Source of the DNA: Pelagomonas calceolata
Lineage: Eukaryota; Sar; Pelagophyceae; Pelagomonadales; Pelagomonadaceae
Length of the DNA stretch: 64,000 nt
Assembly: GCA_918797485.1 (NCBI GenBank)
Contig: CAKKNE010000003.1
Location: forward strand, 1,178,001 to 1,242,000
Reading direction: 5' to 3'
Below are positions 1-64,000 of the stretch, piece after piece. Every line of letters starts with the position of its first letter. The stretch's first letter is position 1. The position numbers and the translations under genes are program-made. Below the pieces are notes generated by a model that was given only the letters and a program-made list of their open reading frames with translations, did not search any database and was not told the origin of the DNA.

Positions 1-3000
1 GCGGCATCCGCGTTTGCCCATTGTGCACTCGCTCGTGCCACAGCTTCCAAGAGGAGGGAGGCGGCGGATAATCGGGATGCGAGAAGGCGGCTGATGGATG
101 CTACCGAAGGCAAGCGCAAGACGCGGGATGTACGGGCGGTGCTCGGCTGTTCTGTACAGGTCGAAGGACAGACGAACTGGTCATTAGCGTCGTCTTTCGG
201 CGACGGTCTCAGGAACGCTTCTGTGGTAGCACCTAGGGAAGACGCTGCGGTCGAGCTGAAGGCGCACGACGACCCGCGCGAGGTCGAGGCGCAGATTAGG
301 AGAGCCCAGGCCGCCCACGACGCCGTCATCCGCAAGCGTGAAGAGGTGGCACAGGCGCTGAACGCGAAGCAGTCGCGGTCGCAGGAGGTTTCCGATGATG
401 ATGAAGAAGAGGAGGTGAAGCCGTCGCCCCAGAAACAGCAACAGCCAGTTCAGGATGATGATGAGGAAGAGCACGACGATGTTGTTCTCGAATTAGATGA
501 CGTGGCCCGCGTGACGCGGAAAGGTTTAGTACGGGGTCGCTTCGTGCTCACGGAGCAGTCCTTCAAGTGGAGAGGGGGCGAGTCGTACGACGGTAGACTG
601 AACGACGTCTCCGCCGTGCTTCTGAGACGATATAGGTTGAGAGATGCCGGCGTCGAGATCTACGCTTCAAGTGGTGAGTCCTTGTTCCTAGATTGCACGG
701 CGGAACGGTTAGTACCCAGAGACATCACGGAGACGTTTTCCGACGACGATGCTTCAGACAACGACGAGCCGGGTTCACCAACGCCGTTCGGGGACCGACG
801 GTCGAGCCTGGAGCCGCCTTCTCTCGACCAAGCCGTGAAAGATGGTAAAAGAAGGGACGAATTGGTGCGGAAGCTCATCTCCAGTGTAAGAACGGCTCGA
901 GCTCGAGGTGGCGGGAACGGCGATCGCGGCCCGCCGGGCTTGTTTCCCCTGTTGCAGGCGCCTAAAACACATCCTAGGCGACTATTGAGGAGAGCCACGC
1001 GGTGCTGGCAGGAGCGGCAGTTGTCGAACTTCGACTATTTACTGATAGTAAATGCTTTAGCTGGCCGGTCCTTCGAAGATCCCTGTCAATACCCGGTCAT
1101 GCCCTGGGTCATCTGCGACTTCAAGAGTCATACTCTATATTTAGATCGACCCCAGACCTACCGAGACCTCCGGAAGCCGATGGGGGCCATCAACGAAGAT
1201 AGGTTAAGGGAGACGGTCAAGCGCCACGACGCCTTTGATGATACGCACATGCCGAAATTCCACTACGGGTCGCATTATTCTACCGCTGCCGGTGTCGTGG
1301 TGCACTACTTAGTAAGATGCCGGCCCTGGAGTGAATTACATTGCGATTTGCAGGGTGGCCGGTTTGACGTCGCCGATAGGTTATTTGCTTCGGTCTCAGA
1401 TGCCTGGGACGCGAACAGCGGTGCCCGCGGCGAGAAGGCCGGCAACGAGGTGAAGGAGCTGACGCCGGAGTGGTACTCGTCGTCGGCGTTTCTGGTCAAT
1501 AGAGGCAGGCTCCCGCTCGGTGCCGCGCAGGACGGGCGCGAGGTCAAGGACGTGGCCTTGCCGCCCTGGGCTGAAAACTCACCTTCGAAGTTCGTGGCCG
1601 GCATGCGTTCAGCTTTAGAACATTCCTACACGTCCTTGCATTTACACGACTGGTTAGATTTGATCTTTGGGCGGAAGCAGCGGGGACCGCTTGCGGTAGA
1701 GTCGGCCAACGTGTTCTTCTACCTGTGCTACGGGGATCAAGTTGATCTAGATGCGATCGAGAACCCGAAACTACGAGCGGCCACTGTACTCCAAGCGTCG
1801 CACTTCGGCCAGTGCCCGCTCCAGCTCCACTCGACGCGGCCGTGGCCCTGCCGCGGGCCGCCGCCGCGCTGGCGGCCCCGCGTGTTAACCTCACAAGTGC
1901 AGGACGACCCGCGGTTGCAGTGCTTCGTGCCAAGGGAACCGGCCAACGAGTCGCTGGCCGTCGCGCGCGCGGCGGGGCTCTTCCACGGCTTTCGAAGTAG
2001 TTCACCGTTGGCCATAAGGGCGACCGCGGGTAGAGTTGTCATCATCGACGGCGGCGGCGACATCTGCGTCCTGGGCTGGGCCGACGACCTCGTCGAGGAA
2101 GAGACTGACGTTGGAAGGAGGCGGTGCTCGCTGCGGCCCCTCGCGGCACCAGACGAGTTAGTAAAAGGCCCGTCGACGGGCGAGCAGGCGGTGGAAAGAG
2201 TCGTGTGCCGGGACGCGTCGCAGCTCGGCGTGTCCTCATCTGCTGAATGTTCCATCTCGGTCGATGGTGCACTCATTGCATCAATTGATGTAGATTACGT
2301 TGGAGCCTTGCGAGTGACGCAGCTGGATCTAGGCGACGACGGCCAGGAGGCCGTCGACGTCCGAGCAAGGCCCTGCGGCGAGGCTTCTGTGGTGTGCTTT
2401 GATTGCGACTTAACGCTCGTAAAGTGCGGCGAGGGCGACGGCGAGCGGATCGGCGCGGACCCTGCTGCTGGGGCGCCACCAGCTCTAGATGTGTCTATAC
2501 TGGTAGGTGCCGCGGACGGCCGCGCCGGCGTCTGGCGCGTGGACCGCGCGTCGCGGCCCTGGCCGCGGAGGGCGCGGCTACGTCGCCGGGCGGACGTCGT
2601 CTTCCGCGGCCACGACGCGGCCGTCGTCGCCGGGGTGCTATCGAGGGAGCTGGGCGTCTGCGTGACGAACGCTGTGGATGGCCGCACATTAGTCCATTCG
2701 TTACGAGACGGTGCTTTGTTACGGGAGCTCGTCGCCTCGCGGCCGTCGACGTCGCCCGCTATTGCCGTGGGGCTGAGCGGCCCGCTGGCGTTGGTTGCCT
2801 TGGCGCGGCCGGTCGGGCCCTCCACACTCCTCGATGTGCACGACGTGAACGGCGGCTGCATCGGTGAAGCGTGCGTCGCCTCGAAGGTCTGCTCGGCGCA
2901 CGTCTGCGGGCCGCTCGGCGACGTGCTTGTTGTGGTGACGTCACATAGTGTCGAGCTGCGGGCCCTGCCGTCTTTACAACTAACGAAGAAGGTGGACTCG

Positions 3001-3381
3001 AAGCTTTTCGCGCCGCCGGGCGAGGCGCCGACGCTCTCCTTGTTAACGTTCGCGCCGGACCCGCTGGCGCCGTGTGCCGCGGTCGCGGCGTTTGACGATG
3101 GTCTTGTAGCCTTGCGCGTCCTCGCCGGTTCCGAGGCCTGGGCCGAACGGCGGTCCCAGCGCGCGACGGGCGTCGTCGCGGCCGCGTCGCGACGGGCGTC
3201 CCAAGTCATGCGCTTCGCCGCCTCTGTGGCTTCGCGGGGCAACGAGGTCGCGTCGGCGGCGCGCGATGTTGTGGGAGAGGCGCGGGCCCAGCGGCTTCCC
3301 TCGTTTACTACTGCGACGAAACTCGTGAGCGGCTTGCTGCGGGGGCGGTCGTCTGCCGCGTCGTTTGACCAGGATGATTAG
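1..3381 (+). CDS. PH-BEACH-WD40 protein (neurobeachin/LvsA family), 5' end outside window
   Basis: BEACH-family proteins are large scaffolds that act in vesicle traffic, lysosome and membrane events. The frame is open from base 1 with no stop, so the first ATG at 94 is probably internal and the gene begins upstream. In order: a charged linker with an acidic D/E-rich stretch (nt 400-480), a PH-like domain (about nt 480-730), the BEACH domain (about nt 940-1850; NFDYLLIVNALAGRSF, PVMPWVICDF, FHYGSHYSTAAGVV, DWLDLIFGRKQRG), then degenerate WD40 repeats to the stop. Order and motifs are typical of the family. No intron is needed in the visible part. It converges with the HECT fragment, the two stops lying 37 bp apart. 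Confidence 0.9.
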   Translation, partial: AASAFAHCALARATASKRREAADNRDARRRLMDATEGKRKTRDVRAVLGCSVQVEGQTNWSLASSFGDGLRNASVVAPREDAAVELKAHDDPREVEAQIRRAQAAHDAVIRKREEVAQALNAKQSRSQEVSDDDEEEEVKPSPQKQQQPVQDDDEEEHDDVVLELDDVARVTRKGLVRGRFVLTEQSFKWRGGESYDGRLNDVSAVLLRRYRLRDAGVEIYASSGESLFLDCTAERLVPRDITETFSDDDASDNDEPGSPTPFGDRRSSLEPPSLDQAVKDGKRRDELVRKLISSVRTARARGGGNGDRGPPGLFPLLQAPKTHPRRLLRRATRCWQERQLSNFDYLLIVNALAGRSFEDPCQYPVMPWVICDFKSHTLYLDRPQTYRDLRKPMGAINEDRLRETVKRHDAFDDTHMPKFHYGSHYSTAAGVVVHYLVRCRPWSELHCDLQGGRFDVADRLFASVSDAWDANSGARGEKAGNEVKELTPEWYSSSAFLVNRGRLPLGAAQDGREVKDVALPPWAENSPSKFVAGMRSALEHSYTSLHLHDWLDLIFGRKQRGPLAVESANVFFYLCYGDQVDLDAIENPKLRAATVLQASHFGQCPLQLHSTRPWPCRGPPPRWRPRVLTSQVQDDPRLQCFVPREPANESLAVARAAGLFHGFRSSSPLAIRATAGRVVIIDGGGDICVLGWADDLVEEETDVGRRRCSLRPLAAPDELVKGPSTGEQAVERVVCRDASQLGVSSSAECSISVDGALIASIDVDYVGALRVTQLDLGDDGQEAVDVRARPCGEASVVCFDCDLTLVKCGEGDGERIGADPAAGAPPALDVSILVGAADGRAGVWRVDRASRPWPRRARLRRRADVVFRGHDAAVVAGVLSRELGVCVTNAVDGRTLVHSLRDGALLRELVASRPSTSPAIAVGLSGPLALVALARPVGPSTLLDVHDVNGGCIGEACVASKVCSAHVCGPLGDVLVVVTSHSVELRALPSLQLTKKVDSKLFAPPGEAPTLSLLTFAPDPLAPCAAVAAFDDGLVALRVLAGSEAWAERRSQRATGVVAAASRRASQVMRFAASVASRGNEVASAARDVVGEARAQRLPSFTTATKLVSGLLRGRSSAASFDQDD

Positions 3382-3418
3382 TGTGTGGTGTATAGAAATT
3401 GATTGTATGATAAGATAC

Positions 3419-3758
3419 TTAGTCCATCGTGAAGGTTTGATCGCCTAGCTCGAGCACGAACTCAAACCCGGCCACTAGTTCGTCCTTCGTCCGGTAGAGC
3501 GGGACATCGATGCGGTTGAAACACGTATGTGCACGCGGGTAGACGGCCTGGCTCAACTCCAGAGAGGTCAGAGTAAATTTGCGCAAGACGCCGTCCCGGC
3601 CCATGAGATGAGAAAAGCCTTGAACAGGGACGCGCGCATGCCCGGTCGTCCACTGCAGCAGCTGGGCCCTTCTTTCGGGTGACCACGCGCGGACCATCTG
3701 CCAGAACCACTGGCACACCTCATGTTCCTCGCCGTCGGTCTGGAAGGCGCCCTCTCAT
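3419..3758 (-). pseudogene. Orphan HECT E3 ligase C-lobe (truncated gene or last exon)
   Basis: The frame encodes only the last ~110 residues of a HECT ubiquitin ligase: a WFWQMV segment, LLQWTTGHARVPVQGF, then AHTCFNRIDVPLY with the catalytic Cys, and a normal C-terminus. A complete HECT domain is about 350 residues. Upstream on this strand the frame closes at a stop (about 3761) next to a possible AG acceptor, and no N-lobe or E2-binding region can be read before the peroxiredoxin gene about 470 bp away. It is therefore either the last exon of a gene with an unusually placed upstream exon, or a remnant of a decayed ligase gene. The C-lobe motifs themselves are intact. Confidence 0.6.
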
Positions 3759-4129
3759 CTTTGTTCTCAGATTATTTGCCACCACCCGATAGCGCTCACG
3801 CCGCGCCGCGGCCTCGCGGCTAGATGATTGAGAGGTCAGTCTAGAGCCCTCGCCGACGTCTCCACCTATTCGGAGCTCGACGCGGCGCCCGGGCAAATGC
3901 CCTGCATCACAGACGACACACTAGCCCCACACTTGCGGGGCCGTGCCGGAACCCTTTGGAGCTTTCTAGAGGAGTAAAAGTACGGCTCACGGCGTCGCCG
4001 CGCCGCCGCGCCGCAAGCTGCGGCTCGCGCCCCGGCGAACGCGCCCGACCGCCAAATCGATCGAACTAAATAGGGGTGCCATCTTAAGCTCCAGACTACC
4101 CCGAACGAACTCGCGCGCGCGGCAGGAGG

Positions 4130-4200
4130 TCTTCGCGTGCCGGTGGGTTCGGCCCCGCACCAATCATAGAGGCGCGGGGCGTCATAATCGCGACGCAAGG
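4130..4200 (-). promoter_or_regulatory. Candidate SECIS element in the peroxiredoxin 3' UTR
   Basis: On the minus strand, beginning about 50 nt after the stop codon, ATGAC (4185-4181) is followed by a 10-bp stem, GCCCCGCGCC pairing with GGTGCGGGGC (one G-T pair), around a 9-nt loop, and then GA at 4150-4149. This gives the ATGA...GA quartet of a eukaryotic SECIS. A short lower stem TCGCG/CGCGA can also form. The apical loop lacks the usual AA, so this may be a variant, or the true SECIS may lie further along the 3' UTR. Confidence 0.5.
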
Positions 4201-4232
4201 TCGATCGGGTCGCCTGGTTTTGAGACAGCTGT

Positions 4233-4799
4233 CTAGAGGCTCTTGAGCACGTTCTCGACGAGCGACGCCGACGGGTCGTCGTCGCCCGCCGGGTCGCCCG
4301 GCGCCGCGCTCACGAACAAGTTCGTGCACTTGCCGTCGTCGAAGACAGCCGCAAAGCGCTTCGACCGCACGTAGCCGAGCTGCGGCGGCGTGCCCTCCAT
4401 CTCGAGGTCCAGCGCCGCCGTGAAGGCCCGCGTCGGGTCCGCGAGCGGCGTCACGATGGACGAGGGCTTGATCATCATGTCGTCGAACCAGGCCTGCATC
4501 ACGGCCATGTCGTTCACGCAGTAGACCAGCACCTCATCGATCCCCTTTGCTTTCAACTCTTCTTCTTTCGAGTAGTAGCCGGGGACCTGGAGCCCGGATC
4601 AGGTCGGCGTGAACGCCCCGGGCAAGCCGACCACAATGGTCTTCTTGCCGGCGAGGCGCGCGGGCACGTCCACCAACTCGTTCGGGAACTCCTTGACGAG
4701 CGTCGTGCCGGCCGGGATGCTGTCGCCGACCGCCAAGTTCGTGCGCGTAAGCGGCGCGTGCGCCGCGAAGGCGCTCTTGATCGCGCTCTTGAAGAGCAT
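4233..4799 (-). CDS. Type II (Prx5-like) peroxiredoxin with selenocysteine at the peroxidatic site
   Basis: Thiol (here selenol) peroxidase that reduces H2O2 and organic peroxides. The protein is 188 residues starting at MLFKSAIKSAFAA (possible organelle leader). The family signature GAFTPT-C-S-x-x-x-PGY is present, but the codon for the catalytic Cys is TGA (4599-4601, residue 67): GAFTPT-U-SGLQVPGYYSK. The same frame continues without another stop through KAKGIDEVLVYCVNDMAVM to the end at NVLKSL, which argues for recoding and against decay. A hairpin with SECIS features lies just after the stop codon. Selenocysteine peroxiredoxins are known from several algae, and pelagophytes are selenoprotein-rich. 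Confidence 0.88.
4599..4601 (-). other. In-frame UGA read as selenocysteine
   Basis: TGA sits exactly at the peroxidatic Cys position of the peroxiredoxin, flanked by GAFTPT and SGLQVPGY in one uninterrupted frame. This is one of the best known Sec/Cys exchange positions, so recoding is the simplest reading. Confidence 0.85.
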
Positions 4800-5555
4800 C
4801 GTGGGCCTGCGTAGCGAGTGTTGGCTCTCTCGTCGATGGCGTCGCGGCCCATGAGGTGTAAGATCGCTCGCGACCGCGTCGACGGCGTCGACGGCGCACA
4901 CGCGTGCGTCTCGCGTCGGTTTCGGCGCGTCGTTGACAGCTATGCAGCAGCGGAACTGCGGGTCCGATGTCGGCGCCCGCGGTTGCAGTTTCACTGCAGT
5001 TCTCCACGGCTACCGGGCCGCAGGTTGAGTCCACTGCTTCTGTCATGCGCCTTACGCAGCTCTTCACGACGTATAGGACCCGTCGCCTCACTCGCCGAGC
5101 AGATTGAACTTTAGCGCACTCGCAGAGCACCGGTGCAATAACGTAAAGCACGACGCTTTTTGGTGCATGATCGGTCGTTTTGGGACACTGGCGGCCACTT
5201 CTAAGCTGGTTGCAAGGGCACGTGCGCGCGACGGGCCGTCCCAGACTGAGCGTGGCCAAGCGCTGCTGCAGTAGGGGGTGCCGCTGTGAAAAACGATCAC
5301 TACTCCAAGAGAGCACTCCGTCAGACTGCGTGCGCACGTATGGCTACTTTGACGGCTCGTCGCGGCGTCCACCATGCTAAACTGAGCAGCGCCAAGGGAG
5401 AGCTGTGTCGCCGCGGGGCAGCACACAAGGCTCCGACGCTGCCCAAGTAGGCCCATCCGCGACCAAGGAGCCTCAAGACGCCGACGAGGAAACCGCCTCC
5501 CAGGAGACAGCCGCACCAAGAGGCAGAGCCACAGCAAAGAGACAGCACAACAAAA
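4800..5555. other. Divergent intergenic region, no gene seen
   Basis: This is the 756-bp gap between the start of the peroxiredoxin gene (minus) and the 5556 gene (plus). Overlapping minus-strand frames here show no recognisable domain. Just upstream of the peroxiredoxin start, at 4831-4846, lies a GTCGATGGCGTCGCGG block resembling the core repeat found inside the introners. Confidence 0.5.
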
Positions 5556-6140
5556 ATGGCCCCCGGCGGCCCCAAGGACCCGCCGCCCTATGCTAAACCC
5601 CTCATCTTTGATCCCAGGACCATGTCCTCGCCGGCCGTTACGGTAAGGAAGGTGCGAGGGCCCTACCTCGACAAGCTCGTGTCGAGCATGCACAGCCCGC
5701 ACGCCGACGCGGCCGTCTGGCGGAATATGGCGCGCAAATTCCCGGTCGTGCCGGATTTGACCCATACGGGGATGAGGACCGTGGACATCGGCGAACACGA
5801 GGAGGACTTCACGAGACCCGACGGCCGCACGACAAAGGCGTTGCGGGAAACGATCAAGACGCAGATGAAGGGCATCCCCGACCCGAACACGTCGCAAGAC
5901 GTGCGACTGAGAGATGCCGCGCGCAACGTGAGGCCGCGGGGGCTCGACGCGAAATCTCTGGCCTCGTACGGCACGTACGCACCACCTTCCAGGGCGGACG
6001 CCGGCGAGTCGCTCGAGGAGGCCGTCTATGCGAGGGCGGGCGAATTGGGCCGGGACCGCTACGGCCGCAACAAGCGCACGCCCGCTCCGTTCTCGACGGC
6101 GTCGCTCGTGGACGCGATGCTCGCGGTCGAGTACGGGTAA
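5556..6140 (+). CDS. Hypothetical protein, 194 aa
   Basis: Not recognised. The start codon has a good context (AAAAATGG). The protein is hydrophilic, begins MAPGGPKDPPPYAKPLIFDP and has no signal peptide or membrane segment. Codon use is strongly G/C at third positions and the opposite-strand frame is shorter. Proline/arginine/aspartate-rich stretches suggest a partly disordered protein. The next gene follows on the same strand about 400 bp later. No function is proposed. Confidence 0.65.
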   Translation: MAPGGPKDPPPYAKPLIFDPRTMSSPAVTVRKVRGPYLDKLVSSMHSPHADAAVWRNMARKFPVVPDLTHTGMRTVDIGEHEEDFTRPDGRTTKALRETIKTQMKGIPDPNTSQDVRLRDAARNVRPRGLDAKSLASYGTYAPPSRADAGESLEEAVYARAGELGRDRYGRNKRTPAPFSTASLVDAMLAVEYG

Positions 6141-6539
6141 CTATCCTTTACTGCCTTGTGTGTAGGGGTTGCGGCGGCGGCGTGCTGGTGGGATAGGGCA
6201 CCGCCTCGACGTCGATGCGTGCGCAGTCGCGTGCGCGTCCTCCTTGGCCGTATGGGAGTTCCATCGGAAATGTACTAGTAATGCGTCGTCTGACCGATCC
6301 TCTTGATCTCTCCGAAGCCTCCGCGGAGGTGCGCGCCTGCGCCCCGCACGAAAGCAAAGCGGCGGCGCGCCGGCCAGACAAACACTGCCGCCGACGAACT
6401 AGTCGCGCCGGACAGGACCTCAGGCAGCACCAGGGACCGCACCTGAGACCGTGCACGCGCCCGAGGGCTGCCCCTGCCGCACAGGGCACCACAGCCCAAA
6501 GGGAGAGAACCGGTCTGAGCCAAGCACCGCGGCTCGGCC
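6141..6539. other. Intergenic region, nothing recognised
   Basis: A 399-bp gap between two plus-strand genes. Short frames on both strands are arginine-rich composition effects with no domain. It presumably holds the 3' UTR of the upstream gene and the promoter of the small membrane protein gene. Confidence 0.4.
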
Positions 6540-6737
6540 ATGCACGACTCGCAGGGCACGAAGCAGGCCGACTTTAAGCTACGAGACACGTGCTCGCACG
6601 TCGAGGACGGCGAGAAGGCCGCGTTCATCACCTTCGCGATCATCTGCGTATTGGCGTGGTCGCTCATGGCCTGGTGGTACACGACGGGCGTCGACACGAC
6701 GGACAAACAGGTCCATAGGTATCTGCGGTTCAGGTAG
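6540..6737 (+). CDS. Small single-pass membrane protein, 65 aa
   Basis: A short gene starting MHDSQGTKQADFKLRD with one clear membrane segment (AAFITFAIICVLAWSLMAWW, about residues 27-46) and a short basic tail (HRYLRFR). Third positions are rich in G/C as in neighbouring genes, which supports real coding. The charge pattern suggests the N-terminus lies outside or in the lumen and the C-terminus in the cytosol. Family not recognised. It could be an organelle-membrane microprotein. Confidence 0.55.
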   Translation: MHDSQGTKQADFKLRDTCSHVEDGEKAAFITFAIICVLAWSLMAWWYTTGVDTTDKQVHRYLRFR

Positions 6738-6982
6738 TTCGTTGTGTTCTGTGTGCCGGCGCGCGCGCGCGCGGCGGCTTTCGTCGAGGGGGGATTCGTA
6801 TCTAAGTTCCATCTCACGGACCTCGAGACCCTCGGGGAGTAGGTAGAAGGGGCACTGCGACCCGGAAATACGATTAATTGTTAGGCGAGAGTGGGCATCT
6901 CCTAGCGCAGCGCGCGCAGGAGGAGTCTTTTTTCTTTCTGGGATAGGTATGGGATAGGGGGTTCAAGGTGATGAGCGGGAAT

Positions 6983-8541
6983 TCAGTGGCGCGGCGAGGT
7001 CGGCGGCGACGGCCCGCCGCCCTTGCGGCGCATGTAGCCCTGGCGGCCGCGCTCGCGGCAGCGGTCGCACTTCGACGCGGCGAGCTTCTCCGCGAAGGCC
7101 ACCAGGTTGCGGAAGCGCTTGCAGCCCTTGCACCACTTGAAGTGGATGTCCGACGCGCAGTGGCGCCACAAAGCCTTGTCGCACTCGCGGCAGACGTCCT
7201 TGTTCTGGCGCGGGATGATCACCGACCCTCCGAGCGTCCGTTCGGCGCCCGGCTGCACGTCGTCCCGGTCGTCTCCCATCCCGTCCAGCCGCGGGTTCCG
7301 CGGCTGCGGCGGCGCCCGCTCGGGCAGGGGCTCGCGCGGGTTCGCGTCGCGCGGGCGGCGGCCGCACATGACGCAGTGGAGTTGCGTCCGCGACTTGGCT
7401 CTGGGGAAGTTCACTAAGAGCTCGTAGGCCGGCGCCGGGCCCGGGTCCAACAAGCGCGCTCCCGGCGGGTCGGCCACCGTCGCCGCGACCGTGCCCCGGA
7501 AGCGCGCGACGGGCTGGTCGGGGCCCGGATGCGCGTCGCTCGCGCGCGGGCGGTCGTCGCGTCTCGATCTCCTCTTCGGCGCACCACTCAAAGCGTGGCG
7601 CGCCGCCGTGCGCTGCGTCCGTTGTTGCGGTGGTGGTTCTTCAACCTCCGGTTCAGAGGCGAGGGAGTCGCAGCGCGGCCGCGGCCGGCCGCCGTCGTCC
7701 GATCTGGCGCTTCCGAAGCTTCCTACGGAACCGAGCCGCGCGCGCCGCTTCCTTTCTGAGAATAAGTCGTCCTCGCCCAAGAGACCTGTGTGTGTATCAA
7801 GTGAACCTCCGCGCCGTCGAGCAGGCGTAGTTTCCTCTCTCGTGCGTGCCCGCCGCGACGGCATGGAAGTGGTGTAGAAATCACCAACACGCCATCGCCG
7901 CGACAGCGTACGGAACCTCCACGCCATCGAGCAGACGCGAGCCTGAAATCTGATTTCCGCGCAGGAGGCGAACCGCTGGACAGCGTCGGCATCTCCATGT
8001 CGAAGCCCATCAATTGATCATCAGTAGAAAAGAGCTCGGCTGAGGGGGGAGGCCGCCTAGCGGCAAACAACACTTCTGCGGTGGAGTCGAGGTCGAGCTC
8101 CGCGAGCAAGTCGATGGAGCCCTCCCTCGGTCGGGATTCCACTGTAGAGACATTCACACCTCTAGAACGATCCAAATAGCCCTGCTTGACCAGCCTCTCG
8201 AGTCTTTCCGCGTCGCCCTGATGGTAGTCGTCGAGGGCACCCCTGAGTGCTTCATCTCCAAAAATGATCAGGTCCTTGAGGGCGCCCTTCTGCGTCGAGG
8301 ACACCAAGCCGGCCTTCTCGAGTTCCGACGCGGACCGCAGCCGAGAACTAAGAGAGAGGTCGACGGAGTTCGTCCTCGAGCGCGACACGGAGCCGGCGCG
8401 CGCCCGCTTCGGCATGGCGTTGCCGTAGGACGACGGCGTGGCCTGGGGCGGGCTGTGGAGCGGCCGCTGCTCGTAGTTGTTGTACGCGTCCTGCGGCGCG
8501 GAGACCGGCAGCGCGACGGGCGTGTCGGCTAGTAGGGCCAT
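6983..8541 (-). CDS. Cys-cluster (zinc-binding) protein, 456 aa, two exons
   Basis: Exon 1 is 8541-7974 and exon 2 is 7785-6983. The intron (7786-7973, GTTCGC...CACAG) is introner-derived and the phases match (1/2). The N-terminal half is disordered, Ser/Pro/Arg-rich with many possible phosphorylation sites (MALLADTPVALPVSAP; SRSRTNSVDLSLSSRLRS). The C-terminal ~120 residues carry paired cysteines: VMCGRRP, then DVCRECDKALWRHC, FKWCKGCKRF and ASKCDRCRERGRQGYMRR. This looks like a compact zinc-binding, possibly DNA-binding module. It recalls SBP-like zinc clusters but is not a clear member, so function remains open. Confidence 0.7.
7786..7961 (-). mobile_element. Introner element in the Cys-cluster gene
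   Basis: On the coding strand the insert runs from CGCGGAAATCAGATTTC to TGATACACACACAG. It is flanked by degenerate 8-bp duplications GCCTCCTG and GTCTCTTG (6/8). Inside are copies of the CGCCATCGCCGCGAC / GCTCGATGGCGT core. The donor now used in frame is a GT 4 bp upstream of the left duplication, so the junction has drifted since insertion. Confidence 0.8.
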
Positions 8542-9164
8542 CTTGTTTCCAGGGAGCTGGTGTTTTTGTAAGGATGGAGGGCCAGGAAAATGACTGGGCG
8601 GGGCCACGGGGTTGAAACTGCAGCGTCTCGCGGGCTATATCCAGCCCCTGTTACGCTGATATGGAAACCGGCCTGTTTGGAGCGCCCTGGGTGCCCTGGC
8701 TGGATTCCGAGCGTTCGGGGCCGACCGGTAGTACCACTGCTAGGTCTCTCCCGCGCCGGCTTGGCTCAAACAGCAATACCCGTGGAGGGAGAGACGAGTT
8801 CACTGGGAGACCTTTAGCTTGCCAGCACGCCTCTGTTTTTGTTGAGGCCCGGCCAAGCACGCCTCTTTCGAGTCGTCCCCCCGCCACGAGGGCAGGCGAA
8901 CGCGCTCCGTCGCGACGCTTCTCGTTGGTCTCTCTAGCTATAGACTCTAGAGTGTCGAAGGTGCTTGGCAGGAGCCGCAATTAGCAGAGCACCAGCCCTA
9001 GCAGCGATCGCTGGACAGGCCGACAGGCCTCGCCACCCTACACGAGGCGCTGAAGCCGTGAAACGCGCTGCCAGCGCGAGCGCGCACGCCGGCAACTCCG
9101 GAGAGCGCGCGCCAAGCAAGCTCTCGCCGCAGCGCGCGCGCGAGGCGCCGGGCCCTAAAAAACA
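8542..9164. other. Divergent promoter region, no gene seen
   Basis: This 623-bp gap separates the Cys-cluster gene (minus) and the mitochondrial carrier gene (plus). Overlapping frames on both strands have no recognisable content. CTAG-containing palindromes occur near 8935-8955, but the 11-copy intergenic motif described elsewhere is absent. Confidence 0.4.
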
Positions 9165-10151
9165 ATGGCCGACGCCTCCGACGCCGACCTCGACTACCTC
9201 GACGAGTACGATCCCGACCGGGGCATCCCCTTCTCCACTCATTTAATCGCGGGCAGCGGCGCCGGCCTCGCCGAGCACCTCTTCGTCTTCCCGCTGGACA
9301 CCGTCAAAACGCACGCCCAGTGTGTGGGGTCTTGTGGAAGAACGCAGGTCGCGGACATCTTCTGCCTGAAGCACGCCCGCCAATTAGTAAATGACGGCCT
9401 CACGACGGGCACCGGCGCTAGGAGACTCTGGCGGGGCGTTTCGGCGGTATCATTAGCCTGCGCCCCGGCCCACGCCCTCTACTTCGGCGCCTTCGAAGCG
9501 GTCAGGAGCATGGAGGCCCAACCTTCGCATGCCACGAACGCCCTAGCAGGGGCCGTCGCCGTAGTAGGCCACGACGCGCTGATGACGCCCGCCGACGTCC
9601 TCAAGCAGCGGTTGCAGCTGGGGCACCACCGGGGCCTCTGGGACGCCTGGACCTGCTCGCTGAAGCACGGGGGGCTGGCGGGGCTGTATCGTTCGTTACC
9701 CACAACTCTAGCGATGAACATTCCCTACGGCTGCGTGTCCGTGGCCGCCAACGAGGCCCTCAAGGCCAAGATGAAGCGTAATTCCGGAGACAAGCTGGGC
9801 GTCGGGTCGTTACTCGCTTGTGGTGGTTTAGCTGGCGCGGTCGCCTCATTGGCGACAACACCATTGGACGTGGTGAAAACTAGACTACAAACACAACACT
9901 TAACGTGCTCGCTGGGCGCCGCATCAGCAACGCACGACTTCGGCACCAGGAGCCTCTCGACGGCCGCGCGGCCGCCCCGAGTGATGTTCTCGGGATTCGC
10001 CGACGCGGCCTCGCACATCTGGCGCGCCGACGGCGCGGTCGGCTTTTATCGAGGGGCGGCCGTGCGGGCGCTCGCGCAGGCGCCGTCGGTGGCCATCGTT
10101 TGGACGACGTACGAGCTGTTCGTGCGGACGCTGTCGCCGTCTCCGCCCTAG
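9165..10151 (+). CDS. Mitochondrial carrier protein, mitoferrin-like (SLC25 family), 328 aa
   Basis: Six-helix inner-membrane transporter with three repeats. The carrier signature Px(D)xxKxR appears three times in order: FPLDTVKTHAQ (about residue 43), PADVLKQRLQL (about 144) and TPLDVVKTRLQTQ (about 228). The first repeat, AGSGAGLAEHLFVFPLDTVK, and overall length fit the Mrs3/Mrs4/mitoferrin group that brings iron into mitochondria, but substrate assignment by eye is tentative. An acidic N-terminal tail precedes helix 1. It converges with the coiled-coil gene, with a hairpin-forming inverted repeat between them. Confidence 0.88.
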   Translation: MADASDADLDYLDEYDPDRGIPFSTHLIAGSGAGLAEHLFVFPLDTVKTHAQCVGSCGRTQVADIFCLKHARQLVNDGLTTGTGARRLWRGVSAVSLACAPAHALYFGAFEAVRSMEAQPSHATNALAGAVAVVGHDALMTPADVLKQRLQLGHHRGLWDAWTCSLKHGGLAGLYRSLPTTLAMNIPYGCVSVAANEALKAKMKRNSGDKLGVGSLLACGGLAGAVASLATTPLDVVKTRLQTQHLTCSLGAASATHDFGTRSLSTAARPPRVMFSGFADAASHIWRADGAVGFYRGAAVRALAQAPSVAIVWTTYELFVRTLSPSPP

Positions 10152-10180
10152 AGGCCCTGTTCTAACTTGCTTTAATTACT

Positions 10181-10234
10181 CGCGGCGATGGCGTGGGGGC
10201 GGCGCGTCCGTCTAGTCTAGACGCCATCGCCGCG
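10181..10234. repeat. 14-bp inverted repeat built from the introner core, between convergent genes
   Basis: CGCGGCGATGGCGT (10181-10194) is perfectly complementary to ACGCCATCGCCGCG (10221-10234) with a 26-bp spacer. The arms are the same core sequence that recurs inside the introners. It lies 29 bp after the carrier stop and 25 bp before the coiled-coil gene stop, so it would form a hairpin in both 3' ends. Confidence 0.75.
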
Positions 10235-10259
10235 ACGAAAAATAACAAATCACAAGTTA

Positions 10260-11300
10260 CTACAGGCTCGTCCCGTCGCGCTCCTCGCTTTTATGAGGGG
10301 TCAGCGGCCCCTGCGCGAGCATCGAGTCGACCTGGCTTTTTAAAGCTGGCCGCGACAGCGTCGCGATGTCGACGTTCTCCTCCTCCCAGAGGACCTGGTC
10401 CACCGTCGACGCGACCTTCGACGCGGCTGTCGACGCCGCCGACTTGAGCGTCGCGAGGACGCCTTCATCAGTAGTGGACGCGGAGTCGAGCAATGCGGGC
10501 AGCGCCACCACACAAAAGTCGACGCACGCCAACGCCGCGGGCAGCGCCTCGGCGGGCGATAAGGGCGGCGCGCCCCCGTACGGGTGCGCGATGGCCGTGA
10601 GCGTCTCCTTGAGCGGCTCGCCGTCTCCTTCAAGGCAGGGGCCGTGGTGCGCCCGCAGTTGCCGCGCCTTGAACAAAATACCGACGCCGAGCACGGACGC
10701 CCGTTGCGAGGCCTCGGACCACGTCGACCTGTGTGGAAATCAAATTTCGGGCGCCCCACGCCATCGACGCGACGTCGTCCCTGTAACTGCATCTGCTCGA
10801 TGGCGTGTAGAGCTAACGCCATCGACACGAGGTTGCCTCCATTCCTGCGTCTGCTCGATGGCGTTTAGGTGGACGAAGGTCTCCGCAACAAATCTCAGGA
10901 TAACCTAACTCATTGATTTCCACACAGACGTCGACGGCGCGCCTCTTGCCAATTCCGTTGCCTGAGTCGACGCGCGCCGCGCGGGCGGGCCCGGGCCCGG
11001 CGTGAGTTGCTGTGGAGGCTGGCGTTCTGCAATTTCCCGCGCGACCTCGACGGCCGCCTCTAGGCATTCCGCGCGCTGCTCGGCGAGCGCCTTCGCGCTC
11101 CTCGCTCTCTCCTCGAAGAGGGCCACCTCGAACTGGCGCGCGCGCTCCTCCGCCGCGGCGGTCCTTTGCTTTTCGGTGTCTAGCGCTTGTTTGAGGCCTT
11201 TGGCCTGGTCGGCGGCGAGCTTCGCGGCGCGTTTGCTGGCGCGGTGCTTTTCGCGTTCTTTGTCCAAGAGTTTTTGGGTTGTCGCTGCCTCGCTGGCCAT
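10260..11300 (-). CDS. Coiled-coil protein, 277 aa, two exons split by an introner
   Basis: Exon 1 is 11300-10936 and exon 2 is 10728-10260 (phase 2/1). The start ATG has an AAAAATGG context. Residues ~5-100 form a strong coiled coil (EKHRASKRAAKLAADQAKG, EERARQFEVALFEERARS). The second exon encodes a mixed region, including TVDQVLWEEENVDIATLS, with no known domain. Using the duplication-supplied GT donor restores APSTWSEASQ across the junction. No signal peptide or membrane segment is seen. Function unknown; possibly a structural or adaptor protein. Confidence 0.7.
10729..10927 (-). mobile_element. Introner element with perfect 8-bp target-site duplication
   Basis: A 199-bp element bounded by CTGTGTGGAAATCAA and TTGATTTCCACACAG. 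It is flanked by identical ACGTCGAC copies (10721-10728 and 10928-10935). Inside are two CGCCATCGAC / CTGCTCGATGGCGT hairpin modules. On the coding (minus) strand the upstream duplication starts with GT and serves as donor, while the element end CACAG serves as acceptor, giving intron 10729-10935. Confidence 0.92.
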
Positions 11301-11981
11301 TTTTTGGATGCGGCGATTGGCGCCAAGCAGCTCTCCTGTTGCAAAATGCTCTCAGTATGGTGCTCCCGTTGTTGGGCGCAGGCGACGCGTCGCCGGCGTT
11401 GCCGCAGCCTTAGGGCAGTTGTCCAAATGCGCAGAATCGGACACGGTCTCCTATCCCCAGCGCTGTGCTCACACTGTGGGCCCAGCCCCTGCTCCCTCAG
11501 GCTAGAGAGTTTACGCTATGAGCGGGCACCTCTTTCACCGCTCAAAGCATCGAAACACAGCTCGAGAAGCGACTCGAGACTTTCCGTCGTGTAATTTTTG
11601 TTTCTCAAACTTGCAGCCCACCTCAGACCGAAATGGAAGGCGCTCACAGCCCACGAACACATCGCATTCATAAGGTGAGCGCACCACGGGCCGCAGTAGC
11701 CTTCGTCTTGTTCGAAACTCGCGCATCACGCTTCTGGTGCAGTGATGCGGCAATCCTCGAAGTCTGGAGCGCACACGCTGCGTTTTGGCCTCTCACAGCC
11801 TTGCGCAATCGCATCGATGCGATTGCAAGCGAAGTGCGGGTGCCGACGCAGTACGCGGTCGCCGCGCGCACCGCACGAGGCGTGGCGCTGCATCAGAGCG
11901 CCGGCGCGCCGCGTTTGAGGGGAGAACGCGTACCGACCGCCGCCACCGCGAACTTGACCTCGCCACGCAGGCACCAACACA
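11301..11981. other. Divergent intergenic region upstream of the LHC gene
   Basis: No gene recognised in this 681-bp gap. It contains a perfect 22-bp palindrome (11805-11826) 156 bp before the LHC start, listed separately. The plus-strand frame overlapping 11633-12370 is out of frame with the LHC protein and is a shadow. Confidence 0.5.
11805..11826. promoter_or_regulatory. Perfect 22-bp palindrome upstream of the LHC gene
   Basis: The half site GCAATCGCATC is followed directly by its complement GATGCGATTGC. It lies 156 bp upstream of the LHC start codon. A dyad this long suggests a homodimer binding site, but nothing links it to a known factor. Confidence 0.45.
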
Positions 11982-12841
11982 ATGCAGCTCATTTCTACTC
12001 TCGCTCTCGCTACCTCCGCGGCCGCGCTCGTCGCGCCGGCCGCGCCGAAGGCCTCCACCAAGCTCGACGTCGCGACGCTGAAGAACCCGTCCTCCACCGA
12101 GTTCGCCTACGGCCTCCCGGGCAACGAGATCCCTGGCGTCCCGAGCTCGCGCTTCGACTTCGACCCCCTCGGCTTCGCCGAGCGCGCGTCGCCGGCCGAG
12201 ATGGTCAAGTACCGCGAGGCGGAGCTCAAGCACGGCCGCGTAGCGATGCTCGCGATCACGGGCATGCTCTTCGCCGAGGTGTGGCATCCCATGTTGTATG
12301 CCCCGTCGAACGTGCCGGCGATCTTCGCGTGCGGACCCAGCGTCCTGAAGATGTCGCGTCGATGGCGTAGGGTTGACGTGCGTACGCGTCGGGATTTGAC
12401 GTGCTCCACACACAGGTTCCAGGGCACGCTCCAGCAGAGCTCCATCCTCGCTCCTGTGCTCTTAGCTATTGGTGCGGTCGAAACGGCGTCGTTCCCTGGG
12501 TGGGAGCCGACGGATTTCAAGATGAAGGATGGCTACGTGCCCGGCTCGTGAGCGACAGCGCACAAAACAAATTTCGCGGCGCTTGCCCGGCTCACCGGTT
12601 GATGCATCGCAGGTACGCGAACATCGAGGGCCTCTCGCCGTGGACGAAGGACAAGCTCTCGCCCGAGGAGTACTTACGGAAAGAGGTCGTCGAGCTGAAC
12701 AACGGCCGCCTCGCGATGCTCGCCTGCATCGGCCTCTGGGCCCAGGAGCTCGTGCAGCATGGTCAGCCCGTCATGTTCACGCTCCTCGAGAAGGTAGCGA
12801 CGTACGAGATCCCGGCGCTCTTCCAGGAGTTCCACCAGTAG
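11982..12841 (+). CDS. Light-harvesting chlorophyll a/c-binding protein (LHC/FCP type), 235 aa, three exons
   Basis: Antenna protein of the thylakoid membrane that binds chlorophylls and carotenoids. Exons are 11982-12328, 12416-12547 and 12613-12841 (all junctions phase 2). The leader MQLISTLALATSAAALVAP is a heterokont-type bipartite plastid signal. Helix 1 has the pigment-binding motif ELKHGRVAML, helix 3 has ELNNGRLAMLACIGLWAQEL, and a middle hydrophobic segment (SSILAPVLLAIGAVE) lies between. Length fits fucoxanthin-chlorophyll proteins. Both introns are short and introner-like. After splicing, the second junction reads YVPGSYANIEG, the usual loop sequence. Confidence 0.93.
12329..12415 (+). 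mobile_element. Introner-like intron 1 of the LHC gene
   Basis: An 87-bp intron with donor GTGCGG and acceptor ACACACAG. It contains TCGCGTCGATGGCGT, the introner core. The flanking duplication is no longer clear (GTGCGGAC against GTTCCAGG), so it is probably an older insertion. Confidence 0.65.
12556..12612 (+). mobile_element. Introner element (GCGCACAAA subfamily), intron 2 of the LHC gene
   Basis: A 57-bp element running from CAGCGCACAAAACAAATTTC to GGTTGATGCATCGCAG. It shares AAATTTCGCGGCGC with the 53473-53594 element. Flanks GTGAGCGA (12548-12555) and GTACGCGA (12613-12620) match at 6 of 8. The left flank gives the GT donor, so the intron is 12548-12612. Confidence 0.82.
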
Positions 12842-12984
12842 ACGTCTCCCCGGGCTCAGGGCGCGGGCATCGGCCCGCGCGAAGCCCTCCCGCCGTTTTG
12901 TGTAACTTCGAAGTATGTCTAAAGAGCCGCATTCCAACAGCCCCACTTGTCCCCAAGCTGTCGCGTTGATGCGTGCGCTGATTC

Positions 12985-13004
12985 CTAGTGTCTTACAGAG
13001 CTAG
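12985..13004 (-). promoter_or_regulatory. Intergenic CTAG motif, copy 1
   Basis: CTAGTGTCTTACAGAGCTAG, the reverse of the consensus CTAGCGG...TAAGACACTAG. It lies about 190 bp upstream of the FAD oxidoreductase/choline kinase start at 13198, in the 356-bp gap after the LHC gene. Nothing else is recognised in that gap. Confidence 0.6.
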
Positions 13005-13197
13005 CTAACACGGCCGCGGTGCCGCTCAGCACTGCAAGCGCGGCCCTGCATGCACGCGTCGGCGACGCTGCATAGCAGCATTAGCTGCGGTGACGACAGA
13101 TCATCGCTCTTTGTGCTGCGAGAGAACGCCGCGGCACAGCAACTCGCTGCAGCTTGCCGCTGCACAGGCTGCACAGCAGCGAGGCAAATGGCCTAAA

Positions 13198-15745
13198 ATG
13201 GCTGAAATGGCTAGCATTTACGACGTCGCAGTGATAGGCGGCGGAGTAGTAGGTTGCGGCGTCGCGCGCGCCTGTGCGCTGGCCGGCCGCAAGACGGTCC
13301 TGATCGAGCGCGAGGCGGCGTTGGCCTCGTCGCATGCGAGCGGCGGCAACACGGGCATCGCCTGCACGGCGGCCGACTGCGACGAGGGCACGGTAGAGCA
13401 CGCATGCCTCGAGCGCGCGGCGGAGCTGAACCGCGACGCCTACGACGCGTGCAACGTGCTCTACGCGGCGACGGGCGCCGTCTACGTCGCCTACGGCGCG
13501 GAAGAGGAGGAGGCGCTCGAACGGCTGGCCGATGCGCACCGCGCCGCGGCCGACTCTCTAAACTCGGGCGCCGCCGTCGAGGCGCGGTGTCGATTGCCGG
13601 GGCTCGCGGCGCGCGGCGCGACGCGGGGGCTGCACGTGCGGCGCGAGGTCACGGTCGAGCCGTGGTGCGTGCCCGTCGCCTGGGCCCTCCACGCGCGCGC
13701 GAACGGCGCCGAGCTCCTGTTGGGCCAAGAGGTCATCGGCGCGGCCTTTGACCAACAAATGTGGACGCTCGAGTTGAGGCAGCGCCGCGGCGAGCGGGCC
13801 GGCGCCGCGTCGGCGTTGCGAGCGCGCGTCCTCGTGAACTGCGGCGGGCTCTACGCGGACGCCGTCGACGCGACGCTGCGCGCGGGCCGCCCTACGTTCG
13901 CCGTGGCGCCGCGGCGGGGCGACTACGTGATCCTGGACGCGCGGGGCCCGCTCGCGTCGTTAGGCGCTCTCGCGCGGCCCGTCGGCGGCGTACCGCTCGG
14001 TGAGTTAGGCCGAGGCGCCTACGCGTGGCGCACGGTCCACGGCGACGTGGTCGTCGGTCCGACGGCCGAGCCCTACTCGGAAAGGACGGTGCCCGCCGAC
14101 GATCATTCTTCAGAAGCCGAAGCGACCCTCTTGCGAGCGGCGAAACGGGCGCTCGGCGTCTCGAGCTTCGACGCGATTCGAGGCCGCTACGTCGGCCTGC
14201 GCCCGGGCGCCAGGGACCAGAGCGACTATATTATTAAAAGGGACGGCGCGCGCGTCACCGTGGCGGGCATCCGGTCGACGGGCCTGACGGCGTCGCTGGC
14301 CATCGGCGAGCGGGCGCTGGCGCTGGTCGAGGAGGTGCTGCCCCGCTGCGCGGTGCCCACACCACAGGGCTTCGCGCTGCCGTCGCTCGACGAGCTGCGG
14401 GCGTCCTACGAGGGCGACACGAGTGCGGGAACGGTGTCCATCGGCGGCGAACGCGTCGCGGTCACCCACCCGCAGACGCGCTTCGGCCTCTGCCGCGCCG
14501 TCGAGCCGAAAGCGCCGCGGGTCCAGCGCCACGTCAATAGTGCAGAGGCGGCCCTGTCACTGGTGGAAGAGTTGCGGGGGCGCGCGCCGACGAGCGTCGA
14601 ACGGATCGTGGGAGGCCGCACGAACGACATGTTCCGCGTCGTCGACGACGAGGGCGTCTCGGTCCTCGTCCGCGTCTACGGTGGAGGGGACGACCTAGGG
14701 ATTGACCGCGACCTGGAGGGGGCCACGTTTGAAGCGGCGGGCCGCCACCTCGGGCGGCCGCGGTGCCTGGGGCATTTCGCCAACGGTCGCGTCGAAGAAT
14801 TTCTCGAGGGCCACCGCAACACGACGTACGAGGACGTGAGCAATCCGACGGTCTACCGCGAGATCGCCCGGGCCGTCGCGACGCTCCACACGTTCGTTCC
14901 GCCGCCGGAGTTGTGCGGTCCGTCTGGGCACGACCTCGACGCGCCAGGTTTATGGCCCACGCTGCGGGGCTGGCTCGCGGCCTCGGCGACGGACGCGACC
15001 GCGACGGCAATTTCTCGCGACGCCGACGATGCGAAGCTCTGGAGCGAGTACGCCTGCTTCCGCGACTTTGACGCGTTCGGCGCGGTCATTGACGCGGCTG
15101 AGGCGCGACTGTCCCGCGGAGACGACCTCGACGCTTCGTTAGTTTTCGCGCACAACGACCTCACGCTGGATAATGTGATGGTCGGGCCCGACGGTACGGT
15201 ACGACTGGTGGACCTCGAGCGGGCGCCGGCGTCTGTATCATTTGCGTATTTACGTATAGACCACACGCAACAAGGCCGGCCGGAGTGGAGACGCATAGGA
15301 TGGTCGGTTTAGAAACGGGTGGGAGATAGATATGAGCGTCTCTGAACTGGGGCCGTACCATGCGCGCTCCGGTATTGATCGCTTTCTACATCCGCACAGG
15401 TACGGCGGGCCGAACTACGCGGCTTTCGACGTCGCGAATCACTTCTGGGAGTGGTGCGGCGGGCTCGACGACTCGGCGACGCCGCGCTTCGAGCGGTATC
15501 CGTCCGAGGCGACGCGGCGCGACTGGGTCGAGGCGCTGCTCGCGGGCGCGGAGCCGGCGGCCGTCGATCGCTTCTGCCGCGCGGTCGACGCGTTCGCACC
15601 GCTGGACCACCTGTTCTGGGGGCTCTGGGCCGTGACCCAGGCGGCCTCGCTGGGGCGCTCTACGGGCTTCCGCTACCTGTTGTACGCGTCGCATCGGCTG
15701 TCGCATCCTTCGGTCGCGGAGGCGGTCGGGCGCGTCGTGAGCTAG
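13198..15745 (+). CDS. Fusion of FAD-dependent (DAO/GlpA-like) oxidoreductase and choline/ethanolamine kinase-like domain, 797 aa
   Basis: Exons are 13198-15245 and 15400-15745 (phase 2, donor GTATTT, acceptor CGCACAG). The first ~400 residues are a D-amino-acid-oxidase-fold enzyme: dinucleotide motif DVAVIGGGVVGCGVA, SSHASGGNTG, and a C-terminal GIRSTGLTASLAIGERAL motif typical of glycerol-3-phosphate dehydrogenase/2-hydroxyglutarate oxidase relatives. The remainder is a choline/ethanolamine kinase-type fold: VRVYGGG, VFAHNDLTLDNVM (catalytic loop), VRLVDLE (metal site), and AYGGPNYAAFDVANHFWEW completed only across the splice. Both active sites look intact. ATG at 13207 is an alternative start. 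The joint substrate is unknown; phospholipid head-group or glycerol-phosphate metabolism is a guess. Confidence 0.85.
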
Positions 15746-15773
15746 AGAGTTGTATAATAATGTCTGTACTTAT

Positions 15774-16466
15774 CTAGACGTCCTGGACGATGCCGTCGAT
15801 GACGTACTGCGTGCCACTGCGGCTATGAGTGTATGACCCTCCGGTGCGCACGGCCGCGAGGATGTGCCCCGACTTTTCTAAATTCCTAGCAGTTTCCGCG
15901 CGCGCGTCAACGTCGCCCTCGCCCGACGTCATCCACTTTATCGCATCGTCGAATTCATCCTTGACATACTTTTCAATGTTGCCGCCCCCTCGCGTGTGGA
16001 GCGACGGAGAGTCCGCGCCCGCCCGCAGAAGGGCACACAGAACCCCAGGCTGATGAGTAGCAGAGCAGAGCAGCGGCTTTTCACCCTGGCCCCGACGTGT
16101 AAAAGGATGCTGATGGACTATCTCGTCAACGCTCGCGCCCGCCTCAATCAGGACTTTGACAATTTCTGTCGTGTCGTACGCCGGATGTATGCACGCGACT
16201 ACGGCCGTAGCCAATGCCGTGCGACCCTCCTCAAGGCCGTCGATTTCTGCACCTTGAGCGAGTAGAACGCGGACCATGTCGGCGTCTCCGTCCGTGGCCG
16301 CCAACGTCAAAAGGCGATGCGGTGTGCCGAAACTGTCGAAAAATTCTTGGTTCACATCGCCGCCCGCTTTCACCCAGGCTTTCATGCCCGCGACGTCGCC
16401 CTCGCCCACCAGCTTACACATTTTTTGCCAGAGGCTATCATCCTGAGGAGGAGGGAAGAGCGGCAT
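15774..16466 (-). CDS. Ankyrin-repeat protein, 230 aa
   Basis: Protein-binding scaffold of about four ankyrin repeats. The repeats read DSLWQKMCKLVGEGDVAGMK, HRLLTLAATDGDADMVRVLL, TALATAVVACI...VLIEAGASVD, and PLLCSATHQPGVLCALLRAG. The chosen start MPLFPPPQDD opens the first repeat; an upstream in-frame start at 16559 is possible. No catalytic domain or membrane segment is visible. It converges with the oxidoreductase/kinase fusion gene (stops 28 bp apart). Partner unknown. Confidence 0.8.
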   Translation of the reverse strand: MPLFPPPQDDSLWQKMCKLVGEGDVAGMKAWVKAGGDVNQEFFDSFGTPHRLLTLAATDGDADMVRVLLAQGAEIDGLEEGRTALATAVVACIHPAYDTTEIVKVLIEAGASVDEIVHQHPFTRRGQGEKPLLCSATHQPGVLCALLRAGADSPSLHTRGGGNIEKYVKDEFDDAIKWMTSGEGDVDARAETARNLEKSGHILAAVRTGGSYTHSRSGTQYVIDGIVQDV

Positions 16467-16622
16467 AGCTGGGACGAGCTTGGAATCAACGCACGCGTTT
16501 GTAGCCACGCGAAACGCTGGCGTCCCGCCCAGATTACGGCCGCGCGCCTGCGGCACCAATCAAAACGGGTTTACTAGGCTGTGGCTGCGAGAACTTACTC
16601 CCCCAACGACGCCGTCGCCGCC

Positions 16623-19600
16623 TCACGCCTCGGCCGCAAAGACGTGCAGCGCCACCTTGCCCGGCGACGCGTTCGCCCTCTTCTTCTCCGGCCCCGGCGC
16701 GTCCTGCGTGGCGTCGAGGTCGACGATCGTAATATCTAAGTCGCCGCCGCAGATGTTCTTCTGGACGTACGTCTTCGACTCTTCCAGAATCTGGACCTGG
16801 GAGAAGGGCAGGACGTCGTCGAACGCGCCCAACCCGACCTCCGCCGCGTAGTCCTGCGTCGATGTAAAGGGTTACGCGGCGGTCACGGCGACGGCGTAAC
16901 CTCCACGCCATCGACGCGACGACGGCGTAAAGGACGCAGAAAAAGCACGTGCTGGAAGCTCCCGAACTGCATGGCCAATTTGGCCTGCTTCGCGAAGGGC
17001 CCGTCCTTGGCGAACGCCGGGTCCTTCTTCAGCGCCCCGAGCAGCTCCTTCTTCTCGACCAGCGACCCGTTGCAGACGGCGCGTGCGGTCTTGAGCACGG
17101 CCTTGCGCCAGTCCGGGTAGGTCGTGGCCACGTAAACGTAGGCGCCGGCCGGCTTCTTGCCCTTGAGCGATTTGAGCTCCTTCGCGGAGTCGAGCCTAAG
17201 CTGCCGCGCGGCCGACCGCAGAAAGCCGTAGGACCTCGAAAGAGCTTTATCAACTGGCCTTTCAGCCGGCCAACTAATCGCTGCTTTCTCCTTGAGCACG
17301 TCGAACCAGACGTGATGGCTAAAGTGCGGGCACACCGGCGCGAGTAAAGCTGCCTGCACCCGAGCATAATCAACTAACAAACCTTGGTGCATCGGCACGC
17401 CCGATTTCGCGCACCAGTCTCTATAGGCATCTCTCAGTAACTGCAACCCAAAGGCGCCGGCCTGGATGCCGTCGCGCCACCGCATGGTCTCGTAGCATGA
17501 TAGAGTTTCGGCTATCATAGCACCGAGCTCGTTCTTGAACGCGCGGTCGACGAAATAAGACAATTCTCCATCTCTCAAGAGCAGCTGGTCCTTTTTTCCT
17601 ACCGTAGGATCGCGCATGGCCGCCCGCGCGAAGATTTCTTCGACATATAACATCGTCACCGCACTATCGGCCCGCTTCTGCTCAAAATTAGCATCCTCCA
17701 ACGTGTCGCCCGCGTCCGCACAGGCAAAGCGAACCGCGTCCGCCGAGTACAAGTCGATGGCCTCGTCGAGCATCAAGAAGTTGCCGTCCGACTTGGACAT
17801 CTTGGCCCCGTTGAGTAGTACAAAACCGTTCGTGTACATGCTCCGGGGCCACCGCGTCTCCGACTCGTTCGGCCAGATCGCCGCGTGATTATACAGGCAC
17901 ATCGTCAGGTGGTTGCCGATCAAATCTTTACCGGACACTCGCAGGTCCATGGGGTACCAGTACTGGAACTCGCTGCGCATCTTCTCGAGGAGTGCGTCAG
18001 GGATAGTGGTGGAGGGCTTCGGCGCGTTTGATTGGTAGATGTAGTCCCAGACTTCTGGGGTGAGCGCCGAGGCGGGGAAGTTCGCTTCTTGAGAACCATC
18101 GAGATTCGTGGAACCACTACCCTGTAACACATGACATACGGTGTAATAGGCCATATAAATGGTACTATCCGACAAGGATTCGATGACCCAGCCGTCGTCC
18201 CAGGGGATCTTCGTGCCCAAGCCAAATAAACGAGAGCACGCCCACTCGCGCATCCACCCGAGCGTGTACTTGAACCGCGCGAGACACTCCGCGTTGTAGG
18301 CCTCGAAACTTTCGTCGACGTGCTTCATGACACCGTTGCGCCAGGCCTCTTCCCCGTACTTCAGGTACCACTGCTCCGTATGCGCTACGATGCACTCTTC
18401 GCCCGACCGGGACATCACCTGACTTTCCGGTTCAAAATACAGCAGAGCATCACCGGAAGCAATTAACTCGTCCTTGACCTTCTGCTTCGCGTCCGACACT
18501 TTTTCACCTTTATGAGGCCCGACTAACATGATCCCATAATTAAACCCATTCAAATAAGTCTCGCCCTTCGCAATTTTGAGCTTGGCCGCATCCTTCTGAG
18601 ACGTGATCTTGAGCTCCTCGCACCAGTACTCGGCGGACTTGTCCGACGACCAGGCCTTCTTCGCCGTCTTGCCCTCGCCCGACTTTTCGACGCTGATGTT
18701 TATTATAGGTACCACATCAAACGCTACATGCTTCTCTTCGATGCCGTACTTAGTACGTAACTTCTCGTCAGTCTTCAATTCATGGAGCGCGATCCAGTCG
18801 TCCGGCGCGTCCGAGGGTACACTGGTAACTACTCCGGTACCTTTGACCATACTGATGGTCGTAAGGGGTAGAGTGTAGACTATATCGTACTTCGCGAGCG
18901 GGGCCTTGAGCGGACATCCGAGTAGTTCGCTACCCTTGAACAGCGCTCCGACCAACTCGGGCTTGCCCCACTCCTTTGAATAGCCATGGAAGTCGTCGGG
19001 GCCGTTCGGATTCGGCGTGAAGGCGCCCTGGTGGCTCAGGCCGACGGCCGCTCTGTGAGACATGACGAAGATCTGGCCGTTCGCCTGCCGGAAGGCGCCG
19101 TAGTCGCCCGACGGCAACACATAGCAATTCGTTTGCCCGTACATCGTTTCCGGTCGCAGCGTCGCGGGCACCAAAAACACCTCACTGTCGCCACACGCTT
19201 TTAAACAAGGCCAATTGCTATCAGCAACTTTCAATTTAATAAGAGAGTACTCTTGCGGGCCCACTCCTTCCCCTGAACTACGATCGTGGTCGGCGCAGCA
19301 CTGCGCGTCTTTCACGGCGTACACATTAGCTCTTTTACCATACGCGATGCGGTCACCTTCTTTCAATTTCAAGAACTGCCATCTCACAAACGAATCGTAG
19401 TACGGGTTTTTATCCGTAGTGACAAATGACCGCCGCCAGTCGATGGACGCCCCGAACTTCTTCAAATCCGACACACCATAGGGCGGGAAGTAGTCCAGCC
19501 ACCGGTACGGTTCCGCAAACGCAGCAATTTCATTGGCAGGGATACCCATCTTCTCCAGAGCTTGCCACTGGTAGGAAGTACCCGCGGCCTTCTGGCCCGT

Positions 19601-20277
19601 CTTCGCTTTTTTGGCCTTGCCCTTCTTGCCGAGGGCGGCCATCTCCTTCGCGAGGGAGTCCACTTCTTTCGTCGGTGCGGGCGGCTTGTCTTCCGGGAAC
19701 TGCGGAGGATTGCCATAGGTTGCGATCTCGTTTTTTAGTTTATTGGCTGCTGCTTGAATCGGCATGCCCGTGCAGTGGAAGCCGAAGGGGAATAAGACAT
19801 TATATCCTCTCAATCTTTTGAAACCAGCGGCGAACTCCGCTTTCGTGAGTGAGAAGGCATGTCCCAAATGTAATCTCCCGTTCATGTAGGGGTACCTGTA
19901 CGTGCATAGTTACGTTCATACGGTACACTCTCTCGGTACGGTACGACGAGGAGGCGTCAGACAGCATTTGTAAAATGCGAGCCGCGGGCATGGGCGCACG
20001 CGGGCTCCCGGGCAGGTTCGTTCCGCGTACTCGCGGGGCCCGGGACAACCGCGGGCCGTTCCCTGTCTTCTCGCGCGTCATCCCTCGCCTCCTCTCTTCT
20101 CTTGTGTTGTTGGACGCTGCGTCAGGACGGGAAGGTCACGAAGAACTTGGGCTTGCCCTGTTCGGCGTCGGCCTCGAACGTGCCTTCGGTCTCCCACTGC
20201 CGCTGGACCTGGGCTTCCAGCTTGAGGAGGGCATCTCTGCGCGTGTTAGATTTGGGTGGGGCCGGTGGGGTCGCCAT
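16623..20277 (-). CDS. Cytosolic-type leucyl-tRNA synthetase, 1108 aa, three exons
   Basis: Charges tRNA-Leu with leucine. Exons are 20277-20129, 19895-16949 and 16853-16623. Exon 1 (MATPPAPPKSNTRRDALL, to KPKFFVTFP) joins exon 2 to rebuild FPYPYMNGRLHLGHAF with the HIGH-type motif HLGH. The editing domain follows, and KMSKSDGN is at about nt 17790. Length and N-terminal layout match the eukaryote/archaeal cytosolic LeuRS. The last intron is introner-like. Its donor (CAC|GTGCTT) is the only nearby GT keeping frame with the C-terminal DYAAEVGLGAFDDVLPF exon, so that boundary is less certain than the first. Confidence 0.92.
16854..16948 (-). mobile_element. Introner-like intron near the 3' end of the LeuRS gene
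   Basis: Contains CGTCGCGTCGATGGCGTGG, the introner core, and ends in GACGCAG. CCTTTACG and CCTTTACA copies lie inside both ends and may be remnants of a duplication, but the element ends are eroded. Confidence 0.6.
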
Positions 20278-20469
20278 CGTCGCACGCGTCTCGGTTTTGC
20301 AGTGCTCTCCGTGTGCTGCTGCTTGCTCGCAGTTCAACGCTCGCGCAGCGACTGGCGTGCGGTGAGCGGGTATCGCTGTGCTTCAAGACCACGTGCCGTG
20401 TCCCAGACAGCGATCTATGCTCGGAAGCGATGCAAACACGCGGATTTTTGCGCAAGCCTCGCCATCGGG

Positions 20470-20487
20470 CTAGCGGTAAGACACTAG
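20470..20487 (+). promoter_or_regulatory. Intergenic CTAG motif, copy 2
   Basis: CTAGCGGTAAGACACTAG, the shortest form (no spacer bases), followed by CAAG and a T-run. It sits in the 520-bp divergent promoter between LeuRS (start 20277, minus) and the Fused-type kinase (start 20798, plus). No other gene is seen in this gap. Confidence 0.65.
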
Positions 20488-20797
20488 CAAGTTTTTTTCG
20501 GGACTTCATGCAAGCGTCCGAGCATCCTCATAAAATGGCTACGCCGCTCTCACAGTCGCTCCACGGGGAAATCACTAGAACCCGCTTTGCAAAACAAAGT
20601 TTTGAGTGCGCCGTCGGCCGCGCCGTTCCGCACGCGCGCCAGCCACACCTCTGTGCCACGGGCAGTCCCGCGGCAGCCCCGCGGCGGCACTCCGGCACGG
20701 GCGACGCGTCGGGCAGCCATCACTGCGCGCGCCGCTTCCACAGGCCCACCAGACGGCTACAAGAGCGGCCGCGCCGGGGCAGCGCTACACACAAGCA

Positions 20798-23700
20798 ATG
20801 CCGCGCGCCGCGGAGGTGCCGCCGGCGTTCGCGAGCGGCTCGCACGACAACTATATTGTACTGGAACGAATTGGTGAAGGTAGTTTCGGCAAGGTCTACA
20901 AAGGACGACGAAAACACACGGGCCAGACCGTCGCGTTGAAGTTCATCGGCAAGCACGGCAAATCGGAAAGAGATTTAAGGAACTTGCGCCAGGAGATCGC
21001 CATCCTCAGCGCTTTAGATCATGAGAACGTCGTGAAGATGTTCGACTATTTTGAAACTGAAAGAGAATTTTGTGTCGTGACGGAGTTTGCTAGAGGGGAG
21101 CTGTTCGAGATCCTCGAGGAGGACGGGACCTTGCCGGAAGAGGCGGTTCGAGATATTGCTCGTCAGCTAGTGAAGGCGCTGCACTACTTGCACTCGCAGC
21201 GCATCATCCATCGGGACCTGAAGCCGCAGAACGTTTTACTAGGAGCGAATGGCCGGGTCAAGCTATGCGACTTCGGCTTCGCTAGAGCGATGAGTATGGA
21301 TACCATAGTATTGACATCTATAAAAGGTACACCCCTGTACATGGCTCCGGAGCTCGTCAAGGAGCAGCCCTACGACCACACGGTCGATCTGTGGTCCCTC
21401 GGAGTTATCTTATTTGAGTTACTGGTGGGCCAGCCGCCGTTCTATACGAACTCGATCTACTCGCTCATAAACCACATCGTGAAGGACCCCGTGGTCTTTC
21501 CTAGTCATGTTTCTGAAAGATTTGAATCATTTCTGAGCGGTCTGCTAAGGAAGGACCCCCGCCGGCGACTCGCGTGGCCCGAGCTTCTGGAGCATCCGCT
21601 GGTCCAGGATACTGATGAGGATAGACAGAAACAAGAAGAGGAAACGAGGTTCTACGAGGGCTGTGGGGGCGCGGGCCCGCCGCGCGGTCGACTGGAAAGG
21701 TTCGTCGCGCGATTGGAGACGACGCCGATGGATACGACGGAGGACCCCATGCCGCCGCCGCCGCCCCGCGAAGTACGACAAAGGGAGGCGCGGCCGCCGG
21801 CGCCGCCGCCCGCGCACACTCAGGGTTTGGACGCGGCGCGATCGGCCCTCCGGAAAGGTACTATATCCTCACTGAGAGACGCGCTCTCGGCGTGCGCCGA
21901 CGCTGATTTTACAGATGACTGGAGTGACACGGTAGAAGACGTGTGCCAGAAGGCGGTTGAAATGGCGACTGCATGTCGGCGCGGGCCGCGGGAAAAGCGA
22001 GACCCTCCCGCAAAATTACTGGGGGGCTGCTGCCGCGTCCTCGAGAAGGCGTTGCAACACAAAGCCGCCAATGCTTGCCAAGCTACGTTAGATTTAGCTT
22101 CGCAACTCGTACGAGCGCCGCCGTGGTTGAGGGATAGAGAAGGCGATTCCTCGAAGCCCTTCGTCGCCACGTCCGCGCGCTGGGCCCTCGCGGCGTCGCT
22201 CCGCAAAGCTCTTCTGGAAGAGGAAAACGGGTCCGACCCTATCATAAGGCAAGCCGCTTTAAGGTGCGCCATCTCTGCTTTAAAACGAGCGACGCCCGCG
22301 ACGCTCGACGTCTTGCTGGCCCACCAGCTCCCTCGAGCATTGGCAGCTCGGATCACGGGCGACGACGCCCTATCAGCTGCCAAAGCTTTGGCCTTGTTCC
22401 TGGAGCCGCCCTACAACGGCCACTGGAAACCGCCGTCGCCCTTTCCCTTGTCTATTGTCGGTGACGAAGATGATGATTCTGCATTAAGGAGCGCCGACGG
22501 CGTCTCCACGTCCGTGCGGGAGCGTTTTGCATTAAGACGACGCGTGGAGAAGGCCGTCGCGGAGGCGGTTGGAGATGATGCGCAGTCCGAGTCCGCGCGC
22601 GGCCTCTCCGCCTTGCTGGAGGCGACTAGCGACGACGCTTCCCGAAGATTGGTGTTGAGGACCATCGCGCGCTGCGCCGCCGCATCCACAAATTCCGCTC
22701 GAGCATTGGCTGCTTGTGGCGTCTGGTCCACGTGTTGTGATATTGCGACGAGCGATACTCCTTATGCCTCTGGATTGAGCCTCGCTGCTCTGGGAGCCAT
22801 GGCGAAGGCCGACGCATTAAGTCCAGACGCAACTCTACAAGCGGTCGAGGCGGCGAAGCAGGTGCTAAACGGCGGCTCCGACGACGCGCGCGTCCTGAGC
22901 GCGGCGACCGGTTTATTGGATGGGGCGTTGCGGGCCGCTCGTTCCCGAGCCGACGCCCACGCCAAGGCGAAGAACGAGGACGAGGACGCGCTGAAGGGCC
23001 CGAACGCCGTCGCTACCGCTGTTCTCAAAGCCGCCGCGGCGCCGAAGGCCCTGCAGGCCGTCTGGCGCGTCTTGACCTACGAAAGTCCACGCATAGAGCA
23101 CGAGACCGATTCTGATGGAGACTCGGACGACGACGGGCGGGGCTCGCGCGAGCTCGCTTCAGCAACACTGCTGGACGGCGGACGATTAGGTGCGCGGCGC
23201 TACGGGTTGTTGGACGCGCCGCTGCGCCTGTTGACGCACTCGGCGGCGCTGGTGCCGTTGATCGGCGCGCGCCTGACGGCAGCTAAGTTATGGAGGCCCC
23301 TGATCGACCAACTGTCCCGAGGCGGCGCGAACGAGCTGAGCCCCGGAGGGGTGGTGGCGGGCCTGGGCTGCGTCAAGGCGATGCTCGACGCGGCGCCGGC
23401 GCGCGACCGGCCCGCGCTCATCTCCGAGAATAATGGGGCGCTCGCGCGCGTCTGCGCGACGTGTTGCTCGCCGCCTTATTTAGGTAGGGTGGCGAGATGG
23501 CCCGAAAACGCCGACGGCGGCGCGTCCGGCGTCGGGGCGTGCTTGCAGGCCGTGGCCCAGCTGCTGCGAGCAACCTTGGCGCGGGAGGGCGCCGCCGCCG
23601 CGCAGGCCGGCGCGACGCCGCCCGCGGGCCCGTCGCCCGACGTCGCCGCGGAACCGACCCCAAAAACGGAGGCCGAGCAACTACGGATAGCTGTTGATGA

Positions 23701-24682
23701 TGCTCGTATTGCGAACGCCGTGGCGTCCACGCTCCATCGGACCGGCGCCGCATCCAAGGACAACAATCTGTTGGTCGTGGTCAAGCGGCTGGACGGCGCC
23801 GCGCTCTGCGCCGCGGCGGAGTTGTTATCTAGGCTCGCTTTGGTGGGAGCGCCGGTCACGGGCGGCTGCGCGCGCGCGGACGCGCCCAAGGCCCTCGCGA
23901 CGGCGGGCGCCTTCGACGCGTCGTCGCCGCCCAAGGCCGTCGTCAACGCGCTGCTCGTGGCGTCGCAGCTCGCCCGGACGGCGTCTCCCGGCTCGGGCGA
24001 CGGCGCGGCGTGCGAGAAGGCGCTGAAACGGGCGACGCTCGAGCGCTACCTGCCTCGGCTTTTGAGATCCGAGGACGCGCAGACGCGCGCCAAGGCCTGC
24101 AACCTCGTGGGTAATTTGTGTCGCCACTCGGCCGCGTTCTACCCGGCTTTAATCGAGGCGCGGCACGGCGAGGAGAGCGCTCTATCTTGCGTGATACGCT
24201 GCGCCTCGGACGACGACGGGGCCACCCGAAAGTTTGCCTGCTTCGCCCTGGGCAACGCGGCGTTCCACTCGTCGGATTTGTATGCTGCATTGGAACCGGG
24301 CGCGCCGCCGCTCTGCAGTTGCCTCGCGAACGACAGCGACGAGAAGGCTCGGGCGAATGCCGCGGGCGCGCTGGGCAACCTCGCGCGCAACGGCGGCGGC
24401 CTGGCCGCGGCGCTCGTCGCCGCCGGTGCCCCCCGGGCGCTCGTCGCCGCGGCGCGCGAGGACGCCGCGGCCGGTCCTCGGCGCATCGCGCTGTTTTCTT
24501 TGGGCACATTGGCGGCCTGGAGCGCCGTGCGCCGCGTCCTCGAGGTGGAGCCGCTGCGCTCGGCGCTGTCTACGGCGCTCGCGGCCGCGGACAAGTCGCG
24601 CGACGCTACGCAAAGGAAGTATTCGGCGCGCGTACGCTCTAAGCTCGCCGCGCCGGCGTCGGACGCTGTTGTACCGGGGTAA
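20798..24682 (+). CDS. Fused/STK36-type Ser/Thr protein kinase with C-terminal ARM/HEAT-like repeats, 1294 aa
   Basis: The N-terminal kinase domain is complete: [11 protein letters not shown] loop, VALKFIGK lysine, [10 protein letters not shown] helix C, HRDLKPQN catalytic loop, DFG, and GTPLYMAPE. Its sequence style ([31 protein letters not shown]) matches Fused/STK36/TIO kinases. A long C-terminal region of Ala/Leu-rich helical repeats follows, as in that family. Fused kinases act in cilium central-pair assembly in animals and in cytokinesis in plants. The start MPRAAEVPP lies after a long open leader; ATG 20606 is in frame but its leader is arginine-rich and unlike coding sequence. Single exon. 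Confidence 0.9.
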
Positions 24683-25156
24683 GTATAGTCGTTTGATTTG
24701 CAGCGAGGGTTTGTCAAGTTAACGTAGCAGGCCCTGCGGCGGTCGTGGTGGCTAGGCGGCCTAGCTCTAAGCAAAGCAACGTGCGTCGTGGCCGCGACGA
24801 TCGTGTTTTCCCCTGCCGGTGGCGACATCAGTTATCCGGAGCGCGGTATAGGTGCCGCGAAGGGTAGTTTGGAGGATGTTTTGCCTTTGGAGTTGTAAAG
24901 AGGAGTCCTTGGCCAATAGGATTGAGGCTCACCGGCGTCGGTCCGCGGTGCGATTCGCTTTGCTGCTAAAAGGGCTCCTGCGCGCGCCGAAGAGCTGGCC
25001 GCAGCACGGCAAACTGCTCGAACACAGCGCCCGGTAACACAGCTCGCCGTGAGCGGCGCCGCGGCGGACGCCAGAACGCGCCGCGCGCTCAGTGAGCCGA
25101 TCTCTCCAGCACACGAACAGCGCTATATACGCGACGCGCAGCGAAAAATAGCAACC
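24683..25156. other. Intergenic region, nothing recognised
   Basis: A 474-bp gap between the kinase stop and the SMCHD1-like start, both on the plus strand. No gene or shared motif was identified. A long minus-strand frame crossing it is the shadow of the SMCHD1-like coding sequence. Confidence 0.4.
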
Positions 25157-28100
25157 ATGAGTCGAGCCCCGACCGGCGGCGACTCCGACAGCGACGAGGA
25201 CATGGACAAGGAGTACCAGATCGAGCTCCTCTACCACGCCGCCGACGCCGCCGACGGCGAAGTCCAAGCCGAGCGCCTCCGCGTCGATGCAAAGTCGACG
25301 TGGCCCGACGTCAAGAAGTTCGCGCAGCAGCGGTCGGGCCACGCCGACTTCGCGCTCGAGGACGAGGACGGCGGCCGGCTCGGCGCGCAGACGCCGCTCG
25401 CGTGGATCCGCGCCGACCAGCAGGGCCGGCCCTACCGGCGCGCGGTGGTGAAGCGCCGCGGCGTCGACGCGGACGGCGTCTTCGAGCGGCGCGGCGTCGT
25501 GGCGCCGGCGCACGTGGGCCTCGTGGCGAACACGATCAACGCCGGCATGGACACGACGACGCTGCTCAGTGAAAGTATAGAGAACTCGGTGCAGCACGGC
25601 GCGACGCTCGTCAAGATTTTCATCGACCCCGTGCGCGCGCAGCGTCTCCTTTTTTTCTCCTTGCTTTCCTTGGTTTCCTGTCTCTCCTTTTTTTCCTTGA
25701 ATACCTTGCCTACCTGGTAAACTTTGACGACCTCCCGGACGTGCGCGGCGATGCCGTGTGAAACGGTTCCGTGACGGCGTCACCCCACGCAGGCGGCGCG
25801 GCGCATCGTCGTCTTCGACAACGGCGATGGAATAAGACCGGAGCACATCGACGTCCTCGCCAAGGCCGGCGCGTCGACGGTGCGCGACGACGAGATCCAG
25901 GCGCCCGTGCGCGGCGCGCTCCTGGCGCACGAGGCCGGCGGCGGCCGCGGCGGGCGGAGCCAGGGGAGCCGCAGCAGCGCCTACAGCCACCGCGAGTTCG
26001 GCCGCCTGCGGGCCGAGTGGGGGCGCTACGGAGTTGGGAGGTACGCGCAGCTCAACGGCACCGAGACCAAGGTGCGCTTCGTGAGCGTCGCCAAGGGCGT
26101 GACCAAGCTCATCGTCTTCGAGCAGGACATGGCCGAGATGGCGCACCAGAAGACGATCACCTACGACTACCACGTCTACGACCACGGCACGCGCGAGTGC
26201 GCGCGGGAGATCGCCGGGGTCAACAAGCTCGTGTACGACGACCGGAATGGCACGCCGCCGGCCGCCGACGACCCGGACGTGCTCGACCGGACGCTGCGCA
26301 CGTCGGGCGTCGGCAACAAGTCCTTCACGTGCCTCACGATCGACAAGGTCGACGCGGGCTTCTTCGACGACTGGGCGGCGAACCGCGCCGAGAACCTCGC
26401 GCTGCTCGCGGAGAAGTACGTCCTGCACCTGGACGGCAACGCCGGCGAGGCCTCGCGGAGCTGGCTGCGCGCCTGCGGCGTGCTGCCCGCCGAGGACGCC
26501 AACGCCCGCATCGTGAAGCTGAAGGTCGACGGCGTCGACCTCGGCGAGTCGGGCGAGATGAGCGAGCGCGACGTGGGCGTCGCGAACCGCTTCGCGGACC
26601 TGGCGCGCCTCGCCGACCTGCGCGAGGCCTTCGAGCAGAAGCGGCATTTAGATAGGTGGGTGCTGCGCGAGGAGGGCCACAGCACGGCGCGCGCCGACCT
26701 CGCGGCGCTCTCGGTCTACTTCCCCCAGGAGAACGGCATGGACACGATGCCCGAGGGCGTGCGCGAGCACCGCACTCTGGTATTATGGAACGGGCTCTTC
26801 CTCCGCGACGAGGCCATCGCGGCGTGGCCCTACGCGGCGCCGCGGAACCACCGCGGCCAGGTCGCGCCGGGCGACGCCAAGCTCGACAAGCGCTGCGTCA
26901 CGGTGCTCTACCTCGAGTCGACGCGGCTCTTCGCGCCGGAGATCCACAAGCGCCACCTCCGGCCGCACGACGCCGCCTACAAGCGCCTCGCGGACGAGCC
27001 GCCCGCCGGCGACGACTTCACGCGCGATTTACGAAACGCGCACCGCGACCGGCTCCGGCGGTGGACCGAGGAGTTCGACGAGGAGGAGCGCTATCCGATG
27101 GAGGCGGGCTCGTACGACTTCGTGCAGTACGGGGCCGGCCAGAACGTGACCTACCGGCGCGTCGGCAAGAGCCTCCTGTACCGCAGCGACCGCTACCAGG
27201 TCGGCGACATCGTGCGCTTCGCCCTGACGGATGAGAAGAGGAGGGAGGACCAGAGCCTCGGCGCGGGCCGCATCGTCGCCTTCATCTGCGACGCCGAGCA
27301 GACGAACACGAGCGGCTTCTTCATCTGCTCGAGCGTCCTCGCGCCGCGCGACGATGCCGCCGGCCAGACCTTCGTCATGGGCTTCAGCCAGCGCGGCGCG
27401 GACCTCGCGGCGCTCGAGGCGGCGGGGCCGGCCCGCTGGAGCCGCGACCTCTACGTCGCGTGCCCGTCTAATAGATTACGCGGCGCCAAGCTCGGCGCGG
27501 ACGAGCTCAAGGCTGCCCTCGACGACGCGAAGAAGCAGTTCCCCGCGAAGGTCCAGCTCGTCGAGTGCGGCACGACGAAGCTGAAGCCGGCGGAGACGAA
27601 GCTCGCCGCGGAGCCCTTCACCCGCTTCGATCGCACGCTCTACACGTCGACGCCGGTGCCCGAGTTCGCCTTTACGCTCCTGGCCTTCAACGCGAAGACG
27701 AAACATTTGGACGCCAAGGCGTGCGCCGACATCGAGCTCGAGCTCGTCGCGCGGCCGCCCAGCGGCGCGGAGGACTGGAGCGACGCCGTCGTCGTCGCGA
27801 CGGGCGGCTGCGACGCGGGCGGCGTCTTCCGCCTGGCCAAGCCGGAGCCGCTCGACGAGATGGGCGAGTGGCAGTTCCGCGCGCGGCTCCGCGAGACGCC
27901 GAACGCCGTCTGGACCGCCCTCGCGAACTGGGAGCGCGCGCCTCGCGAGGAGCAGAAGCAGGTCAAGAAGAAGGACCGGCCGAAGTTCTCGCTGGACACG
28001 CTCGCGCGGCGCGACGACGACGCGCTCGCCGGCCTCCAGGGGTCCGAGCCGCCGTTCTCGCGCGCGGTCGAGTGCAAGCTGAACCCGTCGGAGCCCGTCC

Positions 28101-31100
28101 AGCTGACGTGCTCGCTGCCCAAACGGTCGGAGGTGCACCTGGACGCGGCCGTGGCCGACCTGACCGTCACGTTCCAGGATTCGTTGGATCAGACGGCCGC
28201 CGACGCCCAGCAGCGCGTCTCGCCCAAGGACTACGACGTCACGGGCGAGCACTCGCGCGCGTGGATCGAGGTGGACGGGCGGGAGCCCTTCGCCCTGGAC
28301 CTCTCGGCGTGCCGGCTCGCGCGGTGCCGCGGCGACGGCGCGCTGACCCTGGACAACCTCGTCGTGCCGGCCGAGGCCGTGCCCGCTGACGTCCTGCTCC
28401 CGGCCGCGGCCGAGCTGCACCTGGAGCTGCACCCCGTCGTCGACGGCGAGTACGAGTACGTGACGTACGTCGCAGACGTCGTGGCCGGCCGGACGCAGGC
28501 GTCGCCGCGCCGCGTCTTCCGAGCGCTGGACAAGACGTTCCAGAGCCTCGTCGAGCTCGAGCAGCACGTCAACATGCAGGACAACAAGTGGCTCGTCCCG
28601 CGGACCGTCGCACCGCTCGCCCTGACGCTGACGAGCGCGCCGGCGAAGCTGAGCCTGCGCGACGAGCGGGCATTGATGGACCTCGAGCGGCCCTTCATCG
28701 CGACGTGCGTCTTTGAGCTCGTGACGGCGTCGGGGCACTTTATCGACGCGAAGGCGGTGCCTATGGGCGCCGCGGTCGTGGGCGACGGCTCCGTCAATAT
28801 AACCCACCACGGCGCAGCCGAGAACAACGACGACGGCTCCGTCACGCAGAGCTACCTGATCGACGGCGCGGACCTCGGCTGGAGCGGCCAGGTCCGCTTC
28901 GACGTCGACGACACGCTGTTCCTCACGGCGGAGGCGTCGACGGGCGACAAGAATGTCCGCGTGTCGGTGCTGACGCAGACGGGCGACGCCGTCGAGGAGG
29001 AGGTCGACGCGGCATCGCCGGGCTGGGTCGCCTGCGCCGAGGACGCGCGCCACCGCGTCGCGCTGGGCGCGCTGGACCTCGCGGAGGTCGGGGCGACGCA
29101 CCTCCGCGTGGAGGTCGTCGACGGGGCCGGCGCCGTCGACGCGCGGGCCTGCGGCGCGAGCCAGGCGTGGCTGGTCCTCAACAGTCCCGACGGCGCCAAG
29201 CACAAGACGAAGGTGTGCGCGCCCGTCCTCGACGGCGTCGCCGTCCTCGAGCTCGGGCGGCTGGCGTCGTCGACGTCCAGGGGCATCAAGGAGCAGCGCG
29301 AGGCGGGGAAGTTCAGCTTCCAGATCGTCTTCAAGAACTCCGAAAACAAGGACGTGCTGACGTCGCGGGGCATCTCGCTACCGCTCAAGGCCGGCGCGCC
29401 GGACTCGGTGGACGTCGACGACGAGGCGTTCCAGGCGCTGCTCGACGCGGGCGACGACCGCGGCCTCCTGACGCTCGGCAAGCCCGCGCCCTACCTCTGC
29501 CTCGTCGTCCGGGACGAGGCGGGGACGCGCCTCGAGAGCGACCAGCTCGCGGGCCTGACGGCGACGCTGACCTGCGCCGACGCCTGCCACACGCTCCGCG
29601 AGGCGCCGACGGACGCGCCCATCGACGGTAGTTCGATGACGGACGCCGAGCCCGGCGCCCTGCCCGGCGGCTGGAGCGTGCTCTCGGGCTGGGACGCGCC
29701 GCCGGAGGTCGAGGAGGGCGCCCGGGGCTGGCCGATCAAGTTCCGCCTGGCGCTGGCGGGCGGCGACGCGCGGCTCGAGACGTCGTTCGAGCTCCGGTTC
29801 CGCAACGGGCCGCTCGCCGAGGTCCAGGCCGCGGCGCTGCCCGGCGGCGTGCTGAGCGTCGAGGTCGGCGAGATCTTCCAGGGCGATGACTTCTTCAGCC
29901 TCAAGGACGAGTCGGGCAACCCGTTCCGGGACGACCCGACGGCCGACGCCGACGCGCCGCGCGGGCCCATGTTCGACGTGGCGATCGAGTGCGACGCGCC
30001 GGGCCTCGACCTCGAGCTGCAGCGCGTGGGCACGAAGAAGCCGAAGAAGGGCAAGGGCAAGAAGAAGAAGGCCCCGGCGACGGACGCGCCGGAGCCGGAG
30101 ACCGCCGGCGCCGTCGTCGTTCCCGTCGGCGCGGCGCTGGAGACGCTGACCATCCCCGAGTGCCGCGTCGCCGTCGCCGGCGGCGAGTTGAGTCAAGTGG
30201 TCGAGGCGAAGCTCGTCCTGCGCGCCCGCGCCGAGTGCCCCGCCGACGCGGCCGCGCTGCAGCTCGACTTCATCCCGGTCCGCGTCGCGCCCTCGTCCAA
30301 GGTCCGGACCCTCGAGATTTTTAAAAGGGAGAAGGACCAGATTGGCGCCGAGGACGGCGAGGTGCCCGCCGTGGGTGCGGACCCCGAGGCGATGGGTTTA
30401 GATCGGCTGTCGGATGGCGACACCTTAGAAGTGCCCACGGGCCGGAGCGTCCTCGACGTGCTCCAGCTCTCGGGCATGTGCGAGGACGGCCAGCTCGCGA
30501 CGCGCGACGAGGAGCGGCGCGAGAACTTCCGGGGCGACCTGCGGTGGCACCAGGGCGAGAACGACCCCAACCCCAAGGGCTGGAAGAAGATCGACAAGCT
30601 CGCCCAGGTCGACCCCTCGTGGTTCTGCAAGCTCATGCCCGACGAGACGCGGCCCATCCGCTTTGGCATCATCGACCAGGACACGAAAAACGTCGAGAGC
30701 CACACGACCCTGATCCTGAAGCGCGTCGCGGGCCAGGCGCAGCGCATCACCTTCAAGGAGGCCGACACGGACGACACGGACGACGGCGAGCGCGGGTCCT
30801 CGGCTCGCTACGAGGCCGAGGCCTGCGACTCCCTGGCGAACTCGGCGCACCGCTGCGCCTGCGCTGCGCGCCTCACGACGAGCACGACGAACGACGCCGA
30901 CGACGACCTCGCGAACCTGTGCCAGCTCGAGGTGCGGCGGTGGGTCAAGGGCTCGGACCCGGCCGACGCGACGGTCGACCTCCTGAGCCTCTCCGACGGT
31001 GCGAACGACGTGGCCGTGGCCCTCGAGGAGACGGACGCAACGTTCATCGAAGTGCGGCTCGTCGACGCGACGGGCAACAAGCAGCCGATCGAGGACCTCC

Positions 31101-32482
31101 GCGTCTCGCTGGCCATGAAAATCTACCCGCAGAACGGCGAGGACGACGTCGATGGCCAGCTCAACGTGGCGCGGACGGTGGAGCTGCGCCTCGAGAACGA
31201 GCTCGGCCGCGCGGCGCGCGAGGCCAAGACGGAGGGCGAGCGCGCGGCCCAGGTCGAGTACGACCGGGCGCGCGCCGCTGTGACCGCGCAGAGGCAAGTT
31301 GTCGAGGGGCTCGTCGACGAGCAGCGGGACTACCAGCGCGCGGTCGAGCGCGCCGCGAGCAAGGAGGATGCGCGGCGGGCACACGAGGCCGCGCGCCAGG
31401 CGACGGCCGCCGCCGAGGCCGCCCGCAAGGCCGTCGAGGACGCGGACGACGCCCCGCTCGCCCGCGAGCACCGGTTCAGCTCGGACCCGCAGATGCACGA
31501 GAAGCTGAGGACTTTCCGCGCCGAGCTCGTGCGGCAGCTGCACCGGGCCGGCCGCGCGCCGTCGGAGCTCCGCGGCTTCACGAGCGAGCTCGCGACGGTC
31601 GAGGACGACTCGGACGCGGACTGCTGCGCCCATCTCGCTGGCGCGAACAAGCTCTATGTCGGGTCGAGCGACGCGCGGGTCATCGCGCAAAAGCTCGCGA
31701 AGAGCGGGAAGTACGGCGCCATCAGCGTCGTCGACCTGTCGCTCGCGGGCCCCACGGAGAGCTGGAACGCCGAGCGCCACGCGCCCGTCGACGCGAGCGA
31801 CGCGGGCTTCGGGGCCGTGTCCGCAATCCTGCGTTTATCAGCGCAGCGCTGCGACCTCGAACAGGTCTTCCGAAGGCAAATTGGGCAGGCGATCATCTTC
31901 CCGGACGACGAACGGCTCACGGCCGCGGACAAAGCGCGGGGCGTGGCCCCTTTCAAGCGCGTGTCGCGCGAGAGCCCGGCCATTGTAGCGAAGACCAAGG
32001 GCCAGATCACCATCGGCGTGGACGCGCGGCCGCCGCCCTTCGTCTTCGCGAGCCCGGGCGACGGCCAGCTCGAGGCCGCCGAAAAGCGGCTGCGCGACGC
32101 CCGGGCCGCCGAGGACCGCGCCGAGGCCGACTTCGAGGCGTACGCTGATGTGGCCGAGCCCCCGGCGTCGGACGTCGAGGCGCGGCTCGCGGCCGCGCGG
32201 GCCGAGCTCGCGCGCCTCGAGGACGACAAGCGCGCGAAGAAGGCCGCCCGCAATGGCGCGCTGGCGCCCCTCGACAACGCCGAGGAGGCGCCGCGGAAGC
32301 GCAAGGAGATTCCGGACGTCCAGGGCGCGCTCGCGAAGAAAAAGAAGGCGAAGGCGAAGAAGCCGGCGGCGGCGCGCAAGAAGAAGCGCGCGCGAGACGC
32401 CGACGAGGAGCCGTCCTCGCCGAAGCGCGCGCGCGACGAACCGGACGACGCCTGGGAATTCGACGGCGGCGTCGACGAGTGA
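25157..32482 (+). CDS. SMCHD1/GMI1-like GHKL ATPase with SMC-hinge domain, 2387 aa, two exons
   Basis: Exon 1 is 25157-25630 and exon 2 is 25793-32482. The 162-bp intron (GTGCGC...CACGCAG) is phase 0 and interrupts the ATPase. N-terminal ubiquitin-like region (residues ~16-90), then a GHKL ATPase: SESIENSVQHGA (N box), FDNGDGI restored beside the splice (G1), WGRYGVGRYAQ (G2). A long region of repeated beta-rich modules with little similarity to anything follows. Near the C-terminus a coiled coil (~1955-2040) leads into an SMC hinge (~2080-2225; AGANKLYVGSS, LEQVFRRQIGQAIIFPD), a second coil, and a lysine-rich nuclear signal. This architecture is that of SMCHD1 (animal chromatin silencing) and plant GMI1 (DNA repair). 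A chromatin role is inferred. Confidence 0.88.
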
Positions 32483-32554
32483 TCCTTTCTCCCCATCCTC
32501 CCCCGCTCACTAAGACGAGCATTCACGATTTAGTAGTACTACAACTTAGATATA

Positions 32555-35500
32555 TCACCTTGGCGTTGGCGACGCCGACCCAAGGAGCAGCGGTTTCTTC
32601 TTCTCGTCGGCAGCCTTCTCCGCGTACTCAGAGTCGAGCAGGAGCTTGAACGAGCCGCACCCCAATGGCACGGGGATGCCCATAATGATACACTCACTCA
32701 CGCCGACGATGGCGTCCGTGCGGCCGTGGACCGCCGCGTCGAAGAGGTGGTCCGTCGTCCTTTCGAAGGACGCCAGCATCAAGACCGATTCACGCATCTT
32801 CGAGACGCCGAACCGTGTAATGCCGAGGACCATGCCCTTAAACGTCATCACGTCCGCCAATAGTAGCAAGTGGCGCGCGTCGATCGCGATGCCGTAGGCC
32901 TGCATAATATAGGATACTTCACTGCAGATCGTAGCTCGAGCCGCCTCGATGCCCAAGACACTTTCGACCTCGGCCACATGGTTCGTCGTCGTGTTCACGC
33001 CGTCGACGCCCGGCGCGCCGATGACCTCGCCTAGCCCGTACCCTTCGACGAGCAACGAATACTTTCCGTCGGATTCGCTCACGACCGCTCTATTGATGGA
33101 CGGGTAGCCACTGACCACGATCTCCGGTAACGCGTTCTTCAGCGCTTGCATCGCGAAGTAGGTCCTATCATCAGATAACTTGTCCCGTTGATCCACATTA
33201 TCAATAACGTCGTCGTCGTCGTTCGGCAAGTTGTTCTCCTTCTTGCGCCTTTTCTTCTCGCCCTTCTTCTTGCGACCTCGATTCGTCGCCGGCTTCTCCA
33301 CAGCTTTCCGCTGCCCGCGCAGGGCCCCGCCGCCGCCCGAGAAAGTACTCGTAGCGGGGTCGTCCGGCAGCTCCACGCGGAACTCGTTCGGAGTGGTTGG
33401 GTTTAAGGTTAAATGCTCTACTTTGAGCGCGCGGATGACGGGCGGCGCGCGCTTGTTGTTTGCAACCGTACCTCGCAGCACAGCCTGCCTCGCCGACGCC
33501 GCGTCGACACTCAGGTGCAATCTTCCAATCAAGTCCGTATCCAGTTGCACAGACAAATAGCACTTGGACGACGCGTAGACCTCCTCGATCTTCGAGCACA
33601 CTTCGCCTAGGGTCGTCTTTTCCAGGCCAGCCTTGACCACGCGAGCCGCCTCCGCGTCGCTATCATTTTTGAGTTTTGCGGTGATGATAGGTGTAGAAAT
33701 CTTCTTGGAGGCGTTAATGATCTCCGTCAACCGAGGCACGCCCAATGTAACGTTCATCGACGCCACCCCAGCGAAATGGAACGTCTTCAGCGTCATCTGG
33801 GTCCCCGGTTCACTGATGCACTGGGCGCCGATGGCGCCGACGGCCTCGCCCGGCTCTTGTTTTGATCGGAGATACTTTTCCCGGGCTAGGTCCACGAATC
33901 TAGCGAGTTGCCGTTTTGAGAGAGAACTGTCGAAGGACTTGATATGTTCGTTCGCCGCCTTCTTCTTCTTCTGTTCGATGAGGGCGTCCCTCGTCCGGGA
34001 ACAGGTCTCGGCTACGCCTTTCGTAAACGACAAAGCGTCTAGTACGAATTTTGACGACTCCGTATCCGTCAGAGCTAAGTTGATTTTACTACATTCCTTG
34101 GCTAACATCTCGGGCGTCATCGCCGCGTCGTCGTCAAAGGCTTCGTCATGGCGGACACGATGCAGCAACCTAGCAAAATCAACAGGTTTACCGTCAGACG
34201 TCTCCATGTGTTTGGGGTCGAGACTGTCATCACCATAGTTAAATTGGACCACCGCTCGTTCGGAATTACGCACGGTGCCGTCGTAGGACACACTGAGATC
34301 TTCCAAAGCTTTCATGAGCCGTCGAGCCATATACCCGGTCTGCGCGGTCTTGACGGCCGTATCGACTAAACCCTCCCGACCACCCATCGTGTGAAAGAAG
34401 AACTCCGTCGCGGTCAAACCGGAGTAGAAACTATTGGACACGAAGCCTCGGGCCGCTGGGTCTAAGGAGTCCACTTCGAAGTGCGGCAGCGTCCTGCGAA
34501 CGAATCCGTTCTGGATGCGTTTCCCATCCACCGCTTGCTGGCCTAAACAAGCGATCATCTGCGACACGTTCAATGCCGAACCCTTGGAGCCGCACTCGGC
34601 CATGATCCGTGGACTATTCGTGCGAGGTAAATCACCCATCAATCGCTGCCCGGCCGCCTCCCGGACCCTTCCTAGTAAACCAGTGAGCTCCGTCTCGAGA
34701 GATTGCGCCGCATCACAACCGGGCTTCAGATCTAACTTGCCTGCCTTAAAGGCCGCAATTCGTCTATCAGCCTCGGCGAAGCCCTCGGCCAGTAACTTAG
34801 CCTTGAGCTCTTTGACTTCGGTTGACGGTGTCACGTCATCCAGACCAATACTAAACCCTCGATGGCTGCCCAAGTATCGTGAAGCTAGCTTCGCCAAGCG
34901 GTTCATAAATGATGCCGCTCTATGAGCGCCGTGGTCTCGATACAGAGCATAGATCAAACCAGTCTTGCACCCGTCGCCGACCGTCCTCTTCGCGGCGCTT
35001 CCACTAAGTAACTGAGACCGTCGCACAACCACATAACCGTCGTTGGGGCAGAGGTACTTATCTGTACCTGGATTGTAGGCTTTTTCTTCGCACTCGAACG
35101 AGACACATAACTTATCTCTATTGTTCGGCCGTATGATGAGGGAGAAGACCTGTTTGCCGGTCCACAACATCACAGGTTTCAGTATTGCTGGAGGAGGTAA
35201 ACTAACGTGCTCGGAGGCGTCGCCGGCATACACAGCGAGCTGGCAGAACTGGTCCCTAGAAAAGAAGACGTCCGGCTGCGTTAATAGGAAGGCAGCAGTC
35301 ACGAAATCTTGGGTAGCAGCAACTAACGGTTCGCCATTCCTCGGCGTGCAGATGTTCTGCGGGACGGACATCAAACTCAAAGCTTCGGCGCGCGCTTCTT
35401 CGGTCTGCGGGAGGTGCAGATTCATCTCGTCGCCGTCGAAGTCGGCCTGTGTGGTCCGGTGTCACTGCGGCGCCTTCACGCCATCGACGCGATTCGTCTC

Positions 35501-37193
35501 CGTCAGAGAAGGCGCCGGGTGGCCTTTCTTGCGATTTTGAGTCGAGGACGCCGCCGCGCGCGTTGTACGGCGCGCAGACGCACTCGTTGAGCTTGAACGT
35601 TCTGTCCTGCATGACTTTCACACTGTGGCACATGATCGACAGTTTGTGTAGAGACGGTTGCCGGTTGAACAGCACGACGTCGCCGTCGCGCATGTGTCTT
35701 TCCACAACATCACCAACCTTCAAGTCGCGAGCTACGGCATTACGGTCCCCGTAGTTCAGCGACTTCTTGTGGCCGCCACCGACGGCACCGACTACCACTC
35801 TATCACCATCAGCCAAATCCGCTGAACGCTTCTCGACGTAGTTCGCTCCGGGCCACTGCTTCGGCCCGTTCACTATGAGTGATCGTAAGTGCTGCAGGTT
35901 GTGCCTCGAGACTCTCTCAGGATAAGTCATCGTCCTCGCTACTTCCGTGGGCACGCCGACTTGATCTATTCTCAAATTGGGATCCGGTGATATGACCGTT
36001 CGCGCCGAGAAGTCGACGCGTTTGCCGGACAAATTCCCGCGAAATCGCCCACTTTTACCTTTGAGTCTTTGACATAAACCGCGCATCGGCTTCTGGTGCT
36101 GTTGTCTGGGTAGCATACCTGGTACTTCGCCGTTGATATACAACGCGACCTGGGTCTGTAAAAAGGACCAGCACTCCACGAGGATCTTGGTCGCGGCCCC
36201 TTCCCTCAAAGCTTTCTTCAGGGACTCATTGACGTCGATGATTTCTTGCAATTTTATTGTGAGGTCGTCTTCATTGGTCCCGGCACCTCCCGGAGCTTCT
36301 ACAGCAACAGATGGTCTGATAGGCGTCGGCGGCACGAGTAAAGCGTTCAACACGAGATTCTCGGGCCGCCCAATCACCGGATCGAGCCACAAGAGTTCGC
36401 AGTCGTCGTCCGTGATGCCGCAGAAGACCTCCCTCACGTCAGCCGGCGACAATATTGATGCTGGTGCTTTGGACGCTTTTGGTTTTATATCGCTATTTTG
36501 CGCGGCAGAAACACCCAATGTAGCTCTTAAATCCGCGTTCTTCTCGGCCGCTGCCTTCAGTGAATGAGCAAACGCTGTAAATTCGTCGTCGACCTCGAGC
36601 TCGTCGCGCTTCGCGCCCTTCCAGATGTCGTGGGCCACGCGCAGCGCGCCGGCGCCGGCTACTCTTCTAACGGGTCCGTTTCTTGCGCCGCAGTGGGGGC
36701 ACCTAGTTGCTGCTTTGCATCGGTCCAAAACTCGCTTGTGGATGCCCTGCTTCTGGAGCACGTCCCTCGCGTTGCGCATCGCTCGTAGTTGTTTTGCCCG
36801 TTCCTCCGGTTTTAGGAGGGCTCGCGAGCACTTCTTGCAGACGCACTGCAGTAGAGCTAGTACGTGTTTGAAGTAGCCCGCATGGAACACCGGTAGCGCG
36901 AACTTCACGATCCCGTAATGGCCCGCGCACTGGTCTATTTTCTTTCCACACGTAGGACAGGGTGGAGAGGTTTTGGACGCGGCTCCTAATCTCGGGTCGA
37001 GGCAACCATTTGTCGCCGGCCTTCTATCCGGTGCTGGAGTATATAACTCGCGGTTGTCGCACTCGAACTCGGCTAGCTTCTCCATCTCGTCCGTTGATAG
37101 TAAGCCGAAGCGGACCTCTTTTATTCTTTTACCACCGCTGGAGTTCGGCTCGACGAGCCGCGGGCGCGCGCCGGCTGGCGGTGCTGCGCTCAT
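32555..37193 (-). CDS. RPC1: RNA polymerase III largest subunit (RPC1/POLR3A), 1507 aa, two exons
   Basis: Catalytic subunit transcribing tRNA, 5S and other small RNAs. Exon 1 is 37193-35562 and exon 2 is 35446-32555. The N-terminus KEVRFGLLSTDEM, NGCLDPRLG, the zinc ligands CPTCGKKIDQCAGHYG and ALPVFHAGYFKHVLALLQC identify Pol III rather than Pol II. Rudder motif GKRVDFSARTVISPDPN. The catalytic loop NADFDGDEMN spans the splice: exon 1 ends PYN and exon 2 begins ADFDGDEMN. Exact joining requires a GC donor (AAC|GCGCGC); the nearest GT would insert four residues next to the metal site. A lysine-rich insert (KKKGEKKRRKKENN) near nt 33250 is lineage-specific. No Pol II-type heptad tail. Confidence 0.93.
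35447..35561 (-). mobile_element. Introner-derived intron in the RPC1 catalytic loop
   Basis: On the plus strand it begins CTGTGTGGTCC and contains CACGCCATCGACGCGA, the introner core. A 9-bp inverted repeat, GGCGCCTTC (35469-35477) and GAAGGCGCC (35508-35516), brackets the core. The far end is eroded. Acceptor is CCACACAG; donor is most likely GC. Confidence 0.75.
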
Positions 37194-37462
37194 GGTCTTG
37201 CCTCTGCTGCAGTGCTTGCTACTGTGCTATTGTTGCGACGTTTGCTGCAGCACGCTTTTGCGCTGCAGTTAACTTATTACGATGACGCTACCGCATCCCT
37301 GCGCATCGCTGCGGTGCTTTTTGCAGGCCTCGCTTGCTGCTTCTCCTCATTGGCTAGTGTCTTTGTGCACTATCCCTAAGTTTTTTCTCCCTCGGACGAC
37401 GTGCTTGCGCGGGACGGAGGGTTTCCATGGCGGTTTGGACGTGTCAAATTCCAAAATGGACC

Positions 37463-37484
37463 TAGCGGCCTAAGACACTCTAGC
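37463..37484 (+). promoter_or_regulatory. Intergenic CTAG motif, copy 3
   Basis: CTAGCGGCC then TAAGACACTCTAG, followed by CAAG. It lies in the 504-bp divergent promoter of RPC1 (start 37193) and the E2 gene (start 37698). Nothing else is recognised there. Confidence 0.65.
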
Positions 37485-37697
37485 AAGTCATACAAGGCCG
37501 GCAAACTTGCGTCGAGGAGCCAATCGCGCTAGCTGTTGCGCCGACAACCTGCATATTTCATTCATTAGTGCCCAACGCACAGCTCTCGCCGGCCGCCCCA
37601 GCTCGCTGTCGCCGCGGTCCCTTGCAAGCCACAAGAGGCACAAGAGTCACAAGCCAGTCCAGCGGTCGCCGCGACCGCCGCGCGGCCCCACCGAGCC

Positions 37698-38282
37698 ATG
37701 GCGGACCGCGGCCGCCTCAAGAAAGAATTAAGTGAATTACAAAAGGATACGAACGCCGGCGTCACCGTGACGCCCAAGGGCGACCAATTGACCGAGCTCG
37801 AGGGCACGATCACGGGCCCGGACGACACGCCCTACGCCGGCGGGTTTTATCGGATCTCCATCAGTATTCCTTCAGGATACCCCTTCGAACCTCCCAAAAT
37901 GAAGTTCCTCACCAAGGTCTGGCACCCTAACATTAGTTCGCAGACCGGTGCGATCTGTCTCGACATCTTGAAAGATCAATGGAGCCCGGCCTTGACGATC
38001 AAGACCGCACTGTTATCCCTACAAGCATTGCTCTGCGCCCCGGAGCCCGACGACCCGCAGGACGCCCAGGTCGCGCAAATGTATCAGCGGGACCCGGAGC
38101 AGTTCAAACAAACGGCCACCTTCTGGACGGAGACCTACGCGCGGCCGCCCGGCGACGAGAGCGACTCCCAGGCCGTCACGAAGCTCATGGAGATGGGCTT
38201 CGGGCGGGACGCGTGCGTGAAGGCGCTCCAGGACGCGAACGGCGACGAGACGGAGGCCATCAACGCGCTGCTGTCGGGGTAG
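37698..38282 (+). CDS. Ubiquitin-conjugating enzyme E2 of the UBE2K/Ubc1 type, 194 aa
   Basis: Carries activated ubiquitin to E3 ligases. Complete UBC fold: LEGTITGPDDTPYAGGFY, IPSGYPFEPPKMKF, the HPN motif (VWHPNIS) and the catalytic Cys87 in GAICLDIL, then WSPALTI. A C-terminal UBA domain (~155-194; VTKLMEMGFGRDACVKALQD, ETEAINALLSG) identifies the UBE2K/Ubc1 class, which builds K48 chains. Normal family length (about 200 aa). Single exon. The start MADRGRLKKEL fits the first helix. Confidence 0.95.
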   Translation: MADRGRLKKELSELQKDTNAGVTVTPKGDQLTELEGTITGPDDTPYAGGFYRISISIPSGYPFEPPKMKFLTKVWHPNISSQTGAICLDILKDQWSPALTIKTALLSLQALLCAPEPDDPQDAQVAQMYQRDPEQFKQTATFWTETYARPPGDESDSQAVTKLMEMGFGRDACVKALQDANGDETEAINALLSG

Positions 38283-38353
38283 GTTATATATGTCAAAACT
38301 CTTTATTTTTTTTCGTGATCAGGGTCGGGGCGACGGCGTGCGGGGCGTTTAAG

Positions 38354-38373
38354 CTAGCGGCTTAAGACACTAG
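38354..38373 (+). promoter_or_regulatory. Intergenic CTAG motif, copy 4
   Basis: CTAGCGGCTTAAGACACTAG, followed by CACTG. It lies 193 bp upstream of the small membrane protein at 38547 and 72 bp after the E2 stop. Confidence 0.65.
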
Positions 38374-38546
38374 CACTGCTGGCAAGCCTGGCACACGCCG
38401 CTCTCGTGTCGTATACGTATCGTCCGCAGCTAGATCGTAGTAGCTGTTGAAACGAGTCATCATTTCGAACACTTGTGACAGGCACGACCGCCAAAATTGC
38501 AAGGCTGCTACGATAATACACTCATCAGCACAAAGAGGCTGCAGCC

Positions 38547-38900
38547 ATGTGGCACAATGTCATGCGCGCATTGCTGCCGTTATTTATTGTAACCCACGCG
38601 CTGCTGCCGCCGCGCGCACACATGCGACGAGTAGTCGCGCCCAGCGCGAATCCGTTCGATGAAATACTAGACGCCCTCGACTCGATGGTCGGCGTGAGCC
38701 CGCTCTCCGAAGCCGACATGAAGAGCGGTCTGACGAGCGAGGAGCTCGCGGCCCGCGCCGCGGCGAAGGCGGAGGACGCGCCGCCCGCCGACGCGCTCGA
38801 GAAGCCGTCCGTGTCGATCTTCTTCGCGCTCCTCGGGCTGTTCCCCGTGGCGATCATGGTCGCGGGTCTGGCGAACGGCGCGAAGCCGTTCGGCCTCTAG
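38547..38900 (+). CDS. Small organelle-targeted membrane protein, 117 aa
   Basis: The N-terminus MWHNVMRALLPLFIVTHALL is hydrophobic, followed by PPRAHMRRVVAP, resembling a signal plus transit peptide for a complex plastid. ATG 38565 is an alternative start. The middle is acidic and Ala-rich. The C-terminus has one membrane segment (SVSIFFALLGLFPVAIMVAG). Not recognised; size and layout suggest a thylakoid or envelope membrane protein. Confidence 0.6.
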   Translation: MWHNVMRALLPLFIVTHALLPPRAHMRRVVAPSANPFDEILDALDSMVGVSPLSEADMKSGLTSEELAARAAAKAEDAPPADALEKPSVSIFFALLGLFPVAIMVAGLANGAKPFGL

Positions 38901-38932
38901 TGGGTAATGTAGGTTGTCACAGTAGTCTTAGC

Positions 38933-39870
38933 CTAGAACTCCGAGCTCGCGATGACCTTCTTGAGCTCGTCGGGCACGTCAGGTGGCTTCTTGATTTGCA
39001 AGATGAACGGCGAGCCGACGGCCGCGCGCAGGTCGGCGGAGTAGAGCGTCGTGCCCCAGACGCCCCACGTCGCCGCGAGTCGCTCCTCGTCGCTGAGCGA
39101 GGCTTTGTAGAACTCCGCGTCGTCGATGACCCCGTCCTTCGAAGCATCCGCCGCTTTCAAGTGTGCCAATGCGTTGCGCGCTTTCGCGACGTCGGCCGCC
39201 GGGACGCGCGCGAAAAAATCGCCGAAGCGTTTTGATGCTGTGCGCAGGGCCTCCGCCGCCGCAAAGCCGTCGTCGGCTTTCAGGGCCTTGCGCGCGGCGT
39301 CGATGGCCTGCCCACCGAAGACTACCGCGCCTATTCTCGCATTTTTATCATCCTCCACAAGCTTTTTGTCAAGATCATCATACGCTATCGACGTTGCGTA
39401 TTTCGTGCCGACGCCCAGGTAGAAGTTCTTTGCCGAGAGTAACCTAAGGTACGGGGGATTCTCGTCGTCGGCGCCATCGCGGCGACCGCGTCACGTTGAA
39501 TATCGATTTCCACTCGGGGCTATTGCCCCCCTTTGTTTAGCGCCTCGAGGCCGGCCTTGGCGCTGAGGCCGAAGCCTTTTTTCGCATCGTCGGCCCACGC
39601 GTTCACGGCGTCGTCGATCTCGATCATCGGGATCAGCAAGGTCCACGACGGCAAGCGCGCCGAGGGCAGTTCCGGTCGCGGCGGCGCGGCGGCGTCGACG
39701 GTGGGACCCGCCTGCACGGCCGGCGCGGCGGACGCCGGCACAGTTCCAAGCGCGAGCGATGCGGCGACCGCGATGGTACTGCCAAATGTGCGCCGCGAGA
39801 TGACTGGCGCGGTGCGACGCAGCGCAATGCAAGCTGGTAGGAGCAGCGCAGCGCGCAGCAACGATTGCAT
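38933..39870 (-). CDS. Probable thylakoid-lumen protein with twin-arginine signal, 284 aa, two exons
   Basis: Exon 1 is 39870-39527 and exon 2 is 39443-38933. The leader MQSLLRAALLLPACIALRR is followed by SRRTFGSTIAVAASLALG ending in VPASAAPA, a twin-arginine thylakoid-lumen signal. The mature part is a helical bundle (IEIDDAVNAWADDAKKGFG; AKNFYLGVGTKYATSIAYDD), somewhat like PsbQ-type lumen proteins. A GC-AG intron (GCAATAG...CCTTAG) joins the two frames exactly (EALNKGG|LLSAKNFYLGVG). Without it, exon 1 would stop at NKGGQ. Alternatives are two separate genes, or a base-count error in the six-G run at the junction. Confidence 0.6.
39444..39526 (-). mobile_element. Introner-like intron in the lumen protein gene
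   Basis: Contains GAGTGGAAATCGATATTC, resembling an introner terminal repeat, and TCGCCGCGATGGCG, close to the core. Only one end is recognisable. Donor GC is inferred from reading frame. Confidence 0.5.
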
Positions 39871-39999
39871 CGTGCCAAGGGCTAAGACGTGACAGCAGCG
39901 ATGCAAATAAATCGCCTGGCTACTTTGCAGCTCTCTGGGTATCCAGCACAGGCCAAAAGAGCTGTGAGAGCTAGCGCTGCACGCTGGAAGCTGTCAATC

Positions 40000-40022
40000 C
40001 TAGTGCGTTTACGTGACGCTAG
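40000..40022 (-). promoter_or_regulatory. Intergenic CTAG motif, diverged copy 5
   Basis: CTAGTGCGTTTAC then GTGACGCTAG. Ends match the consensus but the centre has diverged. It lies in the 351-bp divergent promoter of the lumen protein gene (39870) and peptide deformylase (40222). Confidence 0.45.
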
Positions 40023-40221
40023 CCACCTTGCACAAGCGCCGCGAGCGAAGCAGCGGCCAACACGCATCGATAGCGTCTCCGGAGGGGCGCTTGTGAGGCC
40101 TTGTGAATCCCTGCTGTATCGGCACGGTTGTAGGCGAGGCACGCGCTGCACCAGTGCACCGCTGCTAGTCACACGCTGCACGCTGTCGCCGCGCGCGCGA
40201 CGCTCACTGAGACATATAAGA

Positions 40222-41040
40222 ATGCTGACGATGATCGCACTCTTCGCAAGCGCATTGCGGCCCGCGCGCGCGCTGCTGCAAGCGCCAACGCGCTGTCGCG
40301 CGACGCGCCTCTTTGCCCGCCAGCCCGGCGGTCGCAACCCCGAGAAATTTGAAAGAAGTGACCTCACGATCACCGAATGGCCGCTGCCCGTTTTACGCAA
40401 CACGAACAACCCCGTGGAGGATTTCGACGACGAATTCAGAAGTCTCTGCAGCGAGATGATGGACGTCATGTATCAAGCGGATGGTGTCGGCCTCGCCTCC
40501 ACACAAGTGGGTATTGACAAGCGGTTCTTCGTCTACAACCCCACCGGAGATCGCTCACGGAAGGACTTCGAAGTGATTGTGGCAAACCCGAATATTTTTG
40601 AATATTCAGAGCAGACGGAGACCGACGAAGAAGGCTGTCTGTCGTCAAGGTCGGAGGAGTGCGCGGGTCGAGTGACGCGGTCGAGTTGGATCTGGGTCGA
40701 ATACCAGGACGAAGAAGGCCGGCAAAAACGGAAGAAACTGAAGGGCTTCGAAGCGCGGGTCTTCCAGCACGAGTACGACCACATCGAGGGCGTGCTGCAC
40801 TTCGACCGCTTCTCGGAGAAAGATCGCGCGCGCATCCAGCCGACTTTAGACATGTTGCTCGAGGCGCACGGGCCGGGCGGCGTGCTGGAGCTGTCCGACG
40901 AAAAGAAGGCGGCGCTCCAGCCGCCCCTGACAGCGTCGAGGATGCCGCCCGCGGTTGAAGCGGCGGCGCCCAAAAAAAAGAAGAAGAAGCCCGCGACGGC
41001 GGGCTTCGGGGGCTTCGGGGGCGGCAAGAAGAAACGGTAA
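40222..41040 (+). CDS. Peptide deformylase, probably organellar, 272 aa
   Basis: Removes the formyl group from new N-terminal Met in plastids or mitochondria. All three motifs are present: GVGLASTQVG (motif 1; the usual second Ala is Ser), EEGCLS (metal-binding Cys) and HEYDHIEG (metal-binding His pair and catalytic Glu). The N-terminus MLTMIALFASALRPARA plus an Arg-rich stretch is a plausible plastid leader. The C-terminal tail of ~60 residues, ending in lysine and glycine runs (KKKKKKPATAGFGGFGGGKK), is longer than bacterial PDF. The stop codon at 41040 directly abuts the stop codon of the convergent TPR gene. Confidence 0.92.
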   Translation: MLTMIALFASALRPARALLQAPTRCRATRLFARQPGGRNPEKFERSDLTITEWPLPVLRNTNNPVEDFDDEFRSLCSEMMDVMYQADGVGLASTQVGIDKRFFVYNPTGDRSRKDFEVIVANPNIFEYSEQTETDEEGCLSSRSEECAGRVTRSSWIWVEYQDEEGRQKRKKLKGFEARVFQHEYDHIEGVLHFDRFSEKDRARIQPTLDMLLEAHGPGGVLELSDEKKAALQPPLTASRMPPAVEAAAPKKKKKKPATAGFGGFGGGKKKR

Positions 41041-41499
41041 CTATCTCTCTAGTGTTACGGCACGGATCTCCTCGCAGGAGAAGGGCTCCCAGCCGACTTC
41101 CCGCGCGGCCGCCACGAGCTCCTCGCGCCGGACGTACTCCTCGTGCGACGCATCCAATACAGCCACGCCGCCCGTCAGACTTTCGCGCCGGAGCGCCTCC
41201 GCCTCCAACAGGTCGTCCGCAGACGCGCCCGCGAGGTAGAGCGCGCGCCTGTGTGGAATTCAAACTTCAGGCGCCCGTTCGTGTCTGGTTGATTTCCACA
41301 CTGGCCTGCGCGTGAGGTCCGCCGCCAGCCGCGCCGTCACCTCGTGCTCGGCGCCGAACTCGCGCCTCGCAAGATCGACGAGCGGGCGCAGGACCGTCGC
41401 TGTCTCGGCCGGGTCGCCGCCGGCGTCGAGCGCCGCCGCGGCGCCCCGTCCCAGGCGAAACTGAGGGCTCGGGAGGGGAAGGCTTTTTGTTTTTGTCAT
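41041..41499 (-). CDS. TPR/kinesin-light-chain-like fragment, ~131 aa, two exons
   Basis: Exons 41499-41312 and 41248-41041 are joined by a short introner. The repeats read VLRPLVDLARREFGAEHEVTARLAADL|TRALYLAGASADDLLEAEAL, the helix-turn-helix pattern of kinesin-light-chain-type TPRs common in pelagophytes. Exact codon restoration at the splice needs a GC donor. Upstream on the same strand another coding-looking stretch (AGAIVAETQDIALVEREPL, about 41510-41575) is in another frame, so the gene may be longer with one more intron, or be the tail of a decayed gene. Start uncertain. Confidence 0.5.
41249..41303 (-). mobile_element. Short (55-bp) introner element
   Basis: Runs CTGTGTGGAATTCAAAC to GGTTGATTTCCACACTG with almost no interior. 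Flanks GCGCGCGC (41241-41248) and GCCTGCGC (41304-41311) match at 6 of 8. On the coding (minus) strand the intron is GCGCAG...CACAG, a GC-AG intron. Confidence 0.85.
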
Positions 41500-41621
41500 C
41501 ACTTCCCTCTGAGCGGTTCTCTTTCGACGAGGGCGATGTCTTGCGTCTCGGCCACGATGGCGCCCGCAGGGTCAGCATTGTTGACTCGCGCCTTTGGTTC
41601 CCCTCCGTTTTTTTTTGTTTG

Positions 41622-41643
41622 CTAGTGTCTTACAGGCCGCTAG
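41622..41643 (-). promoter_or_regulatory. Intergenic CTAG motif, copy 6
   Basis: CTAGTGTCTTACAGG then CCGCTAG, preceded by a T-run (the same CAAAC flank on the other strand). It lies 68 bp upstream of the small 41711 frame and 123 bp upstream of the possible TPR start at 41499. Confidence 0.65.
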
Positions 41644-41710
41644 CCCGTGATGTTTTGGCAAACAGTATCTTAGACAAGCAGGTGCAAACAAAAAGGTAGG
41701 AAAAAGGACG

Positions 41711-41872
41711 ATGCGACTCACTCGAGACCGCGACCGGCCCGGCGCGTCGAACCACTCCTACGTCGTCGGCGGAGTCGTCGCCTCGGGCCTCGGCGACGGC
41801 GTCGAGCTCAACACTCGCTTCCCTCGCCAGGCGAGCTGGCAGAAGAAGACCGCCGAGGCGTTGTCGGCCTGA
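41711..41872 (+). CDS. Possible small protein, 53 aa
   Basis: A short frame, MRLTRDRDRPGASNHSYVVG through ASWQKKTAEALSA, ending 51 bp before the stop of the convergent CPBP gene. GC-rich third positions and the nearby promoter-type motif favour a real gene, but it is short and unrecognised. It could also be the end of a spliced gene. Confidence 0.3.
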   Translation: MRLTRDRDRPGASNHSYVVGGVVASGLGDGVELNTRFPRQASWQKKTAEALSA

Positions 41873-41922
41873 GCATAGTGTTTATGTGTATATAATCGTT
41901 GCCAGAAACATTGTGAAGAATA

Positions 41923-42780
41923 CTACCCCCCACCACTTACGACGCATGCCCCGACCCCGAGCGTGAACGCGTTCCAGACCGCGTGCATCGACACGGGCAC
42001 CAACACGTTCCGCGTCTGCGCGTACAGGTGGCCCCAGTACGCGCCGAGCGCCGCGAGGAAGAGACTATTCGGAGAGACTCCGTGCCAGGCGCCGAAGGCG
42101 AGGCCCGCGCCTAGCACGCTCGGCGCGTAGGGCAGCCCCGCCCTTCGACAGGCCTCGAGCGCCCAGAACTGGAAGATCAGGCCCTCCGTGAGCGGCGCCA
42201 CGGCCAACTTCTCGGCGGCGTCCGAAAGATTCGGTAACTGCGAGGCGGAACAGGAAAACGCGCCTTCCGGCGCCGAGAGTAGCAGAGGCACGAGCACGAT
42301 TTGGATCGTCGGCACGCTCGCGCCGAGCGCGACACCCCACCACGGCGTGTCGCCGATCTTGGCGACGGGGATCGTCTGGGACGCGTCGAAGGCGTCACTG
42401 ACATCTGCTGGCGAGACGCCCTTCGGCAGCGGCAGCGTCGCCTGCGTCGCGAGGAACGCGCCCGTGCCCGCGAGCCGCACGGCGATGGGCGCGCCGAGCG
42501 CGCCTGATGCAATATGACACGCCGCGAACATGGCGCCGCCGCCGGCCACGTCCCGGACGCTCCACGGCTCGTCGCCGACGGCCGGCCACTCGAACGTCCA
42601 TTGCGTGTCCGACGAGCCGAAGTCGATGGGCAGTTCTCGCTCCAGCGTTTCGTCGTCGATGACGGCCGGCACTTCTGCGGCGTCGTCCGTTGCCTGGCGA
42701 CGGGTACATCTCGTGACGCGAGGCGGTGCACGCAAGGCAGCAGCAACAGTGCAGAGCAAAGCCAATGAGAGGCGCTTCAT
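41923..42780 (-). CDS. CPBP/CAAX-protease-like membrane protein, plastid-targeted, 285 aa
   Basis: Multi-pass membrane protein of the ABI/CPBP family (intramembrane glutamic proteases and their relatives). The leader MKRLSLALLCTVAAALRAPP suggests plastid import. Family motifs occur in order: PLTEGLIFQFWALEACRRAG (motif 1, normally EExxxR), FGAWHG (motif 2, conserved His) and SMHAVWNAFT (motif 3, HxxxN). In motif 1 the second Glu is Gly and the Arg is Gln, so catalysis may be lost or changed. At least six hydrophobic segments. Start MKRLSL chosen because it opens the signal; an upstream frame extension lacks a leader. Confidence 0.75.
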   Translation of the reverse strand: MKRLSLALLCTVAAALRAPPRVTRCTRRQATDDAAEVPAVIDDETLERELPIDFGSSDTQWTFEWPAVGDEPWSVRDVAGGGAMFAACHIASGALGAPIAVRLAGTGAFLATQATLPLPKGVSPADVSDAFDASQTIPVAKIGDTPWWGVALGASVPTIQIVLVPLLLSAPEGAFSCSASQLPNLSDAAEKLAVAPLTEGLIFQFWALEACRRAGLPYAPSVLGAGLAFGAWHGVSPNSLFLAALGAYWGHLYAQTRNVLVPVSMHAVWNAFTLGVGACVVSGGG

Positions 42781-43095
42781 GCTTGCGGCGGTGCACCCGC
42801 AACGTAGGCAGCGATTGAATAGCAAACGACTGCAAGCGCGCTTCCTGCGCCAATTACGCGAGAGAGCTATTGCAGTTTTGCTCTCAGCTCAGCTCTGCTT
42901 TGTGCAGCAGCTCAATGCGGCGATCGCGTAGAGCAGGGAGAAGTGATACACCACCGCATCGCTCCTCATTCGTCGCGAAAATACGGCTGCCGGCCTTTGC
43001 TGCTCGGGCGACGGCGGCAGCAGCAGCAGTAGCTGCAGCGTGCAGCCTGCGGAGCGACCACGGACGAAGACGAGGCGGAGCCGCAAGTGACACGG
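42781..43095. other. Divergent promoter, no gene seen
   Basis: A 315-bp gap between the CPBP-like gene (minus) and the methyltransferase fusion (plus). Short frames on both strands show no domain. The 11-copy CTAG motif is absent. Confidence 0.4.
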
Positions 43096-44826
43096 ATGGC
43101 TGCAACCTGCGCAGCGATCGTAGATGACGAGCCTCCGGAACCGCTGCGGCCGCAAAAGACGTGCTACGAAGTCAACGGCGTGACGCTGTCCGTCGACGGC
43201 TACGCCTACCGCCAGGACCCGCGCGGCGGCAACCTCTCCGCACACGGCAAGGCGACGGGCGAGGCCTTCTGGCCGGCGAGTCGCTTACTGATGGACCACC
43301 TCGTGCGGGACTGTGAATTGTTGAAAGATGGTAGGCCGCGACGCGTCGTCGAGCTCGGCTGCGGCCTCGGTCTGGCCGGTTTGGTCGCGGCGACGATGCT
43401 CGGCGCGACCAAGGGCAGCGAGTGCGTACTTACGGACGGCGACGCCGGCGTGGTCGCCAGGGCGCGCGCGTCGGCGAACAACGCTCGGGGCCACACGGCG
43501 CCCGTGTCCTGCGTCGAGCACCGCTGGGGCGAGCCGCACGACCTCGGGCGCTTCGACGTCGTCCTGGCCGCGGAGGTCCTGTACGACCCGGACGTAGCGC
43601 TAGAATCATCAAATGCCCTCGCGAAGTCGTGCGACTCGCTATTAGCCGACGGCGGCGTGGTTCTTGTTGCGTTCGAGCGCCGCGGTGTCGACCTCCAGGT
43701 CCTCATCGACGCTTTCGCCGCGTTTGGCTTCGATGGGGCGCCCGCGCCGTGCACGGACGGTGCCTACGAGGACATTTTCGAGGAGCGCCAGGACGAGCCG
43801 TCGATGCTGTGGCACCGATGTCTCATGTCGTTCACGAGACGACCACCATTCGTCGACCTCACGGATTGTGTCTCGGAGGAGGACCTCGCCGCAGTCTCGG
43901 AAGAGCTCGGGGCGCTCGGCGTGTTTGGGAGCGAGTTGGGCGAGGACGTCGACGTCAGTGTATTTGCGGCCGAGAGCCAGAAGTACGGCGACGCGCTGGA
44001 GCTGGCCGACCGCGACACGTCGTGCTGGTGCGCCGACGCGTTCGTGAGCCGCGGGCCAGTGCGGAACCGGCGTCCGTCTTCGACGTGACGCGTCGACGCC
44101 GTCGACGCCGTCGACGCGTCGTCACCATCGCAGGCGGACGATTTTAAGTTGTGCCGCGCTCATAGAGGTGATCCGAGGACCTGGCGCCCGAATGCGAACG
44201 CGACGGCGCTCCCGGCCGTCTCCGCCTTCGCGCGGCGCCTGCCGTGCTTTGCCGGTCGCGTCGGGAAAATTGCCGTAATCTTGAATGGGCGGAACGACGC
44301 CGGCGTCGAGCACGCCGACCACGCGCTGCAGGATCTGGTCTCCGAGTTCGTGTGGGTGCGGCCGCCGCGGTCGACGAAGCGGTTCTATGTCGTGGATAGT
44401 CGTGGCAAGAAGTGCGAGGTGCCGCCGTCGTGTCGAGTGTTGTGGTTCGATGATAGGCTCAAGCACGGCATCTTCCCCGTCGACGACGAGGGCCAGGTCT
44501 CAATTAGGATCGACGGGCGCTTCTGCGCCGCGTTCCGCGAGCGGATCCGGCGAGACGGCACGTTCGCCTTCGAGGAAGGTCCGGCGGTGCTCGCGGCGCA
44601 GATCAATGGACCGCCCTTCCTAAAACAGCGCGCCGCGGCGACCGCTTCTTTCGCGGCCGGCGACGCCGTCGAGGCATGCTTCGGCAGCGGCTCGGTCTGG
44701 TACCCCGCGACGGTGCTGTCCACGCTCGACCGGGAGGGCATGCCCATGATTGTGGTGCGCTACGACGAGGACGACGAGGAGGAGGAGCTCGAGCCCTGCT
44801 TCGTGCGTAAGACTACACTTGTTTAA
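43096..44826 (+). CDS. METTL21-like methyltransferase fused to a 2OG-oxygenase-like and a Tudor-like domain, 551 aa
   Basis: Exons are 43096-44058 and 44134-44826 (phase 0, GTGCGG...CATCGCAG). Residues ~1-230 form a class I SAM methyltransferase of the family-16 lysine/METTL21 type: AYRQDPRGGNLSAHGKATG, VVELGCGLGLAGLVAA (SAM loop), VVLAAEVLYDPDVA. The second part, read only after splicing, resembles an Fe(II)/2OG dioxygenase: VEHADHALQDLVSEFVWVRP (possible HxD), FYVVDSRG, WFDDRLKHGIFPVD (possible distal His). The last ~60 residues resemble a Tudor/agenet module (GDAVEACFGSGSVWYPATVL). If the intron is not spliced, the first part is a 330-aa methyltransferase and the second has no ATG. The fusion therefore rests on the intron call. 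Confidence 0.65.
44059..44133 (+). mobile_element. Introner-like intron in the methyltransferase/oxygenase gene
   Basis: 75 bp. Its start GTGCGGAACCGGCGTCC resembles LHC intron 1 (GTGCGGACCCAGCGTCC). The interior holds repeated GTCGACGCC units and a GTGACGCGTCGACG inverted repeat. Ends CATCGCAG. Confidence 0.55.
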
Positions 44827-44828
44827 AA

Positions 44829-46169
44829 TTATAACTCCCCGCTGGAATAGCGCCTCGCGCGCTTCGCGGAGGCGGCCACGTCACCCCCAAGGTTGTGCAC
44901 GGGCGGGCAGTGGATCGACTCGGCGACGCGGACGCAGCCCGTCTCGGAGCCGCGAGTTACCGTCTCGTAGGTTTTGGTTGTGGACAGCGTCACGGCCGTC
45001 GCCGGCCAGCGTAAATCGGGAATTTTTGCGTAGTCATCCACGGGCAGCACCCGAAAGATGTTGCCGTCGACGTGGCGCGACGCCTTGCGCACGAAGAGTG
45101 CCCGGTGCGCCTTGATATCTCCCAGATCGTAGGACCCAACATAATAAGGGCCCCAGGGCCGGCCCGTACTAAGGTGAGAAGGCGCCTCGTAGCGCTGCTT
45201 GTGCGAGGACCAGGGGTAGTGCTCGTCCATGCGCACGTACCAGACGCTTCGGAGTGGAACTTTTTTGCCCGAACCGGTCACGTCCGCCACAACCTCGACG
45301 GGCTTCGGCACGCGCAACCCACTCCGCATGAGCACGGTGGGGAAGAAGGTCTCGTCCGGAATATGTGGTTTGACTCTTCCAACACCTTCCACCACAACAG
45401 TCCCGTTGACGAACCACTCGCGCAGCTTGTGTGCGATCGATCCAGGGCGTTCTAACTCCGATATAACATGGTCACAAAACTCCCGCGTGACGACCATCCA
45501 CTGGCTCCCATAAAAGGCTTCCAGTGTCGGTTCACTGTTCAACATGGGGTGCGGGTAGGCCTGCTTCTTGTGCCACCCGTCGCCGAACTCGTTCCTACCC
45601 GTCGGTCTCAATCCGGTATCGCAGGACGGGCCCGACGTGACGAAGTTCAGGCCTTTCAGTTCCTGTAGAGTAGTGCGCAGTGCTGATGGTGTTAATACAG
45701 GCCACGCGTCTCCACTCAAGTTAATAAAAACATCCGCATCAGTGCCGAGCATCTGCGCCATGCCCCAGAGCGTCGGCTCGTTCATGGACCAGCGGCCCCA
45801 GGCCACGTCGGCGACCTGGGCCCACTTGACGTTTGTTCTTCCTTTCATGACGGGCGCCATCGTTTCGTCCGGCGTTCGGTCCGTGGGCCACTTGTACTTC
45901 TTGTCCACGTGGACAAAATAGTGGTGCTCCGGGTCGTAGATCGCACCCAATAAAAGGGAGGCGCTGTGCAGCGTCGGCGCGTCGTGCGCGACGACGAGGA
46001 AGGCGACGCGCGGCTGGTCTTCCGGGGCAAGTCTCATGACGACGTACGCCGCGCCGCCGAGGACGAGCAGCGCGATCGTCACCGCCAACGAGGCCATGAG
46101 GGCGATGCCGCCGGCCTTGCCCGTGGGCAGGCGCGGCAGGCCCTCCGGTGCTTGACGCCTGCGAGCCAT
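44829..46169 (-). CDS. GT14-family (core-2/I-branching type) glycosyltransferase, 446 aa
   Basis: Golgi type II membrane enzyme that adds N-acetylglucosamine or xylose to glycans. One N-terminal membrane segment (IALMASLAVTIALLVLGGAA, residues ~22-42). The catalytic domain reads RVAFLVVAHDAPTLHSASLL, HHYFVHVDKK, VAWGRWSMNEPTLWGM, FINLSGDAWPVLTP and GSQWMVVTREFC, then IPDETFFPTVL. These are the usual Branch-domain landmarks (HVD, LSG-D-P, GSxW, DExF). Acceptor unknown. Its stop lies 2 bp from the stop of the methyltransferase fusion. Confidence 0.9.
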   Translation of the reverse strand: MARRRQAPEGLPRLPTGKAGGIALMASLAVTIALLVLGGAAYVVMRLAPEDQPRVAFLVVAHDAPTLHSASLLLGAIYDPEHHYFVHVDKKYKWPTDRTPDETMAPVMKGRTNVKWAQVADVAWGRWSMNEPTLWGMAQMLGTDADVFINLSGDAWPVLTPSALRTTLQELKGLNFVTSGPSCDTGLRPTGRNEFGDGWHKKQAYPHPMLNSEPTLEAFYGSQWMVVTREFCDHVISELERPGSIAHKLREWFVNGTVVVEGVGRVKPHIPDETFFPTVLMRSGLRVPKPVEVVADVTGSGKKVPLRSVWYVRMDEHYPWSSHKQRYEAPSHLSTGRPWGPYYVGSYDLGDIKAHRALFVRKASRHVDGNIFRVLPVDDYAKIPDLRWPATAVTLSTTKTYETVTRGSETGCVRVAESIHCPPVHNLGGDVAASAKRARRYSSGEL

Positions 46170-46306
46170 CTATGCACCGGCAGCGGTCAAACTTGCTGAA
46201 GGAGTTCACAGCCGTGCAAGTGCGAATACGTGCGTATTCTCTGTACGTGCGTAGCTCAGCCAAAATGCAGCGATTTTGTACTTTTTTTTTGCCCAAAAAG
46301 CTTTAC

Positions 46307-46327
46307 CTAGCGGTCGTAAGTCACTAG
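46307..46327 (+). promoter_or_regulatory. Intergenic CTAG motif, copy 7
   Basis: CTAGCGGTCGTAAGTCACTAG, followed by CAAAC. It lies in the 340-bp divergent promoter of GT14 (46169) and kinesin-9 (46510). Confidence 0.65.
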
Positions 46328-46509
46328 CAAACATTTAAAGCAGCCGAGCCGAAGCCGCCCGGTTTGGGATCATTAGCACGACGGGTTCCGTGTGACGTTC
46401 CGGTTTTGAGCCGCTGCAGCCGACGCCGAAGGAAGGGCAGCGATTTGCGTCCCACGTCCGTGCGACGGGGATACTCTAGCTTCGACATCGCAAGCAAGGG
46501 CAGCAAAAT

Positions 46510-48879
46510 ATGGCCGCGCCGCCGGACCCCGTCTCGCCGGGCAGCGCCGCGCAGACCTGGAAATTACTGACCGTAGCCCGAATCAAACCGCTCCAAGAGG
46601 GCGCCACGGCGTCCGTCATCAAGGCCGACGATTCGAGCGTCGTCGTCCACCGCGATCCGACGGAGGTCGCTGATGATGATGAGGAGGACGCGCCGGGCGG
46701 GACGGCCGCCTTCGCCCTCGACAAGGTCTGCGGCCCCGAGGCGCCGCAAGAAGAAGTCTATGGGTTGTTGAAACCCGTCGTGACGGGCGCCACCAAAGGC
46801 CGCAACGGCTGCGTCTTTGCCTACGGGCAGACCGGCTCTGGGAAGACCCACACGGTCGTGGGCGGCGACTCCTTTCGGGAAAGGGGACTGGTCCCTAGAG
46901 CCATCTCCCAGATCTTCAGGTATGCCTCGAAGCGCCAGCCGGCCAAGGTTTCCGTGTCGGCGACGTTCGCGCAGGTCTACGATGATGTTTTATACGACCT
47001 CCTGGACCCGCGGAACTCGGGAGAGAATGTCGACGACTGGGTCAAGGCTCGGGTATTGGAGGACAACGGTTCATTGAAATTTGACGGCTTGGCCGAGTAC
47101 GAGGCGGCCTCCGAGGCGGACGCTTTAAGGTTGTTATGGCTCGGCTCCGAGCGGCGGAAGACGGGCCGGACGAAGGCCAACGACCTCTCTTCTAGATCTC
47201 ACGCGGTCTTCACGTTGTACGTGTTTGATGAAGAAGCGCGCACAAGGGCCAAGCTCCACTTGGTCGACCTCGCGGGCTCGGAGCGCTTCTCGTATCGCAC
47301 GAAGGACGTGGCGTCCTTCGAGAGCCGGAACATCAACCTCAGCCTCCACCACCTGGAGCACGTCGTGCGCACGCTCTGCGAGACGTCGCCGGCGCTGTCT
47401 CCCAGAAAACATGTCCCGTACCGCAACTCGGTGCTCACGTCGATGCTCCGGGACTCGCTCGGCGGGAACTGCCGGACGGCCTTAGTTGCTACATTAGCGG
47501 CGGACGCGGAGCACGCGCGCGAGTCGGCGGCGACCTTGAGGTTCGCGCGGCGCTGCGGCGCCGTCAAGGCCGTGGCCGTGCAGCGGAACCTGGATTTGGA
47601 TCCCGGAGAACAATTGGTGGCGCGCCTGCGCGAGGAGAACCGCACGCTGCGCGCGGCCCTGCGCGAGGCCGACGGCGCCCTGACCAAGGCCGCCGACGAC
47701 GCCGACCGCGCTTTAAGAAGGGCGGCCGCCGCCGAGGCGAAGGCGCGCGACCTCCAGCAGGCCCTCGACGGCCCGCGCGGCCACCGCGCCGCGTCGACCT
47801 CCGACTCCGACGCGCCGCCGCCGCGCGCGAGCGCGCCGTCTCCGTCCCAACCGCCGCCGAACCCGCGGGACCTCCTGAGCCGCGGCGCCGTCGTCCTCAA
47901 GCACGGCCGCACGGGCCTCCAGAGCGTGCAGCCGCGCTTCGCCTGGGTCTCGGCCGAGCGCGTCCTGCGCTGGCGCCGCCTCGGCGACGGCGGCGACGGC
48001 GACGGCGACGCGTCCGGGTCCGCGCGGCTGGCCGACTACGCGGACGTCGAGGCGGGAGGCGACGTGCGCCGCAGCCGGCGGTCGTCCATGGGCGGCGCGC
48101 TCGACAGCTGCGCGCTGACGCTGATCCCGGCCGGCGAGGACCGGCCCCTCACGCTCCAGTTCGACGCGGGCAGCGCGGCCGCGTCGACGGCGCTCCGGGA
48201 CGACTGGCTCGCGGCGCTCCGGGCCGCCGTGGCCGCGGCCCAGGCCGACGATGCGGCGTCGGGGACGGTTTGCACACGCGCGCGCACGCTGCGCGCGCGC
48301 GCGCTACGCCTACGCTGCGCTACTACTAATGCCGTTCTGCCTTGCCCCCTCGATCATGGTAAGCTTCACCGCGTAGATCAGCTTGTCGCCCTTATTTCGC
48401 ATCTTGTACACGTTAGCAAAGGCGCCAGTACCGAGGAGCGACTCTTTCTTGCTCGGTTCATACGTATAAAGCGTTTCGATTCCGCCCTGTCCTGTTTGTC
48501 TTTCTCCGCCAGCGGACCTGGTGTACTCCCTCGCGGACGTCACGTTGACAAGCGCCAGTATCAAATTATTCTTGCGATCGTTAATAACGTTCCGCGCCGC
48601 TTCGCGTTCGTTCGTGTATTTCGCGTCCGCGGCGACCTCGATCGACTTTCCGAGTCCATCCAGCGTGTTCCTGACAAACTGGTCGTCGACCGCCGGATTC
48701 AGCGCCACGCTCTCCAGGAGTACTGCGAGGTCTTCGAGTCCGTTCTCGAATTCGGCTCGCTCGCCCTTGCGGAAGACGCGCTCGTCTACCTCCTCTCCGG
48801 CCCGCTTCAAGACGAACTCTTGTATCTTTTCAGCAAGTTTCTTGCAGTACGGAGCAGCGGCGCTGCCGGCCGCGATTAA
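46510..48879 (+). CDS. Kinesin-9-like motor with C-terminal PH-like domain; true 3' end uncertain
   Basis: Motor domain residues ~18-365: P-loop AYGQTGSGKTHT, switch I NDLSSRSHAVFT, switch II LVDLAGSE, and HVPYRNSVLTSMLRDSLGGN. The stretch SLHHLEHVVRTL and the post-motor coil LVARLREENRTLRAALRE match KIF6/KIF9 (kinesin-9), flagellar axoneme motors. A Pro/Ser linker leads to a PH-like domain (~455-585; RGAVVLKHGRTGLQSVQPRF). Real homology stops near nt 48270. Beyond a CG-repeat at 48274-48304 the frame merely runs antisense through a kinase fragment for about 190 codons, so the 3' part is probably not native. The N-terminal part of the motor is somewhat divergent. Confidence 0.8.
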   Translation: MAAPPDPVSPGSAAQTWKLLTVARIKPLQEGATASVIKADDSSVVVHRDPTEVADDDEEDAPGGTAAFALDKVCGPEAPQEEVYGLLKPVVTGATKGRNGCVFAYGQTGSGKTHTVVGGDSFRERGLVPRAISQIFRYASKRQPAKVSVSATFAQVYDDVLYDLLDPRNSGENVDDWVKARVLEDNGSLKFDGLAEYEAASEADALRLLWLGSERRKTGRTKANDLSSRSHAVFTLYVFDEEARTRAKLHLVDLAGSERFSYRTKDVASFESRNINLSLHHLEHVVRTLCETSPALSPRKHVPYRNSVLTSMLRDSLGGNCRTALVATLAADAEHARESAATLRFARRCGAVKAVAVQRNLDLDPGEQLVARLREENRTLRAALREADGALTKAADDADRALRRAAAAEAKARDLQQALDGPRGHRAASTSDSDAPPPRASAPSPSQPPPNPRDLLSRGAVVLKHGRTGLQSVQPRFAWVSAERVLRWRRLGDGGDGDGDASGSARLADYADVEAGGDVRRSRRSSMGGALDSCALTLIPAGEDRPLTLQFDAGSAAASTALRDDWLAALRAAVAAAQADDAASGTVCTRARTLRARALRLRCATTNAVLPCPLDHGKLHRVDQLVALISHLVHVSKGASTEERLFLARFIRIKRFDSALSCLSFSASGPGVLPRGRHVDKRQYQIILAIVNNVPRRFAFVRVFRVRGDLDRLSESIQRVPDKLVVDRRIQRHALQEYCEVFESVLEFGSLALAEDALVYLLSGPLQDELLYLFSKFLAVRSSGAAGRD
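48274..48304. repeat. CG-dinucleotide repeat at a gene junction
   Basis: An alternating C/G and CA/CG tract of about 30 bp, with the longest pure CG run at 48291-48304. It lies exactly between the last homologous part of kinesin-9 (plus) and the premature end of the kinase fragment (minus). Confidence 0.7.
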
Positions 48880-48906
48880 AACGGGCAACTCGAACACCCC
48901 TGACAT
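48310..48906 (-). pseudogene. Protein kinase gene cut off after the N-lobe
   Basis: The 198-residue frame begins MSGVFELPVLIAAGSAAAPY with an ARM-like helical region (GLEDLAVLLESVALNPAVDD). It then reaches a kinase start: LLGTGAFANVYKMRNKGDK (glycine loop) and LIYAVKL (ATP-binding Lys). After IEGARQNGIS, about where helix C should follow, it ends at a stop beside the CG repeat. Catalytic loop and C-lobe are missing and are not found nearby, so the gene looks truncated by a rearrangement joining it tail-to-tail with kinesin-9. A distant downstream exon seems unlikely because the kinesin gene follows. Confidence 0.6.
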
Positions 48907-49210
48907 CGCGGCGTCGCCTTAGGAGTTTGATACCACCATGCTCCTGGACGGCACGGTCTCGATTTCGGCGCACAATGCGCACACACCCTCTCGCGATGAC
49001 AGGGGCAGCCCTGCGGCAGTTCGATTCCTCACTCGCGATGAAAAGTGCGCCGCAGCGGTGCCAGAGTGTGCCGCTTGGATCGACTGATCGAGAGACCCCC
49101 CCCCGGTTCGACGCGCAGGTGGCGCGCCACCGCGCGGAGGGCTCCGTCGTTACTTCCTCGCATAAGCCTCCCCCCTACCGAGTATCGCACGGCAGTCTAA
49201 ATATCCGATT
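48907..49210. other. Intergenic region, nothing recognised
   Basis: A 304-bp gap between the kinase fragment start and the Mrs2 stop, both on the minus strand. It would contain the kinase promoter and the Mrs2 3' UTR. A GTTCGATTC string near 49019 looks like a tRNA T-loop but has no pairing arms. Confidence 0.4.
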
Positions 49211-50798
49211 TTACGTAATAAGCGGGTGCGCGTCCCCGCGGTGCAGCGCCGACCTCGCCTCGCGCAGCGAAATCTTATCATTGTGCGACGCGTCAAAGAT
49301 ATCGAAGAGGATCTCGACTTCCCGTTCTGAAGGTTTTTTTCCCGTCGCCGCCTCGAGCCGCGCGGCGATGGCCGGCCGCGTGAGGTCGCGGCAGGCGTCG
49401 TCGAAGACGTTCTCGACCGTCGCCATGTTCGCGAGTAGGGAGGTGAGGGCCTCGCGGTCGTCGGCTGCGTGCCGTGCACGCTGCTCGATGCTTTTTTGGG
49501 AGCGCATTGCCGCGTGGAAGCCGGCGACGACCTGTGTGGAAATCAACCAGTGCGCCGGGCACCAGATAATTCTTCACACAGGCGATGACGGCAGCGCCGA
49601 CGAGGCCCGAGCCCGCCGTGACAGCCCCAAACGCCAGCGGCGCCTCCTCGATGCCCGACACCAGGTTCATCCCGAAGATGCCCGCGATCGACGTCGTGGC
49701 CGCGAGGCCGACAGCGGACATTGACAAGTAAAGATTGAATATGTGTGGAAAATAAAATGTCAGGCGCCCCACGCCATCGACGCGACGTTGGCTCTGTAAC
49801 TGCGTCTGCTCGATGGCGTGTTGTGTGGAAATCAGATGTCAGGCGCCCCGCGCCATCGACGCGACGTTGGCTCCGAGCGTCTGCTCGATGGCGTAGCGGT
49901 TCTACGCCATCGACGAGGTTCGCGAAGGCCTCCGTAATGATTTCCACACCGCATCGCGCTTGATAATATTGTTCCGGTTCAAATCGATCGTCACCCGCCC
50001 CAGCTCCGTCGCCGCCTGGACCTTGCCCCGCAGCTCGGCCACGTCGCCGGCGACGGCCGACAGCCGCCGGTGGTAGGCCTCCAGCAGCAGCTCGACGACG
50101 CCGTGGCGCTCCGGATCCACACTCGTCCCGGCCCGCCGCTCGCTCAGGAGCAGCCCGAGCATATCTTCATCGGAAGCTAACAACTCGTCCAGGACCTGCA
50201 AAGCCTGCCTCGTCTCGGCCTCGAAGGACATGAGCGCCCCGTCGAACGCCGACAACCGGTGCAGGCCGTCGACGCCGAACCCGTCGAACTCGCACGACGC
50301 CTCGCGCAGCTGCTTCTGGACCACGGGCTCGTAGAGGTCCCGCCTCCGCTGGAAGGACGACGACACCTCGGCGAGCACGGCCTCGAGCACCGCAAGCTCG
50401 AACGCCGGCGCCTTATAATGTTGAAACGCGAACTCGACGGAGGCCCCGATCCGCCGCAACGCGGCCCGCGGCCGCTCCTCGCCCCCATTGTCGAAGAAGA
50501 GCGCCTCGTCGGCATTTATGACGGCTGTCAGGCCGCCGAGCTGGAGGAGCACGGCCTTGTCGCGCGGCAGCACGCAGGCCCGGCGCTGCCGTCGTGTCCG
50601 CTCCCCAATATCCAAATTCAAGAGGTCGCGCAGCGGCGCGCCCGTCGTCTTCCGCAGCGTCGCGAGGTCGACGGCTCGGGGCGTCAGCGACCCGCTCGGG
50701 TCGACGGCCACGGCGCGGATCGATTCCGGCGTCGCGATGCGCCGCCTTTGCGTTATGATGTGGCGCCGCAGGTGCGTCGCGGCGGCGGCGCGGAGCAT
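49211..50798 (-). CDS. Mrs2/CorA-type mitochondrial Mg2+ transporter, 457 aa, three exons
   Basis: Pentameric magnesium channel of the inner mitochondrial membrane. Exons are 50798-49950, 49793-49590 and 49531-49211 (all phase 0). N-terminus MLRAAAATHLRRHIITQRRR is a mitochondrial leader. The helical domain ends in VTIDLNRNNIIKRDA; TM1 runs SMSAVGLAATTSIAGIFGMN with the diagnostic GMN motif; TM2 is near GSGLVGAAVIACVKN. The last exon adds a ~105-residue tail with an acidic EF-hand-like DASHNDKISL. The first intron contains a composite introner whose canonical acceptor is mutated. The nearest in-frame acceptor leaves ~19 introner-encoded residues before TM1. The second intron is a 58-bp introner that restores GAAVVAGFH exactly. 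Confidence 0.85.
49532..49581 (-). mobile_element. Short (50-bp) introner element, Mrs2 intron 2
   Basis: Runs CTGTGTGGAAATCAACC to TTCTTCACACAG. Flanks GCGACGAC (49524-49531) and GCGATGAC (49582-49589) match at 7 of 8. On the coding strand the upstream copy is GTCATCGC, giving the GT donor; intron 49532-49589. It lies in the orientation opposite to the 10729 element. Confidence 0.88.
49741..49949 (-). mobile_element. Composite introner with duplicated left end, Mrs2 intron 1
   Basis: Two left ends occur in tandem (TGTGTGGAAAATAAAATGTC at 49743 and TGTGTGGAAATCAGATGTC at about 49823). Each is followed by GGCGCCCC, the CGCCATCGACGCGACGTTGGC core and TGCTCGATGGCGT. A single right end, ATGATTTCCACACC, closes the array. 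This suggests insertion of one copy in another or an internal duplication. The acceptor-side end reads CCACACAT where other copies have CCACACAG. Confidence 0.82.
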
Positions 50799-51273
50799 CG
50801 CTGCGATCGATGAGGAGTTCTGTGGGCGGTCGTACGGCTCTGGAGCTCGCAGTGAGTGAGCCTCTAGTGAGAGTGCAGCTTTAACGCAAACGTCAAGTGT
50901 GGAACTGCTAGCTTCGATCTATGCGAACAAAATGATGCGAAACCACTCGTCGTGTTCTATATACGGTCGTGCGCCGCGAACAGCGGCCAGGCAGCTCGAT
51001 GATAGCTCAGAGTGACGGGTTTTCGCCTCGATGGCATCGCTACAGCGGGACCGACCTCCTCGGGAGACGCACAATTCCCGCGGATTCCTCCGGATTTCGC
51101 TCTCCCTGCAGCGCCAAAAAAAAAAGAGCGCTCTGCTTGCTTGTGCAACAATCTGTTAAGGCGTGGGACCTCCTGCATCGAACCGCGAGGCAGCCCTCCC
51201 GTCGAACGACCGTCCGAGCGCCGGCGACGCGCTCCGACCGCGAGGCAGCCCCTCGTCAACGCACGGTACCACC
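50799..51273. other. Divergent promoter region, no gene seen
   Basis: A 475-bp gap between Mrs2 (minus) and the 51274 gene (plus). No domain or shared motif. An A-run at about 51117-51126 precedes the plus-strand gene. Confidence 0.4.
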
Positions 51274-51786
51274 ATGGGCAAGCACCGGGTCATCCCCTGC
51301 GCCGCGCCGGCGGACCCCGACGCCCTGCTCGACGACGCCACGGCGCGCGAGCACATCGACACGCTGCGCGACGTCACGACCGAGATCGCACGCACGGTCG
51401 CTGGTTTGGACGGCCGCGCGACGCCGGCCGACGTCCAGCAAAAGCTCGCCGCGGTCCTCGCGGGCGCGGCGCCGCCGTCGCCGGACCTGAAAAGCGCGCG
51501 CCGGCGGGACGACCTCGAGCGCGCGCTGCGGTCCGTCGACGACCTGCGGCGCGCCGTCCGCCGCGGCGACGGCGACGTCGACCTCGACGCGCTGCTCGAC
51601 GCGATGCCGCGGGGCGTCGTCGTCGCGTCGCCCCCGCCGCCGGCGCCGCTACCACGCGGCGAGCCAGAGGCGCCGTCGACGCCGCGCGCCGAGCCGGACC
51701 CGCCGTCTACGCCGCCGCGACGCCGGCGCTTTTCGCTCTCGAGGATGTTCGGCGACGCGTACCGGCGCGGCGCGGGCGTGCGATAA
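51274..51786 (+). CDS. Hypothetical protein, 170 aa
   Basis: Not recognised. Start ACCATGG is a strong context. The first ~115 residues are helical and acidic/basic (DDATAREHIDTLRDVTTEIA; RRDDLERALRSVDDLRRAVR), consistent with a short helical bundle or coiled coil. The rest is Pro/Arg-rich, ending RRRRFSLSRMFGDAYRRG, which contains a basophilic kinase-type site. No signal peptide or membrane segment. Confidence 0.55.
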   Translation: MGKHRVIPCAAPADPDALLDDATAREHIDTLRDVTTEIARTVAGLDGRATPADVQQKLAAVLAGAAPPSPDLKSARRRDDLERALRSVDDLRRAVRRGDGDVDLDALLDAMPRGVVVASPPPPAPLPRGEPEAPSTPRAEPDPPSTPPRRRRFSLSRMFGDAYRRGAGVR

Positions 51787-51815
51787 ATATCGGATTCACA
51801 ACACAATTAGATAAG

Positions 51816-52742
51816 CTAGTCGCGCTTGCGCCTCTTCTTCTTGCGGCCGAAGAGACGTTGCAGGTTGTGCGCCAGCGCCTTCACGGCAAACGCCAGGAAG
51901 AGCGCGAGGAAAAGCGCGACGACTGGCGCCAGCACGAGCGCTCCGCCGAGCCCGCTCGCGCCGAGCCGCGTCGCGAAGTAGGCGAGGCGTTCGACCGTCC
52001 GCCACAGAAGGCCGCCCGAGCCATCACCATCAAGAAAACCGAGGCGGTTGAGGCGCTCCGCCGCCGACTTCTCGACCTCGGCGCATTCCCTCTCCGAGAG
52101 GCCCGAGCCGGCGCAGACCGCCTCCGTGATCGCGGGCAGTAAATCCGCCGCGTTCGGAGCCGTGCCCTTGTGCGCCGCGTCGTCGACCGCCGCGAGGATC
52201 GACGGCGTGTTCACGACGCGGTCGACCAGATCCGCGAAGCCTTCCGACTGCAGCATGTCGTCGAGCTGCGCGGACAGCTCCTCGTCGTCCGTGGTGCCGT
52301 CGCCGAGGCGCAGCTTCTCGTCCATCCCCAGCAAGCCGCCCGAGCCCTCCGCGCCGACGGCGAGCGACGTGACCATCTTGCGCATCGCCGGCGACTTGAG
52401 CATGCCCCGCGCGAGCTGGCCGAGCGACGGCGGCTCCTTCGTCAAACGCTCGCGCGCGAAGGCGTCGACGGCGCTCACGAAGCGCTCGAAGCGCGCCGCG
52501 TCGAGGCCCTCCTCTTCACTGTTCTCGGTCGCGTAGACCCACGACGCCGCGAACTCCTCGTCGGTGACCTGTTCTCTATATGCGCTGCGCTCGGCCCAGT
52601 CGAGCACGGCGTCGGCCGGCGCAATGACTTGTTCGAATTTCGCGAACTCGGCGCGCGCCTGCACGGCGAGCTCGTCGTCGACCTTGAGCTCCAGCACGTC
52701 GGCTGCTGCGAGCGCGAGCAGGAGCCAGCATATGCTGCCCAT
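51816..52742 (-). CDS. Predicted type I membrane protein, 308 aa
   Basis: Signal peptide MGSICWLLLALAAADV, a long acidic lumenal/extracellular region rich in helices (LVDRVVNTPSILAAVDDAAH) with an EF-hand-like LDGDGSGG, one membrane segment (ALVLAPVVALFLALFLAFAV) and a strongly basic cytosolic tail (FGRKKKRRKRD). Family not recognised. The start at 52742 is chosen because it opens the signal peptide. Convergent with the 51274 gene (29 bp between stops). Confidence 0.65.
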   Translation of the reverse strand: MGSICWLLLALAAADVLELKVDDELAVQARAEFAKFEQVIAPADAVLDWAERSAYREQVTDEEFAASWVYATENSEEEGLDAARFERFVSAVDAFARERLTKEPPSLGQLARGMLKSPAMRKMVTSLAVGAEGSGGLLGMDEKLRLGDGTTDDEELSAQLDDMLQSEGFADLVDRVVNTPSILAAVDDAAHKGTAPNAADLLPAITEAVCAGSGLSERECAEVEKSAAERLNRLGFLDGDGSGGLLWRTVERLAYFATRLGASGLGGALVLAPVVALFLALFLAFAVKALAHNLQRLFGRKKKRRKRD

Positions 52743-52843
52743 GCTTGCCAGAAGCGGGCAGCTTCCACTTATGCTGCCAGTTAGGCTGCAACCGGAGCTA
52801 AAAGGGCAGCACACCAGCATACACAAAAGTGAGGGCTGCTTGC

Positions 52844-52864
52844 CTAGTGTCTTACAACCGCTAG
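52844..52864 (-). promoter_or_regulatory. Intergenic CTAG motif, copy 8
   Basis: CTAGTGTCTTACAACCGCTAG. It lies in the 503-bp divergent promoter between the membrane protein (52742, minus) and the 53246 gene (plus). No other feature is seen in that gap. Confidence 0.65.
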
Positions 52865-53245
52865 TGACGGGAAATTATGCGAGTAAGGAAAGAAGAATGC
52901 GATACTCACGCGAGGCTTCCTTCGAGGCTTCCTGTCGTGGAGCTCCGGAGCCATTGTCTCAGCCATTCATTGCGTTGGTCCAATCCACTGGACACCGCAA
53001 AAACGCTCAGGTATGTAAATTCGTACCAGCGCGCGTTCTCTGGCAACGTCGCAAGCTAACAAGTCAAGATACGTCGCGTCGCCTGGCGAAAAAGCCCCCG
53101 ATTCTGAGCACAACACACGACTCTGTTGCAAAGCAAGGGCAATTAGCCACAAACGCGCGACACGAACGCGACAAACGCCGCGCGAGTGAGCCTCCACAAT
53201 TGCACGAAACGACGCGACAACGACAAACGACCGCGCAAGAGAGAA

Positions 53246-53987
53246 ATGAGCCGAGCCACGCGCGGCTCGGCGCGGCAAGCAGCGCGACGGCAGGCGGCCG
53301 AGGCGGCCGCGCCGGAGCCCGCCGCGGCGCCGGCGCCGCCCGTGAGCCTCGGCGAGCCCGTGACCTCGGGCATTGATCTGACGGGAACGTGGAAGCTCGA
53401 CATGACGCGATCCGAGCCCCTCGATCCCTACTTAAGGGCCATGGGCCTCGCCGACATGGCCGTCGCCGGCAACCGTGCACAAATCAAATTTCGCGGCGCT
53501 TCTCGAATCAGGACCAGCACGCCATCGACGCGACCTCTGCTCGACGACGTCACGTCGACGTGGGCACTCGACTCACTGGTTGATTTGCGCACAGGCGGGT
53601 AATCGCCAGAAGGAGGAAACCACCCCCACATTCTACGACATCCGCCAGACGACGACGACGCTGAGCCAGCGCAAGATCAACTGGTTCGGCGAGTCGTCGC
53701 GCCTCCTCGAGTTCGACCGGCCCCTGACGGAGCCCGGCGCGTCGAAGCTGACCAAGGTCTTCCTCGCGAGGCGCACGGCCGACGCCGTCACCATCTCGAC
53801 CGATTTGGGGCAGCGGCGCCAGCTCGTCGACACGCGGACCCTCGAGCGGACCTACGTCGACGGCGACACGATCAAGATGGAGCTCGTGCTCACGACGGCG
53901 CGCGGCGACACCGTGCGCATCACGCGCTACCTCGTCCGGTCGGCATTGCCCGCTGCGCCCGCGCCCGCGCCGGCCGCGCCCGGATAA
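53246..53987 (+). CDS. Lipocalin-like hypothetical protein, 203 aa, two exons
   Basis: Exon 1 is 53246-53464 and exon 2 is 53595-53987. After an Ala-rich N-terminus, GIDLTGTWKLDMTRSEPLDP opens a beta-rich domain (strands FYDIRQTTTTLSQ, TADAVTISTDLG, MELVLTTARGDTVRITRYL) whose GTWKLD start and regular strand spacing resemble lipocalin/fatty-acid-binding barrels. A ligand cannot be named. The intron is introner-derived. A GC donor restores MAVAGNRQKE exactly; a GT three bases upstream is also in frame and would drop one Val. No signal peptide, so probably cytosolic. Confidence 0.65.
53473..53594 (+). mobile_element. Introner element (GTGCACAAATC subfamily)
   Basis: Runs CCGTGCACAAATCAAATTTC to GGTTGATTTGCGCACAG, 122 bp, with CACGCCATCGACGCGACC inside. 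Flanks GCCGGCAA (53465-53472) and GCGGGTAA (53595-53602) match at 6 of 8. Confidence 0.88.
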
Positions 53988-54001
53988 ATCCCATGTTTAT
54001 A

Positions 54002-54688
54002 CTAGCTCTCCAACAAGGCCGCGACCCACGCGCGGTCGTCGTCCCGGAGCTCGTCCGACGCGACGAGCCAGACCAGGTCGTTCGATGCGACGGCCGCGGC
54101 CGTATCGGCACCACCAAGCGCGTCGAAGAGGTCCGGCGCGTCCCGCCGCCGCACCGTGTCGCCGGCTATGCGTCCGAAACTAGATGAGGGCGGCGTGCGC
54201 TCCGCACACAGGACTCTCCCGTCACCATCAACCAACGCGACGAAGGCCGCGTCGGGAAAGGCCGCGCGCACGGCGCCGCAGGCCCACGCCGCGTCGGCCG
54301 GCGCGCCTTCGGCGACGACGGGCGCGCCGCCGCGGTAGGCCGAAAGCTCGTCCTCCGCCTTGCTGGCGGGCAGCACATACGGCAAAACGACGCCCGCGCT
54401 CGCGAAGGCCGCGACGCACTCGGACACGCGCACGGCCAGCGGCGCGTCTCCGGAGGTCGCGATCGAGAGGCCCGAGAGCACGAGCAACCCGCCCCCCAGC
54501 GCGATGCGCAGCTTCGCGCCCTCGAGGCCGGGAATGAAGAAGCCGCCGCCCCGCTCGATGGCCGCGCTCGGTCGTATGTAAAAGCCCTTCGCCTGCTTGC
54601 CGATGTCGTCCTCGCTTCTTTTGGCGTGCAGGCGCGTGCTGAGTGGCCGCAGGGCGGTCGCTGCTACTGCGAGCGCTACGAGTTTCAT
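54002..54688 (-). CDS. CCB2/CCB4-like cytochrome b6f haem-assembly factor, 228 aa
   Basis: Complex C biogenesis factors attach haem c(i) to cytochrome b6 in the thylakoid membrane. The segment GFYIRPSAAIERGGGFFIPG followed by LEGAKLRIALGGGLLVLSGLS is the characteristic start of the CCB2/CCB4 family, with a membrane segment, then a second hydrophobic segment (VAAFASAGVVLPYVLPA) and a globular C-terminal part (FVALVDGDGRVLCAERTPP). The leader MKLVALAVAATALRPLSTRL suits plastid import. Which of the two paralogues it is cannot be settled by eye. It converges with the lipocalin-like gene, 14 bp apart. Confidence 0.78.
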   Translation of the reverse strand: MKLVALAVAATALRPLSTRLHAKRSEDDIGKQAKGFYIRPSAAIERGGGFFIPGLEGAKLRIALGGGLLVLSGLSIATSGDAPLAVRVSECVAAFASAGVVLPYVLPASKAEDELSAYRGGAPVVAEGAPADAAWACGAVRAAFPDAAFVALVDGDGRVLCAERTPPSSSFGRIAGDTVRRRDAPDLFDALGGADTAAAVASNDLVWLVASDELRDDDRAWVAALLES

Positions 54689-55006
54689 TTTTTATCACGC
54701 GTTTCGTCGATCGCGCCGCTGTGCTGGAGGAGGCTGCAGGCTGCTCTCTCTCTGTGTTTTGTGCACAGTGTGTGTTGTGCTTTTGGCTTCAACGCTTCGA
54801 CGGCGTTGGTGCTGTTTCAGTTATGATTGATTCCTATCAATACGCTCGTGTGGACGGTCTGCGGGCGTGGCACTCAGCGCTTGGTGCTGCTGCAGCAGCC
54901 TGAGGCTGAGCTCGCAGAGCCCTGGCTTGGGTCCTACTGGTCCCTTGCGGAGGTTCGGACGGGTGTGAGGACCCAGACCACTCGTTCGGGAAGCAAAATT
55001 CAAATG

Positions 55007-55027
55007 CTAGTGCCTCTCCACCGCTAG
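55007..55027 (-). promoter_or_regulatory. Intergenic CTAG motif, diverged copy 9
   Basis: CTAGTGCCTCTCCACCGCTAG. Both ends match the consensus, the centre does not. It sits in the 678-bp divergent promoter of the CCB-like gene (54688) and RFC3 (55367), 340 bp upstream of RFC3. Confidence 0.45.
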
Positions 55028-55244
55028 CTGCATCTCCGCCGCGCCCCACCGATTTTGAAATTACTGGGCAACGCGGGACTGCCACAGCACGTCACTTGGA
55101 CAGCACTGGTCAATTTGCCTTCTGTAGCCGTGCGCGTAAAATCCAGCGCCCGAGACGCGCGCAAATTGCCTCAGCACTCAAATTCGACTCGAGGAGTGCC
55201 AGCCCGCTCGCCGCGCGGCGCACGAAACAACGCAGGAGTATTAC

Positions 55245-55320
55245 GCCATCGCCGCGCGCGCGCAAAATACAGACGACGCCATCGCCGCGCAAAATACAGA
55301 CGCGCGCCATCGCCGCGCCA
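55245..55320. repeat. Tandem repeat containing the introner core, upstream of RFC3
   Basis: Three copies of CGCCATCGCCGCGC separated by (G/C)AAAATACAGACG spacers, unit about 27 bp, ending 47 bp before the RFC3 start. The same CGCCATCG(A/C)CGCG core is found inside introners. Confidence 0.7.
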
Positions 55321-55366
55321 CCGTGCCACCGCACACACGCGAGCCGCCGCCCGCAGGCCGTCCACG

Positions 55367-56437
55367 ATGCTCTGGGTCGACAAGCACCGGCCGACGGCCT
55401 TGGAGAAGTTGAGCTACCATGCGGAGCTCGGCGAGCGGTTGGGTTCTATGGCCGAGGACGGGGACATTCCTCATCTGTTGTTTTACGGGCCGTCGGGCGC
55501 GGGCAAGAAGACGCGCGTCCAATGTTTGCTGAAGGCTTTATATGGTGCCGGTGCCGAGAAGCAGCGCCTCGAACATAGGGAGTTCAAAACGCCGACGAAC
55601 AAAACGATCGAGGTCACTACCGTAGCTTCGAACTACCACATCGAGATGAACCCTTCGGACGCGGGCAACAACGACCGCTTCGTCGTGCAGGAGGTCATCA
55701 AGGAGATCGCGCAGTCCGGTTCGGTGCTCGCCAAGACGGGCGCGCAGAAGAAGGGCCCCGCGTTCAAGGTTATTCTGATGGTGGAAGTGGACCGGCTCTC
55801 GAGACAAGCGCAGGCCGGCTTAAGGAGGACCATGGAGAAATCGTCGTCGGCTTGTAGACTCGTGATGATCTGCACGAACCCTTCCAAAGTTATTGATCCT
55901 ATAAGATCGAGATGCCTGGGCATTCGCATCGCGGCTCCCTCCGAGGAGGAGATCGTAGGTGTCTTACACGAGGTCTGCGAGAAGGAGCGCCTCACGTTGC
56001 CCGACGAGCTCGCCGCGCGCATCGCCAAGTCCTCGGGCCGGAACCTGAGAAGGGCGATTCTAGCCTTAGAGGAGTGCAAGGTGGCCCAATACCCATTCAA
56101 TCCATCAATGCCGGTGCCCCAGCCCGACTGGGAGGTCTACATCAAGGCCATCGCCCAGGATATATGTAGGGAGCAGTCGCCGGCGCGCCTCGTCGCGACG
56201 CGCGACAAGTTGTATGAGTTATTGGCCAAGTGCATCCCCGCGGACGTCATCCTCAAGGAGCTCTGCGCGGAGCTCGTCTCGAAATTAGATGACGAGCTCA
56301 AGCCCCAGGTCATGGCCTGCGCGGCCTTCTACGAGCACCGCGTCCAGCAGGGCTCCAAGGAGATCTTCCACCTCGAGGCCTTCGTGGCCAAGTTCATGGT
56401 GATCTACAAGAAGTTCATGGACGCGATGTTCGCGTAG
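55367..56437 (+). CDS. RFC3: Replication factor C subunit 3 (clamp loader small subunit), 356 aa
   Basis: Part of the five-subunit ATPase that loads PCNA at replication forks. Starts MLWVDKHRPTALEKLSYH; Walker A-like FYGPSGAGKKTR; then TVASNYHIEMNPSDAGNNDR, VILMVEVDRLSRQAQAGLRR (Walker B/sensor region), ICTNPSKVIDPIRSRCLGIR (SRC motif) and a C-terminal collar domain ending FVAKFMVIYKKFMDAMF. The Walker A is GPSGAGKK, and VEVD replaces the usual DExD, both as in RFC3 subunits. Normal length, single exon. Confidence 0.95.
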   Translation: MLWVDKHRPTALEKLSYHAELGERLGSMAEDGDIPHLLFYGPSGAGKKTRVQCLLKALYGAGAEKQRLEHREFKTPTNKTIEVTTVASNYHIEMNPSDAGNNDRFVVQEVIKEIAQSGSVLAKTGAQKKGPAFKVILMVEVDRLSRQAQAGLRRTMEKSSSACRLVMICTNPSKVIDPIRSRCLGIRIAAPSEEEIVGVLHEVCEKERLTLPDELAARIAKSSGRNLRRAILALEECKVAQYPFNPSMPVPQPDWEVYIKAIAQDICREQSPARLVATRDKLYELLAKCIPADVILKELCAELVSKLDDELKPQVMACAAFYEHRVQQGSKEIFHLEAFVAKFMVIYKKFMDAMFA

Positions 56438-56506
56438 TCGTGGCGCTTCGGGTAAATTATGTTTCGCTTTCTTAGGCTCGATACTTGCCGTCCGACACCG
56501 CGTCGG

Positions 56507-56706
56507 CTAGCGACGGGGCGGAGTCCGGCATGGATCGGATGGCGGCGGCGTTTCGCGGGCGCCGAGCGCGGCTCGCGCGTCTCGCAGGGATAGCTCAATG
56601 TCCACTGTGTGCGGGTGCGCACTCCCGAACACGCGTCGCGCGGTCCGTTCGACCCCGTCGAGCGTCGTCACGGCCTCGCGGAGATCGTTGAGCGTGGCGG
56701 CGGGGT
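56507..56706 (-). pseudogene. C-terminal fragment of a TPR/kinesin-light-chain-like protein
   Basis: The frame reads [40 protein letters not shown] and DARAALGARETPPPSDP before a stop. This is the typical tail of kinesin-light-chain-like TPR proteins that are abundant in pelagophytes. No start or preceding repeats are present; the frame adjoins the scrambled histone sequence. Confidence 0.55.
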
Positions 56707-56713
56707 CCGTGTA

Positions 56714-57015
56714 TGGATCTCGCGGGACGAGAGCGTCTTCTTCTTGCTGTAGCGGCAGAGCTTGGACGCCTCGAGCGCGATGCGCTCGAATATGTCGTTA
56801 ATGAACGAGTTCATGATGCTCATGCCCTTCTTGGAGATGCCCGTGTCGGGGTGGACTTGCTTGAGGACTCGGTAGATGTACGTAAGAAGAAGACGCTCTC
56901 GTCCCGCGAGATCCAAACGTCTGTCCGCCTCATGCTCCCCGGCGAGTTAAGCAAACACGCTGTCTCCGAGGGCACCAAGGCTGTCACCAAGTTCGAGTCC
57001 GCCTCGTCCAACTAA
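56714..57015. pseudogene. Scrambled histone H2B with inverted central segment
   Basis: The minus strand (about 56880-56714) reads the H2B core: [40 protein letters not shown], then [11 protein letters not shown]. The plus strand (56884-57015) reads the H2B end: [40 protein letters not shown] and a stop. The shared [10 protein letters not shown] sequence forms a perfect 32-bp inverted repeat (56714-56745 and 56884-56915). No single frame encodes H2B and the N-terminal tail is missing, so this is a fold-back inverted duplication of a histone gene, probably not functional. Confidence 0.8.
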
Positions 57016-57193
57016 ACGATCACAAGGCTGGACCAGTGTGCTTGCACACGTCAGAGTCCAGTCGATCATCCTACCCGGTTTTTCCAAAAACCACCCCTCC
57101 ACACGAAGCAATGCCACAAATATAAATAGATCACAACTCCTACCCGTTTTCAAACCCCTTTCAACAAACGAATCAATACCAACACACTTATTA

Positions 57194-60100
57194 CTATGTA
57201 GACCCCGTAGAATCACGACCACTATCCCCACCAGCACTCTTCCGCGCCAGCTCCGCCAACCGCCGACTCCGCGGCGCCACGGGAGCCAAGCCACCACTCG
57301 TAACCGGCTTCGCCGACGCGACGCGGCGGACCGTAGGCCGCGAGGAAGACGCCGCGGCCGCGGAAGCAGACAACGTCTTGGCCACTTCTTTGGTGGACAG
57401 CGACTTGCGCCTTGATAAACCGTGCTGCCGCAGCTCCTCGCGCCGCAGCCGCGCTTCCTCCTCGTCCGACAACTTCTTGAGCACCGGCGCGCGTTCGGCG
57501 CGCTCGATCGCGGGCCAGGGATCGAACGGACCCCGCACCAACCGCCCGCGCGGCTCCTCGGCGAACACATGCTTCAGGACGCGTTCATCATCTTCAGTGA
57601 CGTCGTCTTCCTCATCATCATAGATGCCGGCCTTCGCGAGAGCGCGCTTGCGCAAAGCCGCGACGTCGCGCGCGTCTGCTAAGGCGTCGCCATCACACAA
57701 GGAATGCCGCTCTACTAACTTGCGCAGAGCCGCATCTTCACTCTCCGTAGGATGGGCGTTGTCCACGGCCTTGGCAGCTCGTAAATAATCAGCTCTCGCA
57801 CCTTGGACGTCATTACCGAGTTCCTTCGAGGTGGCCTTGTAGGCGTCGTCGGCCTCGCGCGCTAGATCTCTCAGCAATTGCCGCCCGTACTGCTGCTGGA
57901 GGTACTCGGAGCGAGAGTCCGCGAACGCGGCGTCGCGCTCGTCCCGTCTTTCCTCCAAGGCAGCCTCTAATGTAGCGACTTTCTTCTTGCGCTCGTCCCG
58001 ACGTTTCTTGAGGGTCTTGTGCTTCTGCGCCGTCTCCTCCAATTGAGCCTTGGACGGGTAGTAGTACGCCGGGTGGCGCCGCTGCTTCGCTGGTAAGGGT
58101 GGTAATTGCTGCGTCCTCCTTTGACCCGTGGCGCCGTCCCAGCCGGCGTTGACGCGGTCGCCCCGTTCGCGAGCTACTAATTCTCTCAGTCTCTCAACCA
58201 ACTGCCGCCGCCACGCCGCCTTCGCGCCGGACGAGTCCAGTTGGAACTTCTCGGGACCTGCGTGGAGATCAAAATTTCACGGCGCGTTCACGCCAGCTCG
58301 ATGGCGTGGCGATGCCGGTTCCTCGCCGCTCGACGGAGCCAGCACGGTGCACCCGACGCACTGGTTGATTTCCACACAGCTCGGGACACGCCGCGTAGAT
58401 CGCCCTAAGCTCGACGACGTCGTAATCGCCCAAATTGCGGAACGAGTCCGCGCCGGCGCCGGCCAGAAAGTTCTGGGTGGCGACGTCGTCAGGGTGCGCC
58501 TGGACCCAGTGGAGCGGCCGCGCGTTCTTCAACCTCTCGGCGAGAGCATACGTGTAGCAGCCGCCCCAGGCCGCCGCAATCGCGAGAGCCTTCTTGTCGG
58601 AGACGGGGGGCTCCTCCGTGGTGTCGCCCTCGGCCTCGCGCTTCCGCCGCTTCGCCTGGGCCGCCGCCTGGGCGACGACGCGCGCCGCGCGGTGCCGCAG
58701 GCCTTCCACGGTGTCGCCCTTGATGTCCGGTGGGACGAGCGTCCTTATTAATGCCAGGGCCGCCGCATTTGCAGCTTCTTCTCTCCGACTCCACTCCCTT
58801 TCTTCTTCAGCTAGCTTGGCGGCGCGATTCGGCGCGTCGCGTTCGCGGGCCCTCCACACGTCCAGCGCGCCTTCGACATCCCGCAAATTCGTCCTGAGTC
58901 GATCGCCTTCCCGCCTTGCTTCTTTGGCTGTCTCTCGTAGCAGAGCTAAAGCGGCCGAGGCGGCCGCGGCGGCGGCGTCGCATTTCAGGATCGTCGCGGA
59001 GGCCCTGCGAGCTTTACCAGCGTGCGACTGGTCGTCGTCGTTTTCGTCCTGCAACGCGTCGACGACGGGCGCCGTGCACGTCTCAACAATCCCAAACTCG
59101 GGCAGCTGGACGGGCAAGCGTGCAGCGTCCGCGGCGGCCCGACTTCGCGCTTTCACGAGCGCCGCTTTCGCGGAAGCGAGGGTCTTGGGCTTCTTCTTGC
59201 GCGGCGCGGACAGCGCGGCCCCGAGGCCGCCGCGGCCCCGCCCGCGGCCCGCGATGGCCGCGAGCAGGCCGCCGGGCGGCGCCGCGCCGCGGCCGCGGCC
59301 CGGAGGGCCGCCGCGGCCGCGGCCGGCGATCGCCGCCAGCAGGCCGCCCGCCATGGGATTGCCCTTGCCCTTGCCTTTGCCAAAGGGATTCGGCGGCCGC
59401 GCCGGCTCCTCGCCTTGCTCCGAGAAGCGGCGCTTCGAGGGATCAACCTGTGTGGACAGCGTGTCGCGTCGATGGCGTCGAGGTGGATTAGATCGGCGCG
59501 CAGGAACCGTCTCAGACTGAAGGCAATATCAGGACGCCGAGGCGGACCGGCTGGGCGGCATCAGGCGCGTCACTAGTATCTTCCGCGTCGCGCGGGAGCG
59601 TCGCCGCCGCGTCGCGCTCTTGTGAATCGTCGTCAACATCAAAAGCTTCGTGGTCACCAACACTTCGAACCGAGTCCTCGCGCGCCATGCTTTGTTTTTC
59701 TTTCACAGGAGACGTCGCCAGAGCGCGCTGAGCGGCGTGCGCCGCCGATTCACGCGAAAACTCCTGAGCAGCAGTACCTCGTGTTACGGAAGACGCCTCG
59801 ACCACGTCCTCCAAAGCCCTCAAAACAGCTACATCATCAGCTAGTTTAGCGACCTGGTCGCACCGCGACTCGTCCCACATCAATCGATCGTAGTCGCCCT
59901 CGGCCTTTTCGCGTTCCGCCTTCGCTAAACCATATGGATCTGCCGTCTCGGTCGACGCGAGCTTCCACTCGAGCTCGTCGTCGTTCAAGCCCGCATGTGC
60001 CTGCAACAACGCCAGCTTCTTCTCGAGGTCCGCGGCGTACTCCGAAATCTCCTCGGGCCGCCTCGCGGACGATGAGGAGGACCGTTTGTCCTCATCACTA

Positions 60101-61197
60101 CCTTCATCCACCACTTTCGGCCGGCCCATGAGGCGCTTCTTGATGCCCTTGGCGCCGCTCGCGAACATCTTCTTGAGCGACTTGCGCTTGGGCGCGGGTC
60201 TATCAGGAGACCTAGCCTCGTCTTCCGTCTCCCATTTGCTCGATGTTGCTGATAATGCGGAGACGGGTTGTACAACGGAAGATGTTGGAGGTGTGACCTC
60301 CTCCCGCAAGACGAGGGGGGCCTTGTGGTCTTCACCATCATCGCTGTGACCGTCGCCTTCTTGATCTCTAGCGTCGGCCTCGGCCCGGTTCAGGGCCGCG
60401 TCGTCGTCGTCGGGTGTAGCGGCGGCTTTCGCGGGCGCCGGCGACGGGGCGCGCGCTTGCGCGGGCGGCGGCGACGGCGCATCCTTCGGCGACGGCGCCG
60501 GGGCGTCGCCGTCGCTGTCGTCGCCCTCTTCGTCAAAGGCCGGCGGCGACGGCGCGCGCGCGGTTTTTGCAGGAGAAAGAGCGTCCACAACCTGAGAAAC
60601 AGCTTGATTTACTTTCGCGGCGGCCTCCTCGATGACCGAAGGCGGCCGCGGGTCGTCGATGAGGTCCTCGATCGACTCCATGATTTCTGCATCGCTCTTC
60701 TCGGCTATAGGCTCCGACGGAGAAGGCGCGGCGGCCGGCGCGGGCGCCTCGTCCTCACTATCCGACGACGAGTCCCGCAGCAGCTCCGCCAAGCGCTTCT
60801 TCGCGTCCGCCCCTACGCCGGCCGCCGCGTCGCGCGCATGTAATCTGGTTGCAGCCGTGCAGTTCATGAGGGGCGACGGCGGGCTTTGAGGCGACGCATC
60901 CAACATACGCTGCAGCGCCGCCGTCGCCGTCGCGGCGCGCTCTTGAAAGCTCGGCGGCGTCGGCGGGAAGGGGTCCGTGTCGGTGCCGTCTCCCTCAGGA
61001 CTCCGCGGCGGCGTCGCCGGCGGCTTGATGGACTCGTGCGTCCACGGCTCGTCACTCGCACCGAAGAGCGGCGACGCGGCCCTCACGAACGCGTCGACGT
61101 CGTCGCCGTCCGCGCCGGGGTCCTCAGCTTGATCGGTGTCCGACGCGAGCAGTTCTTTCAGGGTTGCATTCGTGGCGGTGCCGAAGCCGCGCAGCAT
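57194..61197 (-). CDS. Large unknown protein, 1267 aa, three exons joined by two introners
   Basis: Exons are 61197-59518, 59447-58388 and 58257-57194 (phases 0 and 1). The first exon is mostly disordered: Ala/Pro/Asp/Ser-rich repeats, a lysine-rich nuclear-type signal (KRKSLKKMFASGAKGIKKRL) and one helical stretch (EISEYAADLEKKLALLQAHA). Exon 2 starts VDPSKRRFSEQGEEPARPPN, has two GLLAAIAGRGRG repeats, then coiled coil. The junction to exon 3 restores a conserved-looking block, VVELRAIYAACPEKFQLD. Exon 3 is highly charged coiled coil (KKRRDERKKKVATLEAALEE). No enzyme domain seen. The two splices make one frame out of what otherwise looks like three separate genes. Confidence 0.7.
58258..58379 (-). 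mobile_element. Introner element with perfect 8-bp target-site duplication
   Basis: 122-bp element running CTGCGTGGAGATCAAAATTTC to GGTTGATTTCCACACAG on the plus strand, flanked by identical CTCGGGAC copies (58250-58257 and 58380-58387). On the coding strand the upstream copy GTCCCGAG supplies the GT donor; intron 58258-58387. Splicing restores TGT CCC GAG AAG exactly. Confidence 0.92.
59448..59517 (-). mobile_element. Introner-like intron 1 of the 1267-aa protein gene
   Basis: Plus-strand start CTGTGTGGACAGCG with GTCGCGTCGATGGCGTCGAGG inside, 70 bp. The far end has eroded and flanks match poorly (GGATCAAC against TCTCAGAC). Donor GTCTGA, acceptor CCACACAG, phase 0. Confidence 0.72.
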
Positions 61198-61552
61198 CGC
61201 TTCACTAATGCGGCACGCGGCGTCGCGCTGCCAAATATAAGCTTCACGTGTGCGGCACGCGGCGTCGCGCTGCTAAATAATAATGTGTGCAGCACTCAGT
61301 GTTCAGTGTTGGCTGGCTGCCGCGCCGCTGCGTCCGCGGTCGAAGCGCTGCAATCAAACGCGGTGCAGTCGGCAGGAACACGTGCGTACGCTTCCGCCCG
61401 CCTCGTTTTAAGCGCTGGGACCAACAACAACAAATGCCGAGGCTGGAGGCCTCATAGATGGAGGTCGCAAGCCATGTCCAAAAGCACACCAGCAGCCGTG
61501 GAGTGACGCCTTCGAGGGCGTGGAAGGCGACGGCGCGACGCGTCCGGGCCGT

Positions 61553-61575
61553 CTAGTGTCTTTACACGCCGCTAG
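61553..61575 (-). promoter_or_regulatory. Intergenic CTAG motif, copy 10
   Basis: CTAGTGTCTTTACACGCC then GCTAG. It lies in the 684-bp divergent region between the 1267-aa protein gene (61197) and RBM25 (61882). The region also holds the doubtful 61587-61883 minus-strand frame. Confidence 0.6.
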
Positions 61576-61586
61576 CTAATCTCGAC

Positions 61587-61883
61587 TCACCAAAACGCCG
61601 GACGCTCGCGCTTGCGCGCTGTCGCGCTGGTAATTGCGGGACGCTGGCCGTACTGGCGATACACGTGTAGCAACGCCTGCGACGTGACGAGGCGCTCGGC
61701 GCGGCTCCGGTAGGCTATTTCGGCCACCGCCTGTTCACGCGTGCGCTTACGCGACGCGCCGCGACGCCGCGGACCGCCGCCGCGCGTGGCCGCCGCGAGA
61801 CGCCCGGCGCCGCACAAAGCAACGCGCCGCGCCGCTCCTGAAAAAAAAATTAGCGCGGGCGCTTGACAACGCGGCGACACCAT
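61587..61883 (-). CDS. Doubtful small basic protein, 98 aa
   Basis: The second half, SRKRTREQAVAEIAYRSRAE and RLVTSQALLHVYRQYGQRPA, looks like real protein, but the first part is low-complexity and includes a T-run followed by CAG, a possible splice acceptor. Its ATG overlaps the RBM25 ATG on the other strand. It may be the last exon of a gene or chance. Confidence 0.3.
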   Translation of the reverse strand: MVSPRCQAPALIFFSGAARRVALCGAGRLAAATRGGGPRRRGASRKRTREQAVAEIAYRSRAERLVTSQALLHVYRQYGQRPAITSATARKRERPAFW

Positions 61884-63617
61884 GAACCCATGGGGCCAGC
61901 CCCAGCAACCCTACAACCCGGCCATGGCCGCCTACTACCAGCAACAACAACAAGCGGCCTACGGCGCCTACCCGCAGCAGCAGTACCAAGCGCAGCCGCA
62001 GTATCAACCAGTCCCGGGCTACCCGCCGCAGCCGCAGTACCCCTACGCGCAGCCCGGGTATGCCTATCCGCCGCAGCAGACGTATGGGGCCGCCCCTGCT
62101 TATTACCCGCAGCCCGTGGTACCAGCAGCACCGGTCGCCGCGCCGCCGGCGCCACCCGCGCCTGCCCCAGCACCAGTAGCTGTGGAATTACCAGAGGGAG
62201 CCAAAGCCCCCATGAACGTGTTTGTGGGCAAATTACCGTTAGACGTCCACGAATCGTGTGTCGAAGCGCTACTCAAGCAGTGCGGCGGCGTGCTCAAGTG
62301 GAAGCGATCGGTCGGTGATAATAATGTTCCCAAGGCGTTTGGGTTTTGCACCTTTAGCGATGCGCAAGGCGCTCTAGCTGCCGTGGAGCTGCTGAATGAA
62401 TTCGACTTGAAAGGGCAAAAAATACAAGTGAAGACGGGCCAGAAGGAGCAGGCTATCCTTGATGACTTGATCACGAAGCGGCGCGCTTTGACGTCGGCGG
62501 CCACGCAGACGTATTCATCGCCTCCTGGGGGGGTCCAACGGACTCCCGCCGACGAGGAGAAATTATCAAGGCTGCGTACTTTTGTATCGACTATAGATAC
62601 GACGAAGCCCGTGCCTGCGGCTGCCCTCGCGTCATTAATGCCGAACGCGCCCGCACCGGGCTCCAAAGAACAAATGATCGCCGAGGAGATGGAGAAGTTC
62701 CGCGAGAAACAAGCGCAACGCGACAAGGAGCTCGAGGACGAGCGCCGACGGAAGCTCCAGGCCAAGGTCCAGGAAGCTCAAGCGTTGGAGAAGACCATAA
62801 GTGCATCATTGGATTCGGCGAAGAAGCGCACGCTGGGCATGAAGGGTGGTCCCGAAAAGCGGCCGAAGCTCGAGACGCCGGCGGCGGTACGTATTTCCCC
62901 TGCTCCCGCCATCGCGTCGACGGCGTGGAGGGCGCCGCCGCCGCCATCGCCGTCGCCGCGGGGCCGCGCCGCGCGAGAGCCAAGCCGTGCTCACGCTACG
63001 CCCCCGTCGCAGACCGCGCTCGCGCCGAACGCGCCCAAGCTCGGCTTCTCGCTTGGCGGCGCGCCGGCGCCGCCGCGGGGCTTCAAGCCCGGGCTGGCTA
63101 CCTCTGCGTTTGGCGCCGAGGAGGCTTCTAAGCCGCGCGTGCTCCAGAAACTCGACGACGACGAGTCCGCGGCGCCAGCGCCCTCTTTATCTGATAATCA
63201 ATCATCCGCGCGCGCGGCCACAGACGAGGATGCCAAAAAGCGCGACCGCGCCATCGCCGAGGCCATCCCGACCGACGCCGACCAGCTCTTCAAGGCCACC
63301 GTGGATTGGGCCGCCGTACGTTCACCGGTGTCCTCTGTATCAACTTGTATCATTGCAACATATAGGTGGAGCGCGCGGGCGTCGTCCAGGCCAAGTTACG
63401 ACCGTGGGTCGCCAAAAAAATCGCCGAGTATCTGGGGGAAGAGGAGCCCACACTGATCAATTACATCTGTTCCTGCTTAGGGCGAAGGGCCAAACCAGAA
63501 GAAATCCGCGACGAGCTCGCACTGGTCTTGGACGAAGACGCGCAGACCATGGTCGTCAAGCTGTGGCGCGTCCTATTGTTCCACGCGGCGAAGGCGGCGC
63601 AGCGCCCCTCTGCGTGA
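61882..63617 (+). CDS. RBM25/Snu71-like splicing factor (RRM + PWI), 519 aa, three exons
   Basis: U1 snRNP-associated splicing regulator. Exons are 61882-62886, 63013-63315 and 63366-63617 (both introns begin GTACGT, phase 0). The N-terminal ~95 residues are Gln/Pro/Tyr-rich (MAAYYQQQQQAAYGAYPQ). The RRM (~110-195) has NVFVGKLPL (RNP2) and KAFGFCTF (RNP1). A charged coiled coil (EEMEKFREKQAQRDKELEDE) follows. The PWI domain is completed only after the last splice: AKLRPWVAKKIAEYLGEEEP, then VLDEDAQTMVVKLWRVLLF. The first intron (126 bp) keeps the frame if retained, so it is less certain; it would otherwise add a 42-residue Pro/Arg-rich insert. Confidence 0.9.
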
Positions 63618-64000
63618 AAAATATTTTCGCGGGCGTTTTCTCTTACCCTTTCCGGCGTTCCTTCTGGCAGGTCCCGCGGCGGCGGCGAGCGATAGCGGTG
63701 ATCCGGGCGGCGTTGCGCGCTCGGCTGAATGTGTTCTTAACCTAAGACTCTCTAGACTAGGTTGCGCGTCGCGTCGCGCCGGTCCGCTCCTAGAGTTAGT
63801 CCGTCCGCTCCTAGAAGTGGCGGCGAAAAAGCAGCTGCACCTCGTTCTCTGTACGACGATGCTAGGATTAATCCTGTTACCGTGCTACAGAGGCGTACAA
63901 GCTCGTACCTTGTTTCCTAGTGTGTTACAGACCGCTAGCCACTCTTGTCGTCGAGCTTCGCGAGTAGCGAGCTGGTGCAGAGCAGAGCTCGCAAGGAAGA
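63618..64000. other. Intergenic end of window
   Basis: Nothing protein-coding recognised after RBM25. One copy of the CTAG motif lies at 63917-63938, suggesting a promoter for a gene beyond the window edge. Confidence 0.4.
63917..63938 (-). promoter_or_regulatory. Intergenic CTAG motif, copy 11
   Basis: CTAGTGTGTTACAGA then CCGCTAG, near the window edge, with the same CAAAC-like flank on the other strand as copies 6 and 7 (GAAAC here). Confidence 0.6.

Follow-up and report, generated by a model that had tools for sequence, protein, structure and literature searches.

Background

Proteins that bind promoters generally, without serving any one pathway, are best compared here through the general regulatory factors Reb1 and Abf1 of budding yeast, which have sites at many promoters and whose sites are indifferent to orientation. 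In animals, the sites of CTCF, ZNF143 and M1BP are long promoter or boundary motifs that occur in thousands of copies. Reb1 and Abf1 are described as barrier factors, the loss of which narrows the nucleosome-depleted regions at promoters carrying their motif, and as dispensable for resetting just after replication (PMC12541377). Around the 21-bp motif of Sap1 in fission yeast (5,000 best matches used), the LTR retrotransposon Tf1 is described as inserting at fixed positions, -9 and +19 (PMC5741268). Pelagomonas calceolata is among the most abundant eukaryotes of the ocean according to PMC9481584, the main text of which uses the words 'motif' and 'promoter' 0 times. No paper on promoter motifs of pelagophytes was among the matches listed in searches of open-licence papers, and a search with the letters of the motif described below gave no paper on an alga by title among the matches listed.

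We examined an oriented motif in a window of P. calceolata DNA, by which we mean the whole 64,000-nucleotide stretch that was analysed. Like the sites of Reb1 and Abf1, this algal site occurs at many promoters, but it is longer: it spans about 28 bp, of which 18 bases are strongly fixed, and has two CTAG-bounded halves separated by a gap of 0-4 bp. It resembles the CTCF, ZNF143 and M1BP sites in its length and in its thousands of copies; to our knowledge its sequence is unrelated to any of them. As with the 21-bp Sap1 motif and Tf1, the algal motif, here of 22 bp, is accompanied by a repeated element: in some copies a dispersed repeat stands just next to another motif. Unlike Tf1, this repeat carries no coding part that could be recognised, and the motif forms its own end.

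Results

Sequence form and genome-wide number

The motif has the consensus AG-CTAGCGG-N0-3-G-TAAGACACTAG-CAAG and a length of about 22-28 letters. Across the genome (32.4 Mb, 8 contigs), the pattern CTAGCGG-N0-8-TAAGACACTAG has 1,486 exact copies compared with 0 for a reversed-pattern control, and 2,550 copies once three variants are tolerated (control 0); wider gaps are rare, with 9-38 bp between the halves in only 29 copies. Within the window, the right half TAAGACACTAG was matched with at most 2 mismatches 14 times, including some non-motif matches, against 4.95 expected and a maximum of 11 in 100 shuffles. CTAGCGG by itself is not enriched there (10 versus 11.1), so that it is the pair of halves which is special. 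Unbiased rates were taken from a 264 kb sample only, consisting of the window and C1:100001-300000 (one part of one other contig), because all additional sites had been picked for holding the motif. In one set of 20 such stretches, 18 included a copy, L074 and L075 falling outside it through wrongly set coordinates. This sample holds 39 motif matches compared with 0-1 in dinucleotide-matched random sequence of 264 kb (5 trials), and CTAGTGTCTT, a word of the motif, is the top-ranked 10-mer of divergent and tandem regions, with 21 occurrences against 0.04 expected.

Change is tolerated mainly at certain positions of the motif: 34 of the 44 mismatches in the 39 copies fall at L7, R1, R2, R4 and R5, and the CTAG ends account for one (left) and five (right). 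The borders of conservation are sharp, ending at -2 and +4 of the motif in 62 ordinary copies, a set from which L006-L008 were left out for their overlap with the 264 kb sample.

Copies in the window

All eleven copies in the original prediction are present (Table 1). Its description of them as CTAGCGG, a spacer and TAAGACACTAG holds for ten, which fit a spacer of N0-6 with at most 3 mismatches, the copy at 40000 being more divergent; the copy that it placed at 37463 exists and begins at 37462. As it had stated, none lies in a predicted coding exon (0/11), and ten stand before a predicted start, at a measured 79-329 bp from the nearest. Six copies had been assigned to divergent promoters, and our count is seven between divergent predictions. 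The copies at 38354 and 41622 lie between convergent genes if genes of fewer than 300 coding bases are ignored. A Pfam scan of 18 reading frames beside the copies (4 of the 18 without a family beyond small ORFs and unknowns) bore out the claim that the neighbouring genes are unrelated, returning class I tRNA synthetase, kinase, RNA polymerase large subunit, E2, deformylase, Core-2/I-branching enzyme, kinesin and RFC3.

Table 1. Motif copies in the window and the genes beside them
Feature	Position	Strand	Surroundings
Copy of the form CTAGCTC-TG-TAAGACACTAG	12985..13004	-	212 bp ahead of + strand gene, DAO/choline kinase-like
Exact copy, spacer 0	20470..20487	+	Protein kinase gene 318 bp on; class I tRNA synthetase gene (LeuRS in the original prediction) further left
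Copy with 2-bp insertion in right half	37462..37483	+	RNA polymerase large subunit (-) and E2 (+) on either side
Exact copy, spacer 2	38354..38373	+	Downstream start is a 92-aa ORF only, without Pfam match
More divergent copy, CTAGCGTCACGTAAACGCACTAG	40000..40022	-	Divergent promoter; peptide deformylase at 212 bp
Exact copy, spacer 4	41622..41643	-	Downstream gene is a 54-aa ORF only; otherwise a convergent region (exception)
Copy with 1 mismatch, spacer 3	46307..46327	+	Divergent promoter; kinesin (+) and branching-enzyme-like gene (-)
Exact copy, spacer 3	52844..52864	-	Divergent promoter; both genes without Pfam match
Copy with 3 mismatches	55007..55027	-	Divergent promoter; RFC3 at 350 bp
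Copy with one extra A (TAAAGACAC form)	61553..61575	-	Divergent promoter; RRM gene at 319 bp
TAACACAC variant	63917..63938	-	Window edge

Placement relative to genes

Genes were modelled with our own hidden Markov model, which was trained on the same DNA, is uncurated and fused genes across the motif at least twice; all distances were measured to the start codon. An even spread over exons, which the original prediction had named as evidence against itself, was not found: although 72% of the bases in the 264 kb sample are coding, all of its 39 copies (at most 3 mismatches) are outside coding exons. The motif occurs in 23 of 52 divergent and 13 of 45 tandem intergenic regions compared with 1 of 30 convergent ones (Fisher p against convergent of 4e-5 and 0.006, respectively). 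Many unrelated promoters carry it (36 of 97 promoter-bearing regions, the other 61 being without). Among further copies outside the sample, 18 of 23 are in divergent or tandem regions and none in a convergent one.

Placement within these regions is narrow, at about 200 bp from a gene start. For all 36 promoter-region copies the nearest ATG is 98-349 bp away (median 212), with a standard deviation of 67 compared with 309 under random placement in the same regions, and in divergent regions the motif is near the middle (mean deviation 0.11 versus 0.25 at random, 23 copies). No region holds two motifs, where 6.2 were expected and none of 5,000 simulations was as low (36 copies). Relative to the nearest gene, the 36 copies are oriented 19:17, and the earlier description of the motif as directional therefore holds for its sequence and not for its placement. 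Tandem regions on the + strand carry the motif in 12 of 26 cases versus 1 of 19 on the - strand (p=0.003), a bias without a biological reason, suggesting chance or errors in the gene models. The motif is surrounded by a dip in GC content and by A/T tracts, but these are nearly equalled at the midpoints of motif-less divergent promoters, so that the motif has no specific tie to open chromatin.

Conservation in a related alga

Four loci of a MAG (L102, L103, L106 and L107) were compared with fetched P. calceolata DNA, L106 alone being set against the whole genome. The relative is represented by an algal contig misfiled in a spirochaete MAG and is 84-90% identical to P. calceolata in long aligned pieces. 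The motif is kept at 3 of 3 compared sites, all of them located through the copy in the relative, and at one of them it is in reverse orientation. At site B, 19 of 20 motif bases are identical and the sole change is in the spacer, with 34 of 80 identical flanking positions upstream and 55 of 80 downstream.

Discussion

The motif is probably bound by a single abundant nuclear protein that is sequence-specific, marks promoters generally and works in either orientation, in the manner of a general regulatory factor of the Reb1/Abf1 type. The absence of copies from exons, the enrichment in divergent and tandem regions, the narrow distance to the start codon and the unrelated genes all support the original reading of a general promoter element or insulator rather than a pathway regulator, and the promoter linkage is strong. 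We infer that one protein would read both CTAG-bounded halves across the flexible gap of 0-4 bp, and the bound protein may keep the region open for transcription, either between divergent genes or ahead of a single gene. As a sign that roughly one in three promoter-bearing regions carries, the motif would provide a handle for predicting promoters and gene starts, a bait for its factor, and a promoter component for use in genetic tools. General promoter factors could then also be compared in a lineage distant from both yeast and animals.

Several other roles at promoters were weighed against this. A role as an insulator or boundary between adjacent transcription units would fit both the position near the middle of divergent regions and the indifference to orientation, but the distance to the start codon is equally fixed where a tandem promoter has a long stretch of DNA upstream (in one region spanning 3,036 bp the motif stands 218 bp from the ATG), and the scarcity of the motif in convergent regions speaks for a promoter role; we consider this role improbable. 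About the same standing is given to a site for a conventional transcription factor that acts under particular conditions on a very large regulon (e.g. cell cycle or light), which would fit the presence of the motif at only part of the promoter-bearing regions and sits poorly with the unrelated functions beside the window's copies. Action at the RNA level, as a hairpin in the 5' leader or as an element of a Pol III or RNA gene, is hardly credible: GCUAG can pair with CUAGC between the halves in 2 of 5 folded copies, but fold energies are near those of shuffles (z of -1.6 to 0.6, 5 copies) and the near-equal orientation to the gene argues against it. Rfam and tRNA scans of the window gave no match.

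The relation of the motif to mobile DNA is more intricate. Up to 40 places in the genome, counting the query locus, gave a scored match to a repeat of about 90-250 bp, and a few of these matches extend little beyond the motif (57 candidates were reduced to 40 scored, with 24 in the profile and 23 in the duplication test). The motif forms the end of most copies that were read, often together with CAAG repeats; by our reading a second motif is just upstream in about 9 of 23, and direct repeats of 8-13 bp surround the insert in about 6 of 23. In the relative, about 150 bp directly ahead of the motif at one site are absent in P. calceolata. The motif could accordingly be the end of a retroposon-like mobile repeat that inserts into promoters, its thousands of short copies being remnants, yet we regard this as unlikely. 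The original prediction had named the ends of a longer mobile repeat as evidence against itself, and such ends exist for a minority, at up to 40 places; among the 39 copies of the 264 kb sample and the ordinary copies in L001-L008 and L073-L092, the repeat profile has no match. Conservation beyond the motif is confined to this minority unit, the ordinary copies stopping at AG-[motif]-CAAG, and duplications in their flanks are at chance (a shared word of at least 7 in 7 of 62, versus 4.95 permuted), so ordinary copies are not ends of a mobile repeat. The duplications around the inserts are themselves statistically weak (at least 9 bp in 3 of 23, versus 1.2 permuted), random 5' truncation should leave copies of varied length rather than the constant unit with variable spacer seen here, and RVT_1 was matched at 5 places only, the best nuclear one being a 246-residue frame with no motif nearby. 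The placement and the rule of one motif per promoter argue for selection. A related and still rather unlikely possibility is that the motif forms a self-renewing, reversible cassette with palindromic CTAG ends, which would flip in place and be re-seeded by a mobile unit, such that a third of promoters would share a sign partly kept by a mobile element. Hints in this direction are the opposite orientations of one promoter's motif in the two species, a neighbouring segment CTAG-GGATGC-CTAG found 17 times in one orientation and 18 times in the other (our own count, 35 rows), and a dispersed unit which ends in the motif and in places adjoins another copy. The flip could also be a loss and regain, since the flanking CAA has turned too. 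The general promoter site favoured here may possess a natural link with mobile DNA.

Certain other identities were rejected. Pelagophyte introners share the genome with the motif and are likewise short and repeated, but those in this genome lie inside genes and have the ends CTGTGTGGAAATC...GATTTCCACACAG, and the motif shares neither their ends nor their place. The long-gap form has a hairpin before CTAG, which presumably resembles a Helitron end, and nothing further supports that identity. Viral contigs searched for the exact motif gave 0 matches; 8 viral-contig stretches that match degenerate patterns are chance-like, differing in spacer, flank or base composition, and the other collection matches (L103, L104, L105 and L107-L110) were judged chance or unclear and were excluded. 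As for a LINE parent, the 8 kb read around the best nuclear RVT_1 match, at C3:4986104, contain no motif. A weaker RVT_1 place, at C5:520700, is also above the cut-off.

Abundance and form of the motif

The genome searched (32,445,274 bases in 8 contigs) fits that of P. calceolata RCC100, which is described as having six nuclear contigs of 32.4 Mb together with a plastid and a mitochondrion, and 16,667 genes (PMC9481584). All 11 motif copies listed in the original prediction are present in the window, which covers C3:1178001-1242000. The exact pattern CTAGCGG-N0-8-TAAGACACTAG, a left half (L positions) and a right half (R positions) across a short variable gap, occurs 1,486 times in the genome (771 forward, 715 reverse), and its backwards-read control does not occur at all; the right half on its own yields 2,503 copies versus 7 for the control. 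Relaxed searches return 2,412 copies versus 16 for the 4-base-gap form with at most three mismatches, and 2,550 versus 0 for a degenerate motif (L7 G/T, R4 G/C, R5 A/G), while single variants with CTAGCGT and TAACACAC number 516 and 188 copies, respectively. If the 264 kb sample (the window plus C1:100001-300000), with 39 copies at up to three mismatches, is typical, the genome would hold roughly 4,800 such copies.

Among 100 exact matches listed, all on contig C1, the halves are separated by 4 bases in 62 cases, by 3 in 23, by 2 in 8, by 0 in 5 and by 5 in 2, with no instance of 1 or 6-8 bases. Gaps of 9-38 bases are found in only 29 copies genome-wide, and about 22 of these, counted by eye, belong to a single palindromic type. 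At 35 places the motif is followed by a segment lying between two CTAG; it reads GGATGC at 17 and the reverse complement GCATCC at 18, the two mixed forms allowed by the search pattern being found at none of them, and appears to invert where it stands. Another word of promoter regions, GGGGCAGCCC, occurs 891 times genome-wide versus 101 times for its control.

Locations of features associated with the motif and its repeats
Feature	Location or accession	Handle of fetched stretch
Unit copies (non-coding, dispersed), examples	C1-C6	L033, L040, L050-L068
Inter-CTAG segment occurring in both orientations, examples	C1:2585293, C1:3605212	
Second promoter-region word, example	C1:170180	
Introners whose terminal repeats are CTGTGTGGAAATC...GATTTCCACACAG or near-identical	window 10729-10929, C1:293792-293990	
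MAG MED672 contig ('Spirochaeta' sp. bin)	NZGT01000041.1	L102
MAG MED672 contig ('Spirochaeta' sp. bin)	NZGT01000013.1	L106
Region syntenic with L106	C6:2237579-2245050	
Other dispersed repeat in L106	L106:2050-2172	
Near-identical stretches	C3:120250, C6:3789245	L034, L048

Placement relative to genes

Genes were modeled with our own hidden Markov gene finder, for which the window plus 200 kb of C1 served as training data; the models are home-made rather than curated. None of the 39 copies in the 264 kb sample lies in a coding exon, although 72% of the sampled bases are coding. The lone 'intron' copy has an ATG about 200 bp downstream as read from the sequence and was probably placed in an intron because two genes were wrongly joined. 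When genes down to 200 coding bases are counted, the motif is found in 23 of the 52 divergent regions, 13 of the 45 tandem ones and 1 of the 30 convergent ones; raising the minimum to 300 coding bases puts two copies, both of them window copies, into convergent regions. The motif-bearing tandem regions comprise 12 of 26 on the + strand versus 1 of 19 on the - strand, an excess that may reflect gene-model error or chance. For all 36 copies in promoter-bearing regions the nearest start codon is 98-349 bp away (median 212), and orientation relative to the nearest gene is the same in 19 and opposite in 17. No promoter-bearing region (0 of 97) contains two motifs, versus 6.2 expected. A further 23 copies (5 near one C1 end and 18 from C1, C2 and C3) were placed in 13 divergent, 5 tandem and 0 convergent regions, with 2 at edges and 3 'intron' calls; start codons lie 225 and 191 bp off, one on each side, in one of these calls (L003) and 127 bp off in another (L092), the third being L082.

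Relationship to longer repeats

The motif might instead be the terminus of a longer repeat, and a dispersed unit that mostly ends in the motif does exist. BLAST with one unit gave 57 candidates and 40 scored matches, an upper count that includes the query locus and a few matches spanning hardly more than the motif. In most copies read, a stretch of about 90-250 bp, ragged on its left side, leads into CTAGCGGCCTGTAAGACACTAG, often followed by CAAG repeats that are sometimes preceded by GGATGCCTAG or its reverse GCATCCCTAG; the motif is broken in a few copies. Among 62 ordinary copies, conservation stops 2 bases before and 4 bases after the motif and words shared from flank to flank are at chance level, so a typical copy does not form the terminus of some longer repeat. 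No ordinary copy tested matched the unit profile. A second motif lies directly upstream in about 9 of 23 unit copies, and an 8-13 bp direct repeat flanks the insert in about 6 of 23, with weak support from a permutation test. The unit may be a dispersed element that carries the motif and sometimes lands beside another, much as Tf1 is reported to insert beside Sap1 sites (PMC5741268).

Identity as an introner end was rejected, as introners end differently. Within the window, nothing matched an RNA family or a tRNA, and no unusual fold turned up.

Proposed function

One sequence-specific protein, or a pair, probably reads both CTAG-bounded halves across the flexible gap. One half, GCTAGCGG, and the other in backwards reading, GCTAGTGT, repeat each other imperfectly, an arrangement that would fit a pair of similar binding modules. 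Such a protein would set the promoter for one or both adjoining genes regardless of gene function, and might keep promoter chromatin open, as reported for factors of the general-regulatory type (PMC12541377). The base-composition dip is seen at promoters lacking the motif too.

Conservation in a related alga

A motif scan of prokaryote genomes matched 9 stretches, two of them from the 'Spirochaeta' MAG MED672. L106 is syntenic with this genome, its long aligned pieces being 84-90% identical, and L102 has the motif and an apparent unit repeat; both therefore look like algal DNA misfiled as Spirochaeta. The unit, seen by eye in the left flank of the L102 motif, would then also occur in the relative. 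The three motif copies of L106 lie 159-233 bp ahead of open reading frames, and the motif is present here at all three orthologous sites. At site B, 19 of 20 motif bases are identical, the sole change being in the spacer, with flank identities of 34/80 upstream and 55/80 downstream. Site A differs by one inserted base and one change, and the relative alone has about 150 bp extra directly before the motif; another dispersed repeat, with more than 30 matches here, belongs to such an extra stretch. At site C the motif orientations are opposite in the two genomes. Within this genome, the near-identical C3 and C6 stretches, which probably correspond to the chromosome-end duplications described with the genome, have an unchanged motif and an indel in its flank.
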